DNA of 64,000 nucleotides from an uncultured Methylibium sp. Lineage in GTDB: Bacteria > Pseudomonadota > Gammaproteobacteria > Burkholderiales > Burkholderiaceae_C. Positions 1 through 64,000 of this stretch are shown piece after piece. The notes under the pieces were generated by a model. That model worked only from the letters and a program-made list of their open reading frames with translations. It did no database searches and had not been told where the DNA came from. Position numbers and translations under genes: made by a program. The stretch lies in contig NZ_CADEFR010000004.1 in the NCBI RefSeq assembly GCF_902826655.1, positions 62,001 through 126,000 on the forward strand, read 5' to 3'. Each line of letters begins with the position of its first letter. Position 1 is the first letter of the stretch.

Positions 1-1002
1 CGGCTTGATGAACTGCCGCCCTTGCCGCTGGAGTGCCTCAATCAGCGGCAGCTCATGCAGCCCTTCGAGCGGTATCCACTGATCCGTCGTGAGCATCAGC
101 GACAGCGACTCGACCTGGTAGATGTGCTCCCGCTTGGCGTAGATCAGCGCCGCCATCACCACGCGCGGCTTGCGCTCGACGTCGGCATCCACGGCCTGCA
201 AGGTTGGACCGTAGGCGCGCTCCGCCCTCGCCCATGCCTTGTTGTCGATGTACAGGGGCGCATCGGGCATGTGCTTCACGCTGAGCCGGCGTCCGTACGC
301 AGTCGCCTCGACGCCGCTAAGCTGGCCGATCAGGATCGCCATCTTGAACTGCACGTCGGTCTCGGGTGACAGCAGCATCGACAGCCTTCGCCGCCGGCGC
401 TCGCCGATCTCATCAGCCTCGGCCGCCCGGAACTGCTCCGGAACGAACAGGCGCTCCTCCAGGGTTCCGCCCTTGAGGGTGACCCCTTGTGCCGCCGCCA
501 GCAGGTAGCGGCGGATGACGGCCTGCGAGCGCCGACCGTCCATGGCCGGGTACCAACGGTTGAAGCCAGCGCGGTCGTACAGGAAGTGGAGCACGGCCCG
601 CAGGCTCATGCGCTTGCGCGGTGCGTTGACCGCGGCTGGGTCCTCAGTCGCCTCGCGACAAGGCATCGACCGACCGGCCACGCGCGCAAGCGGGAATGCG
701 GTCCTGATCTCGACCTGCTCTGGCGCATGCTCGACGATCGCCTCCCCCAGAAGCTCGCCCAAGCCCGACGTGTCCGGCTCAGGCTCGAACGATTGGCATG
801 TCACGTGGTGCCGTCGACCGGTATCGGGCATGCGTTTGATGACGAACTCAGCGTGCTTGGCCACGTACATCTCGACGCCGCCGGGCACGCACATGCACCG
901 GGGCCGCTCGGAGGACTCGTAGACCCGGGCCAGCGCGTCCTGCAAGCGCGGATCCGATGCGGCGAATGACTGTCCCTTGATGAAGTAGCGCGCCGCGTCC
1001 AC
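1..1002 (-). CDS. DUF1173-family island protein (partial, runs off left edge)
   Basis: The reading frame is open from a GTG at 1002 to the left edge, so the C-terminus is missing. An AAGGAGAG ribosome-binding site sits about 5 nt before the GTG. The product begins MDAARYFIKG and contains LHFLYDRAGFNRWYP and LPLIEALQRQGRQFIKP, which I recognise as DUF1173, a family carried by integrative and conjugative elements of beta- and gammaproteobacteria. Its biochemical role is unknown. The next gene on the same strand (recombinase-like) ends about 20 bp upstream, so the two are probably co-transcribed. Family assignment is from memory of the conserved segments. Confidence 0.75.
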   Translation of the reverse strand, partial: MDAARYFIKGQSFAASDPRLQDALARVYESSERPRCMCVPGGVEMYVAKHAEFVIKRMPDTGRRHHVTCQSFEPEPDTSGLGELLGEAIVEHAPEQVEIRTAFPLARVAGRSMPCREATEDPAAVNAPRKRMSLRAVLHFLYDRAGFNRWYPAMDGRRSQAVIRRYLLAAAQGVTLKGGTLEERLFVPEQFRAAEADEIGERRRRRLSMLLSPETDVQFKMAILIGQLSGVEATAYGRRLSVKHMPDAPLYIDNKAWARAERAYGPTLQAVDADVERKPRVVMAALIYAKREHIYQVESLSLMLTTDQWIPLEGLHELPLIEALQRQGRQFIKP

Positions 1003-1023
1003 GAGTCTCTCCTTACCGGCCGC

Positions 1024-1935
1024 CTAGGCGATGTCCTTGACCAGGTACTCGATCGACGGCGCCGCGCGGCGCAGCAGGCGCTGGACGGAACGCTGGTGCA
1101 CGATGCCCAGGAGTTCTCCGACCTGGAATCGCGTCGCGCCACGCGCGAGCAACCGCTGCGCGACGTGCCTTCGCGCGGATTGCATCGTCATGCCGGGCAT
1201 GCCGGCCCTGACGAGGATGCGGCGATAGGTCGCCACGAGTACAGGGCAGATGGGGCGGGGATCGCTGTTGCTTCGCGCCTTCACTTCGAAGGACCGCCCG
1301 TCCTTCGTCAGAAAGAGGCTGCTGTCGGCCACCAGGCCTCGATAGCCGGGCTGTCCGCTCACGCCGAGGCCGCGGCGGAACCGCTCCTCGAGATAGGCAT
1401 CCAGTGCGCTGCGCAGGCGCTGGCTCAAGAAGTAGAGCGGCCGCCGTCCAGGCTGCCCGTCCTCGAGGTGCCCGATGTCGGCGCAGTCCCGGGCTTGCCC
1501 ATCCTGCGTCAGGTAGTCGCGCACCCGCAGGACCGCAATCTCCAGCGGCTTGGCGCCCGTGCTGAACAGCAGCAGCAGCAGCGCGACGTCCCGATTGGCG
1601 TTCTCGCTCTGCGACCGAAGAGACTTCAGCGCCTCGGCGAACTCCCCGTCCCAGCGGGGCATTCCGCGGTGAGCACCTGCGGCCGGGTCGAAGGCCTGAA
1701 CGGCCCTGAGCACGTCGTCACGCGCTGCTCGCAGCAGCGCCAAGCTCGACAGAGCGGCACCATTCAGCGTGCCGATGGGCGTCTGGCTGGCGGCCAGCCT
1801 GACCAGAGCCTTCACCTGCTTCTCGGCCGTCGATCTGGCAATGCCGTGTCGCGCACCGGCCTCGCGGTAGCTCAGTCTGCGCTCGAGCACATCGTGCAGG
1901 ATCTCGGTCGCTTGTCGGATCGTCCTTGGCTGCAT
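1024..1935 (-). CDS. tyrosine-recombinase-like island protein
   Basis: About 303 residues from the internal ATG at 1935 (MQPRTIRQAT); the frame stays open to 2007 but the upstream residues look non-coding. The N-terminal 60 residues resemble a helix-turn-helix (YREAGARHGIARSTAEKQV). The C-terminus (SARRHVAQRLLARGATRF, then VGELLGI) resembles the HxxR/LGH region of tyrosine recombinases, with the motif partly degenerate and no obvious final tyrosine. The position beside a DUF1173 gene is typical of island backbones. It may be a DNA-binding accessory factor rather than a working integrase. No strong ribosome-binding site was found, so the start is uncertain. Confidence 0.6.
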   Translation of the reverse strand: MQPRTIRQATEILHDVLERRLSYREAGARHGIARSTAEKQVKALVRLAASQTPIGTLNGAALSSLALLRAARDDVLRAVQAFDPAAGAHRGMPRWDGEFAEALKSLRSQSENANRDVALLLLLFSTGAKPLEIAVLRVRDYLTQDGQARDCADIGHLEDGQPGRRPLYFLSQRLRSALDAYLEERFRRGLGVSGQPGYRGLVADSSLFLTKDGRSFEVKARSNSDPRPICPVLVATYRRILVRAGMPGMTMQSARRHVAQRLLARGATRFQVGELLGIVHQRSVQRLLRRAAPSIEYLVKDIA

Positions 1936-2047
1936 GGCGGCACCGCTGATTGGGGTGCCCAGTCTTGTCCCGTCCGGGCCGCAATTGCCAGCGGAAATCC
2001 GCCCCAAACAGGGTCGAGTACAGGCGGCAGTGCCGGCAGAGCGGCCG

Positions 2048-3541
2048 CTAAACGGTCCCTTCCTCGTCGTCGACCAAGGGAAGGCGGAACGTGACGCGGG
2101 TTCCGCGGCCCGGCCTGGAGCGGATCCTCATCCGACCGCCGGCTCCGCTAACGCGCTCGCGCATGCCGGCCAACCCCAGGCTTCCACCGGGCACTTTGGC
2201 GGGATCGAAGCCGACGCCATCGTCGCGCACGGCGATCAGGACCTCGGCACTGCCGGGCGGTGCCGTCAGCGACACCTCCACCCGGCTCGCCGACGAGTGC
2301 TTGACGACGTTCGACAACGCTTCCTGCACGAGCCGGAACGCGACGATCGCGACCTGGCCCCTCATCGTGGGAAAGTCCGGCGGCACGTGCAGCACGAAGC
2401 GAATGGCCGGCACGAGCTGGTTGTACTCGCGCGTCATTTCCTGCAGCGCCCCGGTCAAGCCCAGGACGTCGATGACTTCGGGGCGAAGCTGCTTGATGAG
2501 GTCCCTCGCGCTCTTGTAGAGCCCGGCGATGGTGTCGGTGATCTCGGTTGCAGTCACGTTCACCTCGCGGGCCGTCGCGCCGCTCATTCCCGCGGAGACC
2601 TCGGCGATGTGCTGTGCCTTCGAGCGCAATCCGATCAGCGAGGCGTTCAGATGGTCATGGATCTCGACGGCGATGCGCTTCCTCTCGTCCTCGAGCTGCC
2701 GGTTGCTGCGCGCGATCAGCCGCCGGCGCTCGGCATCCGCGATGCGCGCTTGTTCCATCGCCGCCTGCAGGTCAGCAGTGCGGCTTTCGACGAGCGCTTG
2801 GAGCTCCTCGCGCCGAACCGACAGGCCATGCGCCATCTCGTTGATGGTCGCCTGCAGTTCGCCGAGTTCGCCGCTGGCGCCCGTTGGCAGCGTCACGTCG
2901 AAGCGCCCCTGCCGGATCTCGCGCAGCGCAGCCATGACCGCGCGCAGCGGCTCTCTCAGGCGCAGCGCGAGCGTGAGCCCGGCCAGGACGCTGATGGCCG
3001 CGGCAAACAGCACCGCGGCCGCCCCATAGGCGATGCGGCGCAGGCGCTGCTGGACGATCGGCTCGCTGGACATGCGCACCGTCACCTTGCCGACCACGCG
3101 TCCCTCGCTGGTCGCGGCATCCGGCACCGTGCCGCTGGCGGCCGCCCCCGAGTTGTCCAGCAAGTCGAGCGCGAACACGTCGGCGCGCATTTCCCTCTCG
3201 AAGGTGAGACTCGCCTGCCGGTTCAGCGCTTGCGCCGCGGCGACCACTCGTCCGCTGGGGTCGCGCAAGTGGATCGACGCGATGGTGGGGTCCGACTCGA
3301 CCAGGCGCTGAATGCTGCGCTCCAGCGAAGCGCTGTTCCCCGACACCAGGCCGTACTGGCCTGTCTGCGCCAGCGAAGATGCGATCAATGCGCCTCGCTC
3401 CCGCACTGCCTCGATCGCTTCGTCCTGGCCGCTGACGTACAGCGCCGCGGTGATCACCAGGAACATGAGAAGCGCAGGTACGCTTGCCACCATCACCAAG
3501 CGCGTGGTGATGCCCCAGTGCGATGGCCACGGTGTGCGCAT
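2048..3541 (-). CDS. NarX/UhpB-type sensor histidine kinase
   Basis: Two membrane helices (about residues 12-38 and 168-195 from the ATG at 3541) flank a 130-residue periplasmic sensor region, followed by HAMP and coiled-coil segments. A HisKA_3 dimerisation motif, ERKRIAVEIHDHLNASL, puts the phospho-acceptor His near residue 295. The C-terminal HATPase has EALSNVVKHS, DDGVGFDP and GSLGLAGMRERV. The start at 3541 was chosen because it follows the stop of the upstream binding-protein gene by one base; an in-frame ATG at 3574 would overlap it. Its natural partner is the NarL-type response regulator at 7588-8292. Co-transcription with a periplasmic binding protein and TonB receptor suggests it senses what that receptor or binding protein binds. 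Confidence 0.9.
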   Translation of the reverse strand: MRTPWPSHWGITTRLVMVASVPALLMFLVITAALYVSGQDEAIEAVRERGALIASSLAQTGQYGLVSGNSASLERSIQRLVESDPTIASIHLRDPSGRVVAAAQALNRQASLTFEREMRADVFALDLLDNSGAAASGTVPDAATSEGRVVGKVTVRMSSEPIVQQRLRRIAYGAAAVLFAAAISVLAGLTLALRLREPLRAVMAALREIRQGRFDVTLPTGASGELGELQATINEMAHGLSVRREELQALVESRTADLQAAMEQARIADAERRRLIARSNRQLEDERKRIAVEIHDHLNASLIGLRSKAQHIAEVSAGMSGATAREVNVTATEITDTIAGLYKSARDLIKQLRPEVIDVLGLTGALQEMTREYNQLVPAIRFVLHVPPDFPTMRGQVAIVAFRLVQEALSNVVKHSSASRVEVSLTAPPGSAEVLIAVRDDGVGFDPAKVPGGSLGLAGMRERVSGAGGRMRIRSRPGRGTRVTFRLPLVDDEEGTV

Positions 3542-3542
3542 G

Positions 3543-4493
3543 TCAGCGTACCGGGCTGGCGAAGCCCCGGGCATCGTTGTCGATGGGAATGTTCATGGAT
3601 CGGGCCACGCTCTCATTTACCGCCACGCGCCAGTAGATCGGGTACTGCGCACCTGGCTGCTGGCCGTTCGCCAGTTGCTCGATCAGCATGCTGGCCTGCG
3701 CCACTACCTCGTCAACCGTCGAATAGACCGACGCCAGCGTGCCGGCGCGAACTAGCGCCGACGAAAACCCCACCACGGCCTGCCCGCGTCGATACGTCGC
3801 TTTGAGCAGGCTCTGCACATTCTCCGGCGAGAAGATCGCGCGGTCCGGCACAGCGAGCAGCACGTTCGCCGAGGCGAGCCGGTTGAGGGCACGGATCGGG
3901 TTGTCGCCTCGTTCCATGCGTTGGATGTCCACGTCCAGGTCAACGCTGCGCGCCGCCGAGCGGATAAGCGGCTCGATGTGGGCTGTGTTCTCGGTGAGCA
4001 GAACGCCTACCCTCACCTGCCGTCGGAAGATCAGGCGGATCAGCATCATCTGCTGCGCCGGCGCGGCCTCGGCGTATACCGCGCTGAGCGGAGCCCGGCG
4101 ACGCTCGGCGCTCGCCGCGGCGACCGTCGCGCGGAAGGACTCGTTCGACGACAGCAGGGCCAGCAAGGGGCTGTTCGATCCAGCCTCCAGCAGCGCCTTC
4201 AGCGCATCGGCGCCCAAGGCCACGTGGACCGCTGCGCCGGGCCGCGCAAGGAGCCGGCGCGCGTCGGTGTCGACCGTGGTCGACGGGAAGCGCTTGATCA
4301 AGGCGGCAAGCGTCTCGCGCGCAGCCGGTGTCGGCTGGTCCGCCATGAGCACGCGCAACTCGGCGGGCGCGGCATTCGCGAGGGGTGCGCCGAAGCACAT
4401 GCTCAGCGCGAGCATGCCCAGAGAGCGTCGACTGCTGGTCGCCGTGTGCTGAAGGTCCTGCGTTATGTTTTTTCTTGGCACGAGTGGCGGCAT
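3543..4493 (-). CDS. periplasmic ABC-type substrate-binding protein (sensor-linked)
   Basis: 316 residues with a signal peptide ending near AAPAELRVL (residues 25-45). The body matches the ABC substrate-binding (TrpX/YtfQ-like) fold in pattern: VHVALGADALKALL, VRVGVLLTEN, VVGFSSALVRAGTLASVYSTVDEVVAQASMLIEQLANGQQPG, then an APIYWRVAVN-like segment (seen as YPIYWRVAVNESVARS). No permease or ATPase lies next to it. Instead it is sandwiched between a TonB receptor and a histidine kinase, so it probably acts as a ligand-presenting sensory protein. The kinase start is one base past its stop, indicating translational coupling. Ligand unknown. Confidence 0.8.
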   Translation of the reverse strand: MPPLVPRKNITQDLQHTATSSRRSLGMLALSMCFGAPLANAAPAELRVLMADQPTPAARETLAALIKRFPSTTVDTDARRLLARPGAAVHVALGADALKALLEAGSNSPLLALLSSNESFRATVAAASAERRRAPLSAVYAEAAPAQQMMLIRLIFRRQVRVGVLLTENTAHIEPLIRSAARSVDLDVDIQRMERGDNPIRALNRLASANVLLAVPDRAIFSPENVQSLLKATYRRGQAVVGFSSALVRAGTLASVYSTVDEVVAQASMLIEQLANGQQPGAQYPIYWRVAVNESVARSMNIPIDNDARGFASPVR

Positions 4494-4529
4494 CCATGCA
4501 TGCGCTACGGGTCTGCTTGCCCGCTCACG

Positions 4530-6656
4530 TCAGAAGCTCACCCTGAGTTGCCCAAGCACTTGCCAACGACTGTCGTAGGCCGCCCGCAACGTGTTGGCGG
4601 CTCCGAAGTCGCGGAAGTACGTTTGTTGTGGGTTGTCCAAGCGACGGGCCGTCAACGAGACTTCCGCCTTGCCCGCCGCCAATCCGACGCGCTTGCTGAC
4701 CGTGAGGTCGGTCCGCCCGTACGAGGACTGCCCAAGCCCGTCGCCCGCGGCGCCGAAGTACGCGATCGACGCCGCCCACCCGTCCCCGAACCCTTTCCAC
4801 GTGCCGATCGAGCCGCTATGCCTCGAGTACTGCGTCGTCTCGAGAGGGTTCGTGGCGCCATGGTTGCTGAGATAGGCGTAGTTGAGGAACACCGTCCAGT
4901 CGGCGGTGATTGCTGCGTTCGCCTGCAGCTCGACACCGGTCAGGTGCACGGCGCCGCTGTTCGTCGGCTTGAAGCTGGACAGCTGCAGCTTCTCGGAGAT
5001 GAGGCTCGACAGCTCGTCATCGAACGCCTTGACGTCAACGAGGAGGCCATACGCGGGAACGTTCAGCAGGTACCCGACCTCGACCGAGCGAATGCGCTCG
5101 CTTTGCAACCCGCCTGGCGAGCGGGCGCTCTGAAACAAGCGAACCGTCGAAGAGCCGTTCAGTGCGGGGGCTGCCTCGGTCAGCGTGTACGTCCAGTTCG
5201 CTCGCTGCTCCTGGACGTCGGGCGTTCGGGTTCCGCGAGACCACACGAATCGCAGCGTCTGCAGGTCGGAGAGTCGATAGTTGGCCGCGACGCGCGGCGA
5301 GAACGAGGACCCGCTGAGCTCGTCGCGCTCGGCGTAGGCACCGAGGTTGATCGCCAGATCGGGCACGGGACGGTACTCCAGGTTGCCGAAGGCACGCCAT
5401 ACCGTGTTGGCCAGGTCGGTGCCCAGATAGGTCGCGCTTGATCCGCTGTGGCGCCGGACGCCCGCACCTGCGACGAACCTTGCTTGTTCCGAGACCACGT
5501 AGGTGTCCTGCATTTCCAGGTCGGCCCTCCGCTGCTCGAGACCCTGCTCTGCCGTGCCGCAGGTGGGCGTGGTCGCGGACGAGCCGAGGGCGCGGATCGC
5601 CGCGATGGCCGCCGCCGCGAGCGCGTCGTCCGCCGGCGTGCCGCCGGTGGGCAGGCGACCCGCAAGGATGGCGCCAGCGTAGCTCGGGTTGGCTCGGTAC
5701 ACGGCGAACATCTCGGGAAGGAACATCGCCGTGGGATAGCACGTGCGCCAGGACTGCTCGATCTTGTCGGTCCACACGTACGCGCGCACTTGGAACTGGT
5801 GCGTCGGAGCGAAGCTGTGAGTCAGCGTTGCCGAGACATAGGTGTCGCGCGGCTTCGCATCCGGATAGGTAATGCCGCCGGCGTCGACGCCGGGAACCTC
5901 CTTGGTCCCGCTGACGTATCCGGCATTGATGTCCAAGTTCGTCGCCGACCCGAATGGCTTGACAGCGCGGAAGTTCACGCGCGTCATCCGCAGGCTGTCG
6001 TGATCTGCGCCCGCACGCTGCTGAACGTCGTAGCCCCCATCCCGTTCGTGGTTGAGCGTCAGCCGCATGTCGATGTCGCCGAGCTGCGCACCCAACCGGA
6101 AGGTCGCTGCCGCAACACCGTTGCCGCCCTTCTCGACCGACGCGAAGACCCTCTCCACGTCGCGCGGATGGCGGCTGATGATGTTCACGATCGCCAGCAG
6201 TGAGTTCGGCCCGTAGGCCGCCGAGTTCGGACCGCGGGTGACCTCGATCCGGTCGACGTCGTCGATCGCGATCGGAAGGTTCGTCCAGTCCACTCGCGCA
6301 AACAACGGCTGATACACCGACACGCCGTCGATCAACACGTTCATGCGCCGCGGGACGAGCACGTTGGTCCCGTGGTAGTTGATCCGATAGTCGGGCCCGC
6401 TGGCCTGCGTGATCGCCATCCCCGGGACCAGCCGAAGCGCCTCCGGGATCGAACGAATGCCAAACTTGTGCAGCATGTCTGCCGTGATGACCGTGACGCT
6501 CGCGGGCACGTCTTGAAGCGATTGCCGCAGCCGCGTGGGCGTCAACACGGTCGGGTACAGGTCTGCGTCCGCGGGGATCTCCGCGGCGCCTGCTGCTGCG
6601 CACAGTCCAGCGGTCAGCCCGAGGCCGACCGAGGACAAGACACGGTGCAGCTTCAT
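4530..6656 (-). CDS. TonB-dependent outer-membrane receptor
   Basis: 708 residues with an N-terminal signal peptide ending at AAAGAAEIP. The plug domain (about 40-160) has VPASVTVITADMLHKFGI, IPEALRLVPGM, MNVLIDGVSVYQPL and RIEVTRGPNSAAYGPNSLLAIVNI. A 22-strand-type barrel follows, closing with a terminal aromatic residue (LGQLRVSF). Ligand cannot be told from sequence; the gene lies outside the cobalamin operon and is not riboswitch-linked. It shares a leftward operon with a CPBP protease (4 bp upstream) and with a binding protein and histidine kinase downstream, suggesting a receptor whose occupancy is monitored by the two-component system. Confidence 0.92.
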   Translation of the reverse strand: MKLHRVLSSVGLGLTAGLCAAAGAAEIPADADLYPTVLTPTRLRQSLQDVPASVTVITADMLHKFGIRSIPEALRLVPGMAITQASGPDYRINYHGTNVLVPRRMNVLIDGVSVYQPLFARVDWTNLPIAIDDVDRIEVTRGPNSAAYGPNSLLAIVNIISRHPRDVERVFASVEKGGNGVAAATFRLGAQLGDIDMRLTLNHERDGGYDVQQRAGADHDSLRMTRVNFRAVKPFGSATNLDINAGYVSGTKEVPGVDAGGITYPDAKPRDTYVSATLTHSFAPTHQFQVRAYVWTDKIEQSWRTCYPTAMFLPEMFAVYRANPSYAGAILAGRLPTGGTPADDALAAAAIAAIRALGSSATTPTCGTAEQGLEQRRADLEMQDTYVVSEQARFVAGAGVRRHSGSSATYLGTDLANTVWRAFGNLEYRPVPDLAINLGAYAERDELSGSSFSPRVAANYRLSDLQTLRFVWSRGTRTPDVQEQRANWTYTLTEAAPALNGSSTVRLFQSARSPGGLQSERIRSVEVGYLLNVPAYGLLVDVKAFDDELSSLISEKLQLSSFKPTNSGAVHLTGVELQANAAITADWTVFLNYAYLSNHGATNPLETTQYSRHSGSIGTWKGFGDGWAASIAYFGAAGDGLGQSSYGRTDLTVSKRVGLAAGKAEVSLTARRLDNPQQTYFRDFGAANTLRAAYDSRWQVLGQLRVSF

Positions 6657-6660
6657 CGCC

Positions 6661-7548
6661 CTACCCCTTTAGAGCGGGGTACGTGAACGCCAGAAAGTGC
6701 GTGGCGTTCACGCCGAAGTGGACGAGGATGGGGGCCTCGATGCGGTTCGTCCTGGCGTACACGGCGGCGTAGCCGATGCCCGCCAGAGCCGCCATCACGA
6801 TCATCGACGTCCCGCCTGCGGCGTGCGCGATGCCGAAGAGCAGGCCCGAGACCACGATCGCGACGATGGCACCGGCGCGCCACGATGCGCCCCCCGGCTC
6901 GGCTTGGCCGGCGCGCATGCCGCGCAGGGGATCCTGGACGAGCGCGCGGAAGAAGGCCTCCTCGGCCACGCAAGTGAGGAACAGATTCGTCGCGAGAAAG
7001 AGCAGCGCCTGCGCGGGCAACTTCGGCTCGAAGCGGACCAGGCCGCTCGCCAGAGCGGCACCGAGCACGATGACCGTGGTCAGGGCGTATCCCGCTGCCG
7101 TCTCGGCGGCCAAGCGGCCGACACGATCGCCGCGCCGGAGCTTGGGCGACAGCAGCGCAAGCAAGACCAGTCCGACCGAACCCTTGTCGAAGTTCAGGTA
7201 CTGGGTGAAGGGCTTCGCGTCGGGTGAGAACTGCACCCCGTCGATCACGATCGGGTTGTTGAAGCCGGGTACCTTGTGCAGCGCAAGCGCCAGGCACAGC
7301 AGCAACAGCAACGCGAACGCCAGCCAGTACATGACCTTGCGGGTTGCGCGGGTCACGCACAGAGCCAGTGCGACGAGCACGATCAACGCGACAACGGCGC
7401 TGACCTGCAGGAACCCTTGGACGAAGGCCGCAACGACTGCGACTGCGTAGACCACGGCCCACGGATGCACGCGAAGCTTCGCGACGGACAGCGGCGGCAG
7501 CCAGGCCGCGCAGATGGACACGACAAGCAGAACGAACGGCACGGGCAT
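6661..7548 (-). CDS. CPBP-family intramembrane glutamic protease
   Basis: 295 residues, about eight hydrophobic segments. The CPBP signature is complete: EEAFFRAL (EExxxR motif), FGIAHAAGG (FxxxH) and HFGVNATHF (HxxxN type) in order in the C-terminal half. Family members cleave prenylated or other membrane peptides, and some protect against self-made bacteriocins. Here the gene heads the leftward operon with the TonB receptor 4 bp downstream. Its role in this sensory cluster is unknown; processing of an anti-sigma or receptor-associated protein is only a guess. Confidence 0.88.
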   Translation of the reverse strand: MPVPFVLLVVSICAAWLPPLSVAKLRVHPWAVVYAVAVVAAFVQGFLQVSAVVALIVLVALALCVTRATRKVMYWLAFALLLLLCLALALHKVPGFNNPIVIDGVQFSPDAKPFTQYLNFDKGSVGLVLLALLSPKLRRGDRVGRLAAETAAGYALTTVIVLGAALASGLVRFEPKLPAQALLFLATNLFLTCVAEEAFFRALVQDPLRGMRAGQAEPGGASWRAGAIVAIVVSGLLFGIAHAAGGTSMIVMAALAGIGYAAVYARTNRIEAPILVHFGVNATHFLAFTYPALKG

Positions 7549-7587
7549 CGTGCACTCTCCCTTTTTGTTGCTGACCCGGCCGCGAAA

Positions 7588-8292
7588 CTAGGTCTCGATG
7601 ATGTGGTGGCGGATCGCCAACCTCGTGATGTCGGCCGACCTCTGAACGCCCAGCTTGTCCTTCACGGCCTGCACGACAAGCGAGATCGTCTTCCTCGATA
7701 GGCTGAGGCTGCCGGCAATCTCTTCGATCGTCTGGCCCTGGGCCAGGCGTCGGAACACGTCCAACTCGCGGGCATCGAGCTTTGCTCGCGGGGAGTCGTC
7801 ACCACCTCTCACGCCCATCAGAGCCAGCCTCTCGGCGATCTCGGGCAGGAAGTGGATCTTCCCTTGCTGAACCTGGCCGATCACATCGGCCAATAGGTCG
7901 GTGGGCTGCACCTTCGGCACGAACCCCCGGCCCCCGAGCCGGTAGGCTTCGCGCACGATCTCGTCCTGGTCGTACTGTGTGTAGAAGACGATGCGCGCGT
8001 CGGGATCGATTCCGAGGATCTCGCGCGCAGCGTCAAGCCCGGTTGACGACTGCCCGAAGCCGACGTCCATCACGACGACGTCGGGCTTGTGTTGCCGGTA
8101 CTCGCGAACAGCATCGGCAATCGCGGACGCGTGCCCGACCACCTCGATGCCCCGCTTCCCGAGCGCAAGGGTCAGCCCCTCGATGATGAGGGGGTGATCA
8201 TCGGCAATGAGGATTCGAATGGGCTGCATGCGTCGACGCGATCGAGTGGCTTGGGTCGTCATGTGAACCGCAGCAGATCTTTTATAGCTCAT
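7588..8292 (-). CDS. NarL/FixJ-type response regulator
   Basis: Receiver domain with acidic pair (ILIADDHPLI), phospho-acceptor Asp in DVVVMDVGFG and Lys in FVPKVQP, followed by a LuxR-type HTH (LDVFRRLAQGQTIEEIAGSL, then LSRKTISLVV). It should be phosphorylated by the HisKA_3 kinase encoded downstream at 2048-3541. The frame opens at 8292, but ATGs at 8262 and 8229 (MQPIRILIADD) are alternatives; 8229 gives the canonical receiver start and none has a clear ribosome-binding site. It leads the leftward operon and is divergent from a second signalling pair. Confidence 0.9.
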   Translation of the reverse strand: MSYKRSAAVHMTTQATRSRRRMQPIRILIADDHPLIIEGLTLALGKRGIEVVGHASAIADAVREYRQHKPDVVVMDVGFGQSSTGLDAAREILGIDPDARIVFYTQYDQDEIVREAYRLGGRGFVPKVQPTDLLADVIGQVQQGKIHFLPEIAERLALMGVRGGDDSPRAKLDARELDVFRRLAQGQTIEEIAGSLSLSRKTISLVVQAVKDKLGVQRSADITRLAIRHHIIET

Positions 8293-8462
8293 GATCTAGT
8301 AACTGTCTGAGACAACTTCGGGTGCCATGATGTTACTTTTTATGGTGGCACTACGTAACCTACTTCGACTACGATTGTGGTCCTGCGCGAGCCTCGCACG
8401 CTCGCGGACAAGGGGCGACTCAGCGCCCACCGCGCTGACGTCTCCCGCTGATAGGAGGACTC
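8293..8462. promoter_or_regulatory. divergent intergenic promoter region
   Basis: This 170-bp spacer between two divergent signalling operons is markedly more AT-rich than its surroundings. It contains GTTAC at 8332 and a matching GTAAC about 20 bp later around a T-run, a plausible operator or promoter core. A consensus AGGAGG at 8455-8460 serves the GTG start at 8463. No exact promoter hexamers can be assigned. Confidence 0.45.
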
Positions 8463-9002
8463 GTGGTGATGGCCAGTCGACAAGACGGGCCGTCTTTGAC
8501 GGCCAGCACGCGATCTACTCGGGTCGCGTCGGCAGGTTCGCGCCGTGTCGAGCGAGATGGCGAGTCACCCTGCGAAGGCGACACGCTGGTAACGCAGGGC
8601 AATGAGCTGCGGCCGCGGATCGCGGCGCTCGACGACGATCTCGCCGCAGTCGCCTCCGTCACGGCGATCCTCACCCAGAGCGGCTTCGACGTCGTACCGT
8701 ACACCGAAGCGACGCAGCTCGAGCGCGCTTCGAGGACCGCGCCATTCGCGGCCTATGTACTCGACTGGTACCTCGGCAGCACAACCGCAGCTGGACTCAT
8801 CGACGCTCTGCGGCGCAGCCCTGCGTCGGCTCACTCGCCGATATTTCTCCTGTCGGGCAACCTCGCGGTCGGGGGCGTGCCGACAGATGAAGCGCTCGCA
8901 CGCACCATCGATCGCCACCGGGTGCAATACCGCGCGAAGCCATACTCGGGGGTGAAACTCGCCGCAGATCTGCGGCTGGCCCTCGGCGATCGCAAGGCCT
9001 GA
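8463..9002 (+). CDS. stand-alone receiver-domain response regulator
   Basis: 179 residues beginning at a GTG preceded by AGGAGG at 4-nt spacing. The first 50 residues are charged and disordered-looking; the receiver domain follows (IAALDDDLAAV acidic pair; AYVLDWYLG with phospho-acceptor Asp; YRAKPYSG conserved Lys). There is no output domain. It is followed 3 bp later by a histidine kinase, so the two likely form a kinase/single-domain relay feeding the neighbouring NarL-type regulator or acting by protein contact. Confidence 0.85.
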   Translation: MVMASRQDGPSLTASTRSTRVASAGSRRVERDGESPCEGDTLVTQGNELRPRIAALDDDLAAVASVTAILTQSGFDVVPYTEATQLERASRTAPFAAYVLDWYLGSTTAAGLIDALRRSPASAHSPIFLLSGNLAVGGVPTDEALARTIDRHRVQYRAKPYSGVKLAADLRLALGDRKA

Positions 9003-9005
9003 CGC

Positions 9006-10121
9006 ATGCCCTCGCAATCACTGGTATCGGGTCGCCAAGCGCGCGCGTCCACATCACTCGGACGTCACCCAAACTTGCAGCGCGATCAAGCCATCGACGA
9101 ACCCGCAGAGACAGCAGGTTCCAGCCGCCTTGGCACGTTGTCGGGGCGATCCTTGCTGCTCGTTGCGCTCGCCTTGATCGCCGTCCTGGTGGCCGCCGGC
9201 TTCTGGCTCATCGCCACCGTCCCGACCAACCGCAGCCCCGCTCTCGCCGTCCTTGCCGTGTCCGGCATCGTGTTGGTGGCCTCGCTCTCGATCGGACTGC
9301 ATCTGCAACGCCGGGCGCAGGCATCGAAGCGCGAGGCAGCAGCATTGCAGGCGCGGGCGCGCGCCGAAGCACAGCGCAGCGCCCAGGCGCGGACGGCATT
9401 GCTGGGAATGGTCTCGCATGAGTTGCGCACGCCCCTGCAAACGATGCTGGCGAATGTCGAATTGCTCGCTCTCAAACCGCAGAACCCGGCAACGGCCCAG
9501 CTCGTACAGGGCTTGGAACAGTGCATCGTGCAGATCAAGGGGCGGCTCGACAACATCGCCCAGTACGCGCGACTTGCGAGCGGCAACGTCGAGCTGCGGC
9601 GAGAGCCGTTCAGGCTCGTGCCTCTGCTCGAGCGGGTCGTCACCGAGCATGCCGAGGCCGCGCAGGCGAATGATCAGACGCTCAAACTCGACGCGCCGCA
9701 GACTGCAGACGTGCAGGTGCACGGCGACGACATTCGACTGCACCAGGTGTTGAACAACTACCTCTCGAACGCGGTCAAGTACTCCGGCCCAGGGGTCATC
9801 GACATTCGAGCCAAGCTCCTCAGCCACACGTTCGGCACGATGAGCCTCGCCGAAGGTGTTGAGGTCAGCGTAACGGACCACGGACCGGGCATCCCGGAGG
9901 CTGTGCGGGAGGCAGTGTGGGAGCCTTTCGTGCGCGGCGCGGCGCGGTCGAATCGACCCAAAGGCAGCGGCCTGGGCCTGGCCGTCGTCAAGCTGCTGGC
10001 GACGACTGCCGCCTGGGACGTTGGAATGCGCAGCGATGCCGAGGGCACGACCTTCTTCGTCGTCCTCCCGTTGAGCGGCCCGGCGGCATCTCCGATCTCG
10101 GCGTCGGGCAAAGGCGGCTGA
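9006..10121 (+). CDS. membrane sensor histidine kinase (HisKA/HATPase)
   Basis: 371 residues with two adjacent membrane helices (about residues 45-95) and almost no periplasmic loop, so sensing is membrane-proximal or cytoplasmic. HisKA motif LGMVSHELRTPLQTML carries the phospho-acceptor His. The ATPase has LNNYLSNAVKYSGPG, TDHGPGIPEAVREAVWEPF and GSGLGLAVVKLL. It starts 3 bp after the stop of the receiver gene upstream, so the two are co-translated. This is a second signalling pair divergent from the TonB/binding-protein cluster. Confidence 0.9.
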   Translation: MPSQSLVSGRQARASTSLGRHPNLQRDQAIDEPAETAGSSRLGTLSGRSLLLVALALIAVLVAAGFWLIATVPTNRSPALAVLAVSGIVLVASLSIGLHLQRRAQASKREAAALQARARAEAQRSAQARTALLGMVSHELRTPLQTMLANVELLALKPQNPATAQLVQGLEQCIVQIKGRLDNIAQYARLASGNVELRREPFRLVPLLERVVTEHAEAAQANDQTLKLDAPQTADVQVHGDDIRLHQVLNNYLSNAVKYSGPGVIDIRAKLLSHTFGTMSLAEGVEVSVTDHGPGIPEAVREAVWEPFVRGAARSNRPKGSGLGLAVVKLLATTAAWDVGMRSDAEGTTFFVVLPLSGPAASPISASGKGG

Positions 10122-10536
10122 ACATCGGTCGCGGATGCGACCAATGTGCATGCGACGGTTGGCGGCGATGGATTGCCGATGCGCCCGCAAGTTCGCATAC
10201 TCGGCGCACTGTCGGAGCGTTCGCTCCCCAGCTGTCCCCCGTGGACTCCTCCGACCTGGTCGGCGTTAGCGGTCGTGACCCGCACATGCATCCCCGCCTG
10301 AGCCAACTCGGGGTGGGCAACCTCATCGCTGCCGCCTCCCCAACGGGTGTCGGCCATTCCTCATCCTCGGTCAACAGACCGCGCAGATCGTCGCACCGCG
10401 CCTGGTGCCCGCGGCGCGCGATTCGCTGACCCATCGACCTGCCGGGGCGCGCGCAAGCGTTCCTCGGCGCATCCCCAACGGGGAGCTCACGCTCCCATGG
10501 GGGCAGTGGGCTCTCCATTCCCATGGAGAACCACCG
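10122..10536. other. non-coding spacer between kinase and helicase
   Basis: No gene with convincing codon bias. It carries the left copy of a 23-bp exact repeat (10264-10286), preceded by a small hairpin near 10210 (GGAGCG...CGCTCC) and by a 13-bp word at 10144-10156 that recurs at 19417-19429. A short inverted repeat, CTCCCATGG...CCATGGAG, lies near 10490-10528 just before the helicase start. Confidence 0.5.
10264..10286 (+). repeat. 23-bp direct repeat, left copy
   Basis: Begins CGTTAGCGGTCGTGACCCGC and is identical over 23 bases to positions 19552-19574. Both copies follow a small GGAGCG/CGCTCC hairpin and lie 120-135 bp after a shared 13-bp word (ATGTGCATGCGAC), so the repeat is the best-preserved part of a diverged unit of roughly 140 bp. 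Confidence 0.8.
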
Positions 10537-13500
10537 ATGGCAAACCATGCCACCAAGGCGCCGAGCCTTTGGCTCCCGGGCTTCTGTCCAACGGAAGAAG
10601 CCTCGTTCCCCGACCTCTTCAGCGAGCCGCCGTCTCCGGCCGCGCCTCCGCCCTCGAACATGCTCGAGGGCGACCAGATCAAAGCCTGGCGTCCGACGCT
10701 GTGCGGCGAAACGACGAGACCTGCCACGGCCTTCGACTGGCCCGCTTGGGACGGTCCGCGCTGGACGGCCTGGCCGGCGCGGTCTCGAAATTCGACGCGA
10801 ACCTGCAAGCGATCGCGGTGCTGCGCGAAGTGGCTGAATCGCCTGGCAAGGCGCCAAGCGACGAGCAGCGTTGCCGTCTGCTGCGCTTCACCGGCTGGGG
10901 CGGCATTCCCGCCAGCTTCAACCGCGAGCAGCACGACGCAGCGTGGCGGCGTCGGGCCGAGCAACTGGCCGCAAGCCTCGACGCGGCCGAGTACGAGGCC
11001 GCCAAGGCTTCCGTCAACACGAGTCACTACACCGAGCCGGCGTTGATCCGCTGGATCTGGGAAGCCCTCGAAACCGTCGGCTTCCGCGGCGGCAGAGTCC
11101 TTGAACCGAGCGCCGGCATCGGCCACTTCATCGGCTGCATGCCGCCACGCCTGGCGCGCGCGAGCCGATGGACCGCGATCGAGATCGACACGGTCGCTGG
11201 CTCGATCCTGCAGGCGCTCTACGAACCGTTCGGCGTCGACGTGCGCATCCAGGCGGCAGAGGCCGCAGCGCTCGCCGACGAATCGATCGACCTCGTGATC
11301 TCGAACGTGCCGTTCGGGAGCTTCCCGGTCAACGACGGCCGCAACCGGCCCTACAGCCGGTTCAGCGTGCACAACTGGTTCGTCGGCAAGGCGCTCGATG
11401 TGGTCGTCCCTGGCGGCCTCGTCTGTGTCGTGACCTCGGCGTATATGCTGGACGAACACGACGGCTCGGCCCGTGCCCACGTTGCGTCGAGAGCGGACCT
11501 GCTGGCCGCCTTCCGGCTGCCGCATGGCGCGTTCGAGCGCCTCGGCTCCACCGCCGTTCAGACCGACCTCCTGATCCTGCGCAAGCGGGAATCGGGCGAC
11601 ATCCCGGCCGAAGAGCCGATCTGGTTGGGGCTGGGCACGGTTCCCGACGCGCTGAGGCACACGGGCTGTCACGACCGCTACATGCGGATCAACGCGTGGT
11701 ACTGCGAGCGGCCCGAGTTCGTGCTCGGCCGCATCGACAAGGTCAGCAACGGCCACTACCCCGTGCCGACGGCGGTGCTCGACGGCGCGCTGAGCACGGA
11801 GCTGGAACGGGTCACTGGCCTCGTGCCGGCCGGCGCCTACAGCCCGCCCTCGGAAACGCGTGGCGTCGTTCGGCCGAGCGAGCAGCCCGAAGAAGCGGCG
11901 TCCAACGCCCGCCCGGGCAGCTTCGTCGTGCGCGATGGTCGCGTCTGCTGCGTCGAAGACGGCCAGCTTGTCGACGTGCATGAGCGCACTACCGCGGCCG
12001 CGCGACAGCGCATCGCCAGGATGTGCGAGATCAGGGATCGGGCGCGCGCGCTGCTCGCAGCTCAACTCAGCGATGCGAGCGACGCCGACCTCGCCAGCAA
12101 GCGGGTGGCGCTGAACTTGTCCTACGACCGGTTCGTCGCCAAGCACGGCTTCCTGAGCGCGCGTGCGAACGCACTGGCGTTTCGGAGGGACCCCGACTAC
12201 CCGCTGCTGCTCTCGCTCGAGCAGTACGACGAGGAGGACGAGACAGCCACCAAGGCGGACATCTTCCGGCGGCGGACAGTGTCGTGCATCGAGGAGCCGC
12301 AAAGGGCAGAGAGCCCGGACGAAGCGCTCGCCCTGTGCATGCAATGGCGGGGTCGGGTCGATCCGTCCTACATGGCGGCGCTGCTGGGTCCGGCGCCTGA
12401 AGCGCTGGTCGAGGACCTGAGGCAACGCGCAATGGTCTTCCTCGATCCCGACAGCGGCGCGTACGAGACCGCCGACGCCTATCTGTCCGGCGACGTGAAG
12501 CGCAAGCTCAAGGCCGCGGCCGCTGCCGGAGCGCAGTTCCTGGCCAACGTGGTCGCGCTGGAAACCGTGATCCCTGAGGATCTACCGCCGGCGGCGATCG
12601 AGCCGCGTCTTGGCGCCGTCTGGATTCCAGCCGATGTCGTCGAGACGTTCATGAACGAGGTGCTGGGGCTGGAGTCGGCCACGGTGCGCTACCTCGACAT
12701 CGCCGGCACCTGGTCGGTGAAGGTCGACAAGTGGACGGTGAGCCGTAACCTGGCATGTACGCAGGAATTCGGAATCCAGCGCATGGACGCAGTCGAGCTG
12801 ATCCAGCACGCGCTGAACGTCCAGACGCCGACGGTGCGCGATCCGCACCCGGAGAAGGAAGGCGCCTACATCGTCAACAAGGAACAGACGCTGGCGGCGC
12901 GCGAGAAGCTGGCGGCGATCAAGGAGCGCTTCGCCGCGTGGGCCTACGAGAACGTGCGGCGGCGCGAGCGGCTGTGCCGGATCTACAACGACACCTTCAA
13001 CTGCCTGAGGCAGCGCGAGTTCGACGGGTCGCATCTGCGGCTGCCGGGCTTCTCCCGGTGCTTCGAGCTGCACCGGTCGCAGCTGAACGCGATCTGGCGC
13101 ATCGTGCAGTCCGGCAACACCGGGCTGTTCCATGCGGTGGGTGCGGGCAAGACCGCGATCATGGTGGCGTCGAGCATGGAACTGCGGCGCCTCGGCTTGA
13201 CCAGGAAGCCAGCGCACGTCGTGCCGAACCACATGCTCGAGCAGTACACGGCCGAGTTCGTGCGCCTGTATCCGTTCGCCTCGGTGCTGATGGCGACGAA
13301 GGAGGACCTGGCCGGCGACCGCCGGCGCGAGTTCGTCTCTCGCATCGCGACGGGCGACTGGGATGCAGTGATCCTGACCCATTCGACCTTCGAGCTGCTG
13401 CCGATGTCGCGCGAGTTCACGAAGGAGCACATCCAATCCATCATCCGGGAGCTCGAGCTCGCGGTGCGCGCGACCAAGGCTGACGACCGCTCCAACAGGA

Positions 13501-15527
13501 TCATCAAGCAGCTCGAGCGCATGAAGAAGGTCTGGAAGGTGCGGCTCGAACGACTGGAAAACCAAGAGCGAAAGGACGACTTCCTCTGCTGGGAAGCATT
13601 GGGCATCGACTACCTGTTCACCGACGAAGCCCACCTGCACAAGAACCTCTGGCGCCACACCAAGATGGCGCGCATCGCGGGACTGCCGCTGTCCAACTCG
13701 CAGCGCGCATTCGATCTCTACCTGAAGTCCCGCTACACGATGGGCCTGCACCGCGGTCGGCATCGCGGCGTCGTGCTCGCCACGGCGACGCCGGTGGCCA
13801 ACAGCATGGCCGAGATCCACACGTTCCAGCGCTACCTGCAGCCCCACACGCTGCGCACGCTTGGCCTGGAGCAGTTCGACGCCTGGGCTGCGACGTTTGG
13901 GGAGACGGTCACTGCGCTGGAGATCGCGCCGGATGGCAGCGGCTATCGGCTGAACACGCGCTTCGCGCGCTTCGTCAACGTGCCCGACCTCATGGGCGTC
14001 TTCTGCGATGCATCGGACATCCGCACCAAGGAGATGCTCAACCTGCCCGTCCCTGCACTGAAGGGCGGCAAGCCGAGAACGGTGATGTGCAAGCCGAGCG
14101 CCGAACTGAAGGCGTTCGTGAAGACGCTGGTGACGAGGGCCGAAAGGCTGAAGACGCAACGGGTCGACCCTCGGGTCGACAACATGCTGAAGATCACCAA
14201 CGAAGGCCGCAAGGCAGCGCTGGACATGCGCCTCGTTGACTCGCACTCGCTCGCCGACCCGCAAGGCAAGGTGGCGCAGTGCGCAGCGGAGGTTCACGGC
14301 ATCTGGTCGCGCACCACGGGCCTCAAAAGGGCCCAGCTGGTGTTCTGCGACCTGTCGACGCCGCGCGCCGACGCCGGTTTCAGCGTCTACGACGAACTGC
14401 AGGCCGAACTCATCCGGCTCGGCATCCCGCAGGAACAGATCGCGTTCATCCACGACGCCGGAACCGACGCCCAAAAGGCGACGCTGTTCCGGTCGGTCCG
14501 AGAGGGAAAGGTGCGCGTCCTGCTGGGATCGACAGCGAAGATGGGCATCGGCACGAACGTGCAGAAGCGCCTGGTCGCGCTCCATGAACTGGACTGCCCT
14601 TGGCGGCCCTGCGATGTCGAGCAGCGAGAGGGCCGCATCCTGCGCCAAGGCAACGAATGCGAGGAGGTCGAGATCATCCGCTACGTGACCGAGGGCAGCT
14701 TCGACGCCTACTCCTGGCAGACCGTGCTGACCAAGTCCAAGTTCATCGCCCAGGTGATGAGCGGCGACAAGGGGTTGCGGTCGGTGGAGGACGTCGAGCT
14801 GGCGACGCTGAGCTACGCCGAGGTCAAGGCCTTGGCTTCGGGCAACCCGCTCGTCATCGAGAAGGCGGGCGTGGACGCCGAGATCGCGCGCTACTCGTCG
14901 CTGTTCTCGGTGTGGCGCAACCAGCGCTACGGCCACGAGTCCGAGGTCGCCAACCTGCCCGCGCGGATCCAGAGCATGGAGAAGCTGGCCGCGGCACTGA
15001 AGGCGGACGAAGAGGCTGCCAGTGAAGTATTGGCCCGGGGCGCGGAGGCGGTTGTCAACGGCCGCCGCTACCAGAACCGCGACGACCTGGGCGATGCGCT
15101 GCGCACGGTGATCAAGACCGCACGCGCAAACGTCTCGGGACGCGCGTCCGAGGAACTCATCGGCCACGTGGGACGGCTGCGACTGTACGTCTTCATCGGC
15201 CGCAGTGCCGATGACGTGCACCTGTACCTGCAGGGGCAGGCGGTCCACGACTGCAAGACCTACTCGACAGGACCGGCGTTGTCGGCGGAGTTGCACAACG
15301 TCCTCCGGGGCGCTGAGGTGCGCGCCGCCGAGGCCAGCCACAAGCTGACCTCGCTTCGTCAACGGCTGGTGGACCTGCGCGAAGAGTTGGCCAAGCCCTT
15401 CGAGCATGAGGAGCGCCTCACGGCGCTGCTGGCTCGTCAGCGAGAGCTGGCACGCGAACTCGACGTCGACAAGGACGAGGTCGGGTCGCAGTCGATCGAA
15501 GCCGACGAGCAGCCCTTGGCTGCCTGA
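10537..15527 (+). CDS. giant island DNA methylase/SNF2-like helicase (apparent N-terminal frameshift)
   Basis: About 1660 residues. An N-terminal class I methyltransferase region includes LEPSAGIGHFIG and LVISNVPFG (NPPF-like). A superfamily 2 helicase follows with HAVGAGKTAIMVAS (Walker A), LFTDEAHLHKN (DEAH), ATATPVANS (motif III), STAKMGIGTNVQKR and DVEQREGRILRQG (motifs V and VI), then a coiled-coil tail. Such fusions are conserved in integrative elements and are thought to counter restriction or aid transfer. The natural-looking start is the ATG at 10537 (MANHATKAPSLWLPG), in a different frame from the body that begins near ALDGLAGAVS (10760). One base appears gained or lost between about 10690 and 10765: sequencing error or real lesion. 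Confidence 0.8.
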
Positions 15528-15540
15528 CGCGTCCATTTCT

Positions 15541-15576
15541 GGGGCCCTGCGCGAGAGCGAGGGCCCCTTCTCTTTT
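15541..15576 (+). terminator. intrinsic terminator after helicase
   Basis: GGGGCCCT at 15541 pairs with AGGGCCCC at 15560-15567 around an 11-nt loop, followed by TTCTCTTTT. It lies 13 bp past the helicase stop. Confidence 0.85.
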
Positions 15577-15655
15577 GCTCGTCCACCTGGCGTGCAGAGC
15601 GCCTCTCCCCTGCAGGTCCGCCCCACCTCCGCCCTGGTCGCCCGTCAGGTCGCCG

Positions 15656-15943
15656 TTATTCCACGTCAACAGGGATGCGCCGCGCACGCTTGTGCGTGAC
15701 GGAGACTGCGGCCAGACCCGGTGCGGGTCGGCCGGGACCAGCCATGTCAACACGCTCCGAGTGAGGCATCGACGGCATCGCGTGCCATTGCGGCGCCAGC
15801 GGCCCTTCCGCCGGCAAGAGACGGCTGCTTTCGGTGTGGGGCTCCGCTTCCCGCCTGTCGAGGAGACCGTCTACAGGAGACGTCGTGAGGTATCCGAACG
15901 CGCACGTCATTCGCGCGCTGCGCCGCCGCTGATGTTGGTCCAT
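15656..15943 (-). CDS. small hypothetical island protein
   Basis: 95 residues from the ATG at 15943, preceded by AAGGGGAGGG at good spacing. The frame has GC-rich third positions. The sequence (MDQHQRRRSARMTCAFGYL...) has no motif I recognise and no membrane segment. It lies downstream of the island integrase on the same strand. It could be spurious in this GC-rich DNA. Confidence 0.4.
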   Translation of the reverse strand: MDQHQRRRSARMTCAFGYLTTSPVDGLLDRREAEPHTESSRLLPAEGPLAPQWHAMPSMPHSERVDMAGPGRPAPGLAAVSVTHKRARRIPVDVE

Positions 15944-16031
15944 GGCACCCTCCCCTTGGGATGAAAACGGCGCGCTTCCATGACTCGCGCTCCTCGTCGG
16001 CGGCATGGTAGCCGCTACAGCCCCGGGATCG

Positions 16032-18070
16032 TCATCGCTGCCAGAAGGAGGCGATCGCCTTCATGCGGCGCTTTCCCTCGGTCGTCACATAGACGGTGGT
16101 CGTGGCCAGCGATGCATGCCCGAGGATCTGCTGCTCGATCTCGACGCGGGTGCCTCGTGCGATCGAGTGCGATGCATGGCTGTGTCGAAGCCAGTGGATG
16201 CTCGCGCGCGCCAAGCGTTCTGCGCTCTTGCAGTCGCCCTGCGTCGAAAGCACCTGCGCGCAACCCTCGAAGAATCGCTTGACTTGGTCGTAGAGCGTAT
16301 TGGCCGCGATGCCGGCGCGCGGGTCAACTCCGCCGCTTGGCTGCAGCGCAGGCGCCACGTTGCCGATGTCGCTCGCCTTGCCGAGCAGGAAGGCCCCGAC
16401 GTTGTTCGTCGAGTCCGGATTCGGGTCCAGTCCGCGCGTCACGAGATAGCTCGACAGCTCGCGCACGACGTCGATCGGGACCGGCACCTGGCGCAGCCGG
16501 CCGCCCTTGCCGACGACGTTGAGCACCCATCCCTCGACATGTTCGCTGTCTTCGTCATCCGGCGGGTATTCGACCCACTCAAGGTGATCGACCCGGGCGG
16601 CGACGGCTTCGGAAAGGCGCAGGCCGGTCGCGTACAGCAGGGACAGTGCGAACCGCAGTCGCCGCGAACTAGATGTGCCCTGCAATCGGGCGGCCTGGTC
16701 AAGCACGAACCGCCATTGCCCCACGGTCAGGCTCCGACCGATGTTCATGCGCGGCCGCGACGATCGGGGCACGCTGATGCCGGTCCACGGGTTTCCCATC
16801 ACGTAGTTCTTATCGACCCAGAACGCGTAGAGGTTCTTGAGGATCGTGACGGCCTGGCGCTGTGCGGCAAGCGACAGCGGACCTTCAAAGGGCCGCCACA
16901 GCGGCGACCACCGCTCGCGGTTGCGTTGCGCGCACCAGCGCGAACGAGGCTGAGGATCGGCGAGGAAGGCGCGGTAGGCGGCACAGTCCTCGGTCGTCAT
17001 CGACGACAGCGGCTTGCGCCTTTCGACGACGGCCCACAGCAGGAATCGCTCTCCCTCCTTGCGATAGGCGCCCTGGGTGTGGGAGAGGTAGAGCAGCCAG
17101 TCCATCGGACCGTCGATCCCCGCATCGCGCCCCCTGCGCCGCGCCTTCGCGGCGTCTCGCTGTTCCGGCGTGACGCCGGCCTTCGACTGCAGCCAGGCGA
17201 GAAGTGCCTCGTAGTCGTTCGACGCAGACAAGAGGCAATGGCTCTGCGGCCGCCGAAAGGCGCCGCCGCTGCCGTCGAGCTCGGCGGGCACGACAAGCTT
17301 CTCCAGCGGTCGGATGTCGGTCGCCGGACCGACTAATTGCCGCAGTTCGTGCAAGGACAGTGACGTTCGCGGCAGCCCGACGTGCCGCCCGACGGCGATG
17401 CCGATCGTCGCCTGGTTCTGCATCAGCCATGCACAACACGTTCGGCCTTCGCCTGCCCCACGCCTCTGATCGATGCCGGCCAGCCACGGCCAACGCCATT
17501 GATCCGCTCCAGCAGCTGGGCCAGCGTGAAGATGCCGGCGGCCTCCAGGCGCAGTGCGATGCTCGGGTTCAGCCAAGCGGACACCGCATCGCCGGCGCGC
17601 AGCGGTTGCGCCACCAGGGACTCGAGCCAGCGCAGCGCGTCGAGCTGCTTCTCGATCAGCCGCGCACGGCGCGTCTGTCGCTCGCCGGCCCTCCCGTACT
17701 CGGCCTCGAACGCTTCAATCTGTTCGGCCTGCGAGAAGTCTTCGATGCCGCGCGCCGCTGCGAACTCCTCGAGTGACGGCACCTTGGGCCCCGCTTCGGG
17801 CATGCGGCTGACATCGAACAAGACCAGTCGCGCGGTCCCGAACCGGCTTTCGCGCCGTGCCGCCGCAGCGAATGCGTCGCGGATCCAGTCGATCGTCGTG
17901 CGTACGACGCGCAGGTCGGTCGCGCATCCTTCGACGCCCAGGTACCTGTCCCACGTCTCTCGCAGCGGGAGACCCTGCACCAGGCCGCGCATGAAGGCGA
18001 AATGCGCCGGACCCAGCTTGCGCGCCCTTGCCGGCGACGCGACATGAACAGCGCCGAGATCAGAAGCCAT
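16032..18070 (-). pseudogene. large island tyrosine integrase, split by a frameshift
   Basis: Two adjacent frames together form one ~680-residue integrase of a type I recognise from Burkholderiales islands. The N-terminal part (18070 to about 17423, MASDLGAVHVASPAR...) stops at VGQAKAERVVHG; the rest resumes in another frame at AWLMQNQATIGIAVG near 17430. One inserted base would join them. The C-terminal catalytic domain is intact: SLLYATGLRLSEAVAARV (first Arg), HWLRHSHASHS (HxxR), LGHASLATTTVYV (HxxxTxxY with Tyr). The start ATG at 18070 overlaps the stop of the upstream gene. Either this copy is inactive or the assembly has an indel. Confidence 0.75.
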
Positions 18071-19173
18071 AAGGTCTCTCGTACCAGCTCTTCAGCGTCA
18101 TGTAGTCGTGCTCGGGCAGCACGATCTTCCCGGCTTCTGCGGCCTCGAGGATCGCGCGCCCAGCCGCGTCGTGCACCCGATTGCCGTGCAGCATCCAGAA
18201 GTACCAGCCGAAGGGCACGCCGGTACGTCGGTCGATCGTTTCGAGCTTGCCGTACAGCGCATGAACGCTGCTCGGCCTGCGCGCCACCTCGGCGAGCCTC
18301 GCGCGAAAGGTCCACACCGGCACGAAGCTCATCGAACGCTCGCTCGGCGAGCTTGCGCGCAGGACTCGTGTAGTCCGCGGTCTGGAACACCCAGTGATCG
18401 CACAGGCGCGCACCGCTGCGCCCGGCGCTCGAGAACGCCCAGTCATCGAAGAGACGCTGCCCCGCCCAGGCGAACCTGCCGCCCTCAGGATAGAGCTCTC
18501 CCACCGTCATGGGGCGCGCGACCGAGGTCGCCTCGCCGGGGAAGACCTCGGCCACCATGACGACCCTCTGTCGCTGCATCAGGCGGCGCGCGCCCTCGAC
18601 GGCGACCGCCTCCTGCAGGAACGCGGCGAAGTCGACCGCGCATGCGAGCCGATAGGCCGGTGGGCGGAAGCGCACCTTCGTCTCGCCGTCGAATCGCTCG
18701 CCGTCCTCAGCCTCGCCGACCACATCGCTCACGTCTTTCGGCGAGCGACGCCAGCTGGTGTCGTGCATGCTGAACAGCCGCCTCTCGATGAACTCGTCCT
18801 CCTGATGCACCGTGAGCTGCACGAAGTCCTGCTGCCGGCCGCCGCGGTCGTGGATCAGGTACAGCGTCGTGATTTCGCACTCGGTGAGCCGGTAGTCGAG
18901 CGCGCGCAGCCGGCGCACGGTGCGCGACAGATTGCCGCCGTCGAGTGCGCACTGCTGCTCCAGCCACGCCTCATGGTCCTCGTCGACCAAATCGCCGGCC
19001 GCCGTAACCACCTTGCGTTGCGACAGCCACGAGCCGTTGCGCCATGCCCCGACCTTGGCGTTGTTCAGGCAACGGTGCGAACGCACGGCGTCGAGCAGCG
19101 CTGCGTGCTTGGGTTCCACAGGTATGCGCGCAACAGCCTGCGCCAATCCCGGCATCTCGAAGTCGTAGGTCAC
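18060..19173 (-). pseudogene. conserved island protein upstream of integrase, frameshifted
   Basis: The frame from ATG 19173 (MTYDFEMPGLAQAVARIPV) reads naturally to about FDELRAG near 18330. The natural continuation is in another frame (VPVWTFRARLAEVARRPSSV, then HALYGKLETIDRRTGVPFGW) and ends at 18060 within the integrase start, as expected for coupled genes. Without correction the first frame would run on antisense-like residues to 17656. Function is not known; the protein has no recognised domain. This gene and the integrase that follows it each show one apparent single-base indel. Confidence 0.6.
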
Positions 19174-19834
19174 TGAATCCCCGCTGTCGATCGTCGTGCA
19201 GGCGACGATCGGCGCAGAAGGGGCACGCGGCGTCGCAGCGGAAACGAGTGTCCGCGGCAGTGCGCCGCTGTCTACTCGGAAATCCGGGCCATTTGGCCGC
19301 GGGAATCACGCTTGTTGATATTGGGAGTAATCAACATGCCGCTAGAGGCTTCGGGGCCGTGGGCGCATACCGTCCTTGCTTGCATCCCGCCATTGCCGCG
19401 TGGGCACCTCTGACCCATGTGCATGCGACATGTGTAAGCGACGCCTTGACGTGCACCTGGGTGCCTCACATAAGATGCCCAGACGGTCGGACCATGTCGG
19501 TTCGCCAGTTGCGGAGCGCGACGCTCCGCGGACGCTGCCCCCACTTGCAGCCGTTAGCGGTCGTGACCCGCACAAGAGTTTTGATCTCCGACGAGGCGCC
19601 GGCTGCTTCGCACCGGCAGAGTGTTGGGGCCTATCGTCCCCAAGCTCGAATCTAGCAACAGCGCACTGCTGAGCCGTTCGCCGACGCGCGCATCGTTCTC
19701 CGTTCGCTCGGCTCGGCGGTGTTGCCGCTCGTTCCTGTTTCCCTGCTGACGTGCTCTGCGCCGCATTGCTGATCCGCGCTCAATTGAAGCGTGTGACGGC
19801 CCCGCGTGTCGGCATCAGACTCTTGGAGGTCGTT
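19174..19834. other. 660-bp non-coding interval at island junction
   Basis: No convincing gene. It carries the right copy of the 23-bp repeat (19552-19574), the shared 13-bp word at 19417-19429 and a GGAGCG...CGCTCC hairpin near 19513. It separates the frameshifted island integrase module from the DUF4224/integrase module, and its composition is less GC-rich near 19310-19340. No tRNA or attachment-site tRNA fragment was seen. Confidence 0.45.
19552..19574 (+). repeat. 23-bp direct repeat, right copy
   Basis: Exact match to 10264-10286 in the same orientation, 9.3 kb away. The two copies bracket the helicase, small protein and frameshifted integrase genes. Confidence 0.8.
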
Positions 19835-20188
19835 ATGGACCAGCTGCTGTCCTCCCAGCCATTGGAGGATTCTTCAACGAAACACAACCCATGTGTCACC
19901 CGAGCGCCCGCCCCAGTTCAGCAACTGGGGCACGCTGTCGTGGGCTCGTCGCGGTTGACGCTGTCGCCCGAGCAACTGCACGAGCTCACCGGCTACAAGC
20001 GCGGCGCCGAGCAGGCGCGCTGGCTCAAGGAAAACGGGTTCAAGTTCCGGCTCGACCGACTCGGCAAGCCCCGCGTCGATCGCGCCCACTACGAGACCAA
20101 GATGGGATGCAAGCTGGCGACGACCGGGGAGCACATCGACGGTGGCTCGCCGAATTGGGCCGCGCTAATGGGAAGCATGACGCCATGA
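19835..20188 (+). CDS. DUF4224 excisionase-like protein
   Basis: 117 residues from the ATG at 19835, preceded by TTGGAGG. The C-terminal half (LTLSPEQLHELTGYKRGAEQ, ARWLKENGFKFRLDRLGKPR) matches DUF4224, a small winged-helix-like domain found beside phage integrases and probably functioning as recombination directionality or DNA-binding factor. Its stop overlaps the integrase start by ATGA, so the pair is translationally coupled. The upstream in-frame GTG at 19751 would add residues without coding character. Confidence 0.8.
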   Translation: MDQLLSSQPLEDSSTKHNPCVTRAPAPVQQLGHAVVGSSRLTLSPEQLHELTGYKRGAEQARWLKENGFKFRLDRLGKPRVDRAHYETKMGCKLATTGEHIDGGSPNWAALMGSMTP

Positions 20189-21240
20189 CAGCGGAAGTGA
20201 AGATAGCGCCGCACCTCTATGCACGCATCGGGAAGCGCCGGACGCAGTATTCGACGCGCGTGGGCGGCAAGCGCGTTCCCCTCGGGTACGACGAGCAGCA
20301 GGCAAAGGCCAAGCTCGCCGCGCTGCTCGAGCTCCCCGGCACCGAAACCACCATCCGCGCCATGTGCAATGGCTACCTCGCCGAACAGCGCCAGATGCGC
20401 GCCGATGGGGACGACACAGCGCTCGGGGAAAACACGTTGATCGACTACGACCTTTGCTTGAAGACCGTCTGCAAGGTCTTCGGCGACATGCACCCGCGGG
20501 CTTTCAAGCCGGGCGATGCCGCGAAGTACCTCAAGATGCGCCGCATGCAGGGCAACGGCGTGCGGGCGAACAAGGAGATGAGCGCGCTGTCGTCGGCGTT
20601 CAACTATGGCCTGTCATCTGGCGCCGTCGACATAAACCCGTGCCGCGGGTATCGGCGCAACCCGGAGAGGCCGCGTCAACGCAAGGTCTCCATCGCAGAG
20701 CTGAACGAGTTCCTGGCCTTCGCGAAGAACAAGGGTGGCTCGAGCTACCTCGTCGCCCTCATCGGCTGCACAGTGGCGCTCACCGGCCGGCGCCGCGGCG
20801 AGATTCTGCACCTACCCAAGACGGCGATGACCGAGCAGGGCATCAACGTGAAGGACAACAAGACGAAGGCCGGCGAGGCCGAACGCTTCTACCTCGTGGG
20901 CTGGAGCCCGACGCTGCGCCAAGTCATCGCGGAAGCCATGTCGATCAAGCACCGGCGTGCGAAGAACCGCCCGCCGCTCATGTCTGGCTTTCTGTTTGCC
21001 AACCGTGATGGCCAGACCTACACAGACCACGGCTTCAAGGCCCTCTGGCAGAAGCTCATGCGCGCCTATGCGCCCGAAGGCAAGGAGTCGGCCCGCTGGT
21101 TCCGCGCGCACGACCTGCGCGCGCTATACGTGTCCGAAATGCTCGAGCAGCAGCGCGAGCCGAACACCCATAAGAACCCGCAGACGATGCGCACGGTGTA
21201 CGACCGACGCAAGACGATCAAGGTGACGCCGCTCGCGTGA
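20185..21240 (+). CDS. phage-type tyrosine integrase
   Basis: 351 residues. N-terminal Arm-type segment (IAPHLYARIGKRRTQYSTRV), SAM-like core-binding domain (about 60-170), then the catalytic domain with TGRRRGEILHL (Arg), a Lys in the DNKTKAGEAERFYL beta-hairpin, HDLRALYVSEM (HxLR) and TMRTVYDRR (Tyr). All catalytic residues are visible, so it should be active. It starts by ATGA overlap with the DUF4224 gene and is the last mobile-element gene before the BMC locus. No tRNA target is seen within 300 bp downstream. Confidence 0.9.
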   Translation: MTAEVKIAPHLYARIGKRRTQYSTRVGGKRVPLGYDEQQAKAKLAALLELPGTETTIRAMCNGYLAEQRQMRADGDDTALGENTLIDYDLCLKTVCKVFGDMHPRAFKPGDAAKYLKMRRMQGNGVRANKEMSALSSAFNYGLSSGAVDINPCRGYRRNPERPRQRKVSIAELNEFLAFAKNKGGSSYLVALIGCTVALTGRRRGEILHLPKTAMTEQGINVKDNKTKAGEAERFYLVGWSPTLRQVIAEAMSIKHRRAKNRPPLMSGFLFANRDGQTYTDHGFKALWQKLMRAYAPEGKESARWFRAHDLRALYVSEMLEQQREPNTHKNPQTMRTVYDRRKTIKVTPLA

Positions 21241-21527
21241 ATTCCTACTGGCGCGCGGCTCGCACCACTCCCCCCGGACCTTGCGGAGTCGCCGAGTCGC
21301 CCAAGACCGTCGCCGGAACTGCAACCGGGGGCCGAGGCTCTCAGCACCCAAGCAACTGCGACGGCAAAGCGCCATCCGGCGTCAGTTTGCACCTCAATGG
21401 TGCAGCCTTGATGGCGTGGTTATTATGTCAACTTGCAGACACCGTTCGGAGGCTTCTTCCGTCGAATGCTACTCTGGCACGCTGCTGCCTTCAACGGGAG
21501 GTGGACGTCCATCTCGTTGCTTACCAA
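21241..21527. other. intergenic interval at element/BMC boundary
   Basis: 287 bp between the converging integrase and PucR-family genes. No gene, tRNA or clear terminator hairpin was recognised. If the element integrates by this integrase, one attachment site would be expected here or upstream of 19835. Confidence 0.4.
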
Positions 21528-23750
21528 CTACCTGACGCGCCGATCCTCTGCATCGCCGGATGCTGTACCGTTGTTCAGCATCTGGAAGACGTACAGCGAA
21601 AGGTCCGCGACCAACCGGTCGTCGTGCGTACTGAGATCCAGGCCCGTCAGATCGGAGATTCGACCAAGCCGGTGTGCAATCGTCTTTCTGTGCACACCAA
21701 GCTTCTGCGACGCTGCTTCGTGTGAACAGTTCACATCGAAGTAGACGCGCAGCGTCTGCAAGAAGAGGTCGCGCTGCTTCGGTTCCTCGTTCAGCAACTC
21801 ACCAAGGTTCAGTTCCAGGAATCGCCGCATCCCGACATCATGGCGCAGACTCAGCAACATGCCGACTACGCCTGCACGGTCGTACACGACCGAGGCGGTC
21901 TTGCCCATCTGCCGTGAGACATCCAGCGCGATCTGCGCCTCCCGGTATGCGATTGCGAGAGCACGGGGAACGTGGCAGCGGCTGCTCCCACCCACCACAA
22001 CCTGGCGTCCACCAAGACCGTCGCTGATGGCTTCTGCGAGACCCTTAGCAAAACGTTCGGCGTTGTCGAGCGCCTGATCGGAACACAACACGGCGATCGA
22101 GCTGCCTTGCAATGCGATCGCGCGCGCCTTCTCGCCACGTACGGTCTGCACGGCATGTGTGATCTTCTGCCGAAGGATAGAGCCCGAGCTCTGCGCAGAT
22201 CCCGGAACCGTGGCGCCGAGTTCGCAGAGGTAGAGCCGCATCGGGCCCTCCAGATCCAGCTTGAGATCCGCCGCGCGGTCGATGGCCGCCGCACGTGCGG
22301 TCTCATCCGCGCGCAGCAAATCCCACAACGTTGCGTCGATCGACTCCGATCGTGCTCGGCTCGCCGATCGCTGTTCCAGCCGCTGCAAAGCAGCGATGAT
22401 CGCAACTTGCGTGAGTGTCAGCTCGATGAGCTCCGAGCGATGCGCGTCGTCGAGCGTTCCGAGGATCCAGGCCACTGCCTCGCCCTCGACAAAGATGGGT
22501 TGAACTCGCCAGGACAAGCCGCCCTGGGTCATCGACAGCCCCGCGGTGGCGACGCCTTGCGCGACGACGGCGGCGGCCACTGCAGCGACTAGGCCATGCG
22601 CCCGGTCACTACCACTCCATGCCAACAGTGTGCCGTCTCTGTCGATGACGGCCACGTCCGTCTTCAGCGTCGTGGACGTGGTAGAAACGATCGCATTCAA
22701 TCCGGTGCCTTGGAGCAGCAGCAGCATAAGTGTCTGCGTGAGGCTCGAGACGCTGCGCACGACGTCGAAGCGCTGGTTGAGCGCTTCATGCGCCTGCCCC
22801 AACTCCTCGACCATGCGGCGTTGCCCGGCGTAGAGTTCCGCGTTCTCTAGGGCGATCGATGTCAGATTCGCCAGCGCTGTCAGCCGGGTCGTGTCCTGTG
22901 GCGTGAATGTCGAGGGTCGACGACGCCAGACCTCCAGCACGCCGATGATGTCGTCTCGTCCGAGCAGAGGGGCCGCCAACGCCGAGCGAACGAGCTCGGC
23001 CTCGGCTAGGTGGAAGAAGTCGCGGCTGATGGCTTCGCTGGTGACATAGTCCTCGACCGAAGCTGGCTTGCGGTGTGCTAGGACGAGCCCGGCCAACCCC
23101 TGCCCGGGTCCCATCTGCAGGTTCGCCGTTTCCGGGGAGCGGTTACCGACGCAGCGGCGCATGACGATCCTGTCGTCCTGCCGCAGCAGAACGCCGCAGA
23201 TGTCCGCCGACAGCAGCTGCTTGGCCTCCTGCGTGATTAGCAGCAGGATCTCGCTCAGATCGTGGCTCTTGAGAATGCGGGTGGCGACCCGTTGCAGCGC
23301 CTGCACTTCGTCGAGGTTCTGGACGGCGATCCGCTGACGCTCACAGGTCTGTACAGCAAGCGCAAAGAACCTGCAGAACACGTCCAGAGAGTCGGAGGCT
23401 TCGATCGTGACGGGATCACCCTCGATCAGCAGAGCGAGCGCTCCGGGCGCAACCGGGACAAACACGCCCCTCCCCACCCGCAGCGGTGCTTCGTGCGTCT
23501 CGAGTCCTCCGGGAAGATCCAGACCCGGTGTGTCGCTAACAAGTTCCAGCGTTGACGGGGCATGCCAGGCGCCGCCAGTGCGCAGAATGACGCGCCCGCG
23601 GGCGGCGGGGAGCAGTTCGGCGACAGCCCGTTCGGCCTCCGCGAGCAGGAGGTCGTACTGCCCACGGGCCGCGGCAGTCGCGATCGGCTCGAGAACGCCC
23701 GCCAGTGCGCCTGCCATCAGCGTTCGCTTGGAGGTGAATCGATTTCCCAT
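21528..23750 (-). CDS. GAF/PucR-family transcriptional regulator 1
   Basis: 740 residues. A GAF-type sensor occupies about 150-300 (ILLLITQEAKQLLSADICGV, GQGLAGLVLA, IGVLEVWRRRPSTFT). A GGDEF-like activator region follows, and a PucR C-terminal helix-turn-helix closes the protein (LRVYFDVNCSHEAASQKLGV, HRKTIAHRLGRI). It is a paralogue of the regulator at 60860-63172, which shares the same domain order and many identical segments. It sits at the end of the leftward BMC arm, about 35 bp beyond the alcohol dehydrogenase gene, and is a good candidate to control the BMC operons. The ligand would be the BMC substrate or a product. Confidence 0.85.
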   Translation of the reverse strand: MGNRFTSKRTLMAGALAGVLEPIATAAARGQYDLLLAEAERAVAELLPAARGRVILRTGGAWHAPSTLELVSDTPGLDLPGGLETHEAPLRVGRGVFVPVAPGALALLIEGDPVTIEASDSLDVFCRFFALAVQTCERQRIAVQNLDEVQALQRVATRILKSHDLSEILLLITQEAKQLLSADICGVLLRQDDRIVMRRCVGNRSPETANLQMGPGQGLAGLVLAHRKPASVEDYVTSEAISRDFFHLAEAELVRSALAAPLLGRDDIIGVLEVWRRRPSTFTPQDTTRLTALANLTSIALENAELYAGQRRMVEELGQAHEALNQRFDVVRSVSSLTQTLMLLLLQGTGLNAIVSTTSTTLKTDVAVIDRDGTLLAWSGSDRAHGLVAAVAAAVVAQGVATAGLSMTQGGLSWRVQPIFVEGEAVAWILGTLDDAHRSELIELTLTQVAIIAALQRLEQRSASRARSESIDATLWDLLRADETARAAAIDRAADLKLDLEGPMRLYLCELGATVPGSAQSSGSILRQKITHAVQTVRGEKARAIALQGSSIAVLCSDQALDNAERFAKGLAEAISDGLGGRQVVVGGSSRCHVPRALAIAYREAQIALDVSRQMGKTASVVYDRAGVVGMLLSLRHDVGMRRFLELNLGELLNEEPKQRDLFLQTLRVYFDVNCSHEAASQKLGVHRKTIAHRLGRISDLTGLDLSTHDDRLVADLSLYVFQMLNNGTASGDAEDRRVR

Positions 23751-23784
23751 GCCCCCGAGTCTGCACCGCTATGCGCGCGCCAGA

Positions 23785-24822
23785 TCATGGGGTCATCACT
23801 GCCTTCAGGCGCTGCTGCTTGGCGAGCAGTTCGTACAGCCCCGGCGCGTCGGCCAGTCGGCCACGTGTGTCCACCACCACGGTGGGATCGAAGGCTCCGC
23901 TGGTGATCAGCCGCAACAGCTTGCGACGCAGGCGAATGCTGTCGCCGATCGCGAAGCTGAGGGTCATCTCGTCCTTGAACGCGCGGCCGACTGGAAAGGC
24001 CCAGCTTTCTGCTACGTGCGCGCCCACGGAGACGACGCGTCCGCGCGCGCGCGCCAGCGACATTGCGAAGTCGAGCGGGCCATTGCCGCCGACCGCCTCG
24101 ACGACGACCTCGGCACCGTCGCCATCCGTCAGTTTCCGCACCAGCACCGCGGCGTCGTCCGGATGCACGGCGATGGATCCCTGGGCAGTCGCGAACGCCC
24201 TGCGCGTTTCGTTGGGTTCGACCAGCACGACAATCCCCGCACCGGCCACCTGCGCCGACAATGCGGCGAGCTGGCCGACCGCGCCGCCGCCGATAACTAC
24301 GACGAAGTCCCCCGCTTGGGTGCTAGCGCGCTCGATCGCGACCCAGCCGGTGGCGAGGTTGTCACCCATCAGCAAGGCTGCTTCCGGTGCACACTGTTCC
24401 GGCAACTGGCCCAGGGTCTGGTCGGCAAACGGCACCCGGACGTACTCCGCCTGCGCTCCGGAGATGCTGGGGCCGAATGCGGTGCCGGTGCCGAAGAAGG
24501 CCCGCTCAGTGCACTGCCAGTGTTCGGCTCGATCGCACCAGCGGCACTGGCCGCAGGCAGTGAAATCGGAAGACATCACCTTGTCGCCCAAGCGAATTCG
24601 GTGAACTGCACGACCTACTTCCACGACCTCGCCAACGAATTCGTGTCCAATCACCGCACCCGGCGTGATGCCCGCGAAGTCGCCCTTCACTACATGCAAG
24701 TCCGTGCCGCAGATGCCGGCGTGCGTGACCTTCACGATAGCATCAGTCGCCTCGGCAATGTGCGGTTCTGGGACGTCGCTGACTTCGACGTGCCCGGGGC
24801 TCTTGTAGACGACGGCTCGCAT
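23785..24822 (-). CDS. zinc-dependent alcohol dehydrogenase (MDR family)
   Basis: 345 residues. Catalytic zinc ligands in GICGTDLHVVKG and GHEFVGEV; structural-zinc cysteines in TACGQCRWCDRAEHWQC; cofactor-binding VVVIGGGAVGQLAAL followed by an acidic residue in VLVEPNETRR, suggesting NAD. It is probably the alcohol-forming or alcohol-oxidising partner of the aldehyde dehydrogenase at 27910-29307, recycling NADH as in other metabolosomes. It has no obvious encapsulation extension at either end. Substrate is not predictable; the closest pattern is the Tdh/sorbitol/isopropanol dehydrogenase branch. Confidence 0.88.
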   Translation of the reverse strand: MRAVVYKSPGHVEVSDVPEPHIAEATDAIVKVTHAGICGTDLHVVKGDFAGITPGAVIGHEFVGEVVEVGRAVHRIRLGDKVMSSDFTACGQCRWCDRAEHWQCTERAFFGTGTAFGPSISGAQAEYVRVPFADQTLGQLPEQCAPEAALLMGDNLATGWVAIERASTQAGDFVVVIGGGAVGQLAALSAQVAGAGIVVLVEPNETRRAFATAQGSIAVHPDDAAVLVRKLTDGDGAEVVVEAVGGNGPLDFAMSLARARGRVVSVGAHVAESWAFPVGRAFKDEMTLSFAIGDSIRLRRKLLRLITSGAFDPTVVVDTRGRLADAPGLYELLAKQQRLKAVMTP

Positions 24823-24966
24823 GAGAATTGTGGTCGACGCGGTTTCCGCACTGGCCCCGACGTTTCGAGAACGCCAGGACTGATTGTGGCCCAGGGGCCT
24901 CAGAATGCTTTCAGCAAGCGCAAATTGATGCGGTCCGACTCCTTCAGACCGTTGCGCATGGACAAG

Positions 24967-25128
24967 TCACGTCCATAGAGAGCTGCGAAGTGCCAGCCGG
25001 GCGCGAAGCCCCACCCGAAGCCGACATGCCATCAGCAGCAGCATCGCCAACAGCGTCGGTGCTCTGATAAGGCCACCGAACTTGCGCTCGTGTGCTTCTT
25101 TGCAGCGACCCATCGGATCGTTTGTCAT
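24967..25128 (-). CDS. small membrane peptide in BMC operon
   Basis: 53 residues from the ATG at 25128, preceded by AAAGGAGACAGC, the same ribosome-binding-site wording used by the confirmed genes of this locus. A hydrophobic stretch (LIRAPTLLAMLLLMAC) is followed by an Arg-rich tail. It lies between the malate-dehydrogenase-like gene and the alcohol dehydrogenase, just after a strong hairpin. No family recognised. The C-terminal half may be disturbed by an indel. Confidence 0.45.
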   Translation of the reverse strand: MTNDPMGRCKEAHERKFGGLIRAPTLLAMLLLMACRLRVGLRARLALRSSLWT

Positions 25129-25137
25129 GCTGTCTCC

Positions 25138-25165
25138 TTTCGGCCGCACGAATGCGGGGCCGAAA
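25138..25165 (-). promoter_or_regulatory. hairpin between MDH stop and small membrane gene
   Basis: TTTCGGCC (25138-25145) pairs with GGCCGAAA (25158-25165) around a 12-nt loop. It begins directly after the upstream stop codon, and its last bases run into the AAAGGAG of the next gene. It lacks a long T-run, so it is more likely an mRNA-stability or expression-tuning element than a full terminator. Confidence 0.6.
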
Positions 25166-26464
25166 TCAGCAAGGGACCGGGAGCTCGGCGATCCGCGCGG
25201 CGATCCGCGCGGCGGCATCCTGCAACGCCTGCTGTTCTGCCGGCCGCAGCGCCAGCGGAACGATCTCCTTGAGACCGCGACGGTGCAGCCGCACGGGCAG
25301 CCCGACACGCGTGTCCACCGCCCCATAGGCGCCGCGCGAGCGCACGCACGCGGCGATGACCTCGCCGCTGTCGCGCACCATCGCGCGCACCATCGTCACG
25401 GCCGATTCGGCGGGCGAGAAGTACGCACTGCCTTTTTGCAGCAGCTTGACTACCTCGCCACCCGACTCCCGTGCCCGCTCGACCAGGGCCTCGAGCGTCT
25501 CGGCGTCGAACATCGACTCGATCGGTCGGTCGCCGACGAAGGCCTGGCTGAGCGGGATCACCATCTCGGGACCGTGACTGCCCAGCGCGACTGCACGGAC
25601 CTCCTGCGGTCGCGCCTTGCCCGTCAGGCCGACGAGCGCGCAGAAACGCGCCGAGTCCAGCACACCCGCCATGCCGAGCACGCGCTCTTCCGGGAAGCCG
25701 GTCTGCTGCGCGGCCAGGTGCGTCATTTCCTCGAGCGGATTGCTCACGATCACGAGCGTCGAGTTCGGCGCATGCGTGCGGATGCCGCGGCACACCGACG
25801 TCATGATCTCGGCATTCACCGCCGTCAGGTCGGTCCGACTCATGCCCGGCTGGCGCGGCTTGCCGGCGGTGATGACGATGTACTCGGCACCGGCCAGTGC
25901 CACGAGGTCATCGCTGCCCGACAGCCGCGTGGAGAAGCCGTACAGGCCGGCGCCATGCCACATGTCCAGCGCGAGCCCAGCGGCCAGGCCCGGCACCACG
26001 TCGACGAGCGCCACCTCCGAGAAGAGATCGCTTTCGGCCAAGCGCAGGGCCGTCATGGCGCCCACGTGGCCGGCCCCGACCACGCCCGCCTTGGGCCGCC
26101 GGTCGACCGCTCGGGAAGGTTGTGCACTCGGCCCCAACGCATTGCGGCGATACAGGGCACCCGACGGCGGCAGCACCAGCGGCCGAGAACCCCTGGCGGC
26201 GGGCGGCGCAACCGGAGTCGCCGGGCGTGCGGCGGACACGGGCGCAGGGGCCGGCGCGGCAACCGGGGACTTCACGACTGGAGCCGAAGTCCGCGTCGGC
26301 AAGGCAGACGGCGTCGATGCGCCAGATGACGAACCTGCGGCTTCGACGACGATGCCGAGTTCCCGGGCCCGATCGCGTGCCAGCGGCGTTAGGCGATCGC
26401 CTGCGGCGAGGATCAGCTTGCCACCTGCGGCTTCGACGTCGGCGGCAGTCAGCATGCGAGCCAT
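25166..26464 (-). CDS. malate/lactate dehydrogenase-like enzyme with BMC-type N-terminal extension
   Basis: 432 residues. Residues 1-45 (MLTAADVEAAGGKLILAAGD then RLTPLARDRARELGI) resemble the TP-x-AR-x-A-x-x-LG segment found in EutQ and other metabolosome proteins. A ~75-residue Ala/Pro linker leads to a catalytic domain with VVGAGHVGAMTAL (Rossmann), GKPRQPGMSRTDL (substrate Arg loop), VSNPLEEM (NPxD-like), GMAGVLDSARF and GSHGPEMVIPL (catalytic His). MDH/LDH enzymes interconvert 2-oxo and 2-hydroxy acids with NAD(H). Its ATG overlaps the tandem shell gene stop (TGATG). I infer NADH recycling inside or at the compartment; malate specificity is likely but not proven. Confidence 0.8.
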   Translation of the reverse strand: MARMLTAADVEAAGGKLILAAGDRLTPLARDRARELGIVVEAAGSSSGASTPSALPTRTSAPVVKSPVAAPAPAPVSAARPATPVAPPAARGSRPLVLPPSGALYRRNALGPSAQPSRAVDRRPKAGVVGAGHVGAMTALRLAESDLFSEVALVDVVPGLAAGLALDMWHGAGLYGFSTRLSGSDDLVALAGAEYIVITAGKPRQPGMSRTDLTAVNAEIMTSVCRGIRTHAPNSTLVIVSNPLEEMTHLAAQQTGFPEERVLGMAGVLDSARFCALVGLTGKARPQEVRAVALGSHGPEMVIPLSQAFVGDRPIESMFDAETLEALVERARESGGEVVKLLQKGSAYFSPAESAVTMVRAMVRDSGEVIAACVRSRGAYGAVDTRVGLPVRLHRRGLKEIVPLALRPAEQQALQDAAARIAARIAELPVPC

Positions 26465-27081
26465 CACTTGCCCTCCAGCTGCTCGATGCAAGCGATGGCC
26501 GCGGCAGCGGCTGCCTGCACGTCGCTTTCGGTGCCCGAGATGAACAACCGCCCGAACCGGCCGAGCGCACGCACTTCGACAATCGTGATGTCGGCTGCCT
26601 TCTCGGCTTCGTTGGCGGCCAGCGAGACATAGGCGGCCGGCGACACCTCGAGCACGTACAGGCTTTGTCCGGGAATGAGCAGGTTGCCCTTGCGCCACTT
26701 GTTGATGAGCTGCGCCTGATACGGGTTGACGTTCGTCACGAACATCGACGAGGCGACCTTCGGTTTGACCCGGTCCGCCTCGGTGAGCTTCAGGTGCTCG
26801 AGCACCGCTTGACCGGCGGCCTGCACCTCGGCCTGCGTTCGCGAGTGGATCTCCAGCAGACCGAACTCCCGCTCGACGACCTGCAGAGCCGGCCTCACGT
26901 CAGCCGCCTTCAGAGCGATATCGGCGCAGCGGAAGATCTCGTTGCCCGGAGCCACCTCGATGTAGAGCTCGGACATGCCGGCCACGGGGACGTCGCCCTG
27001 GCAGGTGGCGGCGACGTGCGCCGCCGCTTGCGGCTGCATGCGGTCGACGAAGGCGTAGGTGCGCAGTTGAAAGTTATCCAT
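26464..27081 (-). CDS. tandem BMC-domain shell protein (BMC-T)
   Basis: 205 residues built of two BMC folds. The first spans about 10-95 (ALKAADVRPALQVVEREFGL), the second about 100-203 (NEAEKAADITIVEVRALGRF, GRLFISGTESDVQAAAAAAI). Such proteins form pseudohexameric trimers, some with gated central pores, that pass cofactors or larger metabolites through the shell. The gene is coupled to the dehydrogenase downstream and follows a EutJ-like gene by 3 bp. The order of domain elements fits a circularly permuted type, but I cannot verify this without structure comparison. Confidence 0.85.
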   Translation of the reverse strand: MDNFQLRTYAFVDRMQPQAAAHVAATCQGDVPVAGMSELYIEVAPGNEIFRCADIALKAADVRPALQVVEREFGLLEIHSRTQAEVQAAGQAVLEHLKLTEADRVKPKVASSMFVTNVNPYQAQLINKWRKGNLLIPGQSLYVLEVSPAAYVSLAANEAEKAADITIVEVRALGRFGRLFISGTESDVQAAAAAAIACIEQLEGK

Positions 27082-27084
27082 GGC

Positions 27085-27909
27085 TCAGCTCAGTGCAATT
27101 CCAAATGGAGTGATCAACTCGGCGTGTGCATAGCCCTGGACCTTCCAGCCGAGATAGCGCGCGATGACGGCATCGGCGCCAGGGATCTGCAGGGCGCCGC
27201 CCGCCAAGTAGACTGTGCCGGGGTCCCGTCCAGCGCATTGGCGCCGGACGGACTCGGCTACGCGCTCAATGCCCGGACGCAGCAGTTGCATGACCTCTGC
27301 CCCGTGCTCGCGCTTGTGGACCTCGGCGGCCTCGACGGGAAGCTTCAGTGCGCCGGCGAGGATCAGATCGAGGTGATGGCCGCCACCTGCGAAGTCGCTC
27401 AGGGTGGCGAGTTCGCCGCCACGGAAGACGCCGACGCCGGTCGAGCCGCCACCCACGTCCACGACCGCACCATCTTTGACTTGCAGGATGGCGTTCGCCG
27501 CAGTGACCTCGTCGACGAGGCTGCGACAGTCGATCCCCGCCTGCTGCAGCACGAAGGCACAGGCACGGCAGTCACTCACCGGCACTGCCGGCGGATGCGC
27601 GGTTGCCGCTGCTTCGATCTCCATCCCGAGTGCCGCTTCACTGCTGGCCTTCAGCTGCCGTACCGCCTGCACTGCGCCATGAAAGTCGACCACGACTCCG
27701 TCGCGGACGACCTGGGCGCTGATGAAATCCCAGTACACAGGCTCACCCTGCGCGTCCACGGCAGCGATCACGACGGTCGCCGTGCCGAGGTCCACCCCGA
27801 AGCGCAGCGGCACCTGCGGCGTCGACGGTTTGCGCAGACGCGCAGCGGCGCCGTCCAGGAAGCGCTGCACACGCGCCAAGCCAGTGTCGGTCTCGGTTCG
27901 CATGAGCAT
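27085..27909 (-). CDS. eutJ: EutJ-like Hsp70-fold protein
   Basis: 274 residues with actin/Hsp70 ATPase motifs in order: FGVDLGTATVVIAAVDA (phosphate 1), VVDVGGGSTGVGVF (phosphate 2) and GTVYLAGGALQIPGADAV (adenosine). There is no Hsp70 substrate-binding domain, which is typical of EutJ, a putative chaperone of ethanolamine and related metabolosomes. It starts immediately after the aldehyde dehydrogenase stop and ends 3 bp before the BMC-T gene, inside a shell-gene operon. Confidence 0.85.
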   Translation of the reverse strand: MLMRTETDTGLARVQRFLDGAAARLRKPSTPQVPLRFGVDLGTATVVIAAVDAQGEPVYWDFISAQVVRDGVVVDFHGAVQAVRQLKASSEAALGMEIEAAATAHPPAVPVSDCRACAFVLQQAGIDCRSLVDEVTAANAILQVKDGAVVDVGGGSTGVGVFRGGELATLSDFAGGGHHLDLILAGALKLPVEAAEVHKREHGAEVMQLLRPGIERVAESVRRQCAGRDPGTVYLAGGALQIPGADAVIARYLGWKVQGYAHAELITPFGIALS

Positions 27910-29307
27910 CTACAGCCCCATCGTCGGCAGGTAGATGTCGCGCCAGGGGCGGTTCTGGTGGGCGACGCGCTTGATGTTGATGAGGTGCATCGGCGTCACG
28001 TTGTCCGACACGATCGAGCCGCTCCAGGTGCCAGTACCCAGCATGAACGACGGGTCGGTGCCGGCGCTGAACCCCATGCCACCGAGCAGGCTCGGCGTGT
28101 TGACGACGATGCGCGAGGCCGGCAGGTCCGACATGCGCGCCACCATCTCCGCGTCCTGGCCGTGCAGACCGAGCGTGTGGCCCTCACCGCCGAAGGCCAG
28201 CACCTCGCGGCAGCGCTGATGTGCGGCGCCAAGATCGCGTGTCCGATAGAACGACAGCACGGGTCCGAGGATCTCGGCTGACAGCGGTGTCTGCGGACCC
28301 ACGTCGTCCAGCGCGGCGCCGAGCACCTTCGTCCCGGGTGGCACGGTCATGCCGATGCGCCGGGCCAGCTCGGTCGCGGTTTGACCCACAGCCTCCGGAT
28401 TGAGCGCCCCGCGCCCGATAAACAGCAGCTCGGTTAGCCGGCGCTGCTGCTCGGCGTCGAGGAACACGGTGCCGTGCTGCTCGAAGGCCTTGATGGCGGC
28501 GTCGGCGATCGGCTCATCGAGCACGACCGACTGCTCCGCAACGCAGGCAGTCCCGTTGTCGAACGACTTCGACGTGATGACCATCAGCGCCGCTTCCGAC
28601 ACGTCCGCCACCGAACGATGGATGTAGACCGGGACGTTGCCGGCGCCGACGGCCAGCGTCGGCTTGCCCGAGGAGTAGGCAGCCCGGACCATCGCAGCCC
28701 CGCCGGTCGCCATCACGAGCGCGGTGTCGCGGTGCGCCATCAGCTCGCGCGTAGCGGGCAGCTGGCCGCCAGACAGGCACTGCAGCAGGCCGATCGGCGC
28801 GCCGGCGCGCTCGGCCGCCTCGGCCATGATCTCCACGGTCCGAACGCAACACTTCGCCGCCCGCGGATGCGGCGCGCAGACGATCGCGTTGCCCGACTTG
28901 ACCGCCGCCAGGCACTTGAAGATCGTCGTCGAGGTGGGGTTTGTCACCGGGATGATCGCGGCGATCACGCCCATCGGCGCGCCGATCGCCGTAACGCGTG
29001 CCACCTCGTCGGTCCACAGCACGCCCAGGGTGCGCATCTTCTTCATCGCATGAGCGCAGAACTTGGCGTTGTAGAGGTTCTTGAGGATCTTGTGCTCGTA
29101 CACCCCGTAGCCGGTCTCGTCGACTGCCAAGCGCGCCAGTTCCGCCGCGGCCACCTCGGCAGCATGGCCCATGGCATCGACGATTCGGTCGGCCTGCTCC
29201 TGGGTGACACCCTGGAAGGCCTCGAAGGCTTGGCGGGCGAGCTGCGCCTTGGTGCGCGCCTCGCCGATCGCCACGAGTTCTGGATCTAGGAAGTTGAAGT
29301 CGGTCAC
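27910..29307 (-). CDS. CoA-acylating aldehyde dehydrogenase (EutE/PduP type)
   Basis: 465 residues. GAPMGVIAAIIPVTNPTST (cofactor-binding), TGGAAMVRAAYSSGKP, VGAGNVPVYI and the nucleophile Cys in SFDNGTACVAEQSVV mark the CoA-dependent acetylating branch that turns aldehydes into acyl-CoA with NAD. This is the core enzyme of nearly all metabolosomes. Unlike PduP it lacks an N-terminal ELxxLIRxIL-type targeting helix; it may enter by association with another enzyme. GTG start at 29307 has only a weak ribosome-binding site; the coding sequence begins MTDFNFLDPELVAIG. Confidence 0.92.
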   Translation of the reverse strand: MTDFNFLDPELVAIGEARTKAQLARQAFEAFQGVTQEQADRIVDAMGHAAEVAAAELARLAVDETGYGVYEHKILKNLYNAKFCAHAMKKMRTLGVLWTDEVARVTAIGAPMGVIAAIIPVTNPTSTTIFKCLAAVKSGNAIVCAPHPRAAKCCVRTVEIMAEAAERAGAPIGLLQCLSGGQLPATRELMAHRDTALVMATGGAAMVRAAYSSGKPTLAVGAGNVPVYIHRSVADVSEAALMVITSKSFDNGTACVAEQSVVLDEPIADAAIKAFEQHGTVFLDAEQQRRLTELLFIGRGALNPEAVGQTATELARRIGMTVPPGTKVLGAALDDVGPQTPLSAEILGPVLSFYRTRDLGAAHQRCREVLAFGGEGHTLGLHGQDAEMVARMSDLPASRIVVNTPSLLGGMGFSAGTDPSFMLGTGTWSGSIVSDNVTPMHLINIKRVAHQNRPWRDIYLPTMGL

Positions 29308-29311
29308 ATCG

Positions 29312-29471
29312 TCACCTGCTGCTCGTCGGCCGCTGCAACCCGCGAAGCCGGGCGACGTCTTCGCGGATCAGGCCGCGGACGATCGCCTTGAACTTGTGGT
29401 CGTGGCAGTGCCGTATCGCCCACAGGGTGCGCAGGCAGTCGCGCGCCCTTTCGCGAACGCTTGTCGCCATT
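29312..29471 (-). pseudogene. possible small ORF with one-base frame break
   Basis: Between the hexamer shell gene and the aldehyde dehydrogenase, one frame reads VRERARDCLRTLWAIRHCHD then HKFKAIVRGLIREDVARLRG with GC-rich third positions but no start codon. The ATG at 29471 (MATRR...) is one base out of that frame; removing one G of a GG pair would give a 52-residue product. It may be a genuine small gene hit by an indel, or chance. Confidence 0.3.
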
Positions 29472-29482
29472 GCCAAAGCGCG

Positions 29483-29800
29483 TCAGCGCGGCTTGGGCAG
29501 GATGCCTTCAACGTCTTCGTGCGGGCGCGGGATCACGTGCACCGAGACAATCTCGCCGATCTTCCCGGCAGCGGCCGCGCCGGCATCGGTCGCGGCCTTC
29601 ACCGCGCCGACGTCGCCGCGCACCATCACGGTGACAAGGCCGCCACCGATCTGCTCGCGCCCGACCAGCCGCACGTTGGCCGCCTTGACCATCGCGTCGG
29701 CGGCCTCGATCGCGCCGACCAGGCCCTTGGTCTCGATCAGCCCGAGCGCGCCGCGCGGGCCCTCGTTGACCGCGCCGGTCGTGATGGGGTTCGTTGCCAT
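29483..29800 (-). CDS. hexameric BMC shell protein 1 (BMC-H)
   Basis: 105 residues, one Pfam00936-type BMC domain: [60 protein letters not shown] and the terminal [15 protein letters not shown]. It is the main facet tile of the compartment. AAGGAG lies upstream of the ATG at 29800. The pore-loop region reads QIGGGL where the other two hexamer proteins in this window read QPGGGI, so pore chemistry may be slightly different. The gene lies between the vertex gene and the aldehyde dehydrogenase. Confidence 0.95.
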
Positions 29801-29839
29801 TTCAGCATCTCCTTCGGGGGTTGAAAGTGCGCCAGCGGC

Positions 29840-30145
29840 CTAGCGCTTCTGGAAAGTGGTTTCGCCGTCGAACTGAACCGAGTCGACGATTGCGATGATG
29901 GCGGCGTCGGTGGGAGCGTTGTGTCCGTCCGAATCGACGCGCGCGGCGCTGCCCAGCGTCACGAGCACGATCTCCCCAACGCCGGCGCCGGCCAGGTCGA
30001 TCGCGACGTAGGTGGAAGACGGTTCGACGCCGTCGTCCAGCGGTGCCGAGGCCCGCACCGGCTCGAGCAACAGAAGCTTGTGCGATGCCAGCCCGGCGGC
30101 CTTGATCGATGCGACAACGTTGCCGCGAACGCGAGCCAGCTGCAT
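29840..30145 (-). CDS. eutN: BMC vertex protein (EutN/CcmL, BMC-P)
   Basis: 101 residues from the ATG at 30145 (MQLARVRGNVVASIKAAGLA), preceded by CGGAGACAGGCACG. The EutN/CcmL fold is evident: VRGNVVASIKAAGLASHKLL at the start, then YVAIDLAGAGVGEIVLVTLG and DAAIIAIVDSVQFDG. Pentamers of this protein cap the shell vertices. It is the first gene of the leftward BMC arm and is divergent from the CrtC-like gene. The frame stays open to 30211, but those residues precede the ribosome-binding site. Confidence 0.92.
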   Translation of the reverse strand: MQLARVRGNVVASIKAAGLASHKLLLLEPVRASAPLDDGVEPSSTYVAIDLAGAGVGEIVLVTLGSAARVDSDGHNAPTDAAIIAIVDSVQFDGETTFQKR

Positions 30146-30243
30146 CGTGCCTGTCTCCGTATCTGTTCTGGGAATGGACTGAACGGTAGAGGGCGCGCAG
30201 TGCGGCGTCATTGGCCAGCGTGGAAGGTCAAAGGGGGGCTCCG

Positions 30244-30288
30244 TTGTCCATGCCGCCCCTGGTGGTCACCGTTCGCCGCCCCTAGAGT
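30244..30288 (+). promoter_or_regulatory. shared BMC promoter motif, copy 1
   Basis: TTGTCC at 30244 and CTAGAGT at 30282 with start-to-start spacing of 38 bp, ending 58 bp before the GTG at 30347. The same two words with exactly the same spacing precede the genes at 52341 and 55921. Likely an activator site plus promoter core; the divergent eutN promoter must lie in the same 200-bp region. Confidence 0.65.
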
Positions 30289-30346
30289 TGCCCCAAGAGT
30301 TCGCCAGAACGAGCCTGCGTGCGCAAGGACCAAACGGAGACAAGAC

Positions 30347-31345
30347 GTGATCAAGGATCAGGACGCGGAATTCCACGTCACCGACTCGGACCCGACCTGG
30401 GCTGAGACGAACTTCTTCGGCTTCTTCAACGCCGAGCACAAGCTGAACGTGGGCGTGTATGCGCTCTTCCGGCCGAACCTTGGCGTCGTCAGCTCAACGA
30501 TCTGTATGAATTCGGGCCGCGCCGTCACGCCCTGGGAAGCGGACTTCTGCGATCTGCGCTCCGCGATGCCGATCCCGACGCCGCGCTCGCTGCTGGACTA
30601 CAAGCTGCTCAACACGCTGCACGTGCGCTGCCTGGAACCGAACCGCGTCTGGCACATCGGCTATGACGACCAGCAGGGCACGCGCATCGATGTGCGCTAC
30701 GAAGCGCTGATGCCGGCGTTCGACATCCATGACCCAGAGATAGACCCGATGTGCGGCTCCGAGGGTGAGGCAGGCAAGTTCGCCTGGGGTACCGCGTACA
30801 ACGGCCACTTCGACCAGACCGGCCACTTCAAGGGCAGCGTGGCGATCCGCGGACGCGAGGTGCCGATCGACTGCGTCTCAACGATGGACCACAGCTGGGG
30901 GGCCCGTCCCGAGCGTGGCAAGCCCAACATGAGCTGGTTGCACGCGCACTTTTCGAAGGACCTGGCCGTGCACGGCATCTTCGGGTTCGACCAGACGCGC
31001 AATGGCGTCGAGCTCTGGCTCGCCCATGGCTACGTGATGGAGCGCGGCCGCATCGTCGGGCTGAAGGCCGGCACGGGACAGGTCGAGCGCCCGCAGGAAC
31101 GCTACCCCGAGCAGTTGCAGCTGCAGGTGACGGACGCCAAGGACCGCGTCTGGAAGCTGCGCGGCCGTGCGCTGACCACGTTCCCTTGGCAGTGCTGGCC
31201 CAACATGATCTCTTTCAACTCCTTGTGCGCGTGGGAGATGAACGGCTTGAAGGGTCACGGCGAGGTCCAGGACTTCTTTGAACTGCCGCAACTGAACGCG
31301 CTGAACAGCGTCGAGTCCACGCGCCGCCCGTCACGTCCCCTCTGA
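30347..31345 (+). CDS. CrtC/AttH-like (lipocalin-type hydratase-like) protein 1
   Basis: 332 residues from the GTG at 30347, preceded by CGGAGACAAGAC. The hallmark is STMDHSWGARPERG, which matches the HSWG signature of the CrtC/AttH (DUF7064-like) superfamily of two-domain beta-barrel proteins; CrtC is a carotenoid 1,2-hydratase. Other regular segments are WAETNFFGFFNAEHKLNVGV and YEALMPAFDIHDPEIDPM. No signal peptide is visible. A close paralogue lies at 55921-56925. Both are followed by a HAD gene and both follow the shared promoter motif, so the protein is probably an enzyme of the BMC pathway, perhaps a hydratase/dehydratase or a binding protein for a hydrophobic substrate (inference). 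Confidence 0.65.
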   Translation: MIKDQDAEFHVTDSDPTWAETNFFGFFNAEHKLNVGVYALFRPNLGVVSSTICMNSGRAVTPWEADFCDLRSAMPIPTPRSLLDYKLLNTLHVRCLEPNRVWHIGYDDQQGTRIDVRYEALMPAFDIHDPEIDPMCGSEGEAGKFAWGTAYNGHFDQTGHFKGSVAIRGREVPIDCVSTMDHSWGARPERGKPNMSWLHAHFSKDLAVHGIFGFDQTRNGVELWLAHGYVMERGRIVGLKAGTGQVERPQERYPEQLQLQVTDAKDRVWKLRGRALTTFPWQCWPNMISFNSLCAWEMNGLKGHGEVQDFFELPQLNALNSVESTRRPSRPL

Positions 31346-31378
31346 CGTCCCACGAACCGAAAGGAGCCGAGGTACGCC

Positions 31379-32353
31379 GTGACCCGCGCGATCCTGTTCG
31401 ACCTCGATGGCACGCTCGTCGACACGCGAGCCGCGTCATGGCAGTTGTTCTCTGAGACGAATCTCGCGTTCGCACTCGGAATCGACTCGCGCGAGGCCTT
31501 CTTCCGGGCCTTCGAAGGCAACTTCTTCGAGTCCCTGGCCAAGCTCTGCCCCGATCCGCAGCGCGCCGCGGCTGTCAAGGCACACTTCATGGAGCTGCTG
31601 CGCACGCGCTACCACCCTGCACTGATCCCGGGCATGGTCGACGTGGTGCGCGCGCTGGCGCCTCACAGCACGCTGGCCGTCATCTCGACGAACGGCATCG
31701 AGGCGATCCGTCGCATTCTGGTCGGTGCCGATCTGGCCAACTGCTTCTCGCACGTCTTCTCAGGTGACGTTGAGCCGCGCAAGTCGGTTTCGATCCGCCG
31801 TTTTCTCGGGGATCACCGCTATGCAGTGCACCGCGCCTGCTCGCCGGCCTATCACGATGGCGAAGCCAGCCACGCGTCGCTGCAGGCGCAGGATGTCGTG
31901 TTGGTTACCGACACCGTCGGAGACGTCCGGGAGGCCCGCGAAGCCGGCATCCGCGCGATCGGCGTGACCTGGGGCATGCACAGCGAACGCCAATTGCTCG
32001 ATGCCGGCGCCGAACGCGTGGCGCTGTGGCCGCAGGAACTGGTCGCCTGGCTGCGCGACGCCGATGCGCCTGCGACGAGTTGCGGCTGCTCGAGCGGGTC
32101 GGCAGACAGCTGTGCATTGCCGCCAGCACCAGCGCCTGCTGTCCGCGCTGCAGCCGCGCCACCAACGGGCGACCCAGTGAGAGAGGTGGCGCGCCATCGC
32201 CGCGAACGCCAGCTTCACACCCGGTTGCAGGCCGCTGCCGCGACAGCTCGTGCGGCACCCGGCGCCAGCATGGCCTCGGCAGTGTCCGGCCCGAGCGCAC
32301 GCACCGAGCTGATGTCCTCGCTGCAACGAATCCTGAGAGAAGGAGACCACTGA
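31379..32353 (+). CDS. HAD-superfamily phosphatase with C-terminal encapsulation-peptide-like tail
   Basis: 324 residues from the GTG at 31379. HAD motifs: FDLDGTLVDT (nucleophile Asp), ISTNG, a Lys in VEPRKSVSI, and VTDTVGDVREAREAG. A cap domain lies at about 20-90. Catalysis ends near residue 225; then come ~75 residues rich in Ala, Pro and Ser, and a final amphipathic helix SARTELMSSLQRILREGDH. This closely resembles BMC targeting peptides such as the SELETLIRTIL pattern of PduP. It would hydrolyse a phosphorylated pathway intermediate. It follows the CrtC-like gene by 33 bp. A decayed paralogue lies at 56934-57332. Confidence 0.82.
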   Translation: MTRAILFDLDGTLVDTRAASWQLFSETNLAFALGIDSREAFFRAFEGNFFESLAKLCPDPQRAAAVKAHFMELLRTRYHPALIPGMVDVVRALAPHSTLAVISTNGIEAIRRILVGADLANCFSHVFSGDVEPRKSVSIRRFLGDHRYAVHRACSPAYHDGEASHASLQAQDVVLVTDTVGDVREAREAGIRAIGVTWGMHSERQLLDAGAERVALWPQELVAWLRDADAPATSCGCSSGSADSCALPPAPAPAVRAAAAPPTGDPVREVARHRRERQLHTRLQAAAATARAAPGASMASAVSGPSARTELMSSLQRILREGDH

Positions 32354-32431
32354 GCGGCACACAACAGATCGCCTAGACGTCGAGGGCTCACCCAGCGAAC
32401 ACCCTCCCTACCTCAAGACCAGGGAGACACC

Positions 32432-32718
32432 GTGAAGTCATTGTGGAAGGCTTCAACAGCTTCGAGACTTCGACGAGGCCGTACGATCTTCCTCGCCTCG
32501 GCGCTGAGCATGGGTGTAGCGGCCCAGTCACGCTGTCGAAAACCCCCGAGCTGCACGTCGGGAGCCTCTCGCGCGAGTTCCAGATCCTGCGCCCGACGAC
32601 GAGAGACGGCGATTCGCACTTTGAAATGATGAGCAAGGCGGCGCTGGACGGCAAGCGAGGGCAGCCGAGCTGGGGCAGGTTGTGCTGGTGGACTAACAAC
32701 AACGATCGGAGACAACAC
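32432..32718 (+). other. probable small coding segment with conflicting frames
   Basis: The locus-type ribosome-binding site GGGAGACACC precedes a GTG at 32432, but that frame ends after 65 residues of poor codon quality. The neighbouring frame, open from a GTG at 32443, has good codon bias and reads VEGFNSFETSTRPYDLPRLG, then continues in frame into the gene at 32719. A single indel just after 32432 would reconcile start signal and coding frame. The product would be a ~95-residue protein or an N-terminal extension of the next one; no family recognised. Confidence 0.4.
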
Positions 32719-33033
32719 ATGGATTATCAGAAACAGAAACGCGACCGGCCCGCCGACGACGGGCTGCGCTTGCAGGGCCCGACCTACATCGGCCACTTCA
32801 ATGACTTGCCGCCCGTTCTGGACGGAATCCTCGGCGACGGCATGATGAGAGCGCGCACGAAGGGCAAGACCCGCATGAAGGTCAGCAGGGCGAATGTGCT
32901 GTGCGACCAGCTCACAATCCCCGAGCTGAACGACCTCAATGACCAGCTTGCCTGGAACACCTACGACGTGGCCGTGATGCGCGCCAACGAGAGTGGCACC
33001 GGAATGAGCCCGCGCCAGGAGAGCACGACATGA
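32719..33033 (+). CDS. small unknown protein coupled to PPDK-like gene
   Basis: 104 residues from the ATG at 32719 (MDYQKQKRDRPADDGLRLQG), preceded by CGGAGACAACAC. Later segments are TYIGHFNDLPPVLDGILGDG and LTIPELNDLNDQLAWNTYDV. No known domain is recognised. The stop overlaps the PPDK-like start by ATGA, implying a fixed stoichiometry, so it may be a subunit or assembly partner of that phosphotransferase. The reading frame is also open upstream to 32443. Confidence 0.65.
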   Translation: MDYQKQKRDRPADDGLRLQGPTYIGHFNDLPPVLDGILGDGMMRARTKGKTRMKVSRANVLCDQLTIPELNDLNDQLAWNTYDVAVMRANESGTGMSPRQESTT

Positions 33034-35564
33034 AGGCGCAGTGCTCCGCCGCGCCGGTTCCGACCGTCGACGCTCCCAGTCTTGTCCACCTGATCCAGGA
33101 GATCGACGGCATGGACACGGCGAAGTTCGGTGGCAAGGCCGCTGGGCTGGCACGCATGGCCGCCGCTGGCATTCCCGTTCCGCCAGCCTTCGTCATTGGC
33201 ACGGATGCCTACCGCGCCTTCCGCGATTCCGGCGATCTGCCGGAGGACCTGATGTCCCAGGTCGATCGTGCAATGGGCGTGCTCGAAAGTCACACCAGCC
33301 GCTCATTCGGCGGTCTGAGTGCGTTGCCGCTGCTCGTATCCGTGCGGTCAGGGTCGCAGGTCAGCATGCCCGGCATGATGGACACGGTCCTGAACCTAGG
33401 CATCACCTGTCGTGGCGCGCAGCGCCTGGTGCAGGAGACCGGCAACGCCGCCTTTGCCGTCGACACCTGGGTGCGCTTCTGGCGCATGTTCGCCGAGATC
33501 GTGCTGAACCTGGAGGCCGAGGTGATCGAGCACGCGGTCGCATCGCTGTTGGACCAGACGCGCCGTGAGCCCTCCGAGGAGAACTTCCTCCGGCTGGAGA
33601 CCGCCGTTCTCGGTGCAATCGTTGCGCAAGGCGTCAACGACGTCAGCGCCGATCCGACCTGGCAACTGCGTCGGGCGATCGCCGCGGTGTTCGAGTCCTG
33701 GGACAGCCGGCGCGCGCGCGCCTATCGCGCGCACCACAAGATCTCTGACAAACTGGGGACCGCAGTGACCATACAGGCGATGGTCTTCGGCAACCTGGAC
33801 GGCCGCTCGGGCTCCGGAGTCGCCTTCACCCGCAACCCGAACACCGGCGAGCGCGAGTTGTACGGCGAGTTTCTCGCCGGCCGCCAGGGCGAGGATCTGG
33901 TGTCCGGCTCTGCCACGCCATCGCCGCTCGGGGCACCCGGCGGGCTGTCCGAGGCCCATCACCGCGAATTGGCCGACCACGGGCATCGCCTTGAGGAGAT
34001 GTACGGCGACGCAGTGGACATCGAGTTCACCGTCGAAGGCGACCAACTCTATTTCCTGCAGGTCCGCCCTGCCAAGCGGACAGCGGCAGCGGCCGTCCGG
34101 ATTGCCACCGAGCTGGTCGACGAAGGCATGCTGGGCCGTGCCGCCGCGCTGAAGCGGGTCAGCGTCGAGCAGCTCAAGAGGCTGCTGCGACCCGCTTTCG
34201 AACCCGCTGTGCTGGTTCGAACCCGTCCGCTGCTCGAAGGGATCGGGGCCAGCCCCGGACACGCCTACGGCATTGCCGTGCTGGACGCGGACCGTGCGGC
34301 CACAGTGGCGGCCTCGGGCGAGCGAGTGATCCTGGTGCGCCCCACAACCAGTCCGCAAGACATCCGCGGGATGTTGGCCTCGCGGGCCATCGTCACGGCC
34401 AAGGGCGGCGCGCTCAGTCACGCCGCGGTGGTCTCCCGTGCGCTCGACGTTCCGTGTGTGGTCGGCTGTGAGGCCATGGAGGTCGACCTCGCTGCGCGCA
34501 GCTTCACCGTCGGCGATGAGCGCCTGGAGGAAGGTGCTCCGCTTTCCGTGGACGGTGCGACGGGCAAGGTGTACAGCGGCCTGCTTCCGCTGGAGCCGGC
34601 TTCGCAGGCGACCGAACAGATCGACCGCTTGCTCGTCTGGGCAGACGATCGCACCCAAGCGTCGTTCTGGGCAGGCAGTGTCGGCGCCGCGGATGCGCAG
34701 ACCGCACTGCGACAGTCACCTCGCGGCTTCGGCGTCGTGGCGCTGACGGAGCTGATGATCGCCGACGAGACGCTGGGCGACTTCATCGATGCGGTCAACG
34801 ACCTCGGGCAGCAACCCGACCGGAAGTCGACGCAGGATCGGCTCGCCTGTCTTGCCTACCAGGCTTGCCAGCGGCTGATGCTCGAGTCGGCCGGCACGCC
34901 GATCGACCTGCGGCTGCCCAACCTGGGTTCACCCCGCGCGCAGCGCATGATCGGAAGTTGGGCATCGCTTGCACCGCGGCTGTTTCTGCCGCTGGGCCTG
35001 AAGGGCCTGTACGTGGCGCTGCTTCGCGGCATTGCGGATGCCGCGCGCGAGACCGGTCATGCGCAGACCACGCCGCTGGTGCCCGGCATCACGGCCGCAT
35101 CCGAACTGCACGCCTTCAGGCGCGCCGCAGCGGGCCTCGGACTGAACCAGGTCGGCGTGGTCCTGCAGAGCCCCGCCGGCATTGCGGAGGCGCACGGCAT
35201 CGCCGAAGGCGCCAGTGCGGTCTGGGTCGACCTGCGCGAGATCATCAGGACGTACTACGGCTATCCGAGCGCGCTGTCCTTCGCCGACGACGTCTTCGAG
35301 TCTTATGTCGCTGACGGGTACTTGGCGCACAACCCGCGGACGGCCTTGGGCAGCAAGGTCGCCGAGATGTTCGCGGGCGTCGCGGCGGTGGCGGCGCAAC
35401 GGCCGGAGGTGCGCATCGGCGTCGAATGCGGCGATGGCTCCGCGCTCAGCTTGGTCGAGGATCTGTACCGCAGCGGCATTCGCTTGTTTTCGCTGCCCAC
35501 CACGGCGCTGCCCTCGGCACGTCTGGCGCTCGGGCAACTGGCGGTCAAGGAGTCATCGACATGA
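33030..35564 (+). CDS. pyruvate-phosphate-dikinase/PEP-synthase-like phosphotransferase
   Basis: 844 residues with the three PPDK parts. ATP-grasp at about 15-350 ([57 protein letters not shown]). Swivelling phosphohistidine domain with [20 protein letters not shown], catalytic His464. C-terminal TIM-barrel region ends [20 protein letters not shown] (Cys800, aligning with the PPDK catalytic Cys) and [15 protein letters not shown]. The usual CRTEHMF substrate motif reads ALTELMI near residue 570, losing the Arg that binds PEP/pyruvate. It probably makes the phosphohistidine from ATP but passes phosphate to another acceptor. ATGA overlaps join it to both neighbours. A housekeeping dikinase is less likely. 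Confidence 0.82.
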
Positions 35565-35863
35565 GTGACCTCAGTCAACTGAGAGGCAGCGCCCTCGGCT
35601 TTGTCGAGACGCAGGGGAAGACGGCGGCGACACTGGCCGCCGACGCGATGGTCAAGGCAGCGAACGTCCGGCTGCTGACGATGCAACAGCCCGGGGGCGG
35701 CATCATCACAATCATCGTGCGCGGAGACGTCGGTGCCGTGAAGGCCGCTGTCGACGCGGGCGAGGCGGCGGCCAAGGTGGTCGGCAAGGTGCGCTCGGCG
35801 CACGTCATTCCACGGCCGCACGACGACGTGGAAGACCTCCTCGAGCGTCCGCCCGTCCGCTGA
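35561..35863 (+). CDS. hexameric BMC shell protein 2 (BMC-H)
   Basis: 100 residues. [60 protein letters not shown] and [20 protein letters not shown] give a complete BMC domain. Its ATG overlaps the stop of the PPDK-like gene, tying that enzyme directly to the compartment. Its C-terminus (ERPPVR) is nearly the same as that of hexamer protein 3 (ERPCVR), while protein 1 ends differently. Confidence 0.95.
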
Positions 35864-35889
35864 GGCACGGCGTGCGCCGTGCGTCGGAC

Positions 35890-36165
35890 TCGCCGCGCAA
35901 GCGGCGTTCAACTTCCGCGACCTCGGCGGGCAGCCGACAGCCGACGCGTGCGCGAAGGAGTGATCTTTCGGAGCGACGCACCGCACGCGCTGACGCCCTG
36001 TGCGTCGCGGTCCTGCGGGATCGCATGGGACTGCATGCCGAAATCGACCTGGGCCTCGCCGACAAGGTCGCCGAGGAAGGACGTTGCTTGCGGGGCGAGC
36101 ATGTCATCCCGTTCGTGAGCACCACGCCGGGAGATGGCATCCGTCGACAGGCCGGCGCCCGATCA
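35890..36165 (+). pseudogene. remnant of NFRDLGG-type tyrosine phosphatase
   Basis: Pieces of one protein appear in successive frames: AAFNFRDLGGQPTAD, then VREGVIFRSDAPHALT, then EIDLGLADKVAEEGRCLRGE. NFRDLGG...RSDaphaLT is the N-terminal signature of the Y_phosphatase3 family. At least two frameshifts and loss of the catalytic HCxxGxxR region show that the gene is dead. It lies directly after the hexamer shell gene. Confidence 0.6.
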
Positions 36166-36617
36166 GTTGATGGACCATCTCCATGCACGCTGCTTGGCGT
36201 CGGACACGAGCCCGTCGAACGGAACGCCGAGTTCTCCGGGTTGCCGACGCAGTTCCACTATCGAGCGCACTTGGCTGCATGCCCCCGGTCGTCTATGCCG
36301 TCGAAGAAGCTCCGATCCGGCGCTTGCTCGCAACGTTGGAGAACGAACGACTTCGGCGGCGCCCGGGGTTGGGCCGCCCGCTGCGGGATCGGCTCCTTGC
36401 GCCGTCGCTGCGCTGGAACGGCAACGTCTGGATCCGCGCCGACTGCCGCGCCTTCCGCTGTACACCTGTGCGCACCACGCTGAATGCCGCGATGCCCGAC
36501 TCCGTCGATGCGCTCCTCACTCGCTCTGCTGCCCGCCGAACCGACAGGCCGGCACTCATTGTCGATGTGCATCGGTGGGGCTTTGCGGAGCTGAAGCTGT
36601 GCTGTATCATCGTCGCT
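36166..36617. other. non-coding interval before riboswitch
   Basis: 450 bp without a gene of convincing codon usage, possibly containing further decayed coding DNA after the phosphatase remnant. The promoter of the cobalamin operon should lie near its right end, where the sequence becomes more AT-rich (around 36595-36620), but hexamers cannot be assigned. Confidence 0.4.
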
Positions 36618-36854
36618 GTTGGTGCTCGTCGAGGCGCTCTGCCAAGACAGTTCAACGGGAATCAGGGAGGTCGAGGTCGGACGGACCGACACCTAACCTG
36701 AGCTGCCCCCGCAACGGTAAGCGGACGGCAAGGCCAGATCGGCCTGCCGGTTCGTGACAACAGGCCACTGGGATGCATCGCCGGTCAAAGGATGGGGCGA
36801 TGACGACTGGGAAGGCGTCACGGATAGTCTCCGTCAGCCCGGATACCGGCCAAC
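36618..36854 (+). promoter_or_regulatory. adenosylcobalamin riboswitch
   Basis: The B12 box is clear (AGCTGCCCCCGCAACGGTAA at 36701-36720, then GCGG). Other conserved parts follow in order: AACGGGAATC upstream, GGCCACTGGGATG, CTGGGAAGGC and GTCTCCGTCAGCCCGGATACC. GTTGG at 36618 and CCAAC at 36850-36854 can close the outer P1 stem. It lies about 85 bp before btuB and would lower expression of btuB and the cob operon when coenzyme B12 is plentiful. Confidence 0.92.
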
Positions 36855-36938
36855 GAAGTGGCGAACGGTTCTTGCGGTTCGCTGTAAGGCGCATGGCTGC
36901 GGGGAAGCGGCCGAGCGCGATTGGTCCGTGTCTTCGTC

Positions 36939-38783
36939 ATGACTTCCTCGTCCTTCGGCTGCGCGCAGCGTGTCGCTGCCGCTCTCGTTCCCTTTGCCCT
37001 TTCCCCCGTTGCCATGGCTCAGTCGGCGCCGCCGACTGCGCTCGAACGGGTGGTCGTCACCGCCAACCGAACGCCGCAGCCGCTGGCCACGGTGCTCGCC
37101 GATCTCACCGTCATCGACCGCGACGAGATCGAGCGTACCGGCGTGGCCGGCGTGGCTGATCTGCTGGCCCGCCATCCCGGCATCGAGATCACGCGTAACG
37201 GCGGTCTTGGCAACTCGACAAGCGTGTTCATCCGCGGCGGCGAAACGCGCCACACGGCCGTCTACGTCGACGGCGTCCGCTTGGACTCGCAATCCACCGG
37301 TGGCGCCGTGTGGGAGCAGATCCCGCTCGACCAGATCGAACGCATCGAGATCCTGCGCGGACCAGCCGCGGCCATCTATGGCTCGGACGCCATCGCGGGC
37401 GTGGTCCAACTCTTCACGAAGCGCGGCCAGGGGCCTGCCCGCCCGACGGCCTCGCTGACCGTCGGCTCGTACAACACGGTGCAGGGCCAGGTCGGCGTCA
37501 GCGGCTCGGCCAACGCACTGAACTACGCACTGTCGGGAGTCCGGGGCCGCAGCGACGGCTTCGACGCCACAAAGCCCGGCGCCTTCGGGCACAACCCCGA
37601 CAAGGACGGCTGGAAGCGCAGTTCGGTGCAGGGTCGCGTCGGCTACCAGATCAACGCCGAGCATCGCGTGGATGCCTCCCTGCTCGCCAGTAACCTGAAG
37701 TCAAGCTACGACGGCTCGGCCACAACCAATGACGAGAACCACCACACGCTGCGCACCGGCAACGTGGTCTGGCAGGGCCGCTGGAACGCCGATTCGACGA
37801 CCCGTCTGCAGGTCGGTCAGACCCGCAGCACCTACGAAACCCAGCCGAGCTTCTACCGGACCGAGACGACGCTGAACGACTACACCCTGCTGCACGAGCA
37901 GAAGGTCGGCGGCAACGTGTTCACCGGCACGCTGGAACGGCGCGAGGACAAGCTCTTCAACCCCGAAACCGCGTTCAGCGCGGCCTTCGGCGGCAAGCGT
38001 CATCAGGACGCCATCGGCCTGGGCTGGCGCGGCGATTTCGGCGACCATGGCCTGCAGGCGCATGTGCGCCGCGACGACGACAGCGAGTTCGGCGGCAAGA
38101 GCACCGGCAGCCTGGCTTGGGGCTGGAAGTTCCTGCCCGAGTGGCGCGTGACGGCTGCGGCCGCCACGTCCTTCCGCGTGCCGACCCTGTACCAGCGCTT
38201 CAGCGAGTACGGCGTGGCCAGCCTCGTGCCCGAGTCCGGTCGCAATGTCGAACTGGGCTTGCGTTGGGCTGCCGCGGGCGGCGAAGCGAGCCTGACGGCG
38301 TGGCGCAACAAGGTCATCAATCTGATCGAGTTTGGTCCGCCTGGCCCGTGCCTGAACGCCTTCGGCTGCTACCAGAACGTCGGCCGCGCCGAACTGGAAG
38401 GTGTCACGCTCGCCGGTCGTACCGACTTGGACGGCGTCACGCTGCGCGCCTCGCTGGGCTGGCACGACCCACGCAACGTTGACACCGACAAGGTGCTGCG
38501 GCGCCGCGCCAAGCGGCTGGCGACCTTCGGTGCCGAGACGGTGCTGGCAGGCTGGACGGTGGGCACCGAAGTGCAGGCTGCGGGACTGCGATACGAGAAC
38601 GCGGCCAATACCCAGGTGCTCGGTGGCTTCGGCCTCGTGAATCTCTACGTCAGCACGCAGCTGAACCCGGGGATGTCGCTCGAGGCGCGCATCGACAACC
38701 TCGGCGACAAGTCCTACGAGTTGGCGCGCAACTACGCGACCGCCCGCCGCAACGGCCAGGTCTTGCTGCGCTGGTCGCTCTGA
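36939..38783 (+). CDS. btuB: TonB-dependent cobalamin receptor
   Basis: 614 residues from the ATG at 36939 with a signal peptide ending AMAQSAPP. TonB box/plug region: LERVVVTANRTPQPLATVL, GGLGNSTSVFIRGGETRHTA, VYVDGVRLDSQ, RIEILRGPAAAIYGSDAIAG. A compact 22-strand barrel of BtuB size follows, ending in LLRWSL. It imports corrinoids across the outer membrane. The riboswitch immediately upstream makes the assignment firm, and the operon continues after 46 bp with cobB. Confidence 0.93.
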   Translation: MTSSSFGCAQRVAAALVPFALSPVAMAQSAPPTALERVVVTANRTPQPLATVLADLTVIDRDEIERTGVAGVADLLARHPGIEITRNGGLGNSTSVFIRGGETRHTAVYVDGVRLDSQSTGGAVWEQIPLDQIERIEILRGPAAAIYGSDAIAGVVQLFTKRGQGPARPTASLTVGSYNTVQGQVGVSGSANALNYALSGVRGRSDGFDATKPGAFGHNPDKDGWKRSSVQGRVGYQINAEHRVDASLLASNLKSSYDGSATTNDENHHTLRTGNVVWQGRWNADSTTRLQVGQTRSTYETQPSFYRTETTLNDYTLLHEQKVGGNVFTGTLERREDKLFNPETAFSAAFGGKRHQDAIGLGWRGDFGDHGLQAHVRRDDDSEFGGKSTGSLAWGWKFLPEWRVTAAAATSFRVPTLYQRFSEYGVASLVPESGRNVELGLRWAAAGGEASLTAWRNKVINLIEFGPPGPCLNAFGCYQNVGRAELEGVTLAGRTDLDGVTLRASLGWHDPRNVDTDKVLRRRAKRLATFGAETVLAGWTVGTEVQAAGLRYENAANTQVLGGFGLVNLYVSTQLNPGMSLEARIDNLGDKSYELARNYATARRNGQVLLRWSL

Positions 38784-38829
38784 GTCATCGCGATCCGACC
38801 CCCGCCTGACAGTCACTCGAGTTGTCGAC

Positions 38830-40170
38830 ATGGCCGCCGCCCTGCTGATCGCCGCCCCGGCCTCTGGCCAGGGCAAGACCACGGTGTCGGCGGCACTGGC
38901 GCGGCTGCACGAACGGCAGGGCCGGCGCGTGCGCTGCTTCAAGTGCGGTCCCGACTTCCTCGATCCGATGTGGCTGGAAGCGGCGAGCGGCTGCCCGGTC
39001 GACGCCCTGGACCTGTGGATCAACGGCCCCGACGACTGCGCGCAGCGCCTGGCCGCTGCCGCCAGCAAGGCCGACCTCATCATCGTCGAAGGCGTCATGG
39101 GCCTCTTCGATGGCGAGCCCAGCGCCGCGGACCTGGCGCAGCGCTTCGGCATCCCGGTGGCGGCGGTGATCGACGCCGGTGCGATGGCCGGTACCTTCGC
39201 CGCCGTGGCGCATGGTCTGCGCCACTGGCAGCCTGCCCTGCCGTGGGCGGGGGTCTTCGCCAACCGGGTTGGCAGCCCCCGGCACGCCGACATGTTGCGC
39301 GAAGCGCTGGACCCTTCGCGGCCCGATGACGGCGGCCCGTGGCTGGGCCACCTGGCGCGCAGTGACACCATCGCCCTGCCCGAGCGCCACCTGGGTCTGA
39401 CGATGCCCGCCGAAGCAGCGGACACGCTGGCCAGGCTCGATGCCGCCGCGAATGCCGTTGCGGGCCAGCCCCTGGGGCGCGACCTCGCCGCCTGGCCTCG
39501 GTGGCAGCCACCGCAGGCTCCGCAGCCGGCGCCTCGCCAGCGGCCCCTGGCCGGGCGGCGCATCGCCGTGGCGCGCGACGCGGCTTTCGCGTTCGTTTAT
39601 CCCGCCAACCTCGAGGTCCTGCGCGACCTCGGTGCGCGGCCGGTGTTGTTCTCCCCGTTGGCCGGCGACCCCTTGCCGCCCTGCGACGCGCTGTGGCTAC
39701 CCGGCGGCTATCCCGAGTTGCACGCGGCGCGGCTGGCCGAACTCTCCGGGTTGCGCGCGCAGATTGCGGCGCATGTGCAGTCGGGCAAGCCGCTGTGGGC
39801 CGAGTGCGGTGGCCTGATGGTGCTGGCCGAGCACCTGGTCGACGCCGCGGGCCGACCACATGCCCTCTGGGGCCTGCTGCCGGGAACTGCCATGCTGGGG
39901 CGGCGCCTCGCGGCCTTGGGTCCGCATGAGATGCCGCTCGCGGGAGAGGCGATGCCACTGCGCGGGCACAGCTTCCACTGGTCCCGCCTCGAGACCACGC
40001 TCGAGCCTGCCTCCTTCACCACGCCGCAGCGCCGGTCCGCAGCCGCTGGCGGCGGCGAGGCGGTCTACGAGCTCGGCAGCCTGCGCGCGAGCTGGTTCCA
40101 CCCGTGGTTCGCCTCGTCACCTGCCGCGGCCGCCCGCTTGTTCGACACGCCCTCGCCGTTCCGGCCATGA
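38830..40170 (+). CDS. cobB: cobyrinate a,c-diamide synthase
   Basis: 446 residues. DethioBS-like ATP-binding half (LIAAPASGQGKTTVSAAL, CGPDFLDPMWL, VEGVMGLFDG) and a class I glutamine-amidotransferase half (LWLPGGYPELHA; nucleophile Cys in WAECGGLMVLAEH; His in PLRGHSFHWSR). It amidates side chains a and c of cobyrinate using glutamine and ATP. The stop overlaps the cobU start by ATGA. Confidence 0.95.
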   Translation: MAAALLIAAPASGQGKTTVSAALARLHERQGRRVRCFKCGPDFLDPMWLEAASGCPVDALDLWINGPDDCAQRLAAAASKADLIIVEGVMGLFDGEPSAADLAQRFGIPVAAVIDAGAMAGTFAAVAHGLRHWQPALPWAGVFANRVGSPRHADMLREALDPSRPDDGGPWLGHLARSDTIALPERHLGLTMPAEAADTLARLDAAANAVAGQPLGRDLAAWPRWQPPQAPQPAPRQRPLAGRRIAVARDAAFAFVYPANLEVLRDLGARPVLFSPLAGDPLPPCDALWLPGGYPELHAARLAELSGLRAQIAAHVQSGKPLWAECGGLMVLAEHLVDAAGRPHALWGLLPGTAMLGRRLAALGPHEMPLAGEAMPLRGHSFHWSRLETTLEPASFTTPQRRSAAAGGGEAVYELGSLRASWFHPWFASSPAAAARLFDTPSPFRP

Positions 40171-40748
40171 CGCAGGCACGACATGAACTGATCCTGGGCG
40201 GCGCCAAGTGCGGCAAGTCGCGCACCGCGGAATGCCGTGCCGCCAGATGGCTGGGCGAAGGCGGCAACCGGCGCGCGGCGCTGGTGGCCACGGCGCTTCC
40301 CGGCAAAGTCACCGGCGATGCGGAGATGGACCGGCGCATCGCGCGGCATCGCGCGGACCGTGCGGCCCGCGTCCCGCAACTGCAGACCGTCGAAGCGGCG
40401 GATGCCCTCGGCGGCACCCTGCAGGGTCTGTCGGACCCGCAACTCCTCATCGTGGTCGACTGCTTGACGCTTTGGCTGACCCAGATCCTGATGCCGCTGC
40501 CCGGACGGGTCGCGTCAGCCGCGCTCTGGCACCAGGAGCGGGCGGCCTTGCTGTCGGCCCTGAGCGAGAGCGCCTCGCCCATCGTGCTGGTGTCCAACGA
40601 GATCGGCCTGGGGGTGCTGCCGACGTCGCGCGAGGCGCGCGAATTCATCGACACGCTGGGTCTGCTTCACCAGGCCGTGGCCGGGCTCTGCGGCCGCGTG
40701 ACCTTGATGGTGGCCGGCTGTGAACTGAGCGTGAAGGACGAACCTTGA
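40167..40748 (+). CDS. cobU: adenosylcobinamide kinase/guanylyltransferase
   Basis: 193 residues from the ATG at 40167. P-loop LILGGAKCGKSRTAEC (the usual GGARSGKS with Cys), guanylylation His region MDRRIARHRADRA, VDCLTLWLTQIL and VSNEIGLGVLPTSREAREF are family hallmarks. It phosphorylates adenosylcobinamide and transfers GMP to it. In-frame start chosen for the 4-bp overlap with cobB; upstream residues overlap cobB codons. Confidence 0.95.
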   Translation: MTQARHELILGGAKCGKSRTAECRAARWLGEGGNRRAALVATALPGKVTGDAEMDRRIARHRADRAARVPQLQTVEAADALGGTLQGLSDPQLLIVVDCLTLWLTQILMPLPGRVASAALWHQERAALLSALSESASPIVLVSNEIGLGVLPTSREAREFIDTLGLLHQAVAGLCGRVTLMVAGCELSVKDEP

Positions 40749-41701
40749 TCCGCACTGAACCGCCCATTCGGTCCTCCACACGGTCCATCGGGAAGAGGCC
40801 GCAGCCACGCGCGGCGTCGCGCCTGCTGCGATGGCTGCTGGTGTGGCTCTACCTGACGCTGGCTCCGTCATGGGTAGCGGCGCAGCCGATCCAGATTCGA
40901 GACGACCGCGGCACCGAGCACCGCCTGAGCGCGCCGCCGCAGCGCATCGTGACCATGCTGCCGTCGCTCACCGAGACCGCCTGGGTGCTCGGCGCCGGGT
41001 CGCGACTGGTGGGCGTGGACCGGTACTCGAACTGGCCGGCCGAGGTCGCGAAGCTGCCGCACCTGGGCGGGTTGGACGATGCGCACATCGAGGCCATCGC
41101 GGCGCTCAAGCCCGATCTCATCCTGGCCTCCGCCTCGTCGCGCGCAATGGAGCGGCTCGAAGCGCTCGGCTTCTCCGTCGTGCGCCTGAAGTCGGAAAGC
41201 CATGCCGACGTGCACCGCACGCTCGACCTGATTGCGCGCCTGCTGGGCAACCCCGACGAAGGTTCCCGGGTGTGGGCACGCCTGGCCCGCGAGATCGATG
41301 CCGAAGCGAGCCGTGTGCCGGCCTCGCTGCGCGGGCAGCGCGTCTACTTCGAGATCGGCGGCGGCCCCTATGCCGCCGGCACTACCTCGTTCATCGGCGA
41401 GACCCTGGCGCGGTTGGGGCTGGCGAACATCGCGCCGCCGGACCTCGGTCCCTTCCCGAAGCTGAACCCCGAGTACATTGTGCGCGCCAAGCCCGACCTC
41501 ATCATGGGCGTGCAACGCGAGCAGTCGGCCTTGATGGCGCGCCCCGGCTGGAATGCCCTGGCTGCCGTGCGTGAGCGGCGCTTGTGCGGCTTCGAGACGC
41601 CTCAGTACGAGATGCTGATTCGGCCCGGACCGCGGATGGGTGAAGCCGCCGGTCTGCTGGCGGACTGCCTGGCGCGGCTCGGGACGACGGCGACCCGATG
41701 A
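40745..41701 (+). CDS. btuF: periplasmic cobalamin-binding protein
   Basis: 318 residues beginning at a TTG that overlaps the cobU stop (TTGA). A hydrophobic signal/anchor (LLRWLLVWLYLTLAPSWVAA) precedes a class III binding-protein fold: RIVTMLPSLTETAWVLGAGS, LVGVDRYSNWP, LGGLDDAHIEAIAALKPDLI, GTTSFIGETLARLGLANIA and KPDLIMGV. It delivers corrinoids to the BtuCD transporter encoded next. An ATG further in could be the true start, since residues 1-25 are basic and unusual. Confidence 0.9.
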   Translation: MIRTEPPIRSSTRSIGKRPQPRAASRLLRWLLVWLYLTLAPSWVAAQPIQIRDDRGTEHRLSAPPQRIVTMLPSLTETAWVLGAGSRLVGVDRYSNWPAEVAKLPHLGGLDDAHIEAIAALKPDLILASASSRAMERLEALGFSVVRLKSESHADVHRTLDLIARLLGNPDEGSRVWARLAREIDAEASRVPASLRGQRVYFEIGGGPYAAGTTSFIGETLARLGLANIAPPDLGPFPKLNPEYIVRAKPDLIMGVQREQSALMARPGWNALAAVRERRLCGFETPQYEMLIRPGPRMGEAAGLLADCLARLGTTATR

Positions 41702-42759
41702 GCATGTCCTTTGTCTCAACGAACCGGCCGGCGTTCGACGCAGCGATGGGCGACGCAGAGGCACGCCGCCGGCTCGCGGCCGGGATCGCACTGGCCATCG
41801 TCGTGGGCCTCGCCTGCGGCCTGGCCACCGGCTCGACGGGCTTCGCGCCCAGGGACTTCTGGGCGGACCTCAACGGCAACGACGCCGCGCTCCTGCTCGG
41901 ACAGATCCGCGCACCCCGGACGCTGGGTGCCGCGCTGGTGGGTGCGCTGCTGGGCCTGTCCGGCGCGATCGCGCAAGGCGTCTTCCGCAACCCGCTGGCC
42001 GACCCCTACCTTCTCGGCAGCGCGGCGGGCGCGGGGCTGGGGGTGGTGCTGGTGCTGGCGGCTGCCGCACTTGGCGGCGCCACCATCAGCCTAGCCACCG
42101 TGGCCTGGATCGAGCGCGTAGGGATTGTCACCGCCGCGTTCGTCGGCGCGCTGGCGGGGGTGTCGCTCACGTTGACGCTGGCAAGCGGCGCCGTCCACAC
42201 CCTGCGGCTGCTGCTGGCCGGCGTGGTGATCGGCGTGCTGCTGGGAGGCGTCAGCGACCTCATCACGGTCGTCTCGCCGGACGCGCTGCGCGGCAAGCAG
42301 GCCTTCATGCTCGGCAGCACCGGCTTTCTCGGCTGGGACGCGCTGGCGCTGATGCTCGCCGGCCTGACGCTGCTGGTGGTGCTGGCACAGCGGCATGCCC
42401 GCGCGTTGGATGCGCTGACGCTCGGCGAGGACAGCGCCACCAGTCTCGGCCTGAACCTCGGGAAAGTGCGACTGGCCCTGGTGCTGATGCTCAGCCTCGG
42501 CACGGCGCTGGCGGTCTCGCAGGCCGGGCTGGTCGCCTTCGTCGGGCTGGTCGCCCCACATCTTGTGCGGCGCCGCGCACCGGGCACGCACGCCTGGCTG
42601 CTGGTGGCCAGCGCCGGCATGGGCGCCGCAATCCTGCTGTGGGCCGACGTCATTTCGCGCGCTCTGATCGCCCCGGAAGAACTGCCCGTCGGGGTGGTCA
42701 CCGCCGTGCTGGGCGGCAGTTACCTTGTCTGGCTGCTCAAACAAAGGACGAGCGCATGA
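41698..42759 (+). CDS. btuC: cobalamin ABC transporter permease
   Basis: 353 residues, about ten membrane helices, FecCD family: IRAPRTLGAALVGALLGLSG, AIAQGVFRNPLADPYLLGSA, FVGLVAPHLVRR near the C-terminus and LPVGVVTAVLGGSYLVWLLK. It pairs with the ATPase encoded next. It starts by ATGA overlap with btuF. Confidence 0.95.
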   Translation: MSMSFVSTNRPAFDAAMGDAEARRRLAAGIALAIVVGLACGLATGSTGFAPRDFWADLNGNDAALLLGQIRAPRTLGAALVGALLGLSGAIAQGVFRNPLADPYLLGSAAGAGLGVVLVLAAAALGGATISLATVAWIERVGIVTAAFVGALAGVSLTLTLASGAVHTLRLLLAGVVIGVLLGGVSDLITVVSPDALRGKQAFMLGSTGFLGWDALALMLAGLTLLVVLAQRHARALDALTLGEDSATSLGLNLGKVRLALVLMLSLGTALAVSQAGLVAFVGLVAPHLVRRRAPGTHAWLLVASAGMGAAILLWADVISRALIAPEELPVGVVTAVLGGSYLVWLLKQRTSA

Positions 42760-43559
42760 ATCCGACCCTGCAGGCGCTGGGTGTGAACGTCCGACTGGGC
42801 CGCCGCGACGTGCTGCATGCCGTGAGTCTTGGGATCGGCGCCGGCTGGACCGCGCTCGTCGGCCCGAACGGTGCCGGCAAGTCGACGCTGTTGCGGGCCC
42901 TCGCAGGACTACAGCCCTTGGCGGCGGGGCAGGTCTTCCTGAACCCGGGCGCGGCGGGCCAGCCGCTCGACATGCACCGGACCGCGCCCGCCGAGCGCGC
43001 CCGCGTGCTGGCCTGGCTCGCGCAGCAGGGCGAGGTCACCGGCGAGCTGACTGTGCGCGAGACCGTCGAGCTCGGCGGCATCGCCCGTCTCGGTCTGCTG
43101 GGCACGCCGGTCGCGGCCGACCGCAAGGCTGTCGACCGTGCGATGACCTTGACCGAGAGCTTGCCGTGGCAGCACCGGCGGCTGCACGAACTCTCCGGCG
43201 GAGAACGCCAGCGTGTGCTGCTGGCGAGGGTATTGGCCACAGAGGCGCCGATGCTGCTGCTCGACGAGCCGACCACCCACCTCGATGCGCCACACCAAGT
43301 GGCCCTGGCCCGCCTGTTCAGGCGTCTGACACACGACCGCTCGGCGCCGCGCGCGGTGCTGAGCGTGCTGCACGACCTGCCCATCGCACTGCAGGCCGAT
43401 CGCCTTCTGGTGCTGGATGCGGGCACGCTGCAGGCCGACGGCCCGCCGACTGATCCGGCCGTGCAGGCCGCGCTGGTGCGCGTCTTCGGCGGCGCCATCC
43501 GCATCGAGTCCGACTCCCAGGACCGCCCGCGTGTCGCTCTGGCCCTGGACGCCGCCTGA
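42756..43559 (+). CDS. btuD: cobalamin ABC transporter ATPase
   Basis: 267 residues from the ATG at 42756 (overlap with btuC). Walker A GPNGAGKSTLLRAL, Q-loop AWLAQQGEV, signature HELSGGERQRVLLARV, Walker B MLLLDEPTTHLD and H-loop SVLHDL are all intact. Powers corrinoid import through BtuC. Confidence 0.95.
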   Translation: MNPTLQALGVNVRLGRRDVLHAVSLGIGAGWTALVGPNGAGKSTLLRALAGLQPLAAGQVFLNPGAAGQPLDMHRTAPAERARVLAWLAQQGEVTGELTVRETVELGGIARLGLLGTPVAADRKAVDRAMTLTESLPWQHRRLHELSGGERQRVLLARVLATEAPMLLLDEPTTHLDAPHQVALARLFRRLTHDRSAPRAVLSVLHDLPIALQADRLLVLDAGTLQADGPPTDPAVQAALVRVFGGAIRIESDSQDRPRVALALDAA

Positions 43560-43580
43560 AGCCCCCTCGACCGCCTGCCC

Positions 43581-44147
43581 ATGGACATCGTCTCACCACC
43601 CACTGCACCCCGCCCGAAGGCCGAAGGCGAACGCCGCGGCCTGATCCTCGTGCACACCGGCCACGGCAAGGGCAAGAGCACGGCCGCCTTCGGCCTGGCA
43701 CTGCGGGCGCACGGCCGCGGCAAGCCAGTGAAGATCTACCAGTTCATGAAGGTGCCCTCGGCCCGCTTTGGCGAGCACCGCATGTTCGAGCAGCTCGGCA
43801 TCCCGATCGAGGGTCTGGGCGACGGCTTCAGCTGGAAGAGCCGTGACCTCGAACACAGCGCCCAGCTCGCCCGCGACGGCTGGGCACGCGCCGAGGAGAC
43901 CATCCGTGCCGGCGAGCACTTCCTCGTCGTGCTCGACGAGATCACCTACCCGCTGCGCTACGGCTGGCAGACGCTGGAGCCCGTGCTGGCCTGCCTGCGC
44001 GAGCGGCCGGCCCATGTGCATGTGGTGCTCACCGGCCGCGATGCGCCGCAGGAGCTGATCGATCTGGCCGACACCGTCACCGAGATGACGCTGGTCAAGC
44101 ACCACCACCAGCAGGGCGTGCCGGCGCAGCGGGGCATTGAGGACTGA
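43581..44147 (+). CDS. cobO: cob(I)yrinic acid a,c-diamide adenosyltransferase
   Basis: 188 residues, CobA/CobO/BtuR type: [20 protein letters not shown] (P-loop), [66 protein letters not shown]. It forms the Co-C bond with the 5'-deoxyadenosyl group from ATP. Spaced 21 bp after btuD. Confidence 0.95.
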
Positions 44148-45049
44148 TGGTCGCCGCCGCCGCGCTCGCCCTGGCCTGGTTGATCGACAGCCGCTTCGGC
44201 GAGCCTCGCTCGACCTGGCACCCGGTGGCCTGGTTCGGCCGCATCGCCGCGCCTCTGGGTCGTCGTGTGCACTCCTGGGCTGCACCTGCCGCCTTCGCGG
44301 CCGGTGCGGTGTTGTGGTGCAGCCTCGTCGCCGCTGTCGCAGGAGCGGCCTTCGCCGTGGAGCAGGCCGCCGGGGCAGCGCCGGCCTGGATCGCGATCCC
44401 GCTGCTCGCCGCGGCGCTGAAGCCGACATTCGCGTGGCGGATGCTGAACGACGAGGTGCACGCCGTCGAAGTGGCGCTCGGGCATGGGCTCGAACAAGGC
44501 CAAGCCCGCGTAGCCCGGCTGTGCAGCCGCGACGTCACCCAGCTCGACGCGGCTGCGGTGCGCGAGACGGCCATCGAAACGTTGGCCGAGAACTTCAACG
44601 ATTCGCTGGTCGCGCCGCTGTTCTGGTTCCTGGTCGCCGGCCTGCCCGGTGCCTGGGCCTGGCGCGCCGCCAATACGCTCGACGCGATGTGGGGCTATCG
44701 CGGCCCCTGGGAATGGGCCGGCAAATGGGCGGCGCGGGCCGACGACGTGATGGGCTGTGTGCCCGCGCGCCTGGCGGCGTTGCTGCTGTGGCGGCCGAGC
44801 GTGGGCGTGGCTCGTCTCACGCGCGAGGCTCCGCTGACGCCGTCGCCCAACGGCGGCTGGCCGATGGCGGCGATGGCGTTTCGCATCGGGGTCCGGCTCG
44901 GCAAACCGGGCGCCTATGCCTTGAACGCGCAGGCCCCGGCGCCGGATGCCGCAGCACTGACGAATGCCTTGACGGTCGGCGAGGGGGCGGCACGCGGGGC
45001 GATCGCGGCTGCGCTGCTGCTGGTCGTGCTCAAGGTGAACTTGTGGTGA
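44147..45049 (+). CDS. cobD: adenosylcobinamide-phosphate synthase
   Basis: 300 residues, integral membrane CbiB/CobD family: WLIDSRFGEPRSTWHPVAWF, RETAIETLAENFNDSLVAPL, FWFLVAGLPGAWAWRAANTL and MWGYRGPWEWAGKWAARADD. It attaches aminopropanol phosphate (or the related linker) to adenosylcobyric acid. Start overlaps the cobO stop (TGATG). Confidence 0.94.
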   Translation: MVAAAALALAWLIDSRFGEPRSTWHPVAWFGRIAAPLGRRVHSWAAPAAFAAGAVLWCSLVAAVAGAAFAVEQAAGAAPAWIAIPLLAAALKPTFAWRMLNDEVHAVEVALGHGLEQGQARVARLCSRDVTQLDAAAVRETAIETLAENFNDSLVAPLFWFLVAGLPGAWAWRAANTLDAMWGYRGPWEWAGKWAARADDVMGCVPARLAALLLWRPSVGVARLTREAPLTPSPNGGWPMAAMAFRIGVRLGKPGAYALNAQAPAPDAAALTNALTVGEGAARGAIAAALLLVVLKVNLW

Positions 45050-46077
45050 GCCCCGGTACGGCCGCCCGCGTCCACGGCGGTGCCGACTCACACGGTGCCG
45101 CGCGCTGGGACTTCTCCACCTGCGCCAACGCGGCGGGACCGTGCCCGGCCGCGCTCGCAGCCGTGCAGGCAGCCGACGCGACGCGCTATCCCGACCCGGC
45201 CGCCACGGCAGTCCGGCAGGCGCTGGGGGCACTGCACGACGTCGAACCTTCGCGGATCCTGCCCGCCGCCAGTGCGAGCGAATTCATCCAGCGTGTCACC
45301 GCGGTCACCGCTCGGCTTTGGCCCGGTACCGTGCGGGTTCCACGGTTCGCCTACGGCGACTACTCAGCGGCCGCCGCGGCCTGCGGGCGCGTCTGTGTCC
45401 CGGAGGATGCAGCGCGCCCGGAGGCGCCGACGCGCTGTACGCTGCGTTGGCATGCCGATCCGACGAGTCCGCTGGGCCAGGACGGCGCTGTCGCCCGTGA
45501 CGATGCCCCCTGCTGCCCCGCCGTGCTCGACGCGGTGTACGCGCCGCTAAGGCTTCAGGGAGCGTCGGCGTGGAAAGCATCCGCGCGCGATGCGGTCTTC
45601 GTGCTGCACAGCCCCAACAAGGCGCTGGGCCTGACCGGCGTGCGCGGCGCCTACGCGGTCGCGCCACGAGATCGCGGTGGCGCCGGCTACGACGTGCTGG
45701 CGTCCCGAGCCGCGCTGGAAGCTGCGGCGCCGTCGTGGCCGCTGTCGGCCCACGCCGAGGCCATGCTGCTGGCCTGGGCCACGCCCGACGTGCACGCCTG
45801 GGTGGCCGAATCACGCACCCGCCTGGCGGCCTGGAAGGCGGACCTGCTGCGGCGCCTGTCGGCACGCGGCTTCGAGGTGCGGCCGAGCGTGACGCCGTAC
45901 GTGGTCGTGCGCCCACCGCGCCCCGTGGCACCATCGCTGCTGCGCAGGCACCACGTCGCGGTACGCGACGCGACTTCGTTCGGCCTGCCCGGCTGGTGGC
46001 GCCTCTCGGCGCAAGCGCCCTCGGCACAGGACGCGTTGATGCACGCACTGGACCTGCTCGACGGGGGCCTGCCATGA
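45046..46077 (+). CDS. cobC: threonine-phosphate decarboxylase-like aminotransferase
   Basis: 343 residues from the GTG at 45046, overlapping the cobD stop. Fold type I PLP enzyme, CobC/CobD(Salmonella) type: WDFSTCANAAGPCPAALAAV, ATRYPDPAATAVRQALG, ILPAASASEFIQRVTAV and the PLP-Lys segment LHSPNKALGLTGVRGAYAVA. It supplies (R)-1-amino-2-propanol phosphate for the nucleotide loop. Some inner segments are shorter than in the Salmonella enzyme. Confidence 0.9.
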   Translation: MSPGTAARVHGGADSHGAARWDFSTCANAAGPCPAALAAVQAADATRYPDPAATAVRQALGALHDVEPSRILPAASASEFIQRVTAVTARLWPGTVRVPRFAYGDYSAAAAACGRVCVPEDAARPEAPTRCTLRWHADPTSPLGQDGAVARDDAPCCPAVLDAVYAPLRLQGASAWKASARDAVFVLHSPNKALGLTGVRGAYAVAPRDRGGAGYDVLASRAALEAAAPSWPLSAHAEAMLLAWATPDVHAWVAESRTRLAAWKADLLRRLSARGFEVRPSVTPYVVVRPPRPVAPSLLRRHHVAVRDATSFGLPGWWRLSAQAPSAQDALMHALDLLDGGLP

Positions 46078-47585
46078 AGACCGCCCTGATGGTCTGGGGT
46101 GCGAGCAGCGGCGCCGGCAAGAGTCTGCTCGCGACAGCACTGTGCCGCTGGGCCGCGCGCGAGGGCCTGGACGTGGCGCCGTTCAAGGCCCAGAACATGA
46201 GCAACAACGCCCGCGTCGTGCCGCTGGCCGCGCACGGATCGGACGCGGAAGTGGGCGAGATCGGCTCGGCCCAGTACTTCCAGGCGCTGGCCGCCCGTGC
46301 GGCGCCGCAGGTGGACATGAACCCCGTGCTGCTCAAGCCCGAGCGCGACACGGCCAGCCAAGTGGTGGTGCGGGGCCGGGTCGACGCCGCGCTGTCGCGC
46401 ATGCCCTGGCGCGAACGCAGCGCCCGGCTGGCACGGGCCGCGCGCGAGAGCTTCGATCGCCTGGCCGCGCGGCATGAGGTTCTGGTGATCGAGGGCGCCG
46501 GCTCGCCGGCGGAGATCAACCTCGCGCCGCAGGACTATGTCAACCTCGGCACGGCACGCTGGGCACGCGAGATCGCCACCCTGCGGGCACTGCTGGTGGT
46601 GGACATCGACCGCGGCGGCGCTTTCGCCCACCTGCACGGCACCTGGGCGCTGCTGCCCGACGACCTGCGCACCAGTCTTGCCGGGTTCGTGCTCAACAGG
46701 TTCCGCGGCGATGCGGTACTGCTGGCACCCGGGCCCGAGCGATTGCAGGCGCTGACCGGCGTGCCAGTGCTGGGCGTGCTGCCGATGAACCGCGACCACG
46801 GGCTGCCGGAGGAGGACGGGCTGTACGGCGCGGCGTCGGGCCCGGCCGGTGGCCTGCGCGTGGCCATCGTCGCCTGGCCGCAGCTGAGCAACCTCGACGA
46901 ATTCCAGCCACTGGCCGCTGTGGCATCGGTACGCTGGGTGCGCAGCGCGGGCGACCTGGACGGTGCCGATTGGATCGTGCTGCCCGGCTCCAAGCAGGTC
47001 AGCGGCGACCTCGCCTGGCTGAAGGCGCAGGGCCTGGACGCCGCCATCGTGCGGCATGCACGCGCCGGGCGGCCGGTGCTGGGCATCTGCGGCGGCCTGC
47101 AGGCGCTGGGTGCCTTGCTCGACGACCCCGATGGCGTGGACGGAGAGGCCCATGGCCCGCTGCCGGGCCTGGGCCTGCTGCCGCTGGCCACGCGCTATGC
47201 CGCGCCCAAGCGGCTGCGGGCCGCGCCGGTGCGCTTCGCGCATCTGGCCCACCCGTGGCAGGCGCTGTCATCTCAGCGCTGGGCCGCCTACGAGATCCGC
47301 TGCGGACGCACACAGTCCATCGCAGGTGCCGCCTCCGCGGCCACGCTGGCGTTGCACGATGCCGAGGGCCTGCCGATCGGCTGGTCGGCCGCCGCGGACC
47401 CGGGGCAACCGGACCGGCACAACGTGCTCGGCATCGCCACCCACGGGCTGTTCGAGGACGCTGCGGTGCTGCGCGCCCTCTTCGGCCAGCAGGTGCGCAC
47501 GCTCGACGCCACTTTCGACGGCCTGGCGGATTTCATCGACACCCATCTCGGCGCGGCCACGCTGCGCACACTCTTTCACTGCTGA
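46074..47585 (+). CDS. cobQ: cobyric acid synthase
   Basis: 503 residues. ATP-binding part VWGASSGAGKSLLATALCRW, FKAQNMSNNARVV and NPVLLKPERDTASQVVV; amidotransferase part with nucleophile Cys in VLGICGGLQALGALL and a His/Glu pair in the C-terminal AAYEIRCGRT and HNVLGIATHGLFED region. It amidates side chains b, d, e and g. Coupled to cobC by ATGA. Confidence 0.95.
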   Translation: MKTALMVWGASSGAGKSLLATALCRWAAREGLDVAPFKAQNMSNNARVVPLAAHGSDAEVGEIGSAQYFQALAARAAPQVDMNPVLLKPERDTASQVVVRGRVDAALSRMPWRERSARLARAARESFDRLAARHEVLVIEGAGSPAEINLAPQDYVNLGTARWAREIATLRALLVVDIDRGGAFAHLHGTWALLPDDLRTSLAGFVLNRFRGDAVLLAPGPERLQALTGVPVLGVLPMNRDHGLPEEDGLYGAASGPAGGLRVAIVAWPQLSNLDEFQPLAAVASVRWVRSAGDLDGADWIVLPGSKQVSGDLAWLKAQGLDAAIVRHARAGRPVLGICGGLQALGALLDDPDGVDGEAHGPLPGLGLLPLATRYAAPKRLRAAPVRFAHLAHPWQALSSQRWAAYEIRCGRTQSIAGAASAATLALHDAEGLPIGWSAAADPGQPDRHNVLGIATHGLFEDAAVLRALFGQQVRTLDATFDGLADFIDTHLGAATLRTLFHC

Positions 47586-47588
47586 CCC

Positions 47589-48644
47589 ATGGATTCCGAT
47601 TTCGACACCACCCTGCCGCTGCCCACTCTTGACCACGCCGCCCGTCCGCGTGTCCAGGCGGCGCTTGATGCCAAGACCAAGCCGCTGGGCGCACTGGGCC
47701 GGCTCGAATCGTTGGCCGTTCAGCTCGCGGTCGCGCTCGGCACCGGCCAGCCCGCCTTGCACGCGCCGCAGCTGGTGGTGTTCGCCGCCGACCACGGCAT
47801 CGCCGCGCGTGGCATCTCGGCCTATCCGGCCGAGGTGACGCGGCAGATGGTGCTGAACTTCCTGACCGGCGGTGCGGCCGTGTCGGTCCTGGCGCGTCAG
47901 CACGGCCTGGCCCTGACAGTGGCCGACTGCGGCGTCGCCGCCGAGTTCGAGGCTCACCCGATGCTGGCGCGGCTGAAGGTGGCCGGCGTCGAGCGAGGCA
48001 CCGCCGATGCGAGCCGCGGCCCGGCGATGAGCGAGGCGCAATGCCGCACCGCCATCGTGCAGGGCCGCCGCCTCGTCGCGGCGCTGCCCGGCAACGTGCT
48101 GCTGCTGGGCGAGATGGGCATTGGCAACACCTCGGCGGCCGCCTTGCTGATGGCCCGCCTGACCGGCGCGCCGCTGCAGGTGTGCACCGGCCGTGGCACG
48201 GGTCTCGACGATGCGGGCCTCGCCGCCAAGCGCGCGGTGCTGGCCGAGGCACTGGAGGCCAACGCCCAGGCGACGCGGCCGCTGCAGGCCCTGGCCGCAC
48301 TCGGTGGCCTGGAGATCGCAACCATGGTCGGCGCTGTGCAGCAGGCCGCGGCGGGCGGGCGCGTGATCGTGGTCGACGGCTTCATCACGACAGCCGCCGT
48401 GGCAGTGGCGGCCGCGCTGCAGCCAGGGGTGCTCGCGCACTGCGTGTTCGCGCACCGTTCGCAGGAGACCGGGCACACGCACTGGCTGCAGCACCTGGGC
48501 GTCCAGGCCTTGCTGGACCTGGATCTGCGGCTTGGCGAAGGCTCGGGGGCCGCGCTGGTGTGGCCGCTGCTCGAATCCGCCTGCCGCGTGCTGGCCGAGA
48601 TGGCCAGCTTCGCCACGGCCGGGGTCAGCCAGCGCACGCCATGA
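47589..48644 (+). CDS. cobT: nicotinate-nucleotide--dimethylbenzimidazole phosphoribosyltransferase
   Basis: 351 residues: KTKPLGALGRLESLAVQLAV, VVFAADHGIAARGISAYPAE, VTRQMVLNFLTGGAAVSVLA, LLLGEMGIGNTSAAALLMAR, VVDGFITTAAVAVAAALQPG and a C-terminal catalytic Glu region LDLRLGEGSGAALVWPLLES. It makes alpha-ribazole phosphate for the lower ligand. Confidence 0.95.
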   Translation: MDSDFDTTLPLPTLDHAARPRVQAALDAKTKPLGALGRLESLAVQLAVALGTGQPALHAPQLVVFAADHGIAARGISAYPAEVTRQMVLNFLTGGAAVSVLARQHGLALTVADCGVAAEFEAHPMLARLKVAGVERGTADASRGPAMSEAQCRTAIVQGRRLVAALPGNVLLLGEMGIGNTSAAALLMARLTGAPLQVCTGRGTGLDDAGLAAKRAVLAEALEANAQATRPLQALAALGGLEIATMVGAVQQAAAGGRVIVVDGFITTAAVAVAAALQPGVLAHCVFAHRSQETGHTHWLQHLGVQALLDLDLRLGEGSGAALVWPLLESACRVLAEMASFATAGVSQRTP

Positions 48645-49444
48645 CGATGCTGGTGCGAGAGCTGAGGCTCTTCCTGCTGGCGCTGCAGTTCCTGACCCGC
48701 GTGCCGGTGCCGGCCTGGGTCGGCTTCGACGCAGCGCTGATGCGGCACGCCGTTCGCCACTTCCCGCTCGTGGGCGTGCTGATCGGGGCATTCGGCGCCT
48801 GCATCGCACTGGCCGCGAACCGGTTCTGGCCACCGACCGTGGCGGCCGCATTGGCGCTTGCCGGTACCGTGTGGCTCACCGCGGCCTTCCACGAGGATGG
48901 CGTGGCCGATACCTTCGACGCGCTGCTGGGTACCGCTTCGCGCGAGAAGGCGCTGGCGATCATGACGGATTCGCGCATAGGCACCTACGGCGCCGTGGCC
49001 CTGGTGCTGTCGCTCCTGCTGCGCGTGCTGTTGCTGGCCGAGCTGATGGCGCGCGATCAGGCGGCAGCCGCAGTCATCCTGATCGCAGCCCATGCGGGCG
49101 GTCGCAGCGCTGCGGTGGCGTTGATGGCGGCCCTGCCCTATGCGCGCACTGAGGAGGGCGATGCAGCGCAGGCCAAGGCGGGCAGCGTGGCGCGCGACGT
49201 GCACGGCATCGACGCAGCATGGGCTGTCGCCGTCGGCCTGCTCGCGCTGGGGTTCGCGGCCTGGACCCAGGCACCGACGATCGCGGCGGGTGCCTCACTA
49301 CTGGCGCTGGGCGGCATGGTCCTCATGTTGCGCCGCTGGCTTCGACATCGCTTGGGTGGCTACACCGGCGACACTCTGGGCGCCGCCGAACAGCTCGGCG
49401 AGGTCGCCATCCTGCTGTCGTTCGCCGCGTCGGCGTGGCGATGA
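48641..49444 (+). CDS. cobS: adenosylcobinamide-GDP ribazoletransferase
   Basis: 267 residues, polytopic membrane protein with the CobS signature FHEDGVADTFDALLGTASRE and KALAIMTDSRIGTYGAVALV; N-terminal LALQFLTRVPVP and C-terminal GYTGDTLGAAEQLGEVAILL. It joins adenosylcobinamide-GDP and alpha-ribazole (phosphate). ATGA overlaps on both sides. Confidence 0.95.
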   Translation: MTMLVRELRLFLLALQFLTRVPVPAWVGFDAALMRHAVRHFPLVGVLIGAFGACIALAANRFWPPTVAAALALAGTVWLTAAFHEDGVADTFDALLGTASREKALAIMTDSRIGTYGAVALVLSLLLRVLLLAELMARDQAAAAVILIAAHAGGRSAAVALMAALPYARTEEGDAAQAKAGSVARDVHGIDAAWAVAVGLLALGFAAWTQAPTIAAGASLLALGGMVLMLRRWLRHRLGGYTGDTLGAAEQLGEVAILLSFAASAWR

Positions 49445-49995
49445 ACGGGCTGCGGCTGCACGTATGGCGACACCCGTCCGCGATCGGGGCGGAAGGCCGG
49501 TGCATCGGGCGGACGGATCTGCGCGTCGATGCCCGGCGTGCGAAGCGGCTGGCGCACCGAGTCCGCGCCTTCGCCCGACTGCATGGCCTGCCGCATATCG
49601 TCGTCACGTCGCCATTGAAACGCTGCCGCGCGGTCGGTCGCTGGCTGTCGCGCTGGGGCTGGGAACACTGGATCGACCCAGCGCTCATCGAAGTGAGCTT
49701 CGGTGAGTGGGACGGACAACCCTGGACGGCTGTGGCGCCCGAGGCGATCGATGCCTGGTGCGCCGACTTCGTGGACCACGCCCCGGGCGGCGGCGAGCCC
49801 GTCGCATCGGTGCTGCAGAGAGTGCAGTCCTTCGACCCCGGCGATGCACGGCTGCTGGTCACGCACGGAGGCTGGCTATGCGCCGCGCTGTGGGTGCGCG
49901 ATCAAGGTGGCGCGCGGCCGAAGAGCGAGCGGTGGCCGGCTCCGCCGCGCCACGGGCAACGGATCGACCTCGAATGGCAGCGGATCGCACGATGA
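49441..49995 (+). CDS. alpha-ribazole phosphatase (histidine phosphatase)
   Basis: 184 residues from the ATG at 49441, overlapping the cobS stop. Histidine-phosphatase motifs: HVWRHPSAIGAEGRCIGRTD (RH near the N-terminus), TSPLKRCRAVG, FGEWDGQPW and LLVTHGGWLCAALW. Position at the end of the cob operon supports dephosphorylation of alpha-ribazole-5'-phosphate or adenosylcobalamin-5'-phosphate (CobC of Salmonella). Confidence 0.88.
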   Translation: MNGLRLHVWRHPSAIGAEGRCIGRTDLRVDARRAKRLAHRVRAFARLHGLPHIVVTSPLKRCRAVGRWLSRWGWEHWIDPALIEVSFGEWDGQPWTAVAPEAIDAWCADFVDHAPGGGEPVASVLQRVQSFDPGDARLLVTHGGWLCAALWVRDQGGARPKSERWPAPPRHGQRIDLEWQRIAR

Positions 49996-50720
49996 GTCGC
50001 GCCGACCAGAATGCGGCCGCGAAGGCACCAGTGCGCGACTTCACGATCGCGAGCCAGCAAAGAGACTTTTCCGAGTGGCACCTGGGCCGGCCCCTTTTCG
50101 CGGTATGGGCCCTCGCGCTGGAGGATCCAGCTCTGGACGTGCGCCTCAGACAGGTTCGAACCGCCCTCGACGGCCTGCTGCTACGCGGCTACGAGCGGCA
50201 GCCGCACATCACCCTGCACGTGTGCGGCTTCCCCACGACGACGGCACGCCGGAACGATGACTTCGCGGTCGACGAAATCAAGGTGCAGATCGACGCTCTG
50301 GTCCAGTCGGATATCGCCGCGTTCGACGTGCACGTCAGCGAGCCGTTCACGTTCACGTCCGCCGCATGCCTCTCGGTCGAGGCTGCTGCGGGCAGCTTGA
50401 CCGGCATTCGATCCATCTGGGAACGGGCCGCGCCGACCTGGGACAGGACACACTATGTGCCGCACGTCACCGCCGGCCTCTATGCCGGCGCGTGGCCGTT
50501 GGCCGAGATCGAGGCGCGCCTGCGTTCGATTCCGCGCCCATCCCCCGTTGCGCTGCGAATCAGTTCGGTCGACTGGATGTGCTACGAGAGCGCCCGGATT
50601 GCCGGCCCCCTGCGAACCCTGATTCGATTCGATCTCGAGCGCCGGCAGGCGCATGTCGTCGACGGCAAGCGGCTGCGACAAACGTTCGGACAGGGAGCAG
50701 GTCAACTCGAGCAGGCATGA
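49992..50720 (+). CDS. 2H phosphoesterase / 2'-5' RNA-ligase-like protein
   Basis: 242 residues from the ATG at 49992. Two HxT motifs about 90 residues apart, RQPHITLHVCG and THYVPHVTAGLY, are the double-histidine signature of the 2H phosphoesterase superfamily. Members act on cyclic or 2',3'-phosphate nucleotides. ATGA overlaps with the phosphatase upstream and the Fe-S gene downstream place it firmly in the cobalamin operon. A role in processing a nucleotide by-product or salvaged lower-loop fragment is possible but speculative. Confidence 0.75.
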   Translation: MSRADQNAAAKAPVRDFTIASQQRDFSEWHLGRPLFAVWALALEDPALDVRLRQVRTALDGLLLRGYERQPHITLHVCGFPTTTARRNDDFAVDEIKVQIDALVQSDIAAFDVHVSEPFTFTSAACLSVEAAAGSLTGIRSIWERAAPTWDRTHYVPHVTAGLYAGAWPLAEIEARLRSIPRPSPVALRISSVDWMCYESARIAGPLRTLIRFDLERRQAHVVDGKRLRQTFGQGAGQLEQA

Positions 50721-51427
50721 TCACCATGATTCCCTTCAAGTCCATGCTGGACGAGGCCGGGCTGAACCGGCAGCATATCTTCGATCTCGCACGGCTCCCG
50801 CCGGACCTGCTTGCGCCGTTGGACCTTGGCGAGCACGAACGTCAGCTCATCCTCATCGGACACGCTGGGCGCCTCCTGTGGGAGCGCGTGCAGGAGCAGG
50901 CAACCGACCCGGTGCATCCGATCGACTCCTACTCGATAGGCGTGGTCGAGCAATGGGCAGCCCTTGCGCTGCCCCATGCGCGGATTCGCTTCGTCTACCC
51001 CAGGGGACTACCATCCAACCGGCACGTCGGTCTCCAGCGCCTCGGGACGCTCGCGGGTTGGCACCATCCATCCCCGTTCATGGCGGGCATCGATGCCAGG
51101 TGGGGCAGCTGGTTTGCCTACCGCGCAGCGATCATCGTGGACTCGGAACTTCCGGCTTCACCGGTCGAAGACCACGGGCATCCATGCGTCGATTGCACCG
51201 CCAAGCCGTGCATCGGGACGTGCCCAGCGTCTGCGCTCGACTCGGGGACCATGGACACGAACGCCTGCCACCGCCAGCGGCTCTCGGAAGCCTCGCCCTG
51301 CGCGTACGCCTGCCCGGCGCGACAGGCCTGCCCTGTCGGCGTCGAGCACCGGTACGACAAGAGCCAGGTCCGGCACAGCGGGACTGGATCGCTCGCAGCC
51401 ATAAGGCGCTTGCTGAAGCCGTCGTAA
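50717..51427 (+). CDS. Fe-S cluster protein, epoxyqueuosine-reductase-like C-terminus
   Basis: 236 residues from the ATG at 50717 (coupled by ATGA). The C-terminal third holds CVDCTAKPCIGTCPASALD and then CHRQRLSEASPCAYACPARQ, a ferredoxin-like two-cluster arrangement resembling that of QueG. The N-terminal half (LIGHAGRLLWERVQEQATD, FAYRAAIIVDSELP) also resembles QueG-related proteins. QueG itself is cobalamin-dependent, so a corrinoid-reductase function is attractive: supplying electrons to make cob(I)alamin for CobO. That is inference only. It is the last gene of the operon. Confidence 0.65.
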   Translation: MITMIPFKSMLDEAGLNRQHIFDLARLPPDLLAPLDLGEHERQLILIGHAGRLLWERVQEQATDPVHPIDSYSIGVVEQWAALALPHARIRFVYPRGLPSNRHVGLQRLGTLAGWHHPSPFMAGIDARWGSWFAYRAAIIVDSELPASPVEDHGHPCVDCTAKPCIGTCPASALDSGTMDTNACHRQRLSEASPCAYACPARQACPVGVEHRYDKSQVRHSGTGSLAAIRRLLKPS

Positions 51428-51839
51428 CCGCGCCGACCGGACGCCAAGCAGAAGACGAAAGCCGCGGGACAATCCGCTTGAATCAGTTGCCCCACCGCGC
51501 TTCGCGCGACCCGCGACGCACGAAGCGGGCATCTAAAATTGCGCTGCGGCGTCCGGCACAGAGGTCCGTTTCACTTCAGACCGCGGTTGGCACAACCCGC
51601 GCCGGACGAGGCACTCAGAGTGCGTGTAAGCGATCGAGGCGCCGACCAGCGGAACCCATCAGGGACAGCGAGCTCGTCTCGCATCGGAAGTCCGGATGTA
51701 CGGGTGCATTCTCTTCCTTCGTGCAGCAGCGCGCTGGTCGCTTGGCAAACCGAGGGCGTCCATGTACGCCCGGGGAACACAGCTTGCACTGAAGCGGCCC
51801 GGATAGTGAACATGTGTCCGCGACAGGAGAGGCGGACAC
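51428..51839. other. interval between cobalamin operon and IS66 fragment
   Basis: About 410 bp without a convincing gene. The sequence GTAAGCGATCGAGGCG at about 51627 begins like the terminal repeat of IS66-family elements (GTAAGCG), so the right part may be IS66 flanking DNA. A perfect hairpin closes the interval at 51815-51840. Confidence 0.4.
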
Positions 51840-51840
51840 G
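51815..51840 (+). repeat. 8-bp perfect inverted repeat upstream of IS66 tnpA
   Basis: GTGTCCGC (51815-51822) and GCGGACAC (51833-51840) flank a 10-nt loop containing AGGAG. It lies just before the transposase accessory gene and may be part of the element's regulation. Confidence 0.6.
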
Positions 51841-51863
51841 TGAACACTTACGGGGTGGATCTG

Positions 51864-52030
51864 ATGGGTCGTCGGCGCCGACGCCGACACAGCGCCGAGT
51901 TCAAGGCGACGGTGATCGAGGAATGCCTGAGGCCGGGCGTCTCGATCACCGCAGCGGCGCTGGCACACAGCCTGAACGCCAACGTGCTGAGCAAGTGGGT
52001 GACCGACGCCGAGCACAAGGAGCCGGTGCT
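51864..52030 (+). pseudogene. truncated IS66 accessory gene (tnpA)
   Basis: MGRRRRRRHSAEFKATVIEE followed by CLRPGVSITAAALAHSLNAN and VLSKWVTDAEHKEP matches the N-terminal helix-turn-helix part of IS66-family TnpA. Homology stops near 52030, where the DNA becomes a fragment of a eutN gene on the other strand. No TnpB or TnpC follows, so this is an IS remnant. Confidence 0.7.
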
Positions 52031-52101
52031 GCACCCTCGTGTTGCGAAGCCATTGGCCTTGATCGAAGCGACGACGGTGCCACGGACCTGGCGAACTGCA
52101 A
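52026..52101 (-). pseudogene. remnant of a second eutN (BMC-P) gene
   Basis: On the minus strand a TTG at 52101 is preceded by GGCGGAGACAACGCTC, the locus-type ribosome-binding site, followed by LQFAR and then, after a one-base shift, VRGTVVASIKANGFATRG. This aligns with the start of the intact EutN at 30145 (MQLARVRGNVVASIKAAGLA). The rest is missing and replaced by the IS66 fragment. It implies that a complete BMC operon once ran leftward from here. Confidence 0.7.
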
Positions 52102-52196
52102 GAGCGTTGTCTCCGCCTTCTTCTTTCGCAACGCTTGGATATGTCCCACAGGCGGCGAAGTCATTATCCGGACCGGACAGCGCGCTTGCCTGCGAT

Positions 52197-52241
52197 TTGT
52201 CCGCCGGGGCCGTAGTTCCCGCGCCTGCCACCCTCTAGAGT
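52197..52241 (+). promoter_or_regulatory. shared BMC promoter motif, copy 2
   Basis: TTGTCC at 52197 and CTAGAGT at 52235, again 38 bp start to start, ending 99 bp before the ATG at 52341. Middle positions also resemble the other copies (TAGTTCCC here, TAGCTCCG in copy 3, TGGTGGTC in copy 1 at the same offset). Confidence 0.65.
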
Positions 52242-52340
52242 CGCGACCGCGGGCAGCCCCGATCGAAAGTTCAGCAGGACCGTCGATATGGGAGCGATTG
52301 CTCCGCCGAGTCGAGCGTCGCACGAATAGGAGACAACCTC

Positions 52341-53459
52341 ATGGACACGCAAACGCAGCAGAAGCCTCCCTTCGGCCTGCAACTCGGACCTGTCACTTTC
52401 TCGGTGATGAGCCTGTTGGTCATTGCGGTGGGCAGCTACCTGATCTGGGCCCTACTCGCCGACCCGTCCCGAGCGGTATGGAAGACCTATCCGCAGCCGT
52501 TCGGCGTGGTGCTGTTCTGGTCGATCCTGTTCGTCGTGTTCTTCGGCTTTCTTGGGCAGCTGTGGGGCCTCGGTCACTTGCCTCAGCCGATCGGCGGCGT
52601 GACGTGGTTCATGCTCGCGACCGCGTTGGCGGTGGTCGTCCCGAGCGTCCTGCTGCACGGCTACGGGGCCCTGGACCCCGCCTTCGACATCGGCAAGGGC
52701 GGCTATACCGCGACGACGATGATCGTCCTCATCGGCTTCTACACCTGGGGCATCCTCGGCACGAGCATGGGGCATTGGCCCTGGGTCGACCTGGGGCTCA
52801 AGCAGCCGTGGGTCGGCATCGGCGGCTTTCTCTTCGGCTTCGTGCTCACCTTCTTGGGCTACCTGGTGCTGATCTATCCGAACCTCGCCAGCTGGACATC
52901 GCCGGAACGAACCGTGCTGCCGCTGACGACCGTCATCGGCTGGTTCTACAGCGTGATCGTGTCGTGGCTCACCACGTTCCTCATCCTGGACAACTGGCCA
53001 TGGAGCACGCTCGGGTCACGGGCGAAGACCGCGCTCGCCGCCTTGGTCGGCAACTTCATCATCGGCACCGCCATTTACTTCTTCCTTCTGGCGTTGCTCA
53101 AAGGCTTCCTGATGCCGGTGGAAGCGCAGACGGCGCTCGGCGCCGCGATCAACATCTGGCCGGCGCACCTGGGCGTGTTCATGTCGTTCTGGCTGATCTT
53201 CTGGGCCAACGTGGCGGGCAACCCTCCGCTCAATCTCGGTCCGGCGGCCAACAGAGTGGTGCGCCTCGTCGTCACGTTCGGCCTGGCCGTCGCCACGTTC
53301 GTGGGCTACACGCGGTGGTTCGCGGTCCAGGTCCTCAACGAGAAAGAAATCTCCCCAGGCTTCGGTGGCGACCCGCTGACCTGGGTCGACTTGATGATCT
53401 ACGTCATGCTGGTCTATGTCATCTACTTTGGCTCTTACGGCCTCAACCGAAAGACCTGA
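52341..53459 (+). CDS. polytopic inner-membrane protein, candidate substrate transporter
   Basis: 372 residues with roughly ten to eleven hydrophobic helices, no signal peptide, starting after AGGAGACAACCTC. Repeating segments such as FGVVLFWSILFVVFFGFLGQ, GFVLTFLGYLVLIYP and VLPLTTVIGWFYSVIVSWLT are separated by short loops. No ATP-binding motif, and I do not recognise the family. It is expressed from the shared BMC promoter motif and uses the locus-type ribosome-binding site, so it probably imports or senses the pathway substrate. A membrane enzyme subunit cannot be excluded. Confidence 0.65.
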   Translation: MDTQTQQKPPFGLQLGPVTFSVMSLLVIAVGSYLIWALLADPSRAVWKTYPQPFGVVLFWSILFVVFFGFLGQLWGLGHLPQPIGGVTWFMLATALAVVVPSVLLHGYGALDPAFDIGKGGYTATTMIVLIGFYTWGILGTSMGHWPWVDLGLKQPWVGIGGFLFGFVLTFLGYLVLIYPNLASWTSPERTVLPLTTVIGWFYSVIVSWLTTFLILDNWPWSTLGSRAKTALAALVGNFIIGTAIYFFLLALLKGFLMPVEAQTALGAAINIWPAHLGVFMSFWLIFWANVAGNPPLNLGPAANRVVRLVVTFGLAVATFVGYTRWFAVQVLNEKEISPGFGGDPLTWVDLMIYVMLVYVIYFGSYGLNRKT

Positions 53460-53759
53460 CGGCGGCGCTACGGTCGCGGTCGAGCCGACGCGAGGCGCCG
53501 CCGAGGAACGCAAGGGTCGAGCGAGCGGATCGCAAGCGCCATGAGGATCCGCTGCAGGCTTCGGCATGCGCGGCGCGCAGATGCGCAACGCACGCTGCGA
53601 CAGCGTACCCCGCTCGACAGGTGGCGAGCGTCGAGCCTCCGGGCCGGGAAGTTTGGCACGTCCTTTTCGCGAAGCCCGGGATCGTCGGAAAGCGGCCTAG
53701 GGAAGGTCTGCAAAGCCCGGTGCCGATCCGCATAGTGTGATTGGGCCTCCGATGCGACG

Positions 53760-54313
53760 ATGGCGACCATGAAGCAACTCGGACTTGGCCTGAACCTTTC
53801 GACCAGGAGGACGCGCAAGCGCGAGTGTCTCGACGAGATGGAACGCGTGGTGCCCTGGGGCGCACTGGTGCAGGTCGGTCGTGGAGCCGTACTACCCGCG
53901 CTCCAAGACCGGCCGCCCGCCATTCGGCATCGAGACGATGCTGCGCATCCACTACCTGCAGTGGTTCGCGCTGTCGGACCCGGCGGCGGAAGAAGCGCTG
54001 CACGACATGCCGGTGTTCCGCGAGTTCGCCAAGCTCGAGGACGGTGTTGAGCGACTGCCCGACGAGACCACGATCCTGAGGTTCCGCCACCTACTGGAGA
54101 AGCACGACCTGGCCACCGACATGCTGTGGGTCGTTAACGACATCTTGGCGGCCAAGGGCTTGGCAATGAAGCAGGGCACGGTGGTCGACGCCACGCTCGT
54201 CGCTGCGCCGAGTTCGACGAAAAACGCCGAAGGTCAGCGCGACCCAGAGATGCACCGGACCCGCAAGGGCAGGCAGGGGCATGAAGGCCCACATCGGCAT
54301 GGACGCGCACTCT
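53760..54313 (+). pseudogene. IS5-type transposase fragment 1
   Basis: MATMKQLGLGLNLSTRRTRK continues to RECLDEMERVVPWGALVQV, then shifts frame to VEPYYPRSKTGRPPFGIETM and LPDETTILRFRHLLEKHDLA, DATLVAAPSSTKNAEGQRDP. This is the N-terminal half of an IS5 transposase with at least two frameshifts; the DDE catalytic half is gone. Confidence 0.75.
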
Positions 54314-54485
54314 GACCTGACTTTGACAGTTCCGGGGCACATGGCCCCGGTTCTGGCGCGTCGGGCTTGCGTAAGTCGTTGATTTGACTGGCCGTGGCGT
54401 CGTCGCTCGGCGCCAAATGCCTAGATACATGGATCGCCGTGTAGCCCTTGCTTTTCCGCGGCGATGCTGCCTACGCCGTGGGCAC

Positions 54486-55262
54486 ATGTACCTGCGCGAA
54501 TCCAAGCAGCGCCGCGCCGACGGCAGCACGGTGTCGTACCTGCAACTTGCCGAGAACGTGTGGGCGCCCGAGCGGCGGCGCTCCGAGACGCACGTGGTCT
54601 ACAACTGCGGCCGCGCCGACGATCGTCGTGGGCATGGCCGTCACGCGCGAAGGCTTCCCGGTGCGACACTGGGTGTTCCCCGGCAACACGGTGGACGTGA
54701 GCACGGTGGCGCAGGTCAAGCGCGACTTGCGCGACTGGCAACTCACGCGTTGTCTGTTCGTCGGCGATGCGGGCATGGTCTCGGCGGCCAACTTCAAGGC
54801 GCTGGCCGCTGGCGGCGGCAAGTACCTCATGTGCATGCCGATGCGTCGTGGCGACGCGCTGACCGAGCAGGTCCTCTCGCGCGCCGGCCGCTACCGCACC
54901 GTCAACGAGCGCTTGCAGATCAAGGAGGTCGTGATCGGTGATGGCGAGCGTCGTCTGCGCTACGTGGTGTGCTTCAACCCCGAAGAAGCCGCACGGCACC
55001 AAGCCCATCGCCGCCAGTTGCTTGACCACCTTGAAGCCGAACTGGCGGCGATGGGTGACGCCGCCCAGGATGTGCAGAGCAAGCGCGTGGCCGCGTTGCG
55101 CAGCTCCAGCCGCTATGGCAAGTACCTCACGCTTGGCGCCAGGGCCTTGCAGCTCGACGCCAAGGCGATCAAGGCCGCTGAGCACTACGACGGCAAGTTC
55201 CTCGTGCACGGCAACGACGACACCCTCAGCGCCGAAGACATGGCGCTGGACTACATGATGGT
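54486..55262 (+). pseudogene. IS1634-type transposase fragment
   Basis: MYLRESKQRRADGSTVSYLQ begins the protein; after about 40 residues it jumps frame and skips a large internal section to VVGMAVTREGFPVRHWVFPG, LTRCLFVGDAGMVSAANFKA and KYLMCMPMRRGDAL, typical of IS1634/IS4-like transposases. The 3' end is cut at about 55262 by the facing IS5 fragment. Inactive. Confidence 0.7.
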
Positions 55263-55690
55263 GGCGTCCACCACGGTGCCGGTCTTGAGTATCAGGCCTT
55301 GCTGCGCCAGGCCTGCGTTGATGGTGGCCAGCACCTGCGGCGCAAGGTCGTGCTTCTCCAGCAGATGCCGGAACCGCAGGATGGTGGTCTCGTCGGGCAT
55401 GCGGGCCGCACCGTCAAGGCCGACGAAACGACGGTACAGAGGACGCTCGTGCAGTTCCTCTTCCATGGCTGGATCGCTCAGGTTCCACCACAACTGCAGG
55501 CAGTGAATGCGCACCATGGTCTCGATGGGAAACGGCGGTCGCCCGCCCAGTGCCTGGTGCGCGCCGCGGGCGTGCGGCTGAATCAACGCGACGAGCGCGG
55601 CCCAAGGAAGACCTGGTTCACCTCGTCGAGGAAGACCTCCTTGCGGGTCTTCTTGGGCAGCGGGTCCAGGCCAAACGTCATCTGATCCAT
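55251..55690 (-). pseudogene. IS5-type transposase fragment 2
   Basis: Starts MDQMTFGLDPLPKKTRKEVF at 55690, shifts frame near 55590, then reads GGRPPFPIETMVRIHCLQLW, PDETTILRFRHLLEKHDLAP and VVDATIM before joining the IS1634 fragment at 55251. It is related to, but clearly diverged from, fragment 1, so two different IS5-type elements contributed. Confidence 0.75.
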
Positions 55691-55821
55691 GCCCTGCATC
55701 GTGCTACGCCATCAAGCGGCGCAACAGTCGAAGTGACCAGAGGTCTTGCAGACCGTCCCTAGGGTATTTCCCATGGGATCAAGTTTCGTTGGCGCGCCCG
55801 GACAGCGGGTCGTGCTTCGTT

Positions 55822-55866
55822 TTGTCTGCCATGGCTATAGCTCCGGATTCGACAGCTCCCTACAGT
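55822..55866 (+). promoter_or_regulatory. shared BMC promoter motif, copy 3
   Basis: TTGTCT at 55822 and CTACAGT at 55860, 38 bp start to start, ending 54 bp before the GTG at 55921. It lies just right of the IS patchwork, so the second CrtC-like operon keeps its own promoter. Confidence 0.65.
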
Positions 55867-55920
55867 CGCTGCAAACAAGCTGGCCCAGAATCGGCACAGA
55901 CCGGACCTGAGGAGACAATC

Positions 55921-56925
55921 GTGATTCGCGACGACGACGCAGACTTTCACGCACCCGATCCGGCCCATCCGACCTGGGCGGAGACCAACTACTTCGGCTT
56001 CTACAACGCCGAGGAGCATCTCAACGTCGGGGTGTATGCCCTGTTCCGCCCCAATCTCGGCACGGTCACGACCTCGGTCTGCATGAACTCGCGCCGCACG
56101 GTGACGCACTGGGAGGCTGACTTCTGCGACATGCGCTCCGCCGTGCCGATCCCGCAGCCGCGCAACCTGCGCGACTACGCGCTCAGCAGCGGCCTGCACG
56201 TGCGCTGCCTTGCGCCCAACCGGCAGTGGCAGATCGACTACGACGACGGCCACGGCACCCGCATCGACGTTCGCTACGAAGCGCTGATGCCGGCCTTCGA
56301 CATCCACGATCCGGCGATGGACCCGATGTGCGCGTCGGCGTCTCAGGAGGGTAAGTTCGCCTGGGGCACCGCCTACAACGGGCACTTCGATCAGACCGGC
56401 GCCTTCAAGGGCAGCGTCACGGTGCGCGGGCGCACTGTGCCGATCGATTGCGTTTCGACGATGGACCACAGCTGGGGCCCGCGCCCCGAGCGCGGCGCGC
56501 CCGCGATGAGCTGGCTGCACGCTCACTTCTCGAAGGACTTGGCGATCCACGCCATCCTCGGTTTCAATCCGGCACAGGACAACGGGCGCGAACTGTGGCT
56601 CGCGCACGGCTATGTGCTCGAGCGCGGCAAGGTCTTCGGGCTGAAGGCCGGCACCGGCCAGACGCTGCGAAAGCAGGAGCGCTATCCCGAGAGCATCGCC
56701 CTGCGACTGACCGACGGCACCAATCGCGTGTGGGAGCTGAATGGGCGCGCCGTGACCACGATGCCTTGGGTCTACGTGCCCAACAGCATCGGCTTCAACA
56801 CGCTCAGCGAGTGGACCTGCGGCACGCAGCGCGGCTGGGGCGAGGTGATGGACTTCATCGAGTTGCCGGTCCTCAATACGCTCAACAGCGCCCCGGCCAC
56901 GTTGCGCGCGTCCAAACCGCTTTGA
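55921..56925 (+). CDS. CrtC/AttH-like (lipocalin-type hydratase-like) protein 2
   Basis: 334 residues from the GTG at 55921, preceded by GAGGAGACAATC. It is about two-thirds identical by eye to the protein at 30347-31345, with the same landmarks: WAETNYFGFYNAEEHLNVGV, YEALMPAFDIHDPAMDPM and STMDHSWGPRPERGAPAMSW. Conservation of the HSWG region in both copies suggests it is the active or ligand site. It is the first gene of the second rightward BMC-associated operon and is intact, while the HAD gene behind it is not. Confidence 0.65.
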   Translation: MIRDDDADFHAPDPAHPTWAETNYFGFYNAEEHLNVGVYALFRPNLGTVTTSVCMNSRRTVTHWEADFCDMRSAVPIPQPRNLRDYALSSGLHVRCLAPNRQWQIDYDDGHGTRIDVRYEALMPAFDIHDPAMDPMCASASQEGKFAWGTAYNGHFDQTGAFKGSVTVRGRTVPIDCVSTMDHSWGPRPERGAPAMSWLHAHFSKDLAIHAILGFNPAQDNGRELWLAHGYVLERGKVFGLKAGTGQTLRKQERYPESIALRLTDGTNRVWELNGRAVTTMPWVYVPNSIGFNTLSEWTCGTQRGWGEVMDFIELPVLNTLNSAPATLRASKPL

Positions 56926-56933
56926 GGCTTCGC

Positions 56934-57332
56934 GTGCCGCCCGCCATCTTCTTCGACACAGATGACACCCTGGTGGACACGCGCGCCGCATCGTGGAAGC
57001 TGTTCGCGCAGACGAACAGCAAGCACGGTCCGGGCGCCCCCACTCGCCTTGCATCCTCTGCCATCTTCGAGGAGAGTTTCCTCGAGTCGCTGACGCGGCG
57101 CTGTTCGTCGGCATCGCGCCCTGCTTTTCAAACGCGTTTTCGGGCGACTGCAGCACGGCCTACCGCGAGGACGCGCCGGGCGGGGACATCCGCGGCGCAC
57201 GGCCGCGGACGCCCAGGTGATTTGGGCGCCGCGCCGCGTGACCCGGAGGCCGGCGTGAAGGCGCAGCAGCGTGGTGGGCGGGCCGGCGCCGAGCCCGTCG
57301 CCACGCGCCGCCCGCGCGACCACTCGCCGTAG
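56934..57332 (+). pseudogene. decayed HAD phosphatase paralogue
   Basis: Begins MPPAIFFDTDDTLVDTRAAS then WKLFAQTN, matching the first 30 residues of the HAD enzyme at 31379-32353, but the nucleophile motif DLDGT has become DTDDT. Similarity fades after ESFLESLTRRC; motifs II-IV are absent and the rest is Arg/Ala-rich. The gene is a remnant of the duplicated CrtC-like/HAD cassette. Confidence 0.7.
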
Positions 57333-57425
57333 CGCCGGCCCTGAAGTTAAGCCCGTGGTCGCGTGGCTACGCCGCCTAACGTGGCCAGCAAAAAACCGAA
57401 GTTCCTTCCTCAAGGAGACACGAAG

Positions 57426-58673
57426 ATGAAGTGCCTAGAACTGATGCCCCTCGAAGAAACCGTCAAGTGGGCCAAGCATAACTCCTGGTACGTGGCCGAC
57501 CTGTTGGCCCGCCGGGGCACAGAGGGCGTGAACCCGCTGATTCCGCGCGCGGAATACGAGATGCTGTCGTTCCAAACCACGTTCTTGCAGCACCCATGGC
57601 TGTACATGTGGCTGGGCGAGAAGGTCGGCATGGAGGGCATCCGCGCAACCTGCAGCTCCGGCCACCGGGAGTTCGGGATCAAGACGATCACGCCGTGCAA
57701 CATCCAGTGGGGCTGCGGGATTGCGCTGTTCGGCCGGCTGTTCCTGATCGACGGTGGTCTGATCGGGCCGAACGACTACACCGACAACCTGCGCATCATC
57801 TACAGTTTCTGGCGCACCGTCTTCGAGGGCTACATGCGGCAGAAGAAGCCCGCGGTCATGGACCTGGGCTATGCGCTGCAGGTGCTCGACCAGGACGTGG
57901 TCGAAGATCTTGGCACGAAGGTGGAGTCGCTGCGCGACCCGGAACTGCGCGCCACCGTGGGCCGCTTCAACTCGCTGGCGCAGCTGATGGGCTTCCTCGA
58001 CCACTACGACAACCGGCTCGGGCTGGGCGACACCGGCCCGTACGACCTCGGCGACCGCTTGATGCTGGTCCGGGACTGCTTCGTCAACGAGAAGTCATTC
58101 CCTTGGACCTACGTCGTCGGCGACCTGCCGTTCTCGTACTCGCTGGTCCTGACCTACGACAAGAAGAAGATGATGCGCGACCGCCAGAGCGGCAAGCTGA
58201 AGATGTTCTCGATCTACAACACCGGCACGCTGTTCTGCGATCCGGCCGACTACGAGGACGAGGCACTGATCGAGGCGGCAGTCTATATGCGCGACGCCGA
58301 CTTCCCGAATGGCACGACCACCAGGATTCCGCTGAATGAGCTGGAGACGCACATCGAGAAGATCGAGGGCGCAGTCGAGCGGATGTACTCGTATCTCGCG
58401 ATGAAGCCACATTTCGACAAGATCCTCGAAGGCAACTGGACCTATGTCGCTGCCTCGCTGCCCTACGTGCGGGCGCACGACCTCGAGGCCGAGGCCGCCT
58501 CCATGGGGTTCTGGGACATGGATCTGCGCAGCATGGAGTACCTGCTCAAGGGCTACGGCAGGGCCGGCGAAGTCCAGCGCAAGGCGACGGCCGGGCTGGG
58601 AGCGCCTCCGCCGCAGCTTCCGGGGTTCCGCTGCAGGGGAACCAAGTTCGGCAGATACGAGATCAACAACTGA
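57426..58673 (+). CDS. uncharacterised 415-residue protein of phosphotransferase cassette
   Basis: Start ATG at 57426 follows AAGGAGACACGAAG; the frame is open further upstream but without a signal. Notable segments: RAEYEMLSFQTTFLQHPWLY, TPCNIQWGCGIALFGRLFLI, SFWRTVFEGYMRQKKPAVMD, LPFSYSLVLTYDKKKMMRDR and a C-terminal helix-rich region. No signal peptide or clear membrane helix, no nucleotide-binding motif that I can name. It is followed at short spacing by a 153-residue protein and a free-standing PEP-utiliser swivelling domain, so I infer a subunit of a multi-part ATP-dependent phosphotransferase, analogous in organisation to phenylphosphate synthase. Confidence 0.6.
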   Translation: MKCLELMPLEETVKWAKHNSWYVADLLARRGTEGVNPLIPRAEYEMLSFQTTFLQHPWLYMWLGEKVGMEGIRATCSSGHREFGIKTITPCNIQWGCGIALFGRLFLIDGGLIGPNDYTDNLRIIYSFWRTVFEGYMRQKKPAVMDLGYALQVLDQDVVEDLGTKVESLRDPELRATVGRFNSLAQLMGFLDHYDNRLGLGDTGPYDLGDRLMLVRDCFVNEKSFPWTYVVGDLPFSYSLVLTYDKKKMMRDRQSGKLKMFSIYNTGTLFCDPADYEDEALIEAAVYMRDADFPNGTTTRIPLNELETHIEKIEGAVERMYSYLAMKPHFDKILEGNWTYVAASLPYVRAHDLEAEAASMGFWDMDLRSMEYLLKGYGRAGEVQRKATAGLGAPPPQLPGFRCRGTKFGRYEINN

Positions 58674-58709
58674 CAACGCGGCGCTTCGTCGAATGGAAAG
58701 GAGCTGAAC

Positions 58710-59171
58710 ATGGCTGATATCAAAGTGAAGAAGGACGCCGAGAAGCGGTTTGCTTGGTCGCACGAGGAGTGGACCCTGAGCAAGAACTTCCAGACGGCCG
58801 ACGAGTTCGAGACCTGGCTGAGCAACGAGTCGAAGTACTTCATCCGCTGCAACTCGGGCTTCTACGCCCAATGCGTGATCGTCTGCATCGAGTCCAAGGG
58901 CGACGAGTTCCTGGCTTACGTGGACGCGTACAAGGGCAAGTTCCCCCCCTGGTACACGGCCGAGGAACTGGCCGTACTCGACATCGACGAGCTGCGCAAG
59001 GAGCCGGCGAAGATCAAGTGGGACGAAGATTGGGAGTGGACGACGCTGCGCAAGACCGACTTCCCGCTGCGTCTGAAGGAAGTTGTCTTCCTCTACCCGC
59101 CTCAGGAACCCGCGATTCCGTGGCTCTTCCTCTCGCCCGAGGAAAGCGGTCTGGACAAGATGAAGATCTGA
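58710..59171 (+). CDS. uncharacterised 153-residue cassette protein
   Basis: Start ATG at 58710 follows AAAGGAGCTGAAC. Charged, soluble protein rich in Trp and acidic residues: MADIKVKKDAEKRFAWSHEE, FETWLSNESKYFIRCNSGFY, AQCVIVCIESKGDEFLAYVD. No family recognised. Fixed position between the 415-residue protein and the swivelling-domain protein suggests it is a small subunit of the same complex. Confidence 0.6.
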   Translation: MADIKVKKDAEKRFAWSHEEWTLSKNFQTADEFETWLSNESKYFIRCNSGFYAQCVIVCIESKGDEFLAYVDAYKGKFPPWYTAEELAVLDIDELRKEPAKIKWDEDWEWTTLRKTDFPLRLKEVVFLYPPQEPAIPWLFLSPEESGLDKMKI

Positions 59172-59192
59172 CTCACCACAGGAGACACTCAC

Positions 59193-59642
59193 ATGGCTAA
59201 CGAGACCGAGATCGACGGTTACCGCTACATCGGACAGGGCTACAACGTGGTTCCGATCGGCCGCCACAAGGGCGTGGCGCTGAACGTGACAGATCCGAAA
59301 CAGATGATCGCGTTGATGAAGGACCCGCAGAAGATCAAAGAGACGATGGTGGTCACGCCCGGCGGCACGACGACCTTCGTCGCGCCGCTGCTGTACAAGA
59401 AGCCCGCCGGCATCATCACCTACGCCGGAACGCCCGAATCTCACCTCGGCATCGTGGGGCGCAACTTCCGCGTGCCGATCATCATGACGCTGACCCTCGA
59501 GGGGGCGGAGTCCATTCCCGACGGCACGCCGCTGCTGATGGAGTGCGACGGCAAGCTGGGCCGCGTCTATGCGAAGATGGAAGTGAAAGCGGGGGCGCAG
59601 CAAGCGCCTGCGGATCAGTCGCCCGGGTCGACGCTCGGGTAA
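59193..59642 (+). CDS. free-standing PEP-utiliser swivelling (phosphohistidine) domain protein
   Basis: 149 residues, ATG at 59193 after CAGGAGACACTCAC. The core KPAGIITYAGTPESHLGIVG, RNFRVPIIMTLTLEGAESIP, DGTPLLMECDGKLGRVYAKM follows the pattern of the mobile domain of PEP synthase and PPDK (G...SHxaivaR.f.vP.v......l.dG..v.vdg..G.vy), with His84 as the expected phosphate carrier. No ATP-grasp or barrel domain is attached, so it must work with other proteins, most likely its two upstream neighbours. Assignment rests on motif pattern only. Confidence 0.65.
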   Translation: MANETEIDGYRYIGQGYNVVPIGRHKGVALNVTDPKQMIALMKDPQKIKETMVVTPGGTTTFVAPLLYKKPAGIITYAGTPESHLGIVGRNFRVPIIMTLTLEGAESIPDGTPLLMECDGKLGRVYAKMEVKAGAQQAPADQSPGSTLG

Positions 59643-59742
59643 TTGCCGAATCCGGCCGGCGTCCGGTCCTGGCCGGACCGCCGCCGGAGCCCCAACGCTC
59701 GAAGGAGCGACAAGAGCGGCGCGATGCCGCCATGCGACAATC

Positions 59743-60315
59743 ATGCTTACCGAAACTGAATTCCTCGTCTTCAATGCGGTCTATTTGAAGAAGATGGTCG
59801 CTGCACCGCAGATCGTCGAAATGACGGGCATAGGGGCGGACGACGTCGCGCGCTGTCTCGAGGACGCGACGACGCGGGGTTGGGTAATGGATATGGGCGC
59901 CGACGGCGTGATGGTGCTCGACGACGGCGCCGCTGAGGTGTTGAAGCACTACGCCGAGGCCTATGTCCAACAGCGCAAAGATCCGGCGATGACCGCCTGG
60001 TACCACGGCTTCGAGGCGCTGAACCTGCGCTTCATCGCCGCGGTGACGCAATGGCAGGAGAGCGACGGGGACTCGACCGCCGAGCGCCGACTGCTGCAAG
60101 CGGCCGAACGGCTGGCCAAGGACATCGCGCTGCTGATGCCGGCGATCCCCCGCTATGCGGGCTACGTCGGCCGTCTGGAGAGCAGCATGGAAAGGGTCGA
60201 CTTGGGCGAACGCGACTTCGTCTGCAACCCGACCGTGGACTCGGTGCACAACGTCTGGTTCGAATTCCACGAGGACATCCTCACGGTGCTCGGGCGCAAG
60301 CGCGATACGACGTGA
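59743..60315 (+). CDS. unknown protein, possible winged helix plus helical domain
   Basis: 190 residues. The first 65 residues ([40 protein letters not shown]) look like a winged-helix fold; the remainder is alpha-helical ([20 protein letters not shown]). It lies 100 bp after the cassette and upstream of the third shell gene, with no strong ribosome-binding site. It may be a small regulator or a structural/adaptor part of the phosphotransferase complex. No catalytic motif seen. Confidence 0.55.
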
Positions 60316-60565
60316 ACGTACGCGCCGCCGATGCTGCGCCATGGCGCCGCGCCGATGCCGCAGGGCCGCCGCTGGGCCTCCGTCCAGCGGGCGCGGCGGG
60401 GGCGGGCGGCGCTGCATGGACGTACACTGCGGTTCGCACGGAGACCGCTTGTTGACGCGGGAGCCGCGCGGCATGGCGGGAAGGCTGCGCTCCGCGCATG
60501 CGGCCGCTTCGATGCGGGCGAAGAGCTGTGCTCAGGTTCAAGGCAATCGATGGAAGGGGACGATC
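60316..60565. other. GC-rich interval before third shell gene
   Basis: 250 bp, very GC-rich, without a believable gene and without the TTGTCY/CTASAGT motif. A promoter for the shell gene and second PucR regulator may lie here but is not recognisable. Confidence 0.35.
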
Positions 60566-60844
60566 ATGACCGATGCCCTGCGCGGGGCGGCGCTGGGGCT
60601 GGTAGAGACGATCGGCAAGACTGCCGGGATGCACGCTGCCGACGCGATGGTGAAGGCGGCGAACGTGACCCTGCAGACGGCGCAGCAGCCGGGCGGCGGC
60701 ATCATCACGGCGATCGTGGTGGGCGCGGTGCGCGCGGCCGGCGCGGCCGCGAAGGGTACCGTCGGAAAGGTGGGCGCCGCGCACGTGATTCCCCGCCCGC
60801 ACGAAGAGGTCGAAGACATTATCGAGCGGCCCTGCGTGCGCTGA
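60566..60844 (+). CDS. hexameric BMC shell protein 3 (BMC-H), shortened
   Basis: 92 residues from the ATG at 60566, after [52 protein letters not shown] and [20 protein letters not shown] align with hexamer protein 2. The helix segment that reads [18 protein letters not shown] there is reduced here to [11 protein letters not shown], about six residues shorter, while flanking residues are conserved. The loss falls in the second BMC helix, so this tile may be mis-folded, specialised, or non-functional. It lies 15 bp before the second PucR-type regulator gene. Confidence 0.88.
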
Positions 60845-60859
60845 AGGACGGAGCAGTCG

Positions 60860-63172
60860 ATGCACCGGGCAAAGCGCAGCAAACACTTGGCCGTCGTGCC
60901 GCCTTCGGCTGGCGAGGCTTTGCCGGACCCTTGGCCGCACCTTGCTCCCAGCCCCGAGCCGGCCCTGCAGATCGGCGGCGCCCTGCGGGCGGTGGCCGAC
61001 GCCGCGCTCGGCGGCGATCAACGGGTGAAGGAGGTGGCGGCAGCGTGCTTCGCCGCCGCGCTTGGCGGTTGCGGCGTGGCCGTGATCGAACGGGTGGGCG
61101 CAGGTTGGTGCCGCGCCAGTGAGAATGCGTGCGGGCCGGGCGAACTCATTGCTGAGCTTCCGACGTCGGTCGCGACGTCGGGCGACATCTCCGTGCTGCC
61201 GGGTGTAGGCACCTTCGTGCCGGTGAATCCGGGGATCGGCGTCCTGGCGGATTGCCAGCTCGTCGACGCGGACCGGGCCCAGGTGCTGCGCTGCCTTGCG
61301 ATCGGCTTCGAACTCGCGCTCACCGCGGCGAACCAGTATCGCGTCACGAGGGACGCGATGGAAGAGATCGACAGCCTGCAGCAGGTCGCCAGGCGCATTC
61401 TGTCCGCATCCGAACTGGACGAGGTGCTGTTCTCGATCGCGCGCGAGACGGTCCGGCTCCTTGGCGCGGACATCGGCGGGGTGTTTCTTCGAGACGGCGA
61501 CGAGCTCGTGATGCGCAGTTGCGTCGGCAACGACACGCTGGACATCGATCGGCTCAGGATGAAGCGTGGACAGGGCCTTGCAGGGCGCGTTCTAGAGACC
61601 GGGCGCCCGTGCAAGGTCGACGACTACCTCGCCAGCGATCATGTCAGCCGCGACTACTTCTGGCTCGTTCGCGACGAGCAAATCCGCTGCGCGGTGGGCG
61701 CGCCGCTGCTTGCGCGAGAAGGCGTGATCGGCGTGCTCGAGGTTTGGCGCCGACGCGACGTGCCGTTCACCGATCAGGACGAGAAGCGCGTCGCCGCGCT
61801 CGCCAATCTGACGGCGATCGCGGTCCAGAATGCCCGGCTGTACGAAAGCCAGAAGGCTTCAGTGCAGCAGCTCACACAGACCAACGAGAGTCTGCGCCAG
61901 CAGCACGAGGTCGTGCGTGTGTCGGCACAACTCCAGGACGACGTCATCGGCGCCCTACTGGACGGCGGCGGCATCACGGCGATCGCGCGGATCGTCGCCC
62001 GCCGTGCCGGTGTGGAGGTCGCGATCCTGGGGACCGATCTCGGGGTAATGGCTGCCTATCCGGCGCAGGTCTCGAACGGCGACTGGCTCGAGCGGGTGGA
62101 GACCGCCGTGCGGCAGTTCCCCGGGTACGCCAACAACACCAGCGTGACCTCCCGAGAGCGCGATGGCTGGCTCTCGCTGCGTCCGATCGTTGCTGGCGGG
62201 GACCGGATTGGCTGGGTATGCATGCGCTCGAACAGTGAGCCGGCCGAGATGCAAGAAGCCGCGAGCCGTCAAGGAGCGGTCGCTAGCGCGCTGTATTGCC
62301 TTGAGCAGCGTGCTGCAAGCGTCGCCCGGGCATCCGCGCTCGGCGCGTTGATGTGGGACTTGCTGGAGGGCACGCCGCCGGTCAGGCAATCCGCGCTCGA
62401 GCGTTTGGCGGAGTTCCACATCGACCTGAGGGGTCCGCACCGCGTCGTCCATTGCACCATCGAGGGCCTGGCCGAGACGGCGCGCGGCGAGGGTTGGAAC
62501 ATGGACACGGTGCAGCGCAAGCAGCGCGACGTGCGAGATGCGAGCGAGCGAGCGCTGAGCGCTGCGGGACTGAAGTTGGCGTCCTCCCGTGGCGATCTGA
62601 TCGTGGCGATCATCCCAGCGCTGGACGCCGCGCAGGTGACGCGGCAGCTCAAGTCGCTGAACGAGGAGATCCTGGCGAGGGACAAGGTCAGAACGTTCTG
62701 GGGCGTCAGCGCTCCATTCGATTCGCCGTCGCAGCTGTCGAACGCCAACCAGGAGGCCAAGTGTGCCGCGCTGGCCGTTGGGAAGCTGGGCACGGCGCAG
62801 AGCCCGGTGGTAATTCACGAGCATCTGGGCGTGCTGACGTTGTTATTGAATGGTGGCGGTATTGCCGAGGGGCACGACCTTCGCAAGTACGTCGACCGCA
62901 TGCTGGGCCCGATGCTCAAGTACGACTCCGCGCACCATGGCGTCCTGGCGAAGACGATCCGGTCCTATCTGGACAACGATTGTTCACTGAAGCTGACGGC
63001 GCTGCAGCTTTTCGTCCACGAGAAGACCGTCCGCTACCGTCTCGCCCAGTTCGAGGAGCTGACGGGCGTCGACTTGCGCCGCCACCGCGAACGGATGTCG
63101 GTCGACCTAGCGTTGCTGATGCACGACTTCGCGACCCGGTCGGCCGGCGTAGCAGGCAAAGGGGCGGGCTGA
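60860..63172 (+). CDS. GAF/PucR-family transcriptional regulator 2
   Basis: 770 residues, paralogue of the protein at 21528-23750. GAF sensor at about 165-320 (FSIARETVRLLGADIGGVFL, KRGQGLAGRVLETGRPCKVD, VIGVLEVWRRRDVPF), a central activator-like region and a PucR-type C-terminal helix-turn-helix (RSYLDNDCSLKLTALQLFVH, EKTVRYRLAQFEELTGVDLR). Two such regulators bracket the split BMC system and may recognise the same promoter motif or respond to two metabolites. It follows the third shell gene by 15 bp. Confidence 0.85.
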   Translation: MHRAKRSKHLAVVPPSAGEALPDPWPHLAPSPEPALQIGGALRAVADAALGGDQRVKEVAAACFAAALGGCGVAVIERVGAGWCRASENACGPGELIAELPTSVATSGDISVLPGVGTFVPVNPGIGVLADCQLVDADRAQVLRCLAIGFELALTAANQYRVTRDAMEEIDSLQQVARRILSASELDEVLFSIARETVRLLGADIGGVFLRDGDELVMRSCVGNDTLDIDRLRMKRGQGLAGRVLETGRPCKVDDYLASDHVSRDYFWLVRDEQIRCAVGAPLLAREGVIGVLEVWRRRDVPFTDQDEKRVAALANLTAIAVQNARLYESQKASVQQLTQTNESLRQQHEVVRVSAQLQDDVIGALLDGGGITAIARIVARRAGVEVAILGTDLGVMAAYPAQVSNGDWLERVETAVRQFPGYANNTSVTSRERDGWLSLRPIVAGGDRIGWVCMRSNSEPAEMQEAASRQGAVASALYCLEQRAASVARASALGALMWDLLEGTPPVRQSALERLAEFHIDLRGPHRVVHCTIEGLAETARGEGWNMDTVQRKQRDVRDASERALSAAGLKLASSRGDLIVAIIPALDAAQVTRQLKSLNEEILARDKVRTFWGVSAPFDSPSQLSNANQEAKCAALAVGKLGTAQSPVVIHEHLGVLTLLLNGGGIAEGHDLRKYVDRMLGPMLKYDSAHHGVLAKTIRSYLDNDCSLKLTALQLFVHEKTVRYRLAQFEELTGVDLRRHRERMSVDLALLMHDFATRSAGVAGKGAG

Positions 63173-63246
63173 CCACGCGCGGCGAAGTCGCCGTGCTGCG
63201 AGACGGCCACAAAGATGGCGACACCAGCCCGTCCGGCGCACGGCGT

Positions 63247-63918
63247 TCAGCTATGCGCGACTTGCCATTCTTTGCACCCGACGCGGTCGTGTGCCGCGGT
63301 GATATGGGCGCCGATGGCACGCGCCGCGCCAGCTGCATCACCTCGAGCGATGGCTTCCAGCACCGCGGCATGTTCATTCCACACATCGCGTGCCAACTCA
63401 CGATGCTGCAACACTTCACCCATGGACCGGCGCAGGTGCTGCCAGTGGGCCTGCATCGACTGAACCACGAGCGGATTCCCGCTGGCCTGGTAGATCCACT
63501 CATGAAAGTCCACGTCTGCCAGAAGTGCGGCGTGCGCGTCGCCTGCAGCTGCAACCTTCAGGCCGAACTGAACGATAGCCTTGCCGGCGGTGACCTGCCC
63601 CTTCGTCGCGCGTACTGCAGCCAGCGAAGCCGCCAGCGGCTCCAAGGCCGAGCGCAACTCGAAGATCGCGTCAAAGCGGGCGCGGTCGACGGGCGCCACT
63701 TGAAGCCCACGTCTTCCGCGGTCTACCAAGAAGCCTTGCACTTTGAGCTGACTCAGCGCAGTCAACACCGGCTGGCGAGACACCTGCAGCTTCTCCGCGA
63801 GTTCATCCTGCCGCACCGGGTCTCCTGGTGCCAGAACCCCCTCGCAGATCGCGTCCAGGATCTTCTCGTAGACCTGTTCGACGAGCGGCTTGGTGCGCTG
63901 AACGGATTCGATGCTCAT
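63247..63918 (-). CDS. GntR-family (FadR/FCD-type) transcriptional regulator
   Basis: 223 residues from the ATG at 63918. Winged helix (VEQVYEKILDAICEGVLAPG, ELAEKLQVSRQPVLTALSQL) then an FCD ligand domain with metal-binding residues spread over RSALEPLAAS, DVDFHEWIYQASGNP, WNEHAAVLEAIARGDAAGA and AIGAHITAAHDRV. Such proteins sense carboxylates or related metabolites. It converges on the PucR regulator gene and belongs to a transcription unit separate from the BMC genes. Earlier in-frame starts to 63993 would cross a tandem repeat and look non-coding. Confidence 0.85.
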   Translation of the reverse strand: MSIESVQRTKPLVEQVYEKILDAICEGVLAPGDPVRQDELAEKLQVSRQPVLTALSQLKVQGFLVDRGRRGLQVAPVDRARFDAIFELRSALEPLAASLAAVRATKGQVTAGKAIVQFGLKVAAAGDAHAALLADVDFHEWIYQASGNPLVVQSMQAHWQHLRRSMGEVLQHRELARDVWNEHAAVLEAIARGDAAGAARAIGAHITAAHDRVGCKEWQVAHS

Positions 63919-63957
63919 GGCGCCTGCATTATCGCTGCGATCTAGGGTAAATACCGA

Positions 63958-63980
63958 ATGTCGCATGTCGCATGTCGCAT
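63958..63980. repeat. three tandem 7-bp repeats upstream of gntR
   Basis: ATGTCGC occurs three times in direct succession plus a partial fourth, 40 bp before the gntR start. It lies in the promoter region between gntR and the sequence beyond the window and could be an operator array or simple slippage. Confidence 0.6.
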
Positions 63981-64000
63981 ACGATAAGCGCATTCTCAGC

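Follow-up and report, generated by a model that had tools for sequence, protein, structure and literature searches.

A shell-linked phosphotransferase module as the candidate signature step of a MIC1 microcompartment in Methylibium

The question raised by this locus is which enzymes carry out the signature step of its microcompartment, and on what substrate. The window, the whole stretch of 64,000 nucleotides that was analysed, comes from an uncultured Methylibium sp. and contains microcompartment genes, confirmed by Pfam profile search (Table 1), that fit the MIC1 type. The initial annotation had placed PEP-synthase-like, CrtC-like and HAD proteins at the signature step of a metabolosome with unfamiliar chemistry.

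Type and history of the locus

Three BMC-H genes, one BMC-T gene and one BMC-P gene, all annotated initially, were confirmed by Pfam. The CoA-acylating aldehyde dehydrogenase (AldDH), alcohol dehydrogenase (ADH), MDH-like enzyme and EutJ were found by profile search, and the two gene clusters do flank a cobalamin riboswitch and B12 operon.

Table 1. Features of the locus, with positions in the window
Feature	Position	Strand	Basis
PucR1, PucR-type regulator with GAF domain	21528..23750	-	Pfam HTH_30, GAF
Zinc alcohol dehydrogenase	23785..24822	-	Pfam ADH_N/ADH_zinc_N
Lactate/malate-dehydrogenase-like enzyme	25166..26464	-	Pfam Ldh_1_N/C
BMC-T shell protein	26464..27081	-	Pfam BMC; 96.6% to PM1, 71% to R. 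oxybenzonivorans
EutJ/MreB-like ATPase	27085..27909	-	Pfam FtsA, MreB_Mbl; PM1 orthologue annotated EutJ
CoA-acylating aldehyde dehydrogenase	27910..29307	-	TIGR02518 489.5 bits, under cut-off 620
BMC-H1 shell protein	29483..29800	-	Pfam BMC 103 bits
BMC-P (EutN/CcmL) vertex protein	29840..30145	-	Pfam PF03319 84 bits
DUF7064/7065 ("CrtC-like") copy 1	30347..31345	+	Pfam
HAD phosphatase; Pro/Ala linker, amphipathic helix at the C terminus	31379..32353	+	Pfam HAD_2; tail analysis
Relic of g46-type phospho-histidine domain	32434..32586	+	32% to R. oxybenzonivorans g46
Relic ORF of a second g44, actinobacterial type (about 96 residues from the N terminus)	32719..33033	+	Similarity
PPDK1, PPDK-like phosphohistidine protein with altered PEP/pyruvate site	33030..35564	+	TIGR01828 543.6 bits, cut-off 843; residues
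BMC-H2 shell protein	35561..35863	+	Pfam BMC 94 bits
Cobalamin riboswitch	36603..36868	+	Rfam RF00174 61.6 bits
TonB receptor and cobalamin salvage/biosynthesis operon	37014..49444	+	PM1 orthologues (89-98% identity) annotated cobalamin genes, receptor, ABC transporter
BMC-P (eutN) relic	52040..52102	-	57% over 21 codons, E 0.012 in window
DUF7064/7065 ("CrtC-like") copy 2	55921..56925	+	Pfam
Relic of second HAD gene	56943..57125	+	51% to HAD aa 4-64, E 9e-13 in window
g44, candidate acceptor-substrate subunit	57426..58673	+	Fusion and co-occurrence; no Pfam/NCBIfam family
g45, small subunit accompanying Methylibium-type g44, no Pfam match	58710..59171	+	
g46, stand-alone phospho-histidine mobile domain (PESHLGIVGR)	59193..59642	+	Pfam PEP-utilizers
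Small protein g47, whose PM1 orthologue carries a MarR-type annotation	59743..60315	+	Fused behind g44 in relatives
BMC-H3 shell protein	60566..60844	+	Pfam BMC 57-60 bits; sequence
PucR2, PucR-type regulator with GAF domain	60860..63172	+	Pfam
GntR-type regulator, start of hcm/hcl (2-hydroxyisobutyrate) cluster	63247..63918	-	99% to PM1 GntR adjoining mutase genes

MIC1, the metabolosome with incomplete core 1 (Axen et al. 2014, PMC4207490), consists in that paper's account of the type of an AldDH, a lactate/malate-DH-pfam enzyme, a zinc ADH, a hydrolase/phosphatase, an MreB-like protein and shell genes, without PTAC or signature enzyme. The same account names neither a substrate nor a phosphotransferase, and the main text does not contain the strain name "PM1". 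The locus fits the description: an acylating AldDH accompanies BMC-H and BMC-T/BMC-P shell genes, and both a lactate/malate-pfam dehydrogenase (PF00056/PF02866) and a zinc ADH (PF08240/PF00107) are encoded. An MreB-like match (PF06723, 27.8 bits) lies barely over the cut-off of 27, and the hydrolase and phosphatase matches (HAD_2/Hydrolase) fall on one protein. The type itself is accordingly a published one, though it came without a function: the MIC1 description assigns none, and in openly licensed literature since 2014 (microcompartments with Methylibium, tert-butyl alcohol or Pseudonocardia; methylbutenol, prenol or prenal) none was found. Sutter et al. 2021 (PMC8217296) describe more MIC types and an ARO type; assignment to ARO was dropped because the 20 scanned locus proteins included no ring-cleavage family.

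Neither a PTAC (PduL) nor a signature enzyme turned up in the Pfam scan of these 20 proteins. The locus resembles PDU, EUT, GRM and PVM metabolosomes in its shell types, acylating AldDH and AlcDH, and shares with PVM the lactate/malate-DH-pfam enzyme. It differs from PDU, EUT and GRM in that the genome (G000), searched for three families, gave no match to diol dehydratase (PF02286), PFL-like glycyl-radical enzyme (PF02901) or EutB ammonia-lyase (PF06751), so that the signature enzymes of PDU, EUT and GRM were not found. The earlier claim that such enzymes are absent is supported for these families across the genome, with a positive control for PF02286 that was itself silent.

The same locus lies on the megaplasmid of Methylibium petroleiphilum PM1, near the tert-butyl-alcohol (TBA) genes hcm, hcl and mdpJK. 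Gene content and order are shared with this MTBE/TBA region; the BMC genes and g44-g47 are 93-99% identical, the B12 operon 88-98%. Unlike the PM1 region, the window has BMC-H3, and its contig ends in genes that by eye look like housekeeping genes; no third BMC-H was detected in PM1. BMC-H3 looks internally shortened (57-60 bits and 92 aa, versus 94-103 bits and 100-105 aa for the other BMC-H proteins).

Judged by its readable relics, the locus is not the single split system first described; it is a pair of MIC1 copies that lost genes in a complementary pattern. The g46 relic was found with E 2e-7 in the whole window and 2.5e-9 in a 707-base search. The g44 relic matches R. oxybenzonivorans g44 aa 14-109 at 53% (E 1e-25) and Paraburkholderia g44 aa 10-105 at 56%. 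The eutN remnant, noted initially, is probably real though short: it is 70% identical over 20 codons to the BMC-P of G429 (E 6e-6 within 801 bases searched), and Piscinibacter MQ-18 has a longer eutN relic between the same two genes. A search for the gene set in other genomes found it conserved in 26 further loci (1 + 23 + 2) of Pseudomonadota and Actinomycetota, several of them cut by contig ends, and because of this conservation a chance origin of the gene set is excluded.

The phosphotransferase module and its link to the shell

PPDK1 contains a PF01326 ATP-binding domain and a PF00391 phospho-His domain. Of 36 rows in a comparison with related proteins, five were left out (four truncated sequences and a fragment of 128 aa) and one served as control, so that 30 full-length PPDKs were compared. 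All 30 have the phospho-His motif SHAA. The PEP/pyruvate-binding residues, which we take to be those corresponding to E745, N768/D769, C831 and R561 of C. symbiosum, are altered: the Glu and Asn-Asp positions are lost in 30/30 and present in the control, Cys is lost in 28/30, PPDK1 and its PM1 copy being ambiguous at this position, and the Arg position is ambiguous for L022, L023 and the PPDK2 group. By this comparison the "PPDKs" are missing key PEP/pyruvate-binding residues of a true pyruvate phosphate dikinase.

The motif SHLGI is present in each of 30 g46 rows, and g45 adjoins g44 in 10/10 loci compared. Two relatives encode g46, g44 and g47 as a single protein, 793 aa long in R. opacus B4 and 799 aa in G662; g44 occupies the position of the acceptor domain there, and a direct match to g47 was found in the fused proteins. 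Profile scans placed g44 in no Pfam or NCBIfam family, and its sole match in a sequence search of the PDB, a cytochrome-b5-domain protein (E 0.6), was taken as chance; an acetone carboxylase-like role for g44/g45 was dropped for want of a family match. Because the predicted models of g44 (11 sequences at 85-98% identity, pLDDT 31) and of DUF7064 (7 sequences, pLDDT 33) were unusable, acceptor binding by g44 is argued from domain logic. By that logic g44 is apparently a new acceptor-domain family among PEP-synthase-like phosphotransferases.

The name "CrtC-like" proved loose. Both copies fall into DUF7064/DUF7065 by Pfam; NCBIfam, applied to one of them, gave a weak Rv3169-family match (43.8 bits, cut-off 150). 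The tail of the HAD phosphatase resembles an encapsulation peptide and is a putative targeting sequence. A long tail is present in all 26 shell-linked HADs examined (25 relatives and the window) and missing in the one shell-free locus, a Paraburkholderia cluster; its helix moment passes the 95% threshold obtained by shuffling in 12/26. The HAD of G430, seen by tblastn without a gene call, is outside these 26. A Pro/Ala linker also occurs in the MDH-like enzyme (start 26464; 432 aa, the same length as the PM1 copy), together with an N-terminal "LTPLARxRAxELG" module; the N-terminal part of the PM1 copy matched nothing in the PDB at E values up to 10.

Among 297 Pseudonocardiaceae genomes, 18 have a MIC1 BMC-T. 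A close g44 orthologue (74-79% identity) was found in 17 of these 18 and in none of the 279 others (Fisher p 9e-27, uncorrected for kinship among genomes). Matches of 34-42% identity in the BMC-T-negative genomes G447, G473, G587 and G662 were excluded from the close orthologues, and G472 (BMC-T 258.7 bits, no g44) was taken to represent a different kind of BMC, outside the 18. In 16/18 loci, g46-g44-g47-PPDK lies within 20 kb of the shell, AldDH, EutJ, MDH, ADH, DUF7064 and HAD genes; the remaining two are cut by contig ends. The same synteny of module and shell occurs in R. oxybenzonivorans and two more Mycobacteriales genomes, and G429-G431 have a Methylibium-type module. Several genes intervene between module and shell genes in G725 and G804, and the zinc ADH gene is clustered in 20/24 regions. 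The phosphotransferase module, DUF7064 and HAD thus accompany the shell in both Pseudomonadota and Actinomycetota.

Because they are the constant, shell-linked enzyme set, phosphotransferase, DUF7064 and HAD are the best candidate for the signature step, as had been proposed, and the shell-linked phosphotransferase is very probably the signature module. The PM1 orthologue of g47 is annotated as a regulator, as would suit phosphotransferase genes that are mere neighbours of the shell (a regulatory or anabolic PPDK), with the true signature enzyme elsewhere in the genome. That reading is highly improbable given the distribution of g44, the altered PEP site, the single-chain arrangement of g46, g44 and g47 in two relatives, and the failure of three canonical signature families to match anywhere in the genome.

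A proposed route and substrate

We tentatively favor, with confidence just short of even, a MIC1 metabolosome that obtains its aldehyde through ATP-driven phosphorylation and not through a radical or B12 enzyme, the most likely path running from 2-methyl-3-buten-2-ol through prenal to 3-methylcrotonyl-CoA. PPDK and g46 would relay phosphate from ATP to the hydroxyl of an alcohol held by g44, and the DUF7064 protein would move or eliminate the allylic phosphate or hydroxyl. The phosphate ester would pass into the shell and be dephosphorylated by the luminal HAD; ADH would then oxidise the primary alcohol, the acylating AldDH would form the acyl-CoA, and the MDH-like enzyme, probably an NAD+ recycler, would regenerate NAD+. 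Applied to 2-methyl-3-buten-2-ol, these steps would give prenyl phosphate, prenol, prenal and 3-methylcrotonyl-CoA, the last passing to 3-methylcrotonyl-CoA carboxylase (MCC); in Methylibium, methylbutenol would come from tert-amyl alcohol via MdpJ. In PM1, methylbutenol may isomerise to prenol by enzymes described as uncharacterised in a 2016 paper (PMC4791888), and the locus would supply candidates for this step. The scheme in full, with a multi-part ATP dikinase, g44 being its acceptor domain of a kind not described before, phosphorylating the tertiary OH of methylbutenol, DUF7064 yielding prenyl phosphate, the ester crossing the shell, an encapsulated HAD releasing prenol, and prenal contained, is a rather doubtful conjecture. 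If true, it would close the gap between methylbutenol and prenol in fuel-oxygenate degraders and give actinobacteria a way to use plant hemiterpenes, with the volatile, toxic prenal formed and turned into 3-methylcrotonyl-CoA before it can leak.

The context of the locus points to C5 branched alcohols. In R. oxybenzonivorans, genes for MCC beta, MCC alpha and MaoC begin 0.2 kb past the last BMC-H gene, and G792 has HMG-CoA lyase, a hydratase, MCC beta and MCC alpha at the equivalent place; no acyl-CoA dehydrogenase was seen beside MCC in either (annotation and by eye, respectively). MCC genes adjoin 2 of the 25 MIC1 regions examined (23 + 2), for which a rough model (24 loci, ±10 kb, one MCC per 4.5 Mb) gives a chance probability of about 0.005. 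The window, its flanks, the PM1 stretches and L014/L015/L021 had no MCC match. A weaker MCC-like pair (48/58%) lies ~16 kb off in G429. G472 also has MCC, ~14 kb away from a BMC of another kind, so its proximity can be incidental. PDB chain 9tps, labelled propionyl-CoA carboxylase, scores close to MCC chains (787 and 763 bits); AccD1 is presumably MCC. We consider 3-methylcrotonyl-CoA as the product an evenly balanced proposition, and methylbutenol as the substrate somewhat more apt to be wrong than right.

The same phosphorylation-driven metabolosome could instead act on another substrate class, such as other tertiary or secondary alcohols, alcohols derived from isoprene or terpenes, or ketones; its aldehyde would then not be prenal. 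Fused g46-g44 relatives, in R. opacus B4 and others, adjoin P450, kinases, ADH, AldDH and CoA ligase, so the enzyme family is wider than C5; the R. oxybenzonivorans module stands beside a BVMO-like enzyme, an esterase-like hydrolase, ADH, AldDH and a ligase; and few loci adjoin MCC. Against these stands the MCC cassette directly adjoining shell genes in two loci, and we regard another substrate as unlikely, if worth keeping in mind.

A different reading assigns the compartment to the TBA route: ADH and AldDH would convert 2-methyl-1,2-propanediol through toxic 2-hydroxyisobutyraldehyde to 2-hydroxyisobutyryl-CoA for the adjoining B12-dependent mutase, the phosphotransferase being a separate matter. 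The BMC genes do lie near hcm/hcl/lyase and mdpJK in the window's genome, PM1, G429 and G431 and near hcmAB/lyase in G435, and the B12 operon sits between the two clusters. The 18 Pseudonocardiaceae loci, however, have the same enzymes and, in the stretches around them, no hcm, hcl or mdpJ match (tblastn, E 1e-6, 35% coverage). In PM1 the propanediol and hydroxyisobutyraldehyde dehydrogenases are assigned separately, to Mpe_B0561 and Mpe_A0361, in a table of PMC4517660, and the TBA route leaves phosphotransferase, DUF7064 and HAD unexplained. We judge it improbable, and on this counter-evidence 2-hydroxyisobutyraldehyde was dropped as the main cargo aldehyde.

Related systems and the cobalamin neighbourhood

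Phenylphosphate synthase, rifampin phosphotransferase and PigC/RedH are built from an ATP-grasp domain, a swivelling phospho-His domain and an acceptor domain that can be exchanged. The module described here has the same three elements, with g44 as the candidate acceptor, and RPH, PigC and RedH appeared as low-scoring NCBIfam matches in the locus protein scan. Compared by architecture alone, it is phenylphosphate-synthase-like, with separate ATP-binding and phospho-His/acceptor subunits. It is unlike that group in its second phospho-His domain, its split organization, its link to a microcompartment, and a g44 without family or credible PDB match. The proposed net conversion, tertiary to primary allylic alcohol, is like that of linalool dehydratase-isomerase/linalool isomerase (PMC4791888); unlike linalool dehydratase-isomerase, the route proposed here would depend on phosphorylation, and nothing resembling Ldi was noticed in the locus proteins that were scanned.

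Relative to MIC1 as outlined in PMC4207490, the phosphotransferase and DUF7064 module is constant here and a function is proposed, so that MIC1 gains an enzyme module and a substrate hypothesis. If the proposal is true, metabolosome chemistry extends from radical, B12 and aldolase signature enzymes to phosphorylation-dephosphorylation. A relative of gasoline-additive degraders and some actinobacteria may thus have in common a compartment in which a branched alcohol is turned into a toxic aldehyde and handled safely inside.

The hcm/hcl cluster runs on beyond the window, and mdpJK lies within ~17 kb of the locus in the window's genome, PM1, G429, G430 and G431. The proteobacterial loci also adjoin hcm/hcl; the TBA route has no obvious need for a phosphotransferase. 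A diol dehydratase was rejected as the consumer of B12, since the genome gave no match for one (weak control); the likely user of B12 is the adjoining hcm mutase.

Locus type and two decayed copies

The gene types named in the initial annotation were borne out by Pfam and NCBIfam searches. All four matches to PF00936 in the genome (G000; 4.22 Mb, 142 contigs) lay inside the window. Family searches found no match to the PFL-like and EutB families anywhere in that genome; diol dehydratase (PF02286) gave none either, a weak result because the control likewise gave no match anywhere. The locus fits the description of "metabolosome with incomplete core 1" (MIC1) given by Axen et al. (PMC4207490). 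This locus type was thus already catalogued. The initial observation itself was right; the accompanying idea of a phosphorylating signature module was right in outline, and co-occurrence of the genes in two phyla now supports it. The plasmid of Methylibium petroleiphilum PM1 carries the same genes, with 93–99% identity for the BMC and g44–g47 genes.

The two clusters had been viewed as one split system. They are instead two decayed copies, in which relics of missing genes are still readable. Between HAD (phosphatase) and PPDK1, cluster 1 contained relics of the genes for g46 (stand-alone phospho-histidine mobile domain; E 2e-7) and g44 (candidate acceptor subunit; ~96 residues, E 1e-25). Cluster 2 contained a relic of the HAD gene (E 9e-13) and a weak one of BMC-P, with E 0.012 when the whole window was searched and 6e-6 for an 801-base search. 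PPDK1 clustered with the Paraburkholderia PPDK (support 100/100, the Paraburkholderia row being a long branch), and PPDK2, directly outside the window, with Burkholderiales/Steroidobacter PPDKs. Shell, core enzymes, DUF7064, HAD, g44–g47 and PPDK form a single contiguous locus in TGS_PRO28, a Steroidobacter MAG and a Lake Pavin MAG.

Coordinates of clusters and associated features
Feature	Position	Content	Remark
Cluster 1	21.5-35.9 kb	shell, AldDH, EutJ, MDH, ADH, DUF7064 copy 1, HAD, PPDK1	
Cluster 2	52.0-63.2 kb	DUF7064 copy 2, intact g44-g45-g46-g47, BMC-H3, PucR2	
B12 operon to cluster 2	53881-55506	transposase-like ORFs (by eye)	IS630/IS256 genes at PM1 equivalent
Window downstream (L006, L024)	G000:C4:126001-163290	hcmB-hcl-meaH-hcmA-ATR-2-hydroxyacyl-CoA lyase-...-mdpK-mdpJ-...-PPDK2-HIBDH	hcm/mdp names from order and PM1 table
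Paraburkholderia sp. PGU19 plasmid p2 cluster (L030)	718796-749845	DUF7064, HAD, g46, g44, g47, PPDK, then ADH, AldDH, CoA ligase	
g44 match in G614	G614:C4:65878-68593	two pieces, one in-frame stop	possibly broken gene in otherwise intact MIC1 locus
Fused PHis-g44(-g47) proteins	L028:11335-13716; L136; L138	beside kinase-like genes, P450, short PPDK, DUF7064-sized hypothetical protein	

Association of the phosphotransferase with the shell

Gene distribution and order place the phosphotransferase within the shell locus. Among 297 Pseudonocardiaceae genomes, 18 encoded a MIC1-type BMC-T (375–385 bits). A close g44 orthologue (74–79% identity to the R. oxybenzonivorans protein) was present in 17 genomes, all among these 18, and in 0 of the 279 others (Fisher p 9e-27, not corrected for relatedness). 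The sole BMC-T genome without it is G700, where the contig carrying BMC-T is 9.8 kb long; distant homologues (34–42%) occurred in four BMC-T-negative genomes. The genes g46-g44-g47-PPDK lay inside the fetched stretch (at most 40 kb) in 16 of the 18 loci, with the module ~9 kb from the phosphatase genes in G725; the remaining two, in G433 and G700, were cut by contig ends, the G433 g44 being on another contig. Two further Mycobacteriales genomes, G792 and G804, had the full gene set, G804 with ~7 kb of other genes in between. BMC proteins were found in 8 of 10 genomes with close g44 (85–98%); the other two g44 loci were on 7- and 10-kb contigs. Elsewhere g44 was rare, being found in 2 of 60 relatives (the window's own genome counted), with distant homologues in 3 further genomes of the 369 from the class. 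When genes from 24 regions were clustered, an IphP-like tyrosine phosphatase (12 regions) was the one family besides the locus genes to recur in at least four regions.

Pseudonocardia sulfidoxydans (G433:C154, G433:C13; L020) has both g44 module types, the shell-linked one and a Methylibium type with g45 (small subunit) and an Hcl-like ligase. In G605 (L091/L092) and G699 (L087/L088), folate C1 genes (FolD-/PurU-like by eye) lie 1–10 kb from g46.

Architecture of the phosphotransferase and cargo

The His motif (SHAA) was retained in all 30 full-length PPDK-like rows. We compared Glu, Asn-Asp, Cys and Arg residues that we take to act at the PEP/pyruvate site. The Glu and the Asn-Asp pair were absent in 30/30 rows and the Cys in 28, PPDK1 and its PM1 copy being ambiguous at that position; for the Arg, the ambiguous rows were the PPDK2 group, L022 and L023. 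The single control retained all four sites; it is a putative PEP-utilising protein from the G646 flank, 25% identical to PPDK2. Alignments to solved PPDKs agreed with this comparison.

In R. opacus B4, g46, g44 and g47 (a small protein with MarR-type annotation in PM1) are fused in one 793-aa protein (PEP-mobile domain 57–108, g44-like 173–587, g47-like 606–788 with E 3e-17). G662 has the same fusion (799 aa), and a second copy in G725 is a fusion that lacks g47. The PPDK-like proteins of these three clusters are 534–605 aa long, with the PEP domain all or nearly all missing (checked with Pfam for R. opacus); the same was true of an unfused 487-aa protein in G473. Because g44 is fused in relatives whose short PPDKs lack the PEP domain, g44 would fill the place of the PEP/pyruvate barrel, a position that points to a role in binding the phosphate acceptor. 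Structure prediction gave no usable model of the g44 fold. The clusters of L028, L136 and L138 are a putative second, shell-free family of alcohol-phosphorylating clusters.

A long linker was present in 26/26 shell-linked HADs (25 relatives and the window's). Most linkers end in a short helix like DELLxAxRRI, from which G435 and R. oxybenzonivorans deviate, and in 12 of the 26 tails the helix moment lay above the 95% threshold set by shuffling. MDH has a separate N-terminal module and a linker. The Paraburkholderia PGU19 plasmid encodes a 230-aa HAD with no tail, and the AldDH there resembles the non-acylating AldDH of R. oxybenzonivorans. No shell match was found in the 31-kb plasmid stretch, nor any BMC-T match for the strain in the plasmid collection, which covers plasmid sequence only. 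This cluster looks like the same pathway without a shell, and the steps suggested by its genes run from phosphorylation and dephosphorylation to alcohol, aldehyde and finally acyl-CoA. The source of PGU19 is given as Physopelta gutta, and its plasmid record is unannotated.

Clues to the substrate

We consider the specific chemistry and substrate hypothesized for the locus, from methylbutenol through a phosphorylated C5 compound, prenol and prenal to 3-methylcrotonyl-CoA, to have slightly less than an even chance of being correct. The mdpJK genes lay at most ~17 kb from the locus in G000, PM1, TGS_PRO28 and the Steroidobacter and Lake Pavin MAGs. Schuster reportedly found in 2012 that MdpJ converts tert-amyl alcohol to 2-methyl-3-buten-2-ol. 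According to a 2016 paper, A. tertiaricarbonis L108 and PM1 may isomerise 2-methyl-3-buten-2-ol to prenol, by enzymes then uncharacterised (PMC4791888). The enzyme types that would be required for that route are present in the locus. Mpe_B0555 of PM1, which we matched by gene order to the Rieske gene at 502–504 kb, is listed as the tert-butyl alcohol (TBA) hydroxylase in a second source, which also gives the TBA branch of PM1 its own assigned dehydrogenases (PMC4517660).

The 2-hydroxyacyl-CoA lyase downstream of the window matched NF058623 (737 bits). Beyond HIBDH were transposases and then housekeeping-like genes (RelA, OmpR/EnvZ, IspD/F, Mfd by eye); the island may be chromosomal in G000, whereas it is on a plasmid in PM1.

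On pRB98 of R. oxybenzonivorans, a carboxyltransferase gene follows the last BMC-H by 0.2 kb, with 3-methylcrotonyl-CoA carboxylase (MCC) alpha and then a MaoC hydratase behind it. The carboxyltransferase scored 1010 bits with AccD1, which we take to be an MCC, 793 with methylcrotonyl-CoA carboxylase beta, 495 with geranyl-CoA carboxylase (GCC), and <300 with the listed propionyl-CoA carboxylases, apart from 9tps, a chain carrying that label (787 bits). G792 has, in the same place, HMG-CoA lyase (369 bits, cut-off 246), enoyl-CoA hydratase, MCC beta (838 AccD1, 768 MCC, 763 9tps, 484 GCC) and MCC alpha. Because no acyl-CoA dehydrogenase was seen beside the MCC genes in the pRB98 stretch (annotation) or the G792 stretch (by eye), the simplest reading is that the pathway would enter at 3-methylcrotonyl-CoA, that is, from prenal. 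These MCC cassettes come from 2 of the 25 MIC1 regions examined; no MCC match was obtained in the window, in its flanking sequence or in the PM1 stretches. In G472 (L117/L118), which has no g44 match, a glutamine-synthetase-like protein (by eye) adjoins a different BMC (BMC-T 53%), and MCC genes lie ~14 kb away.
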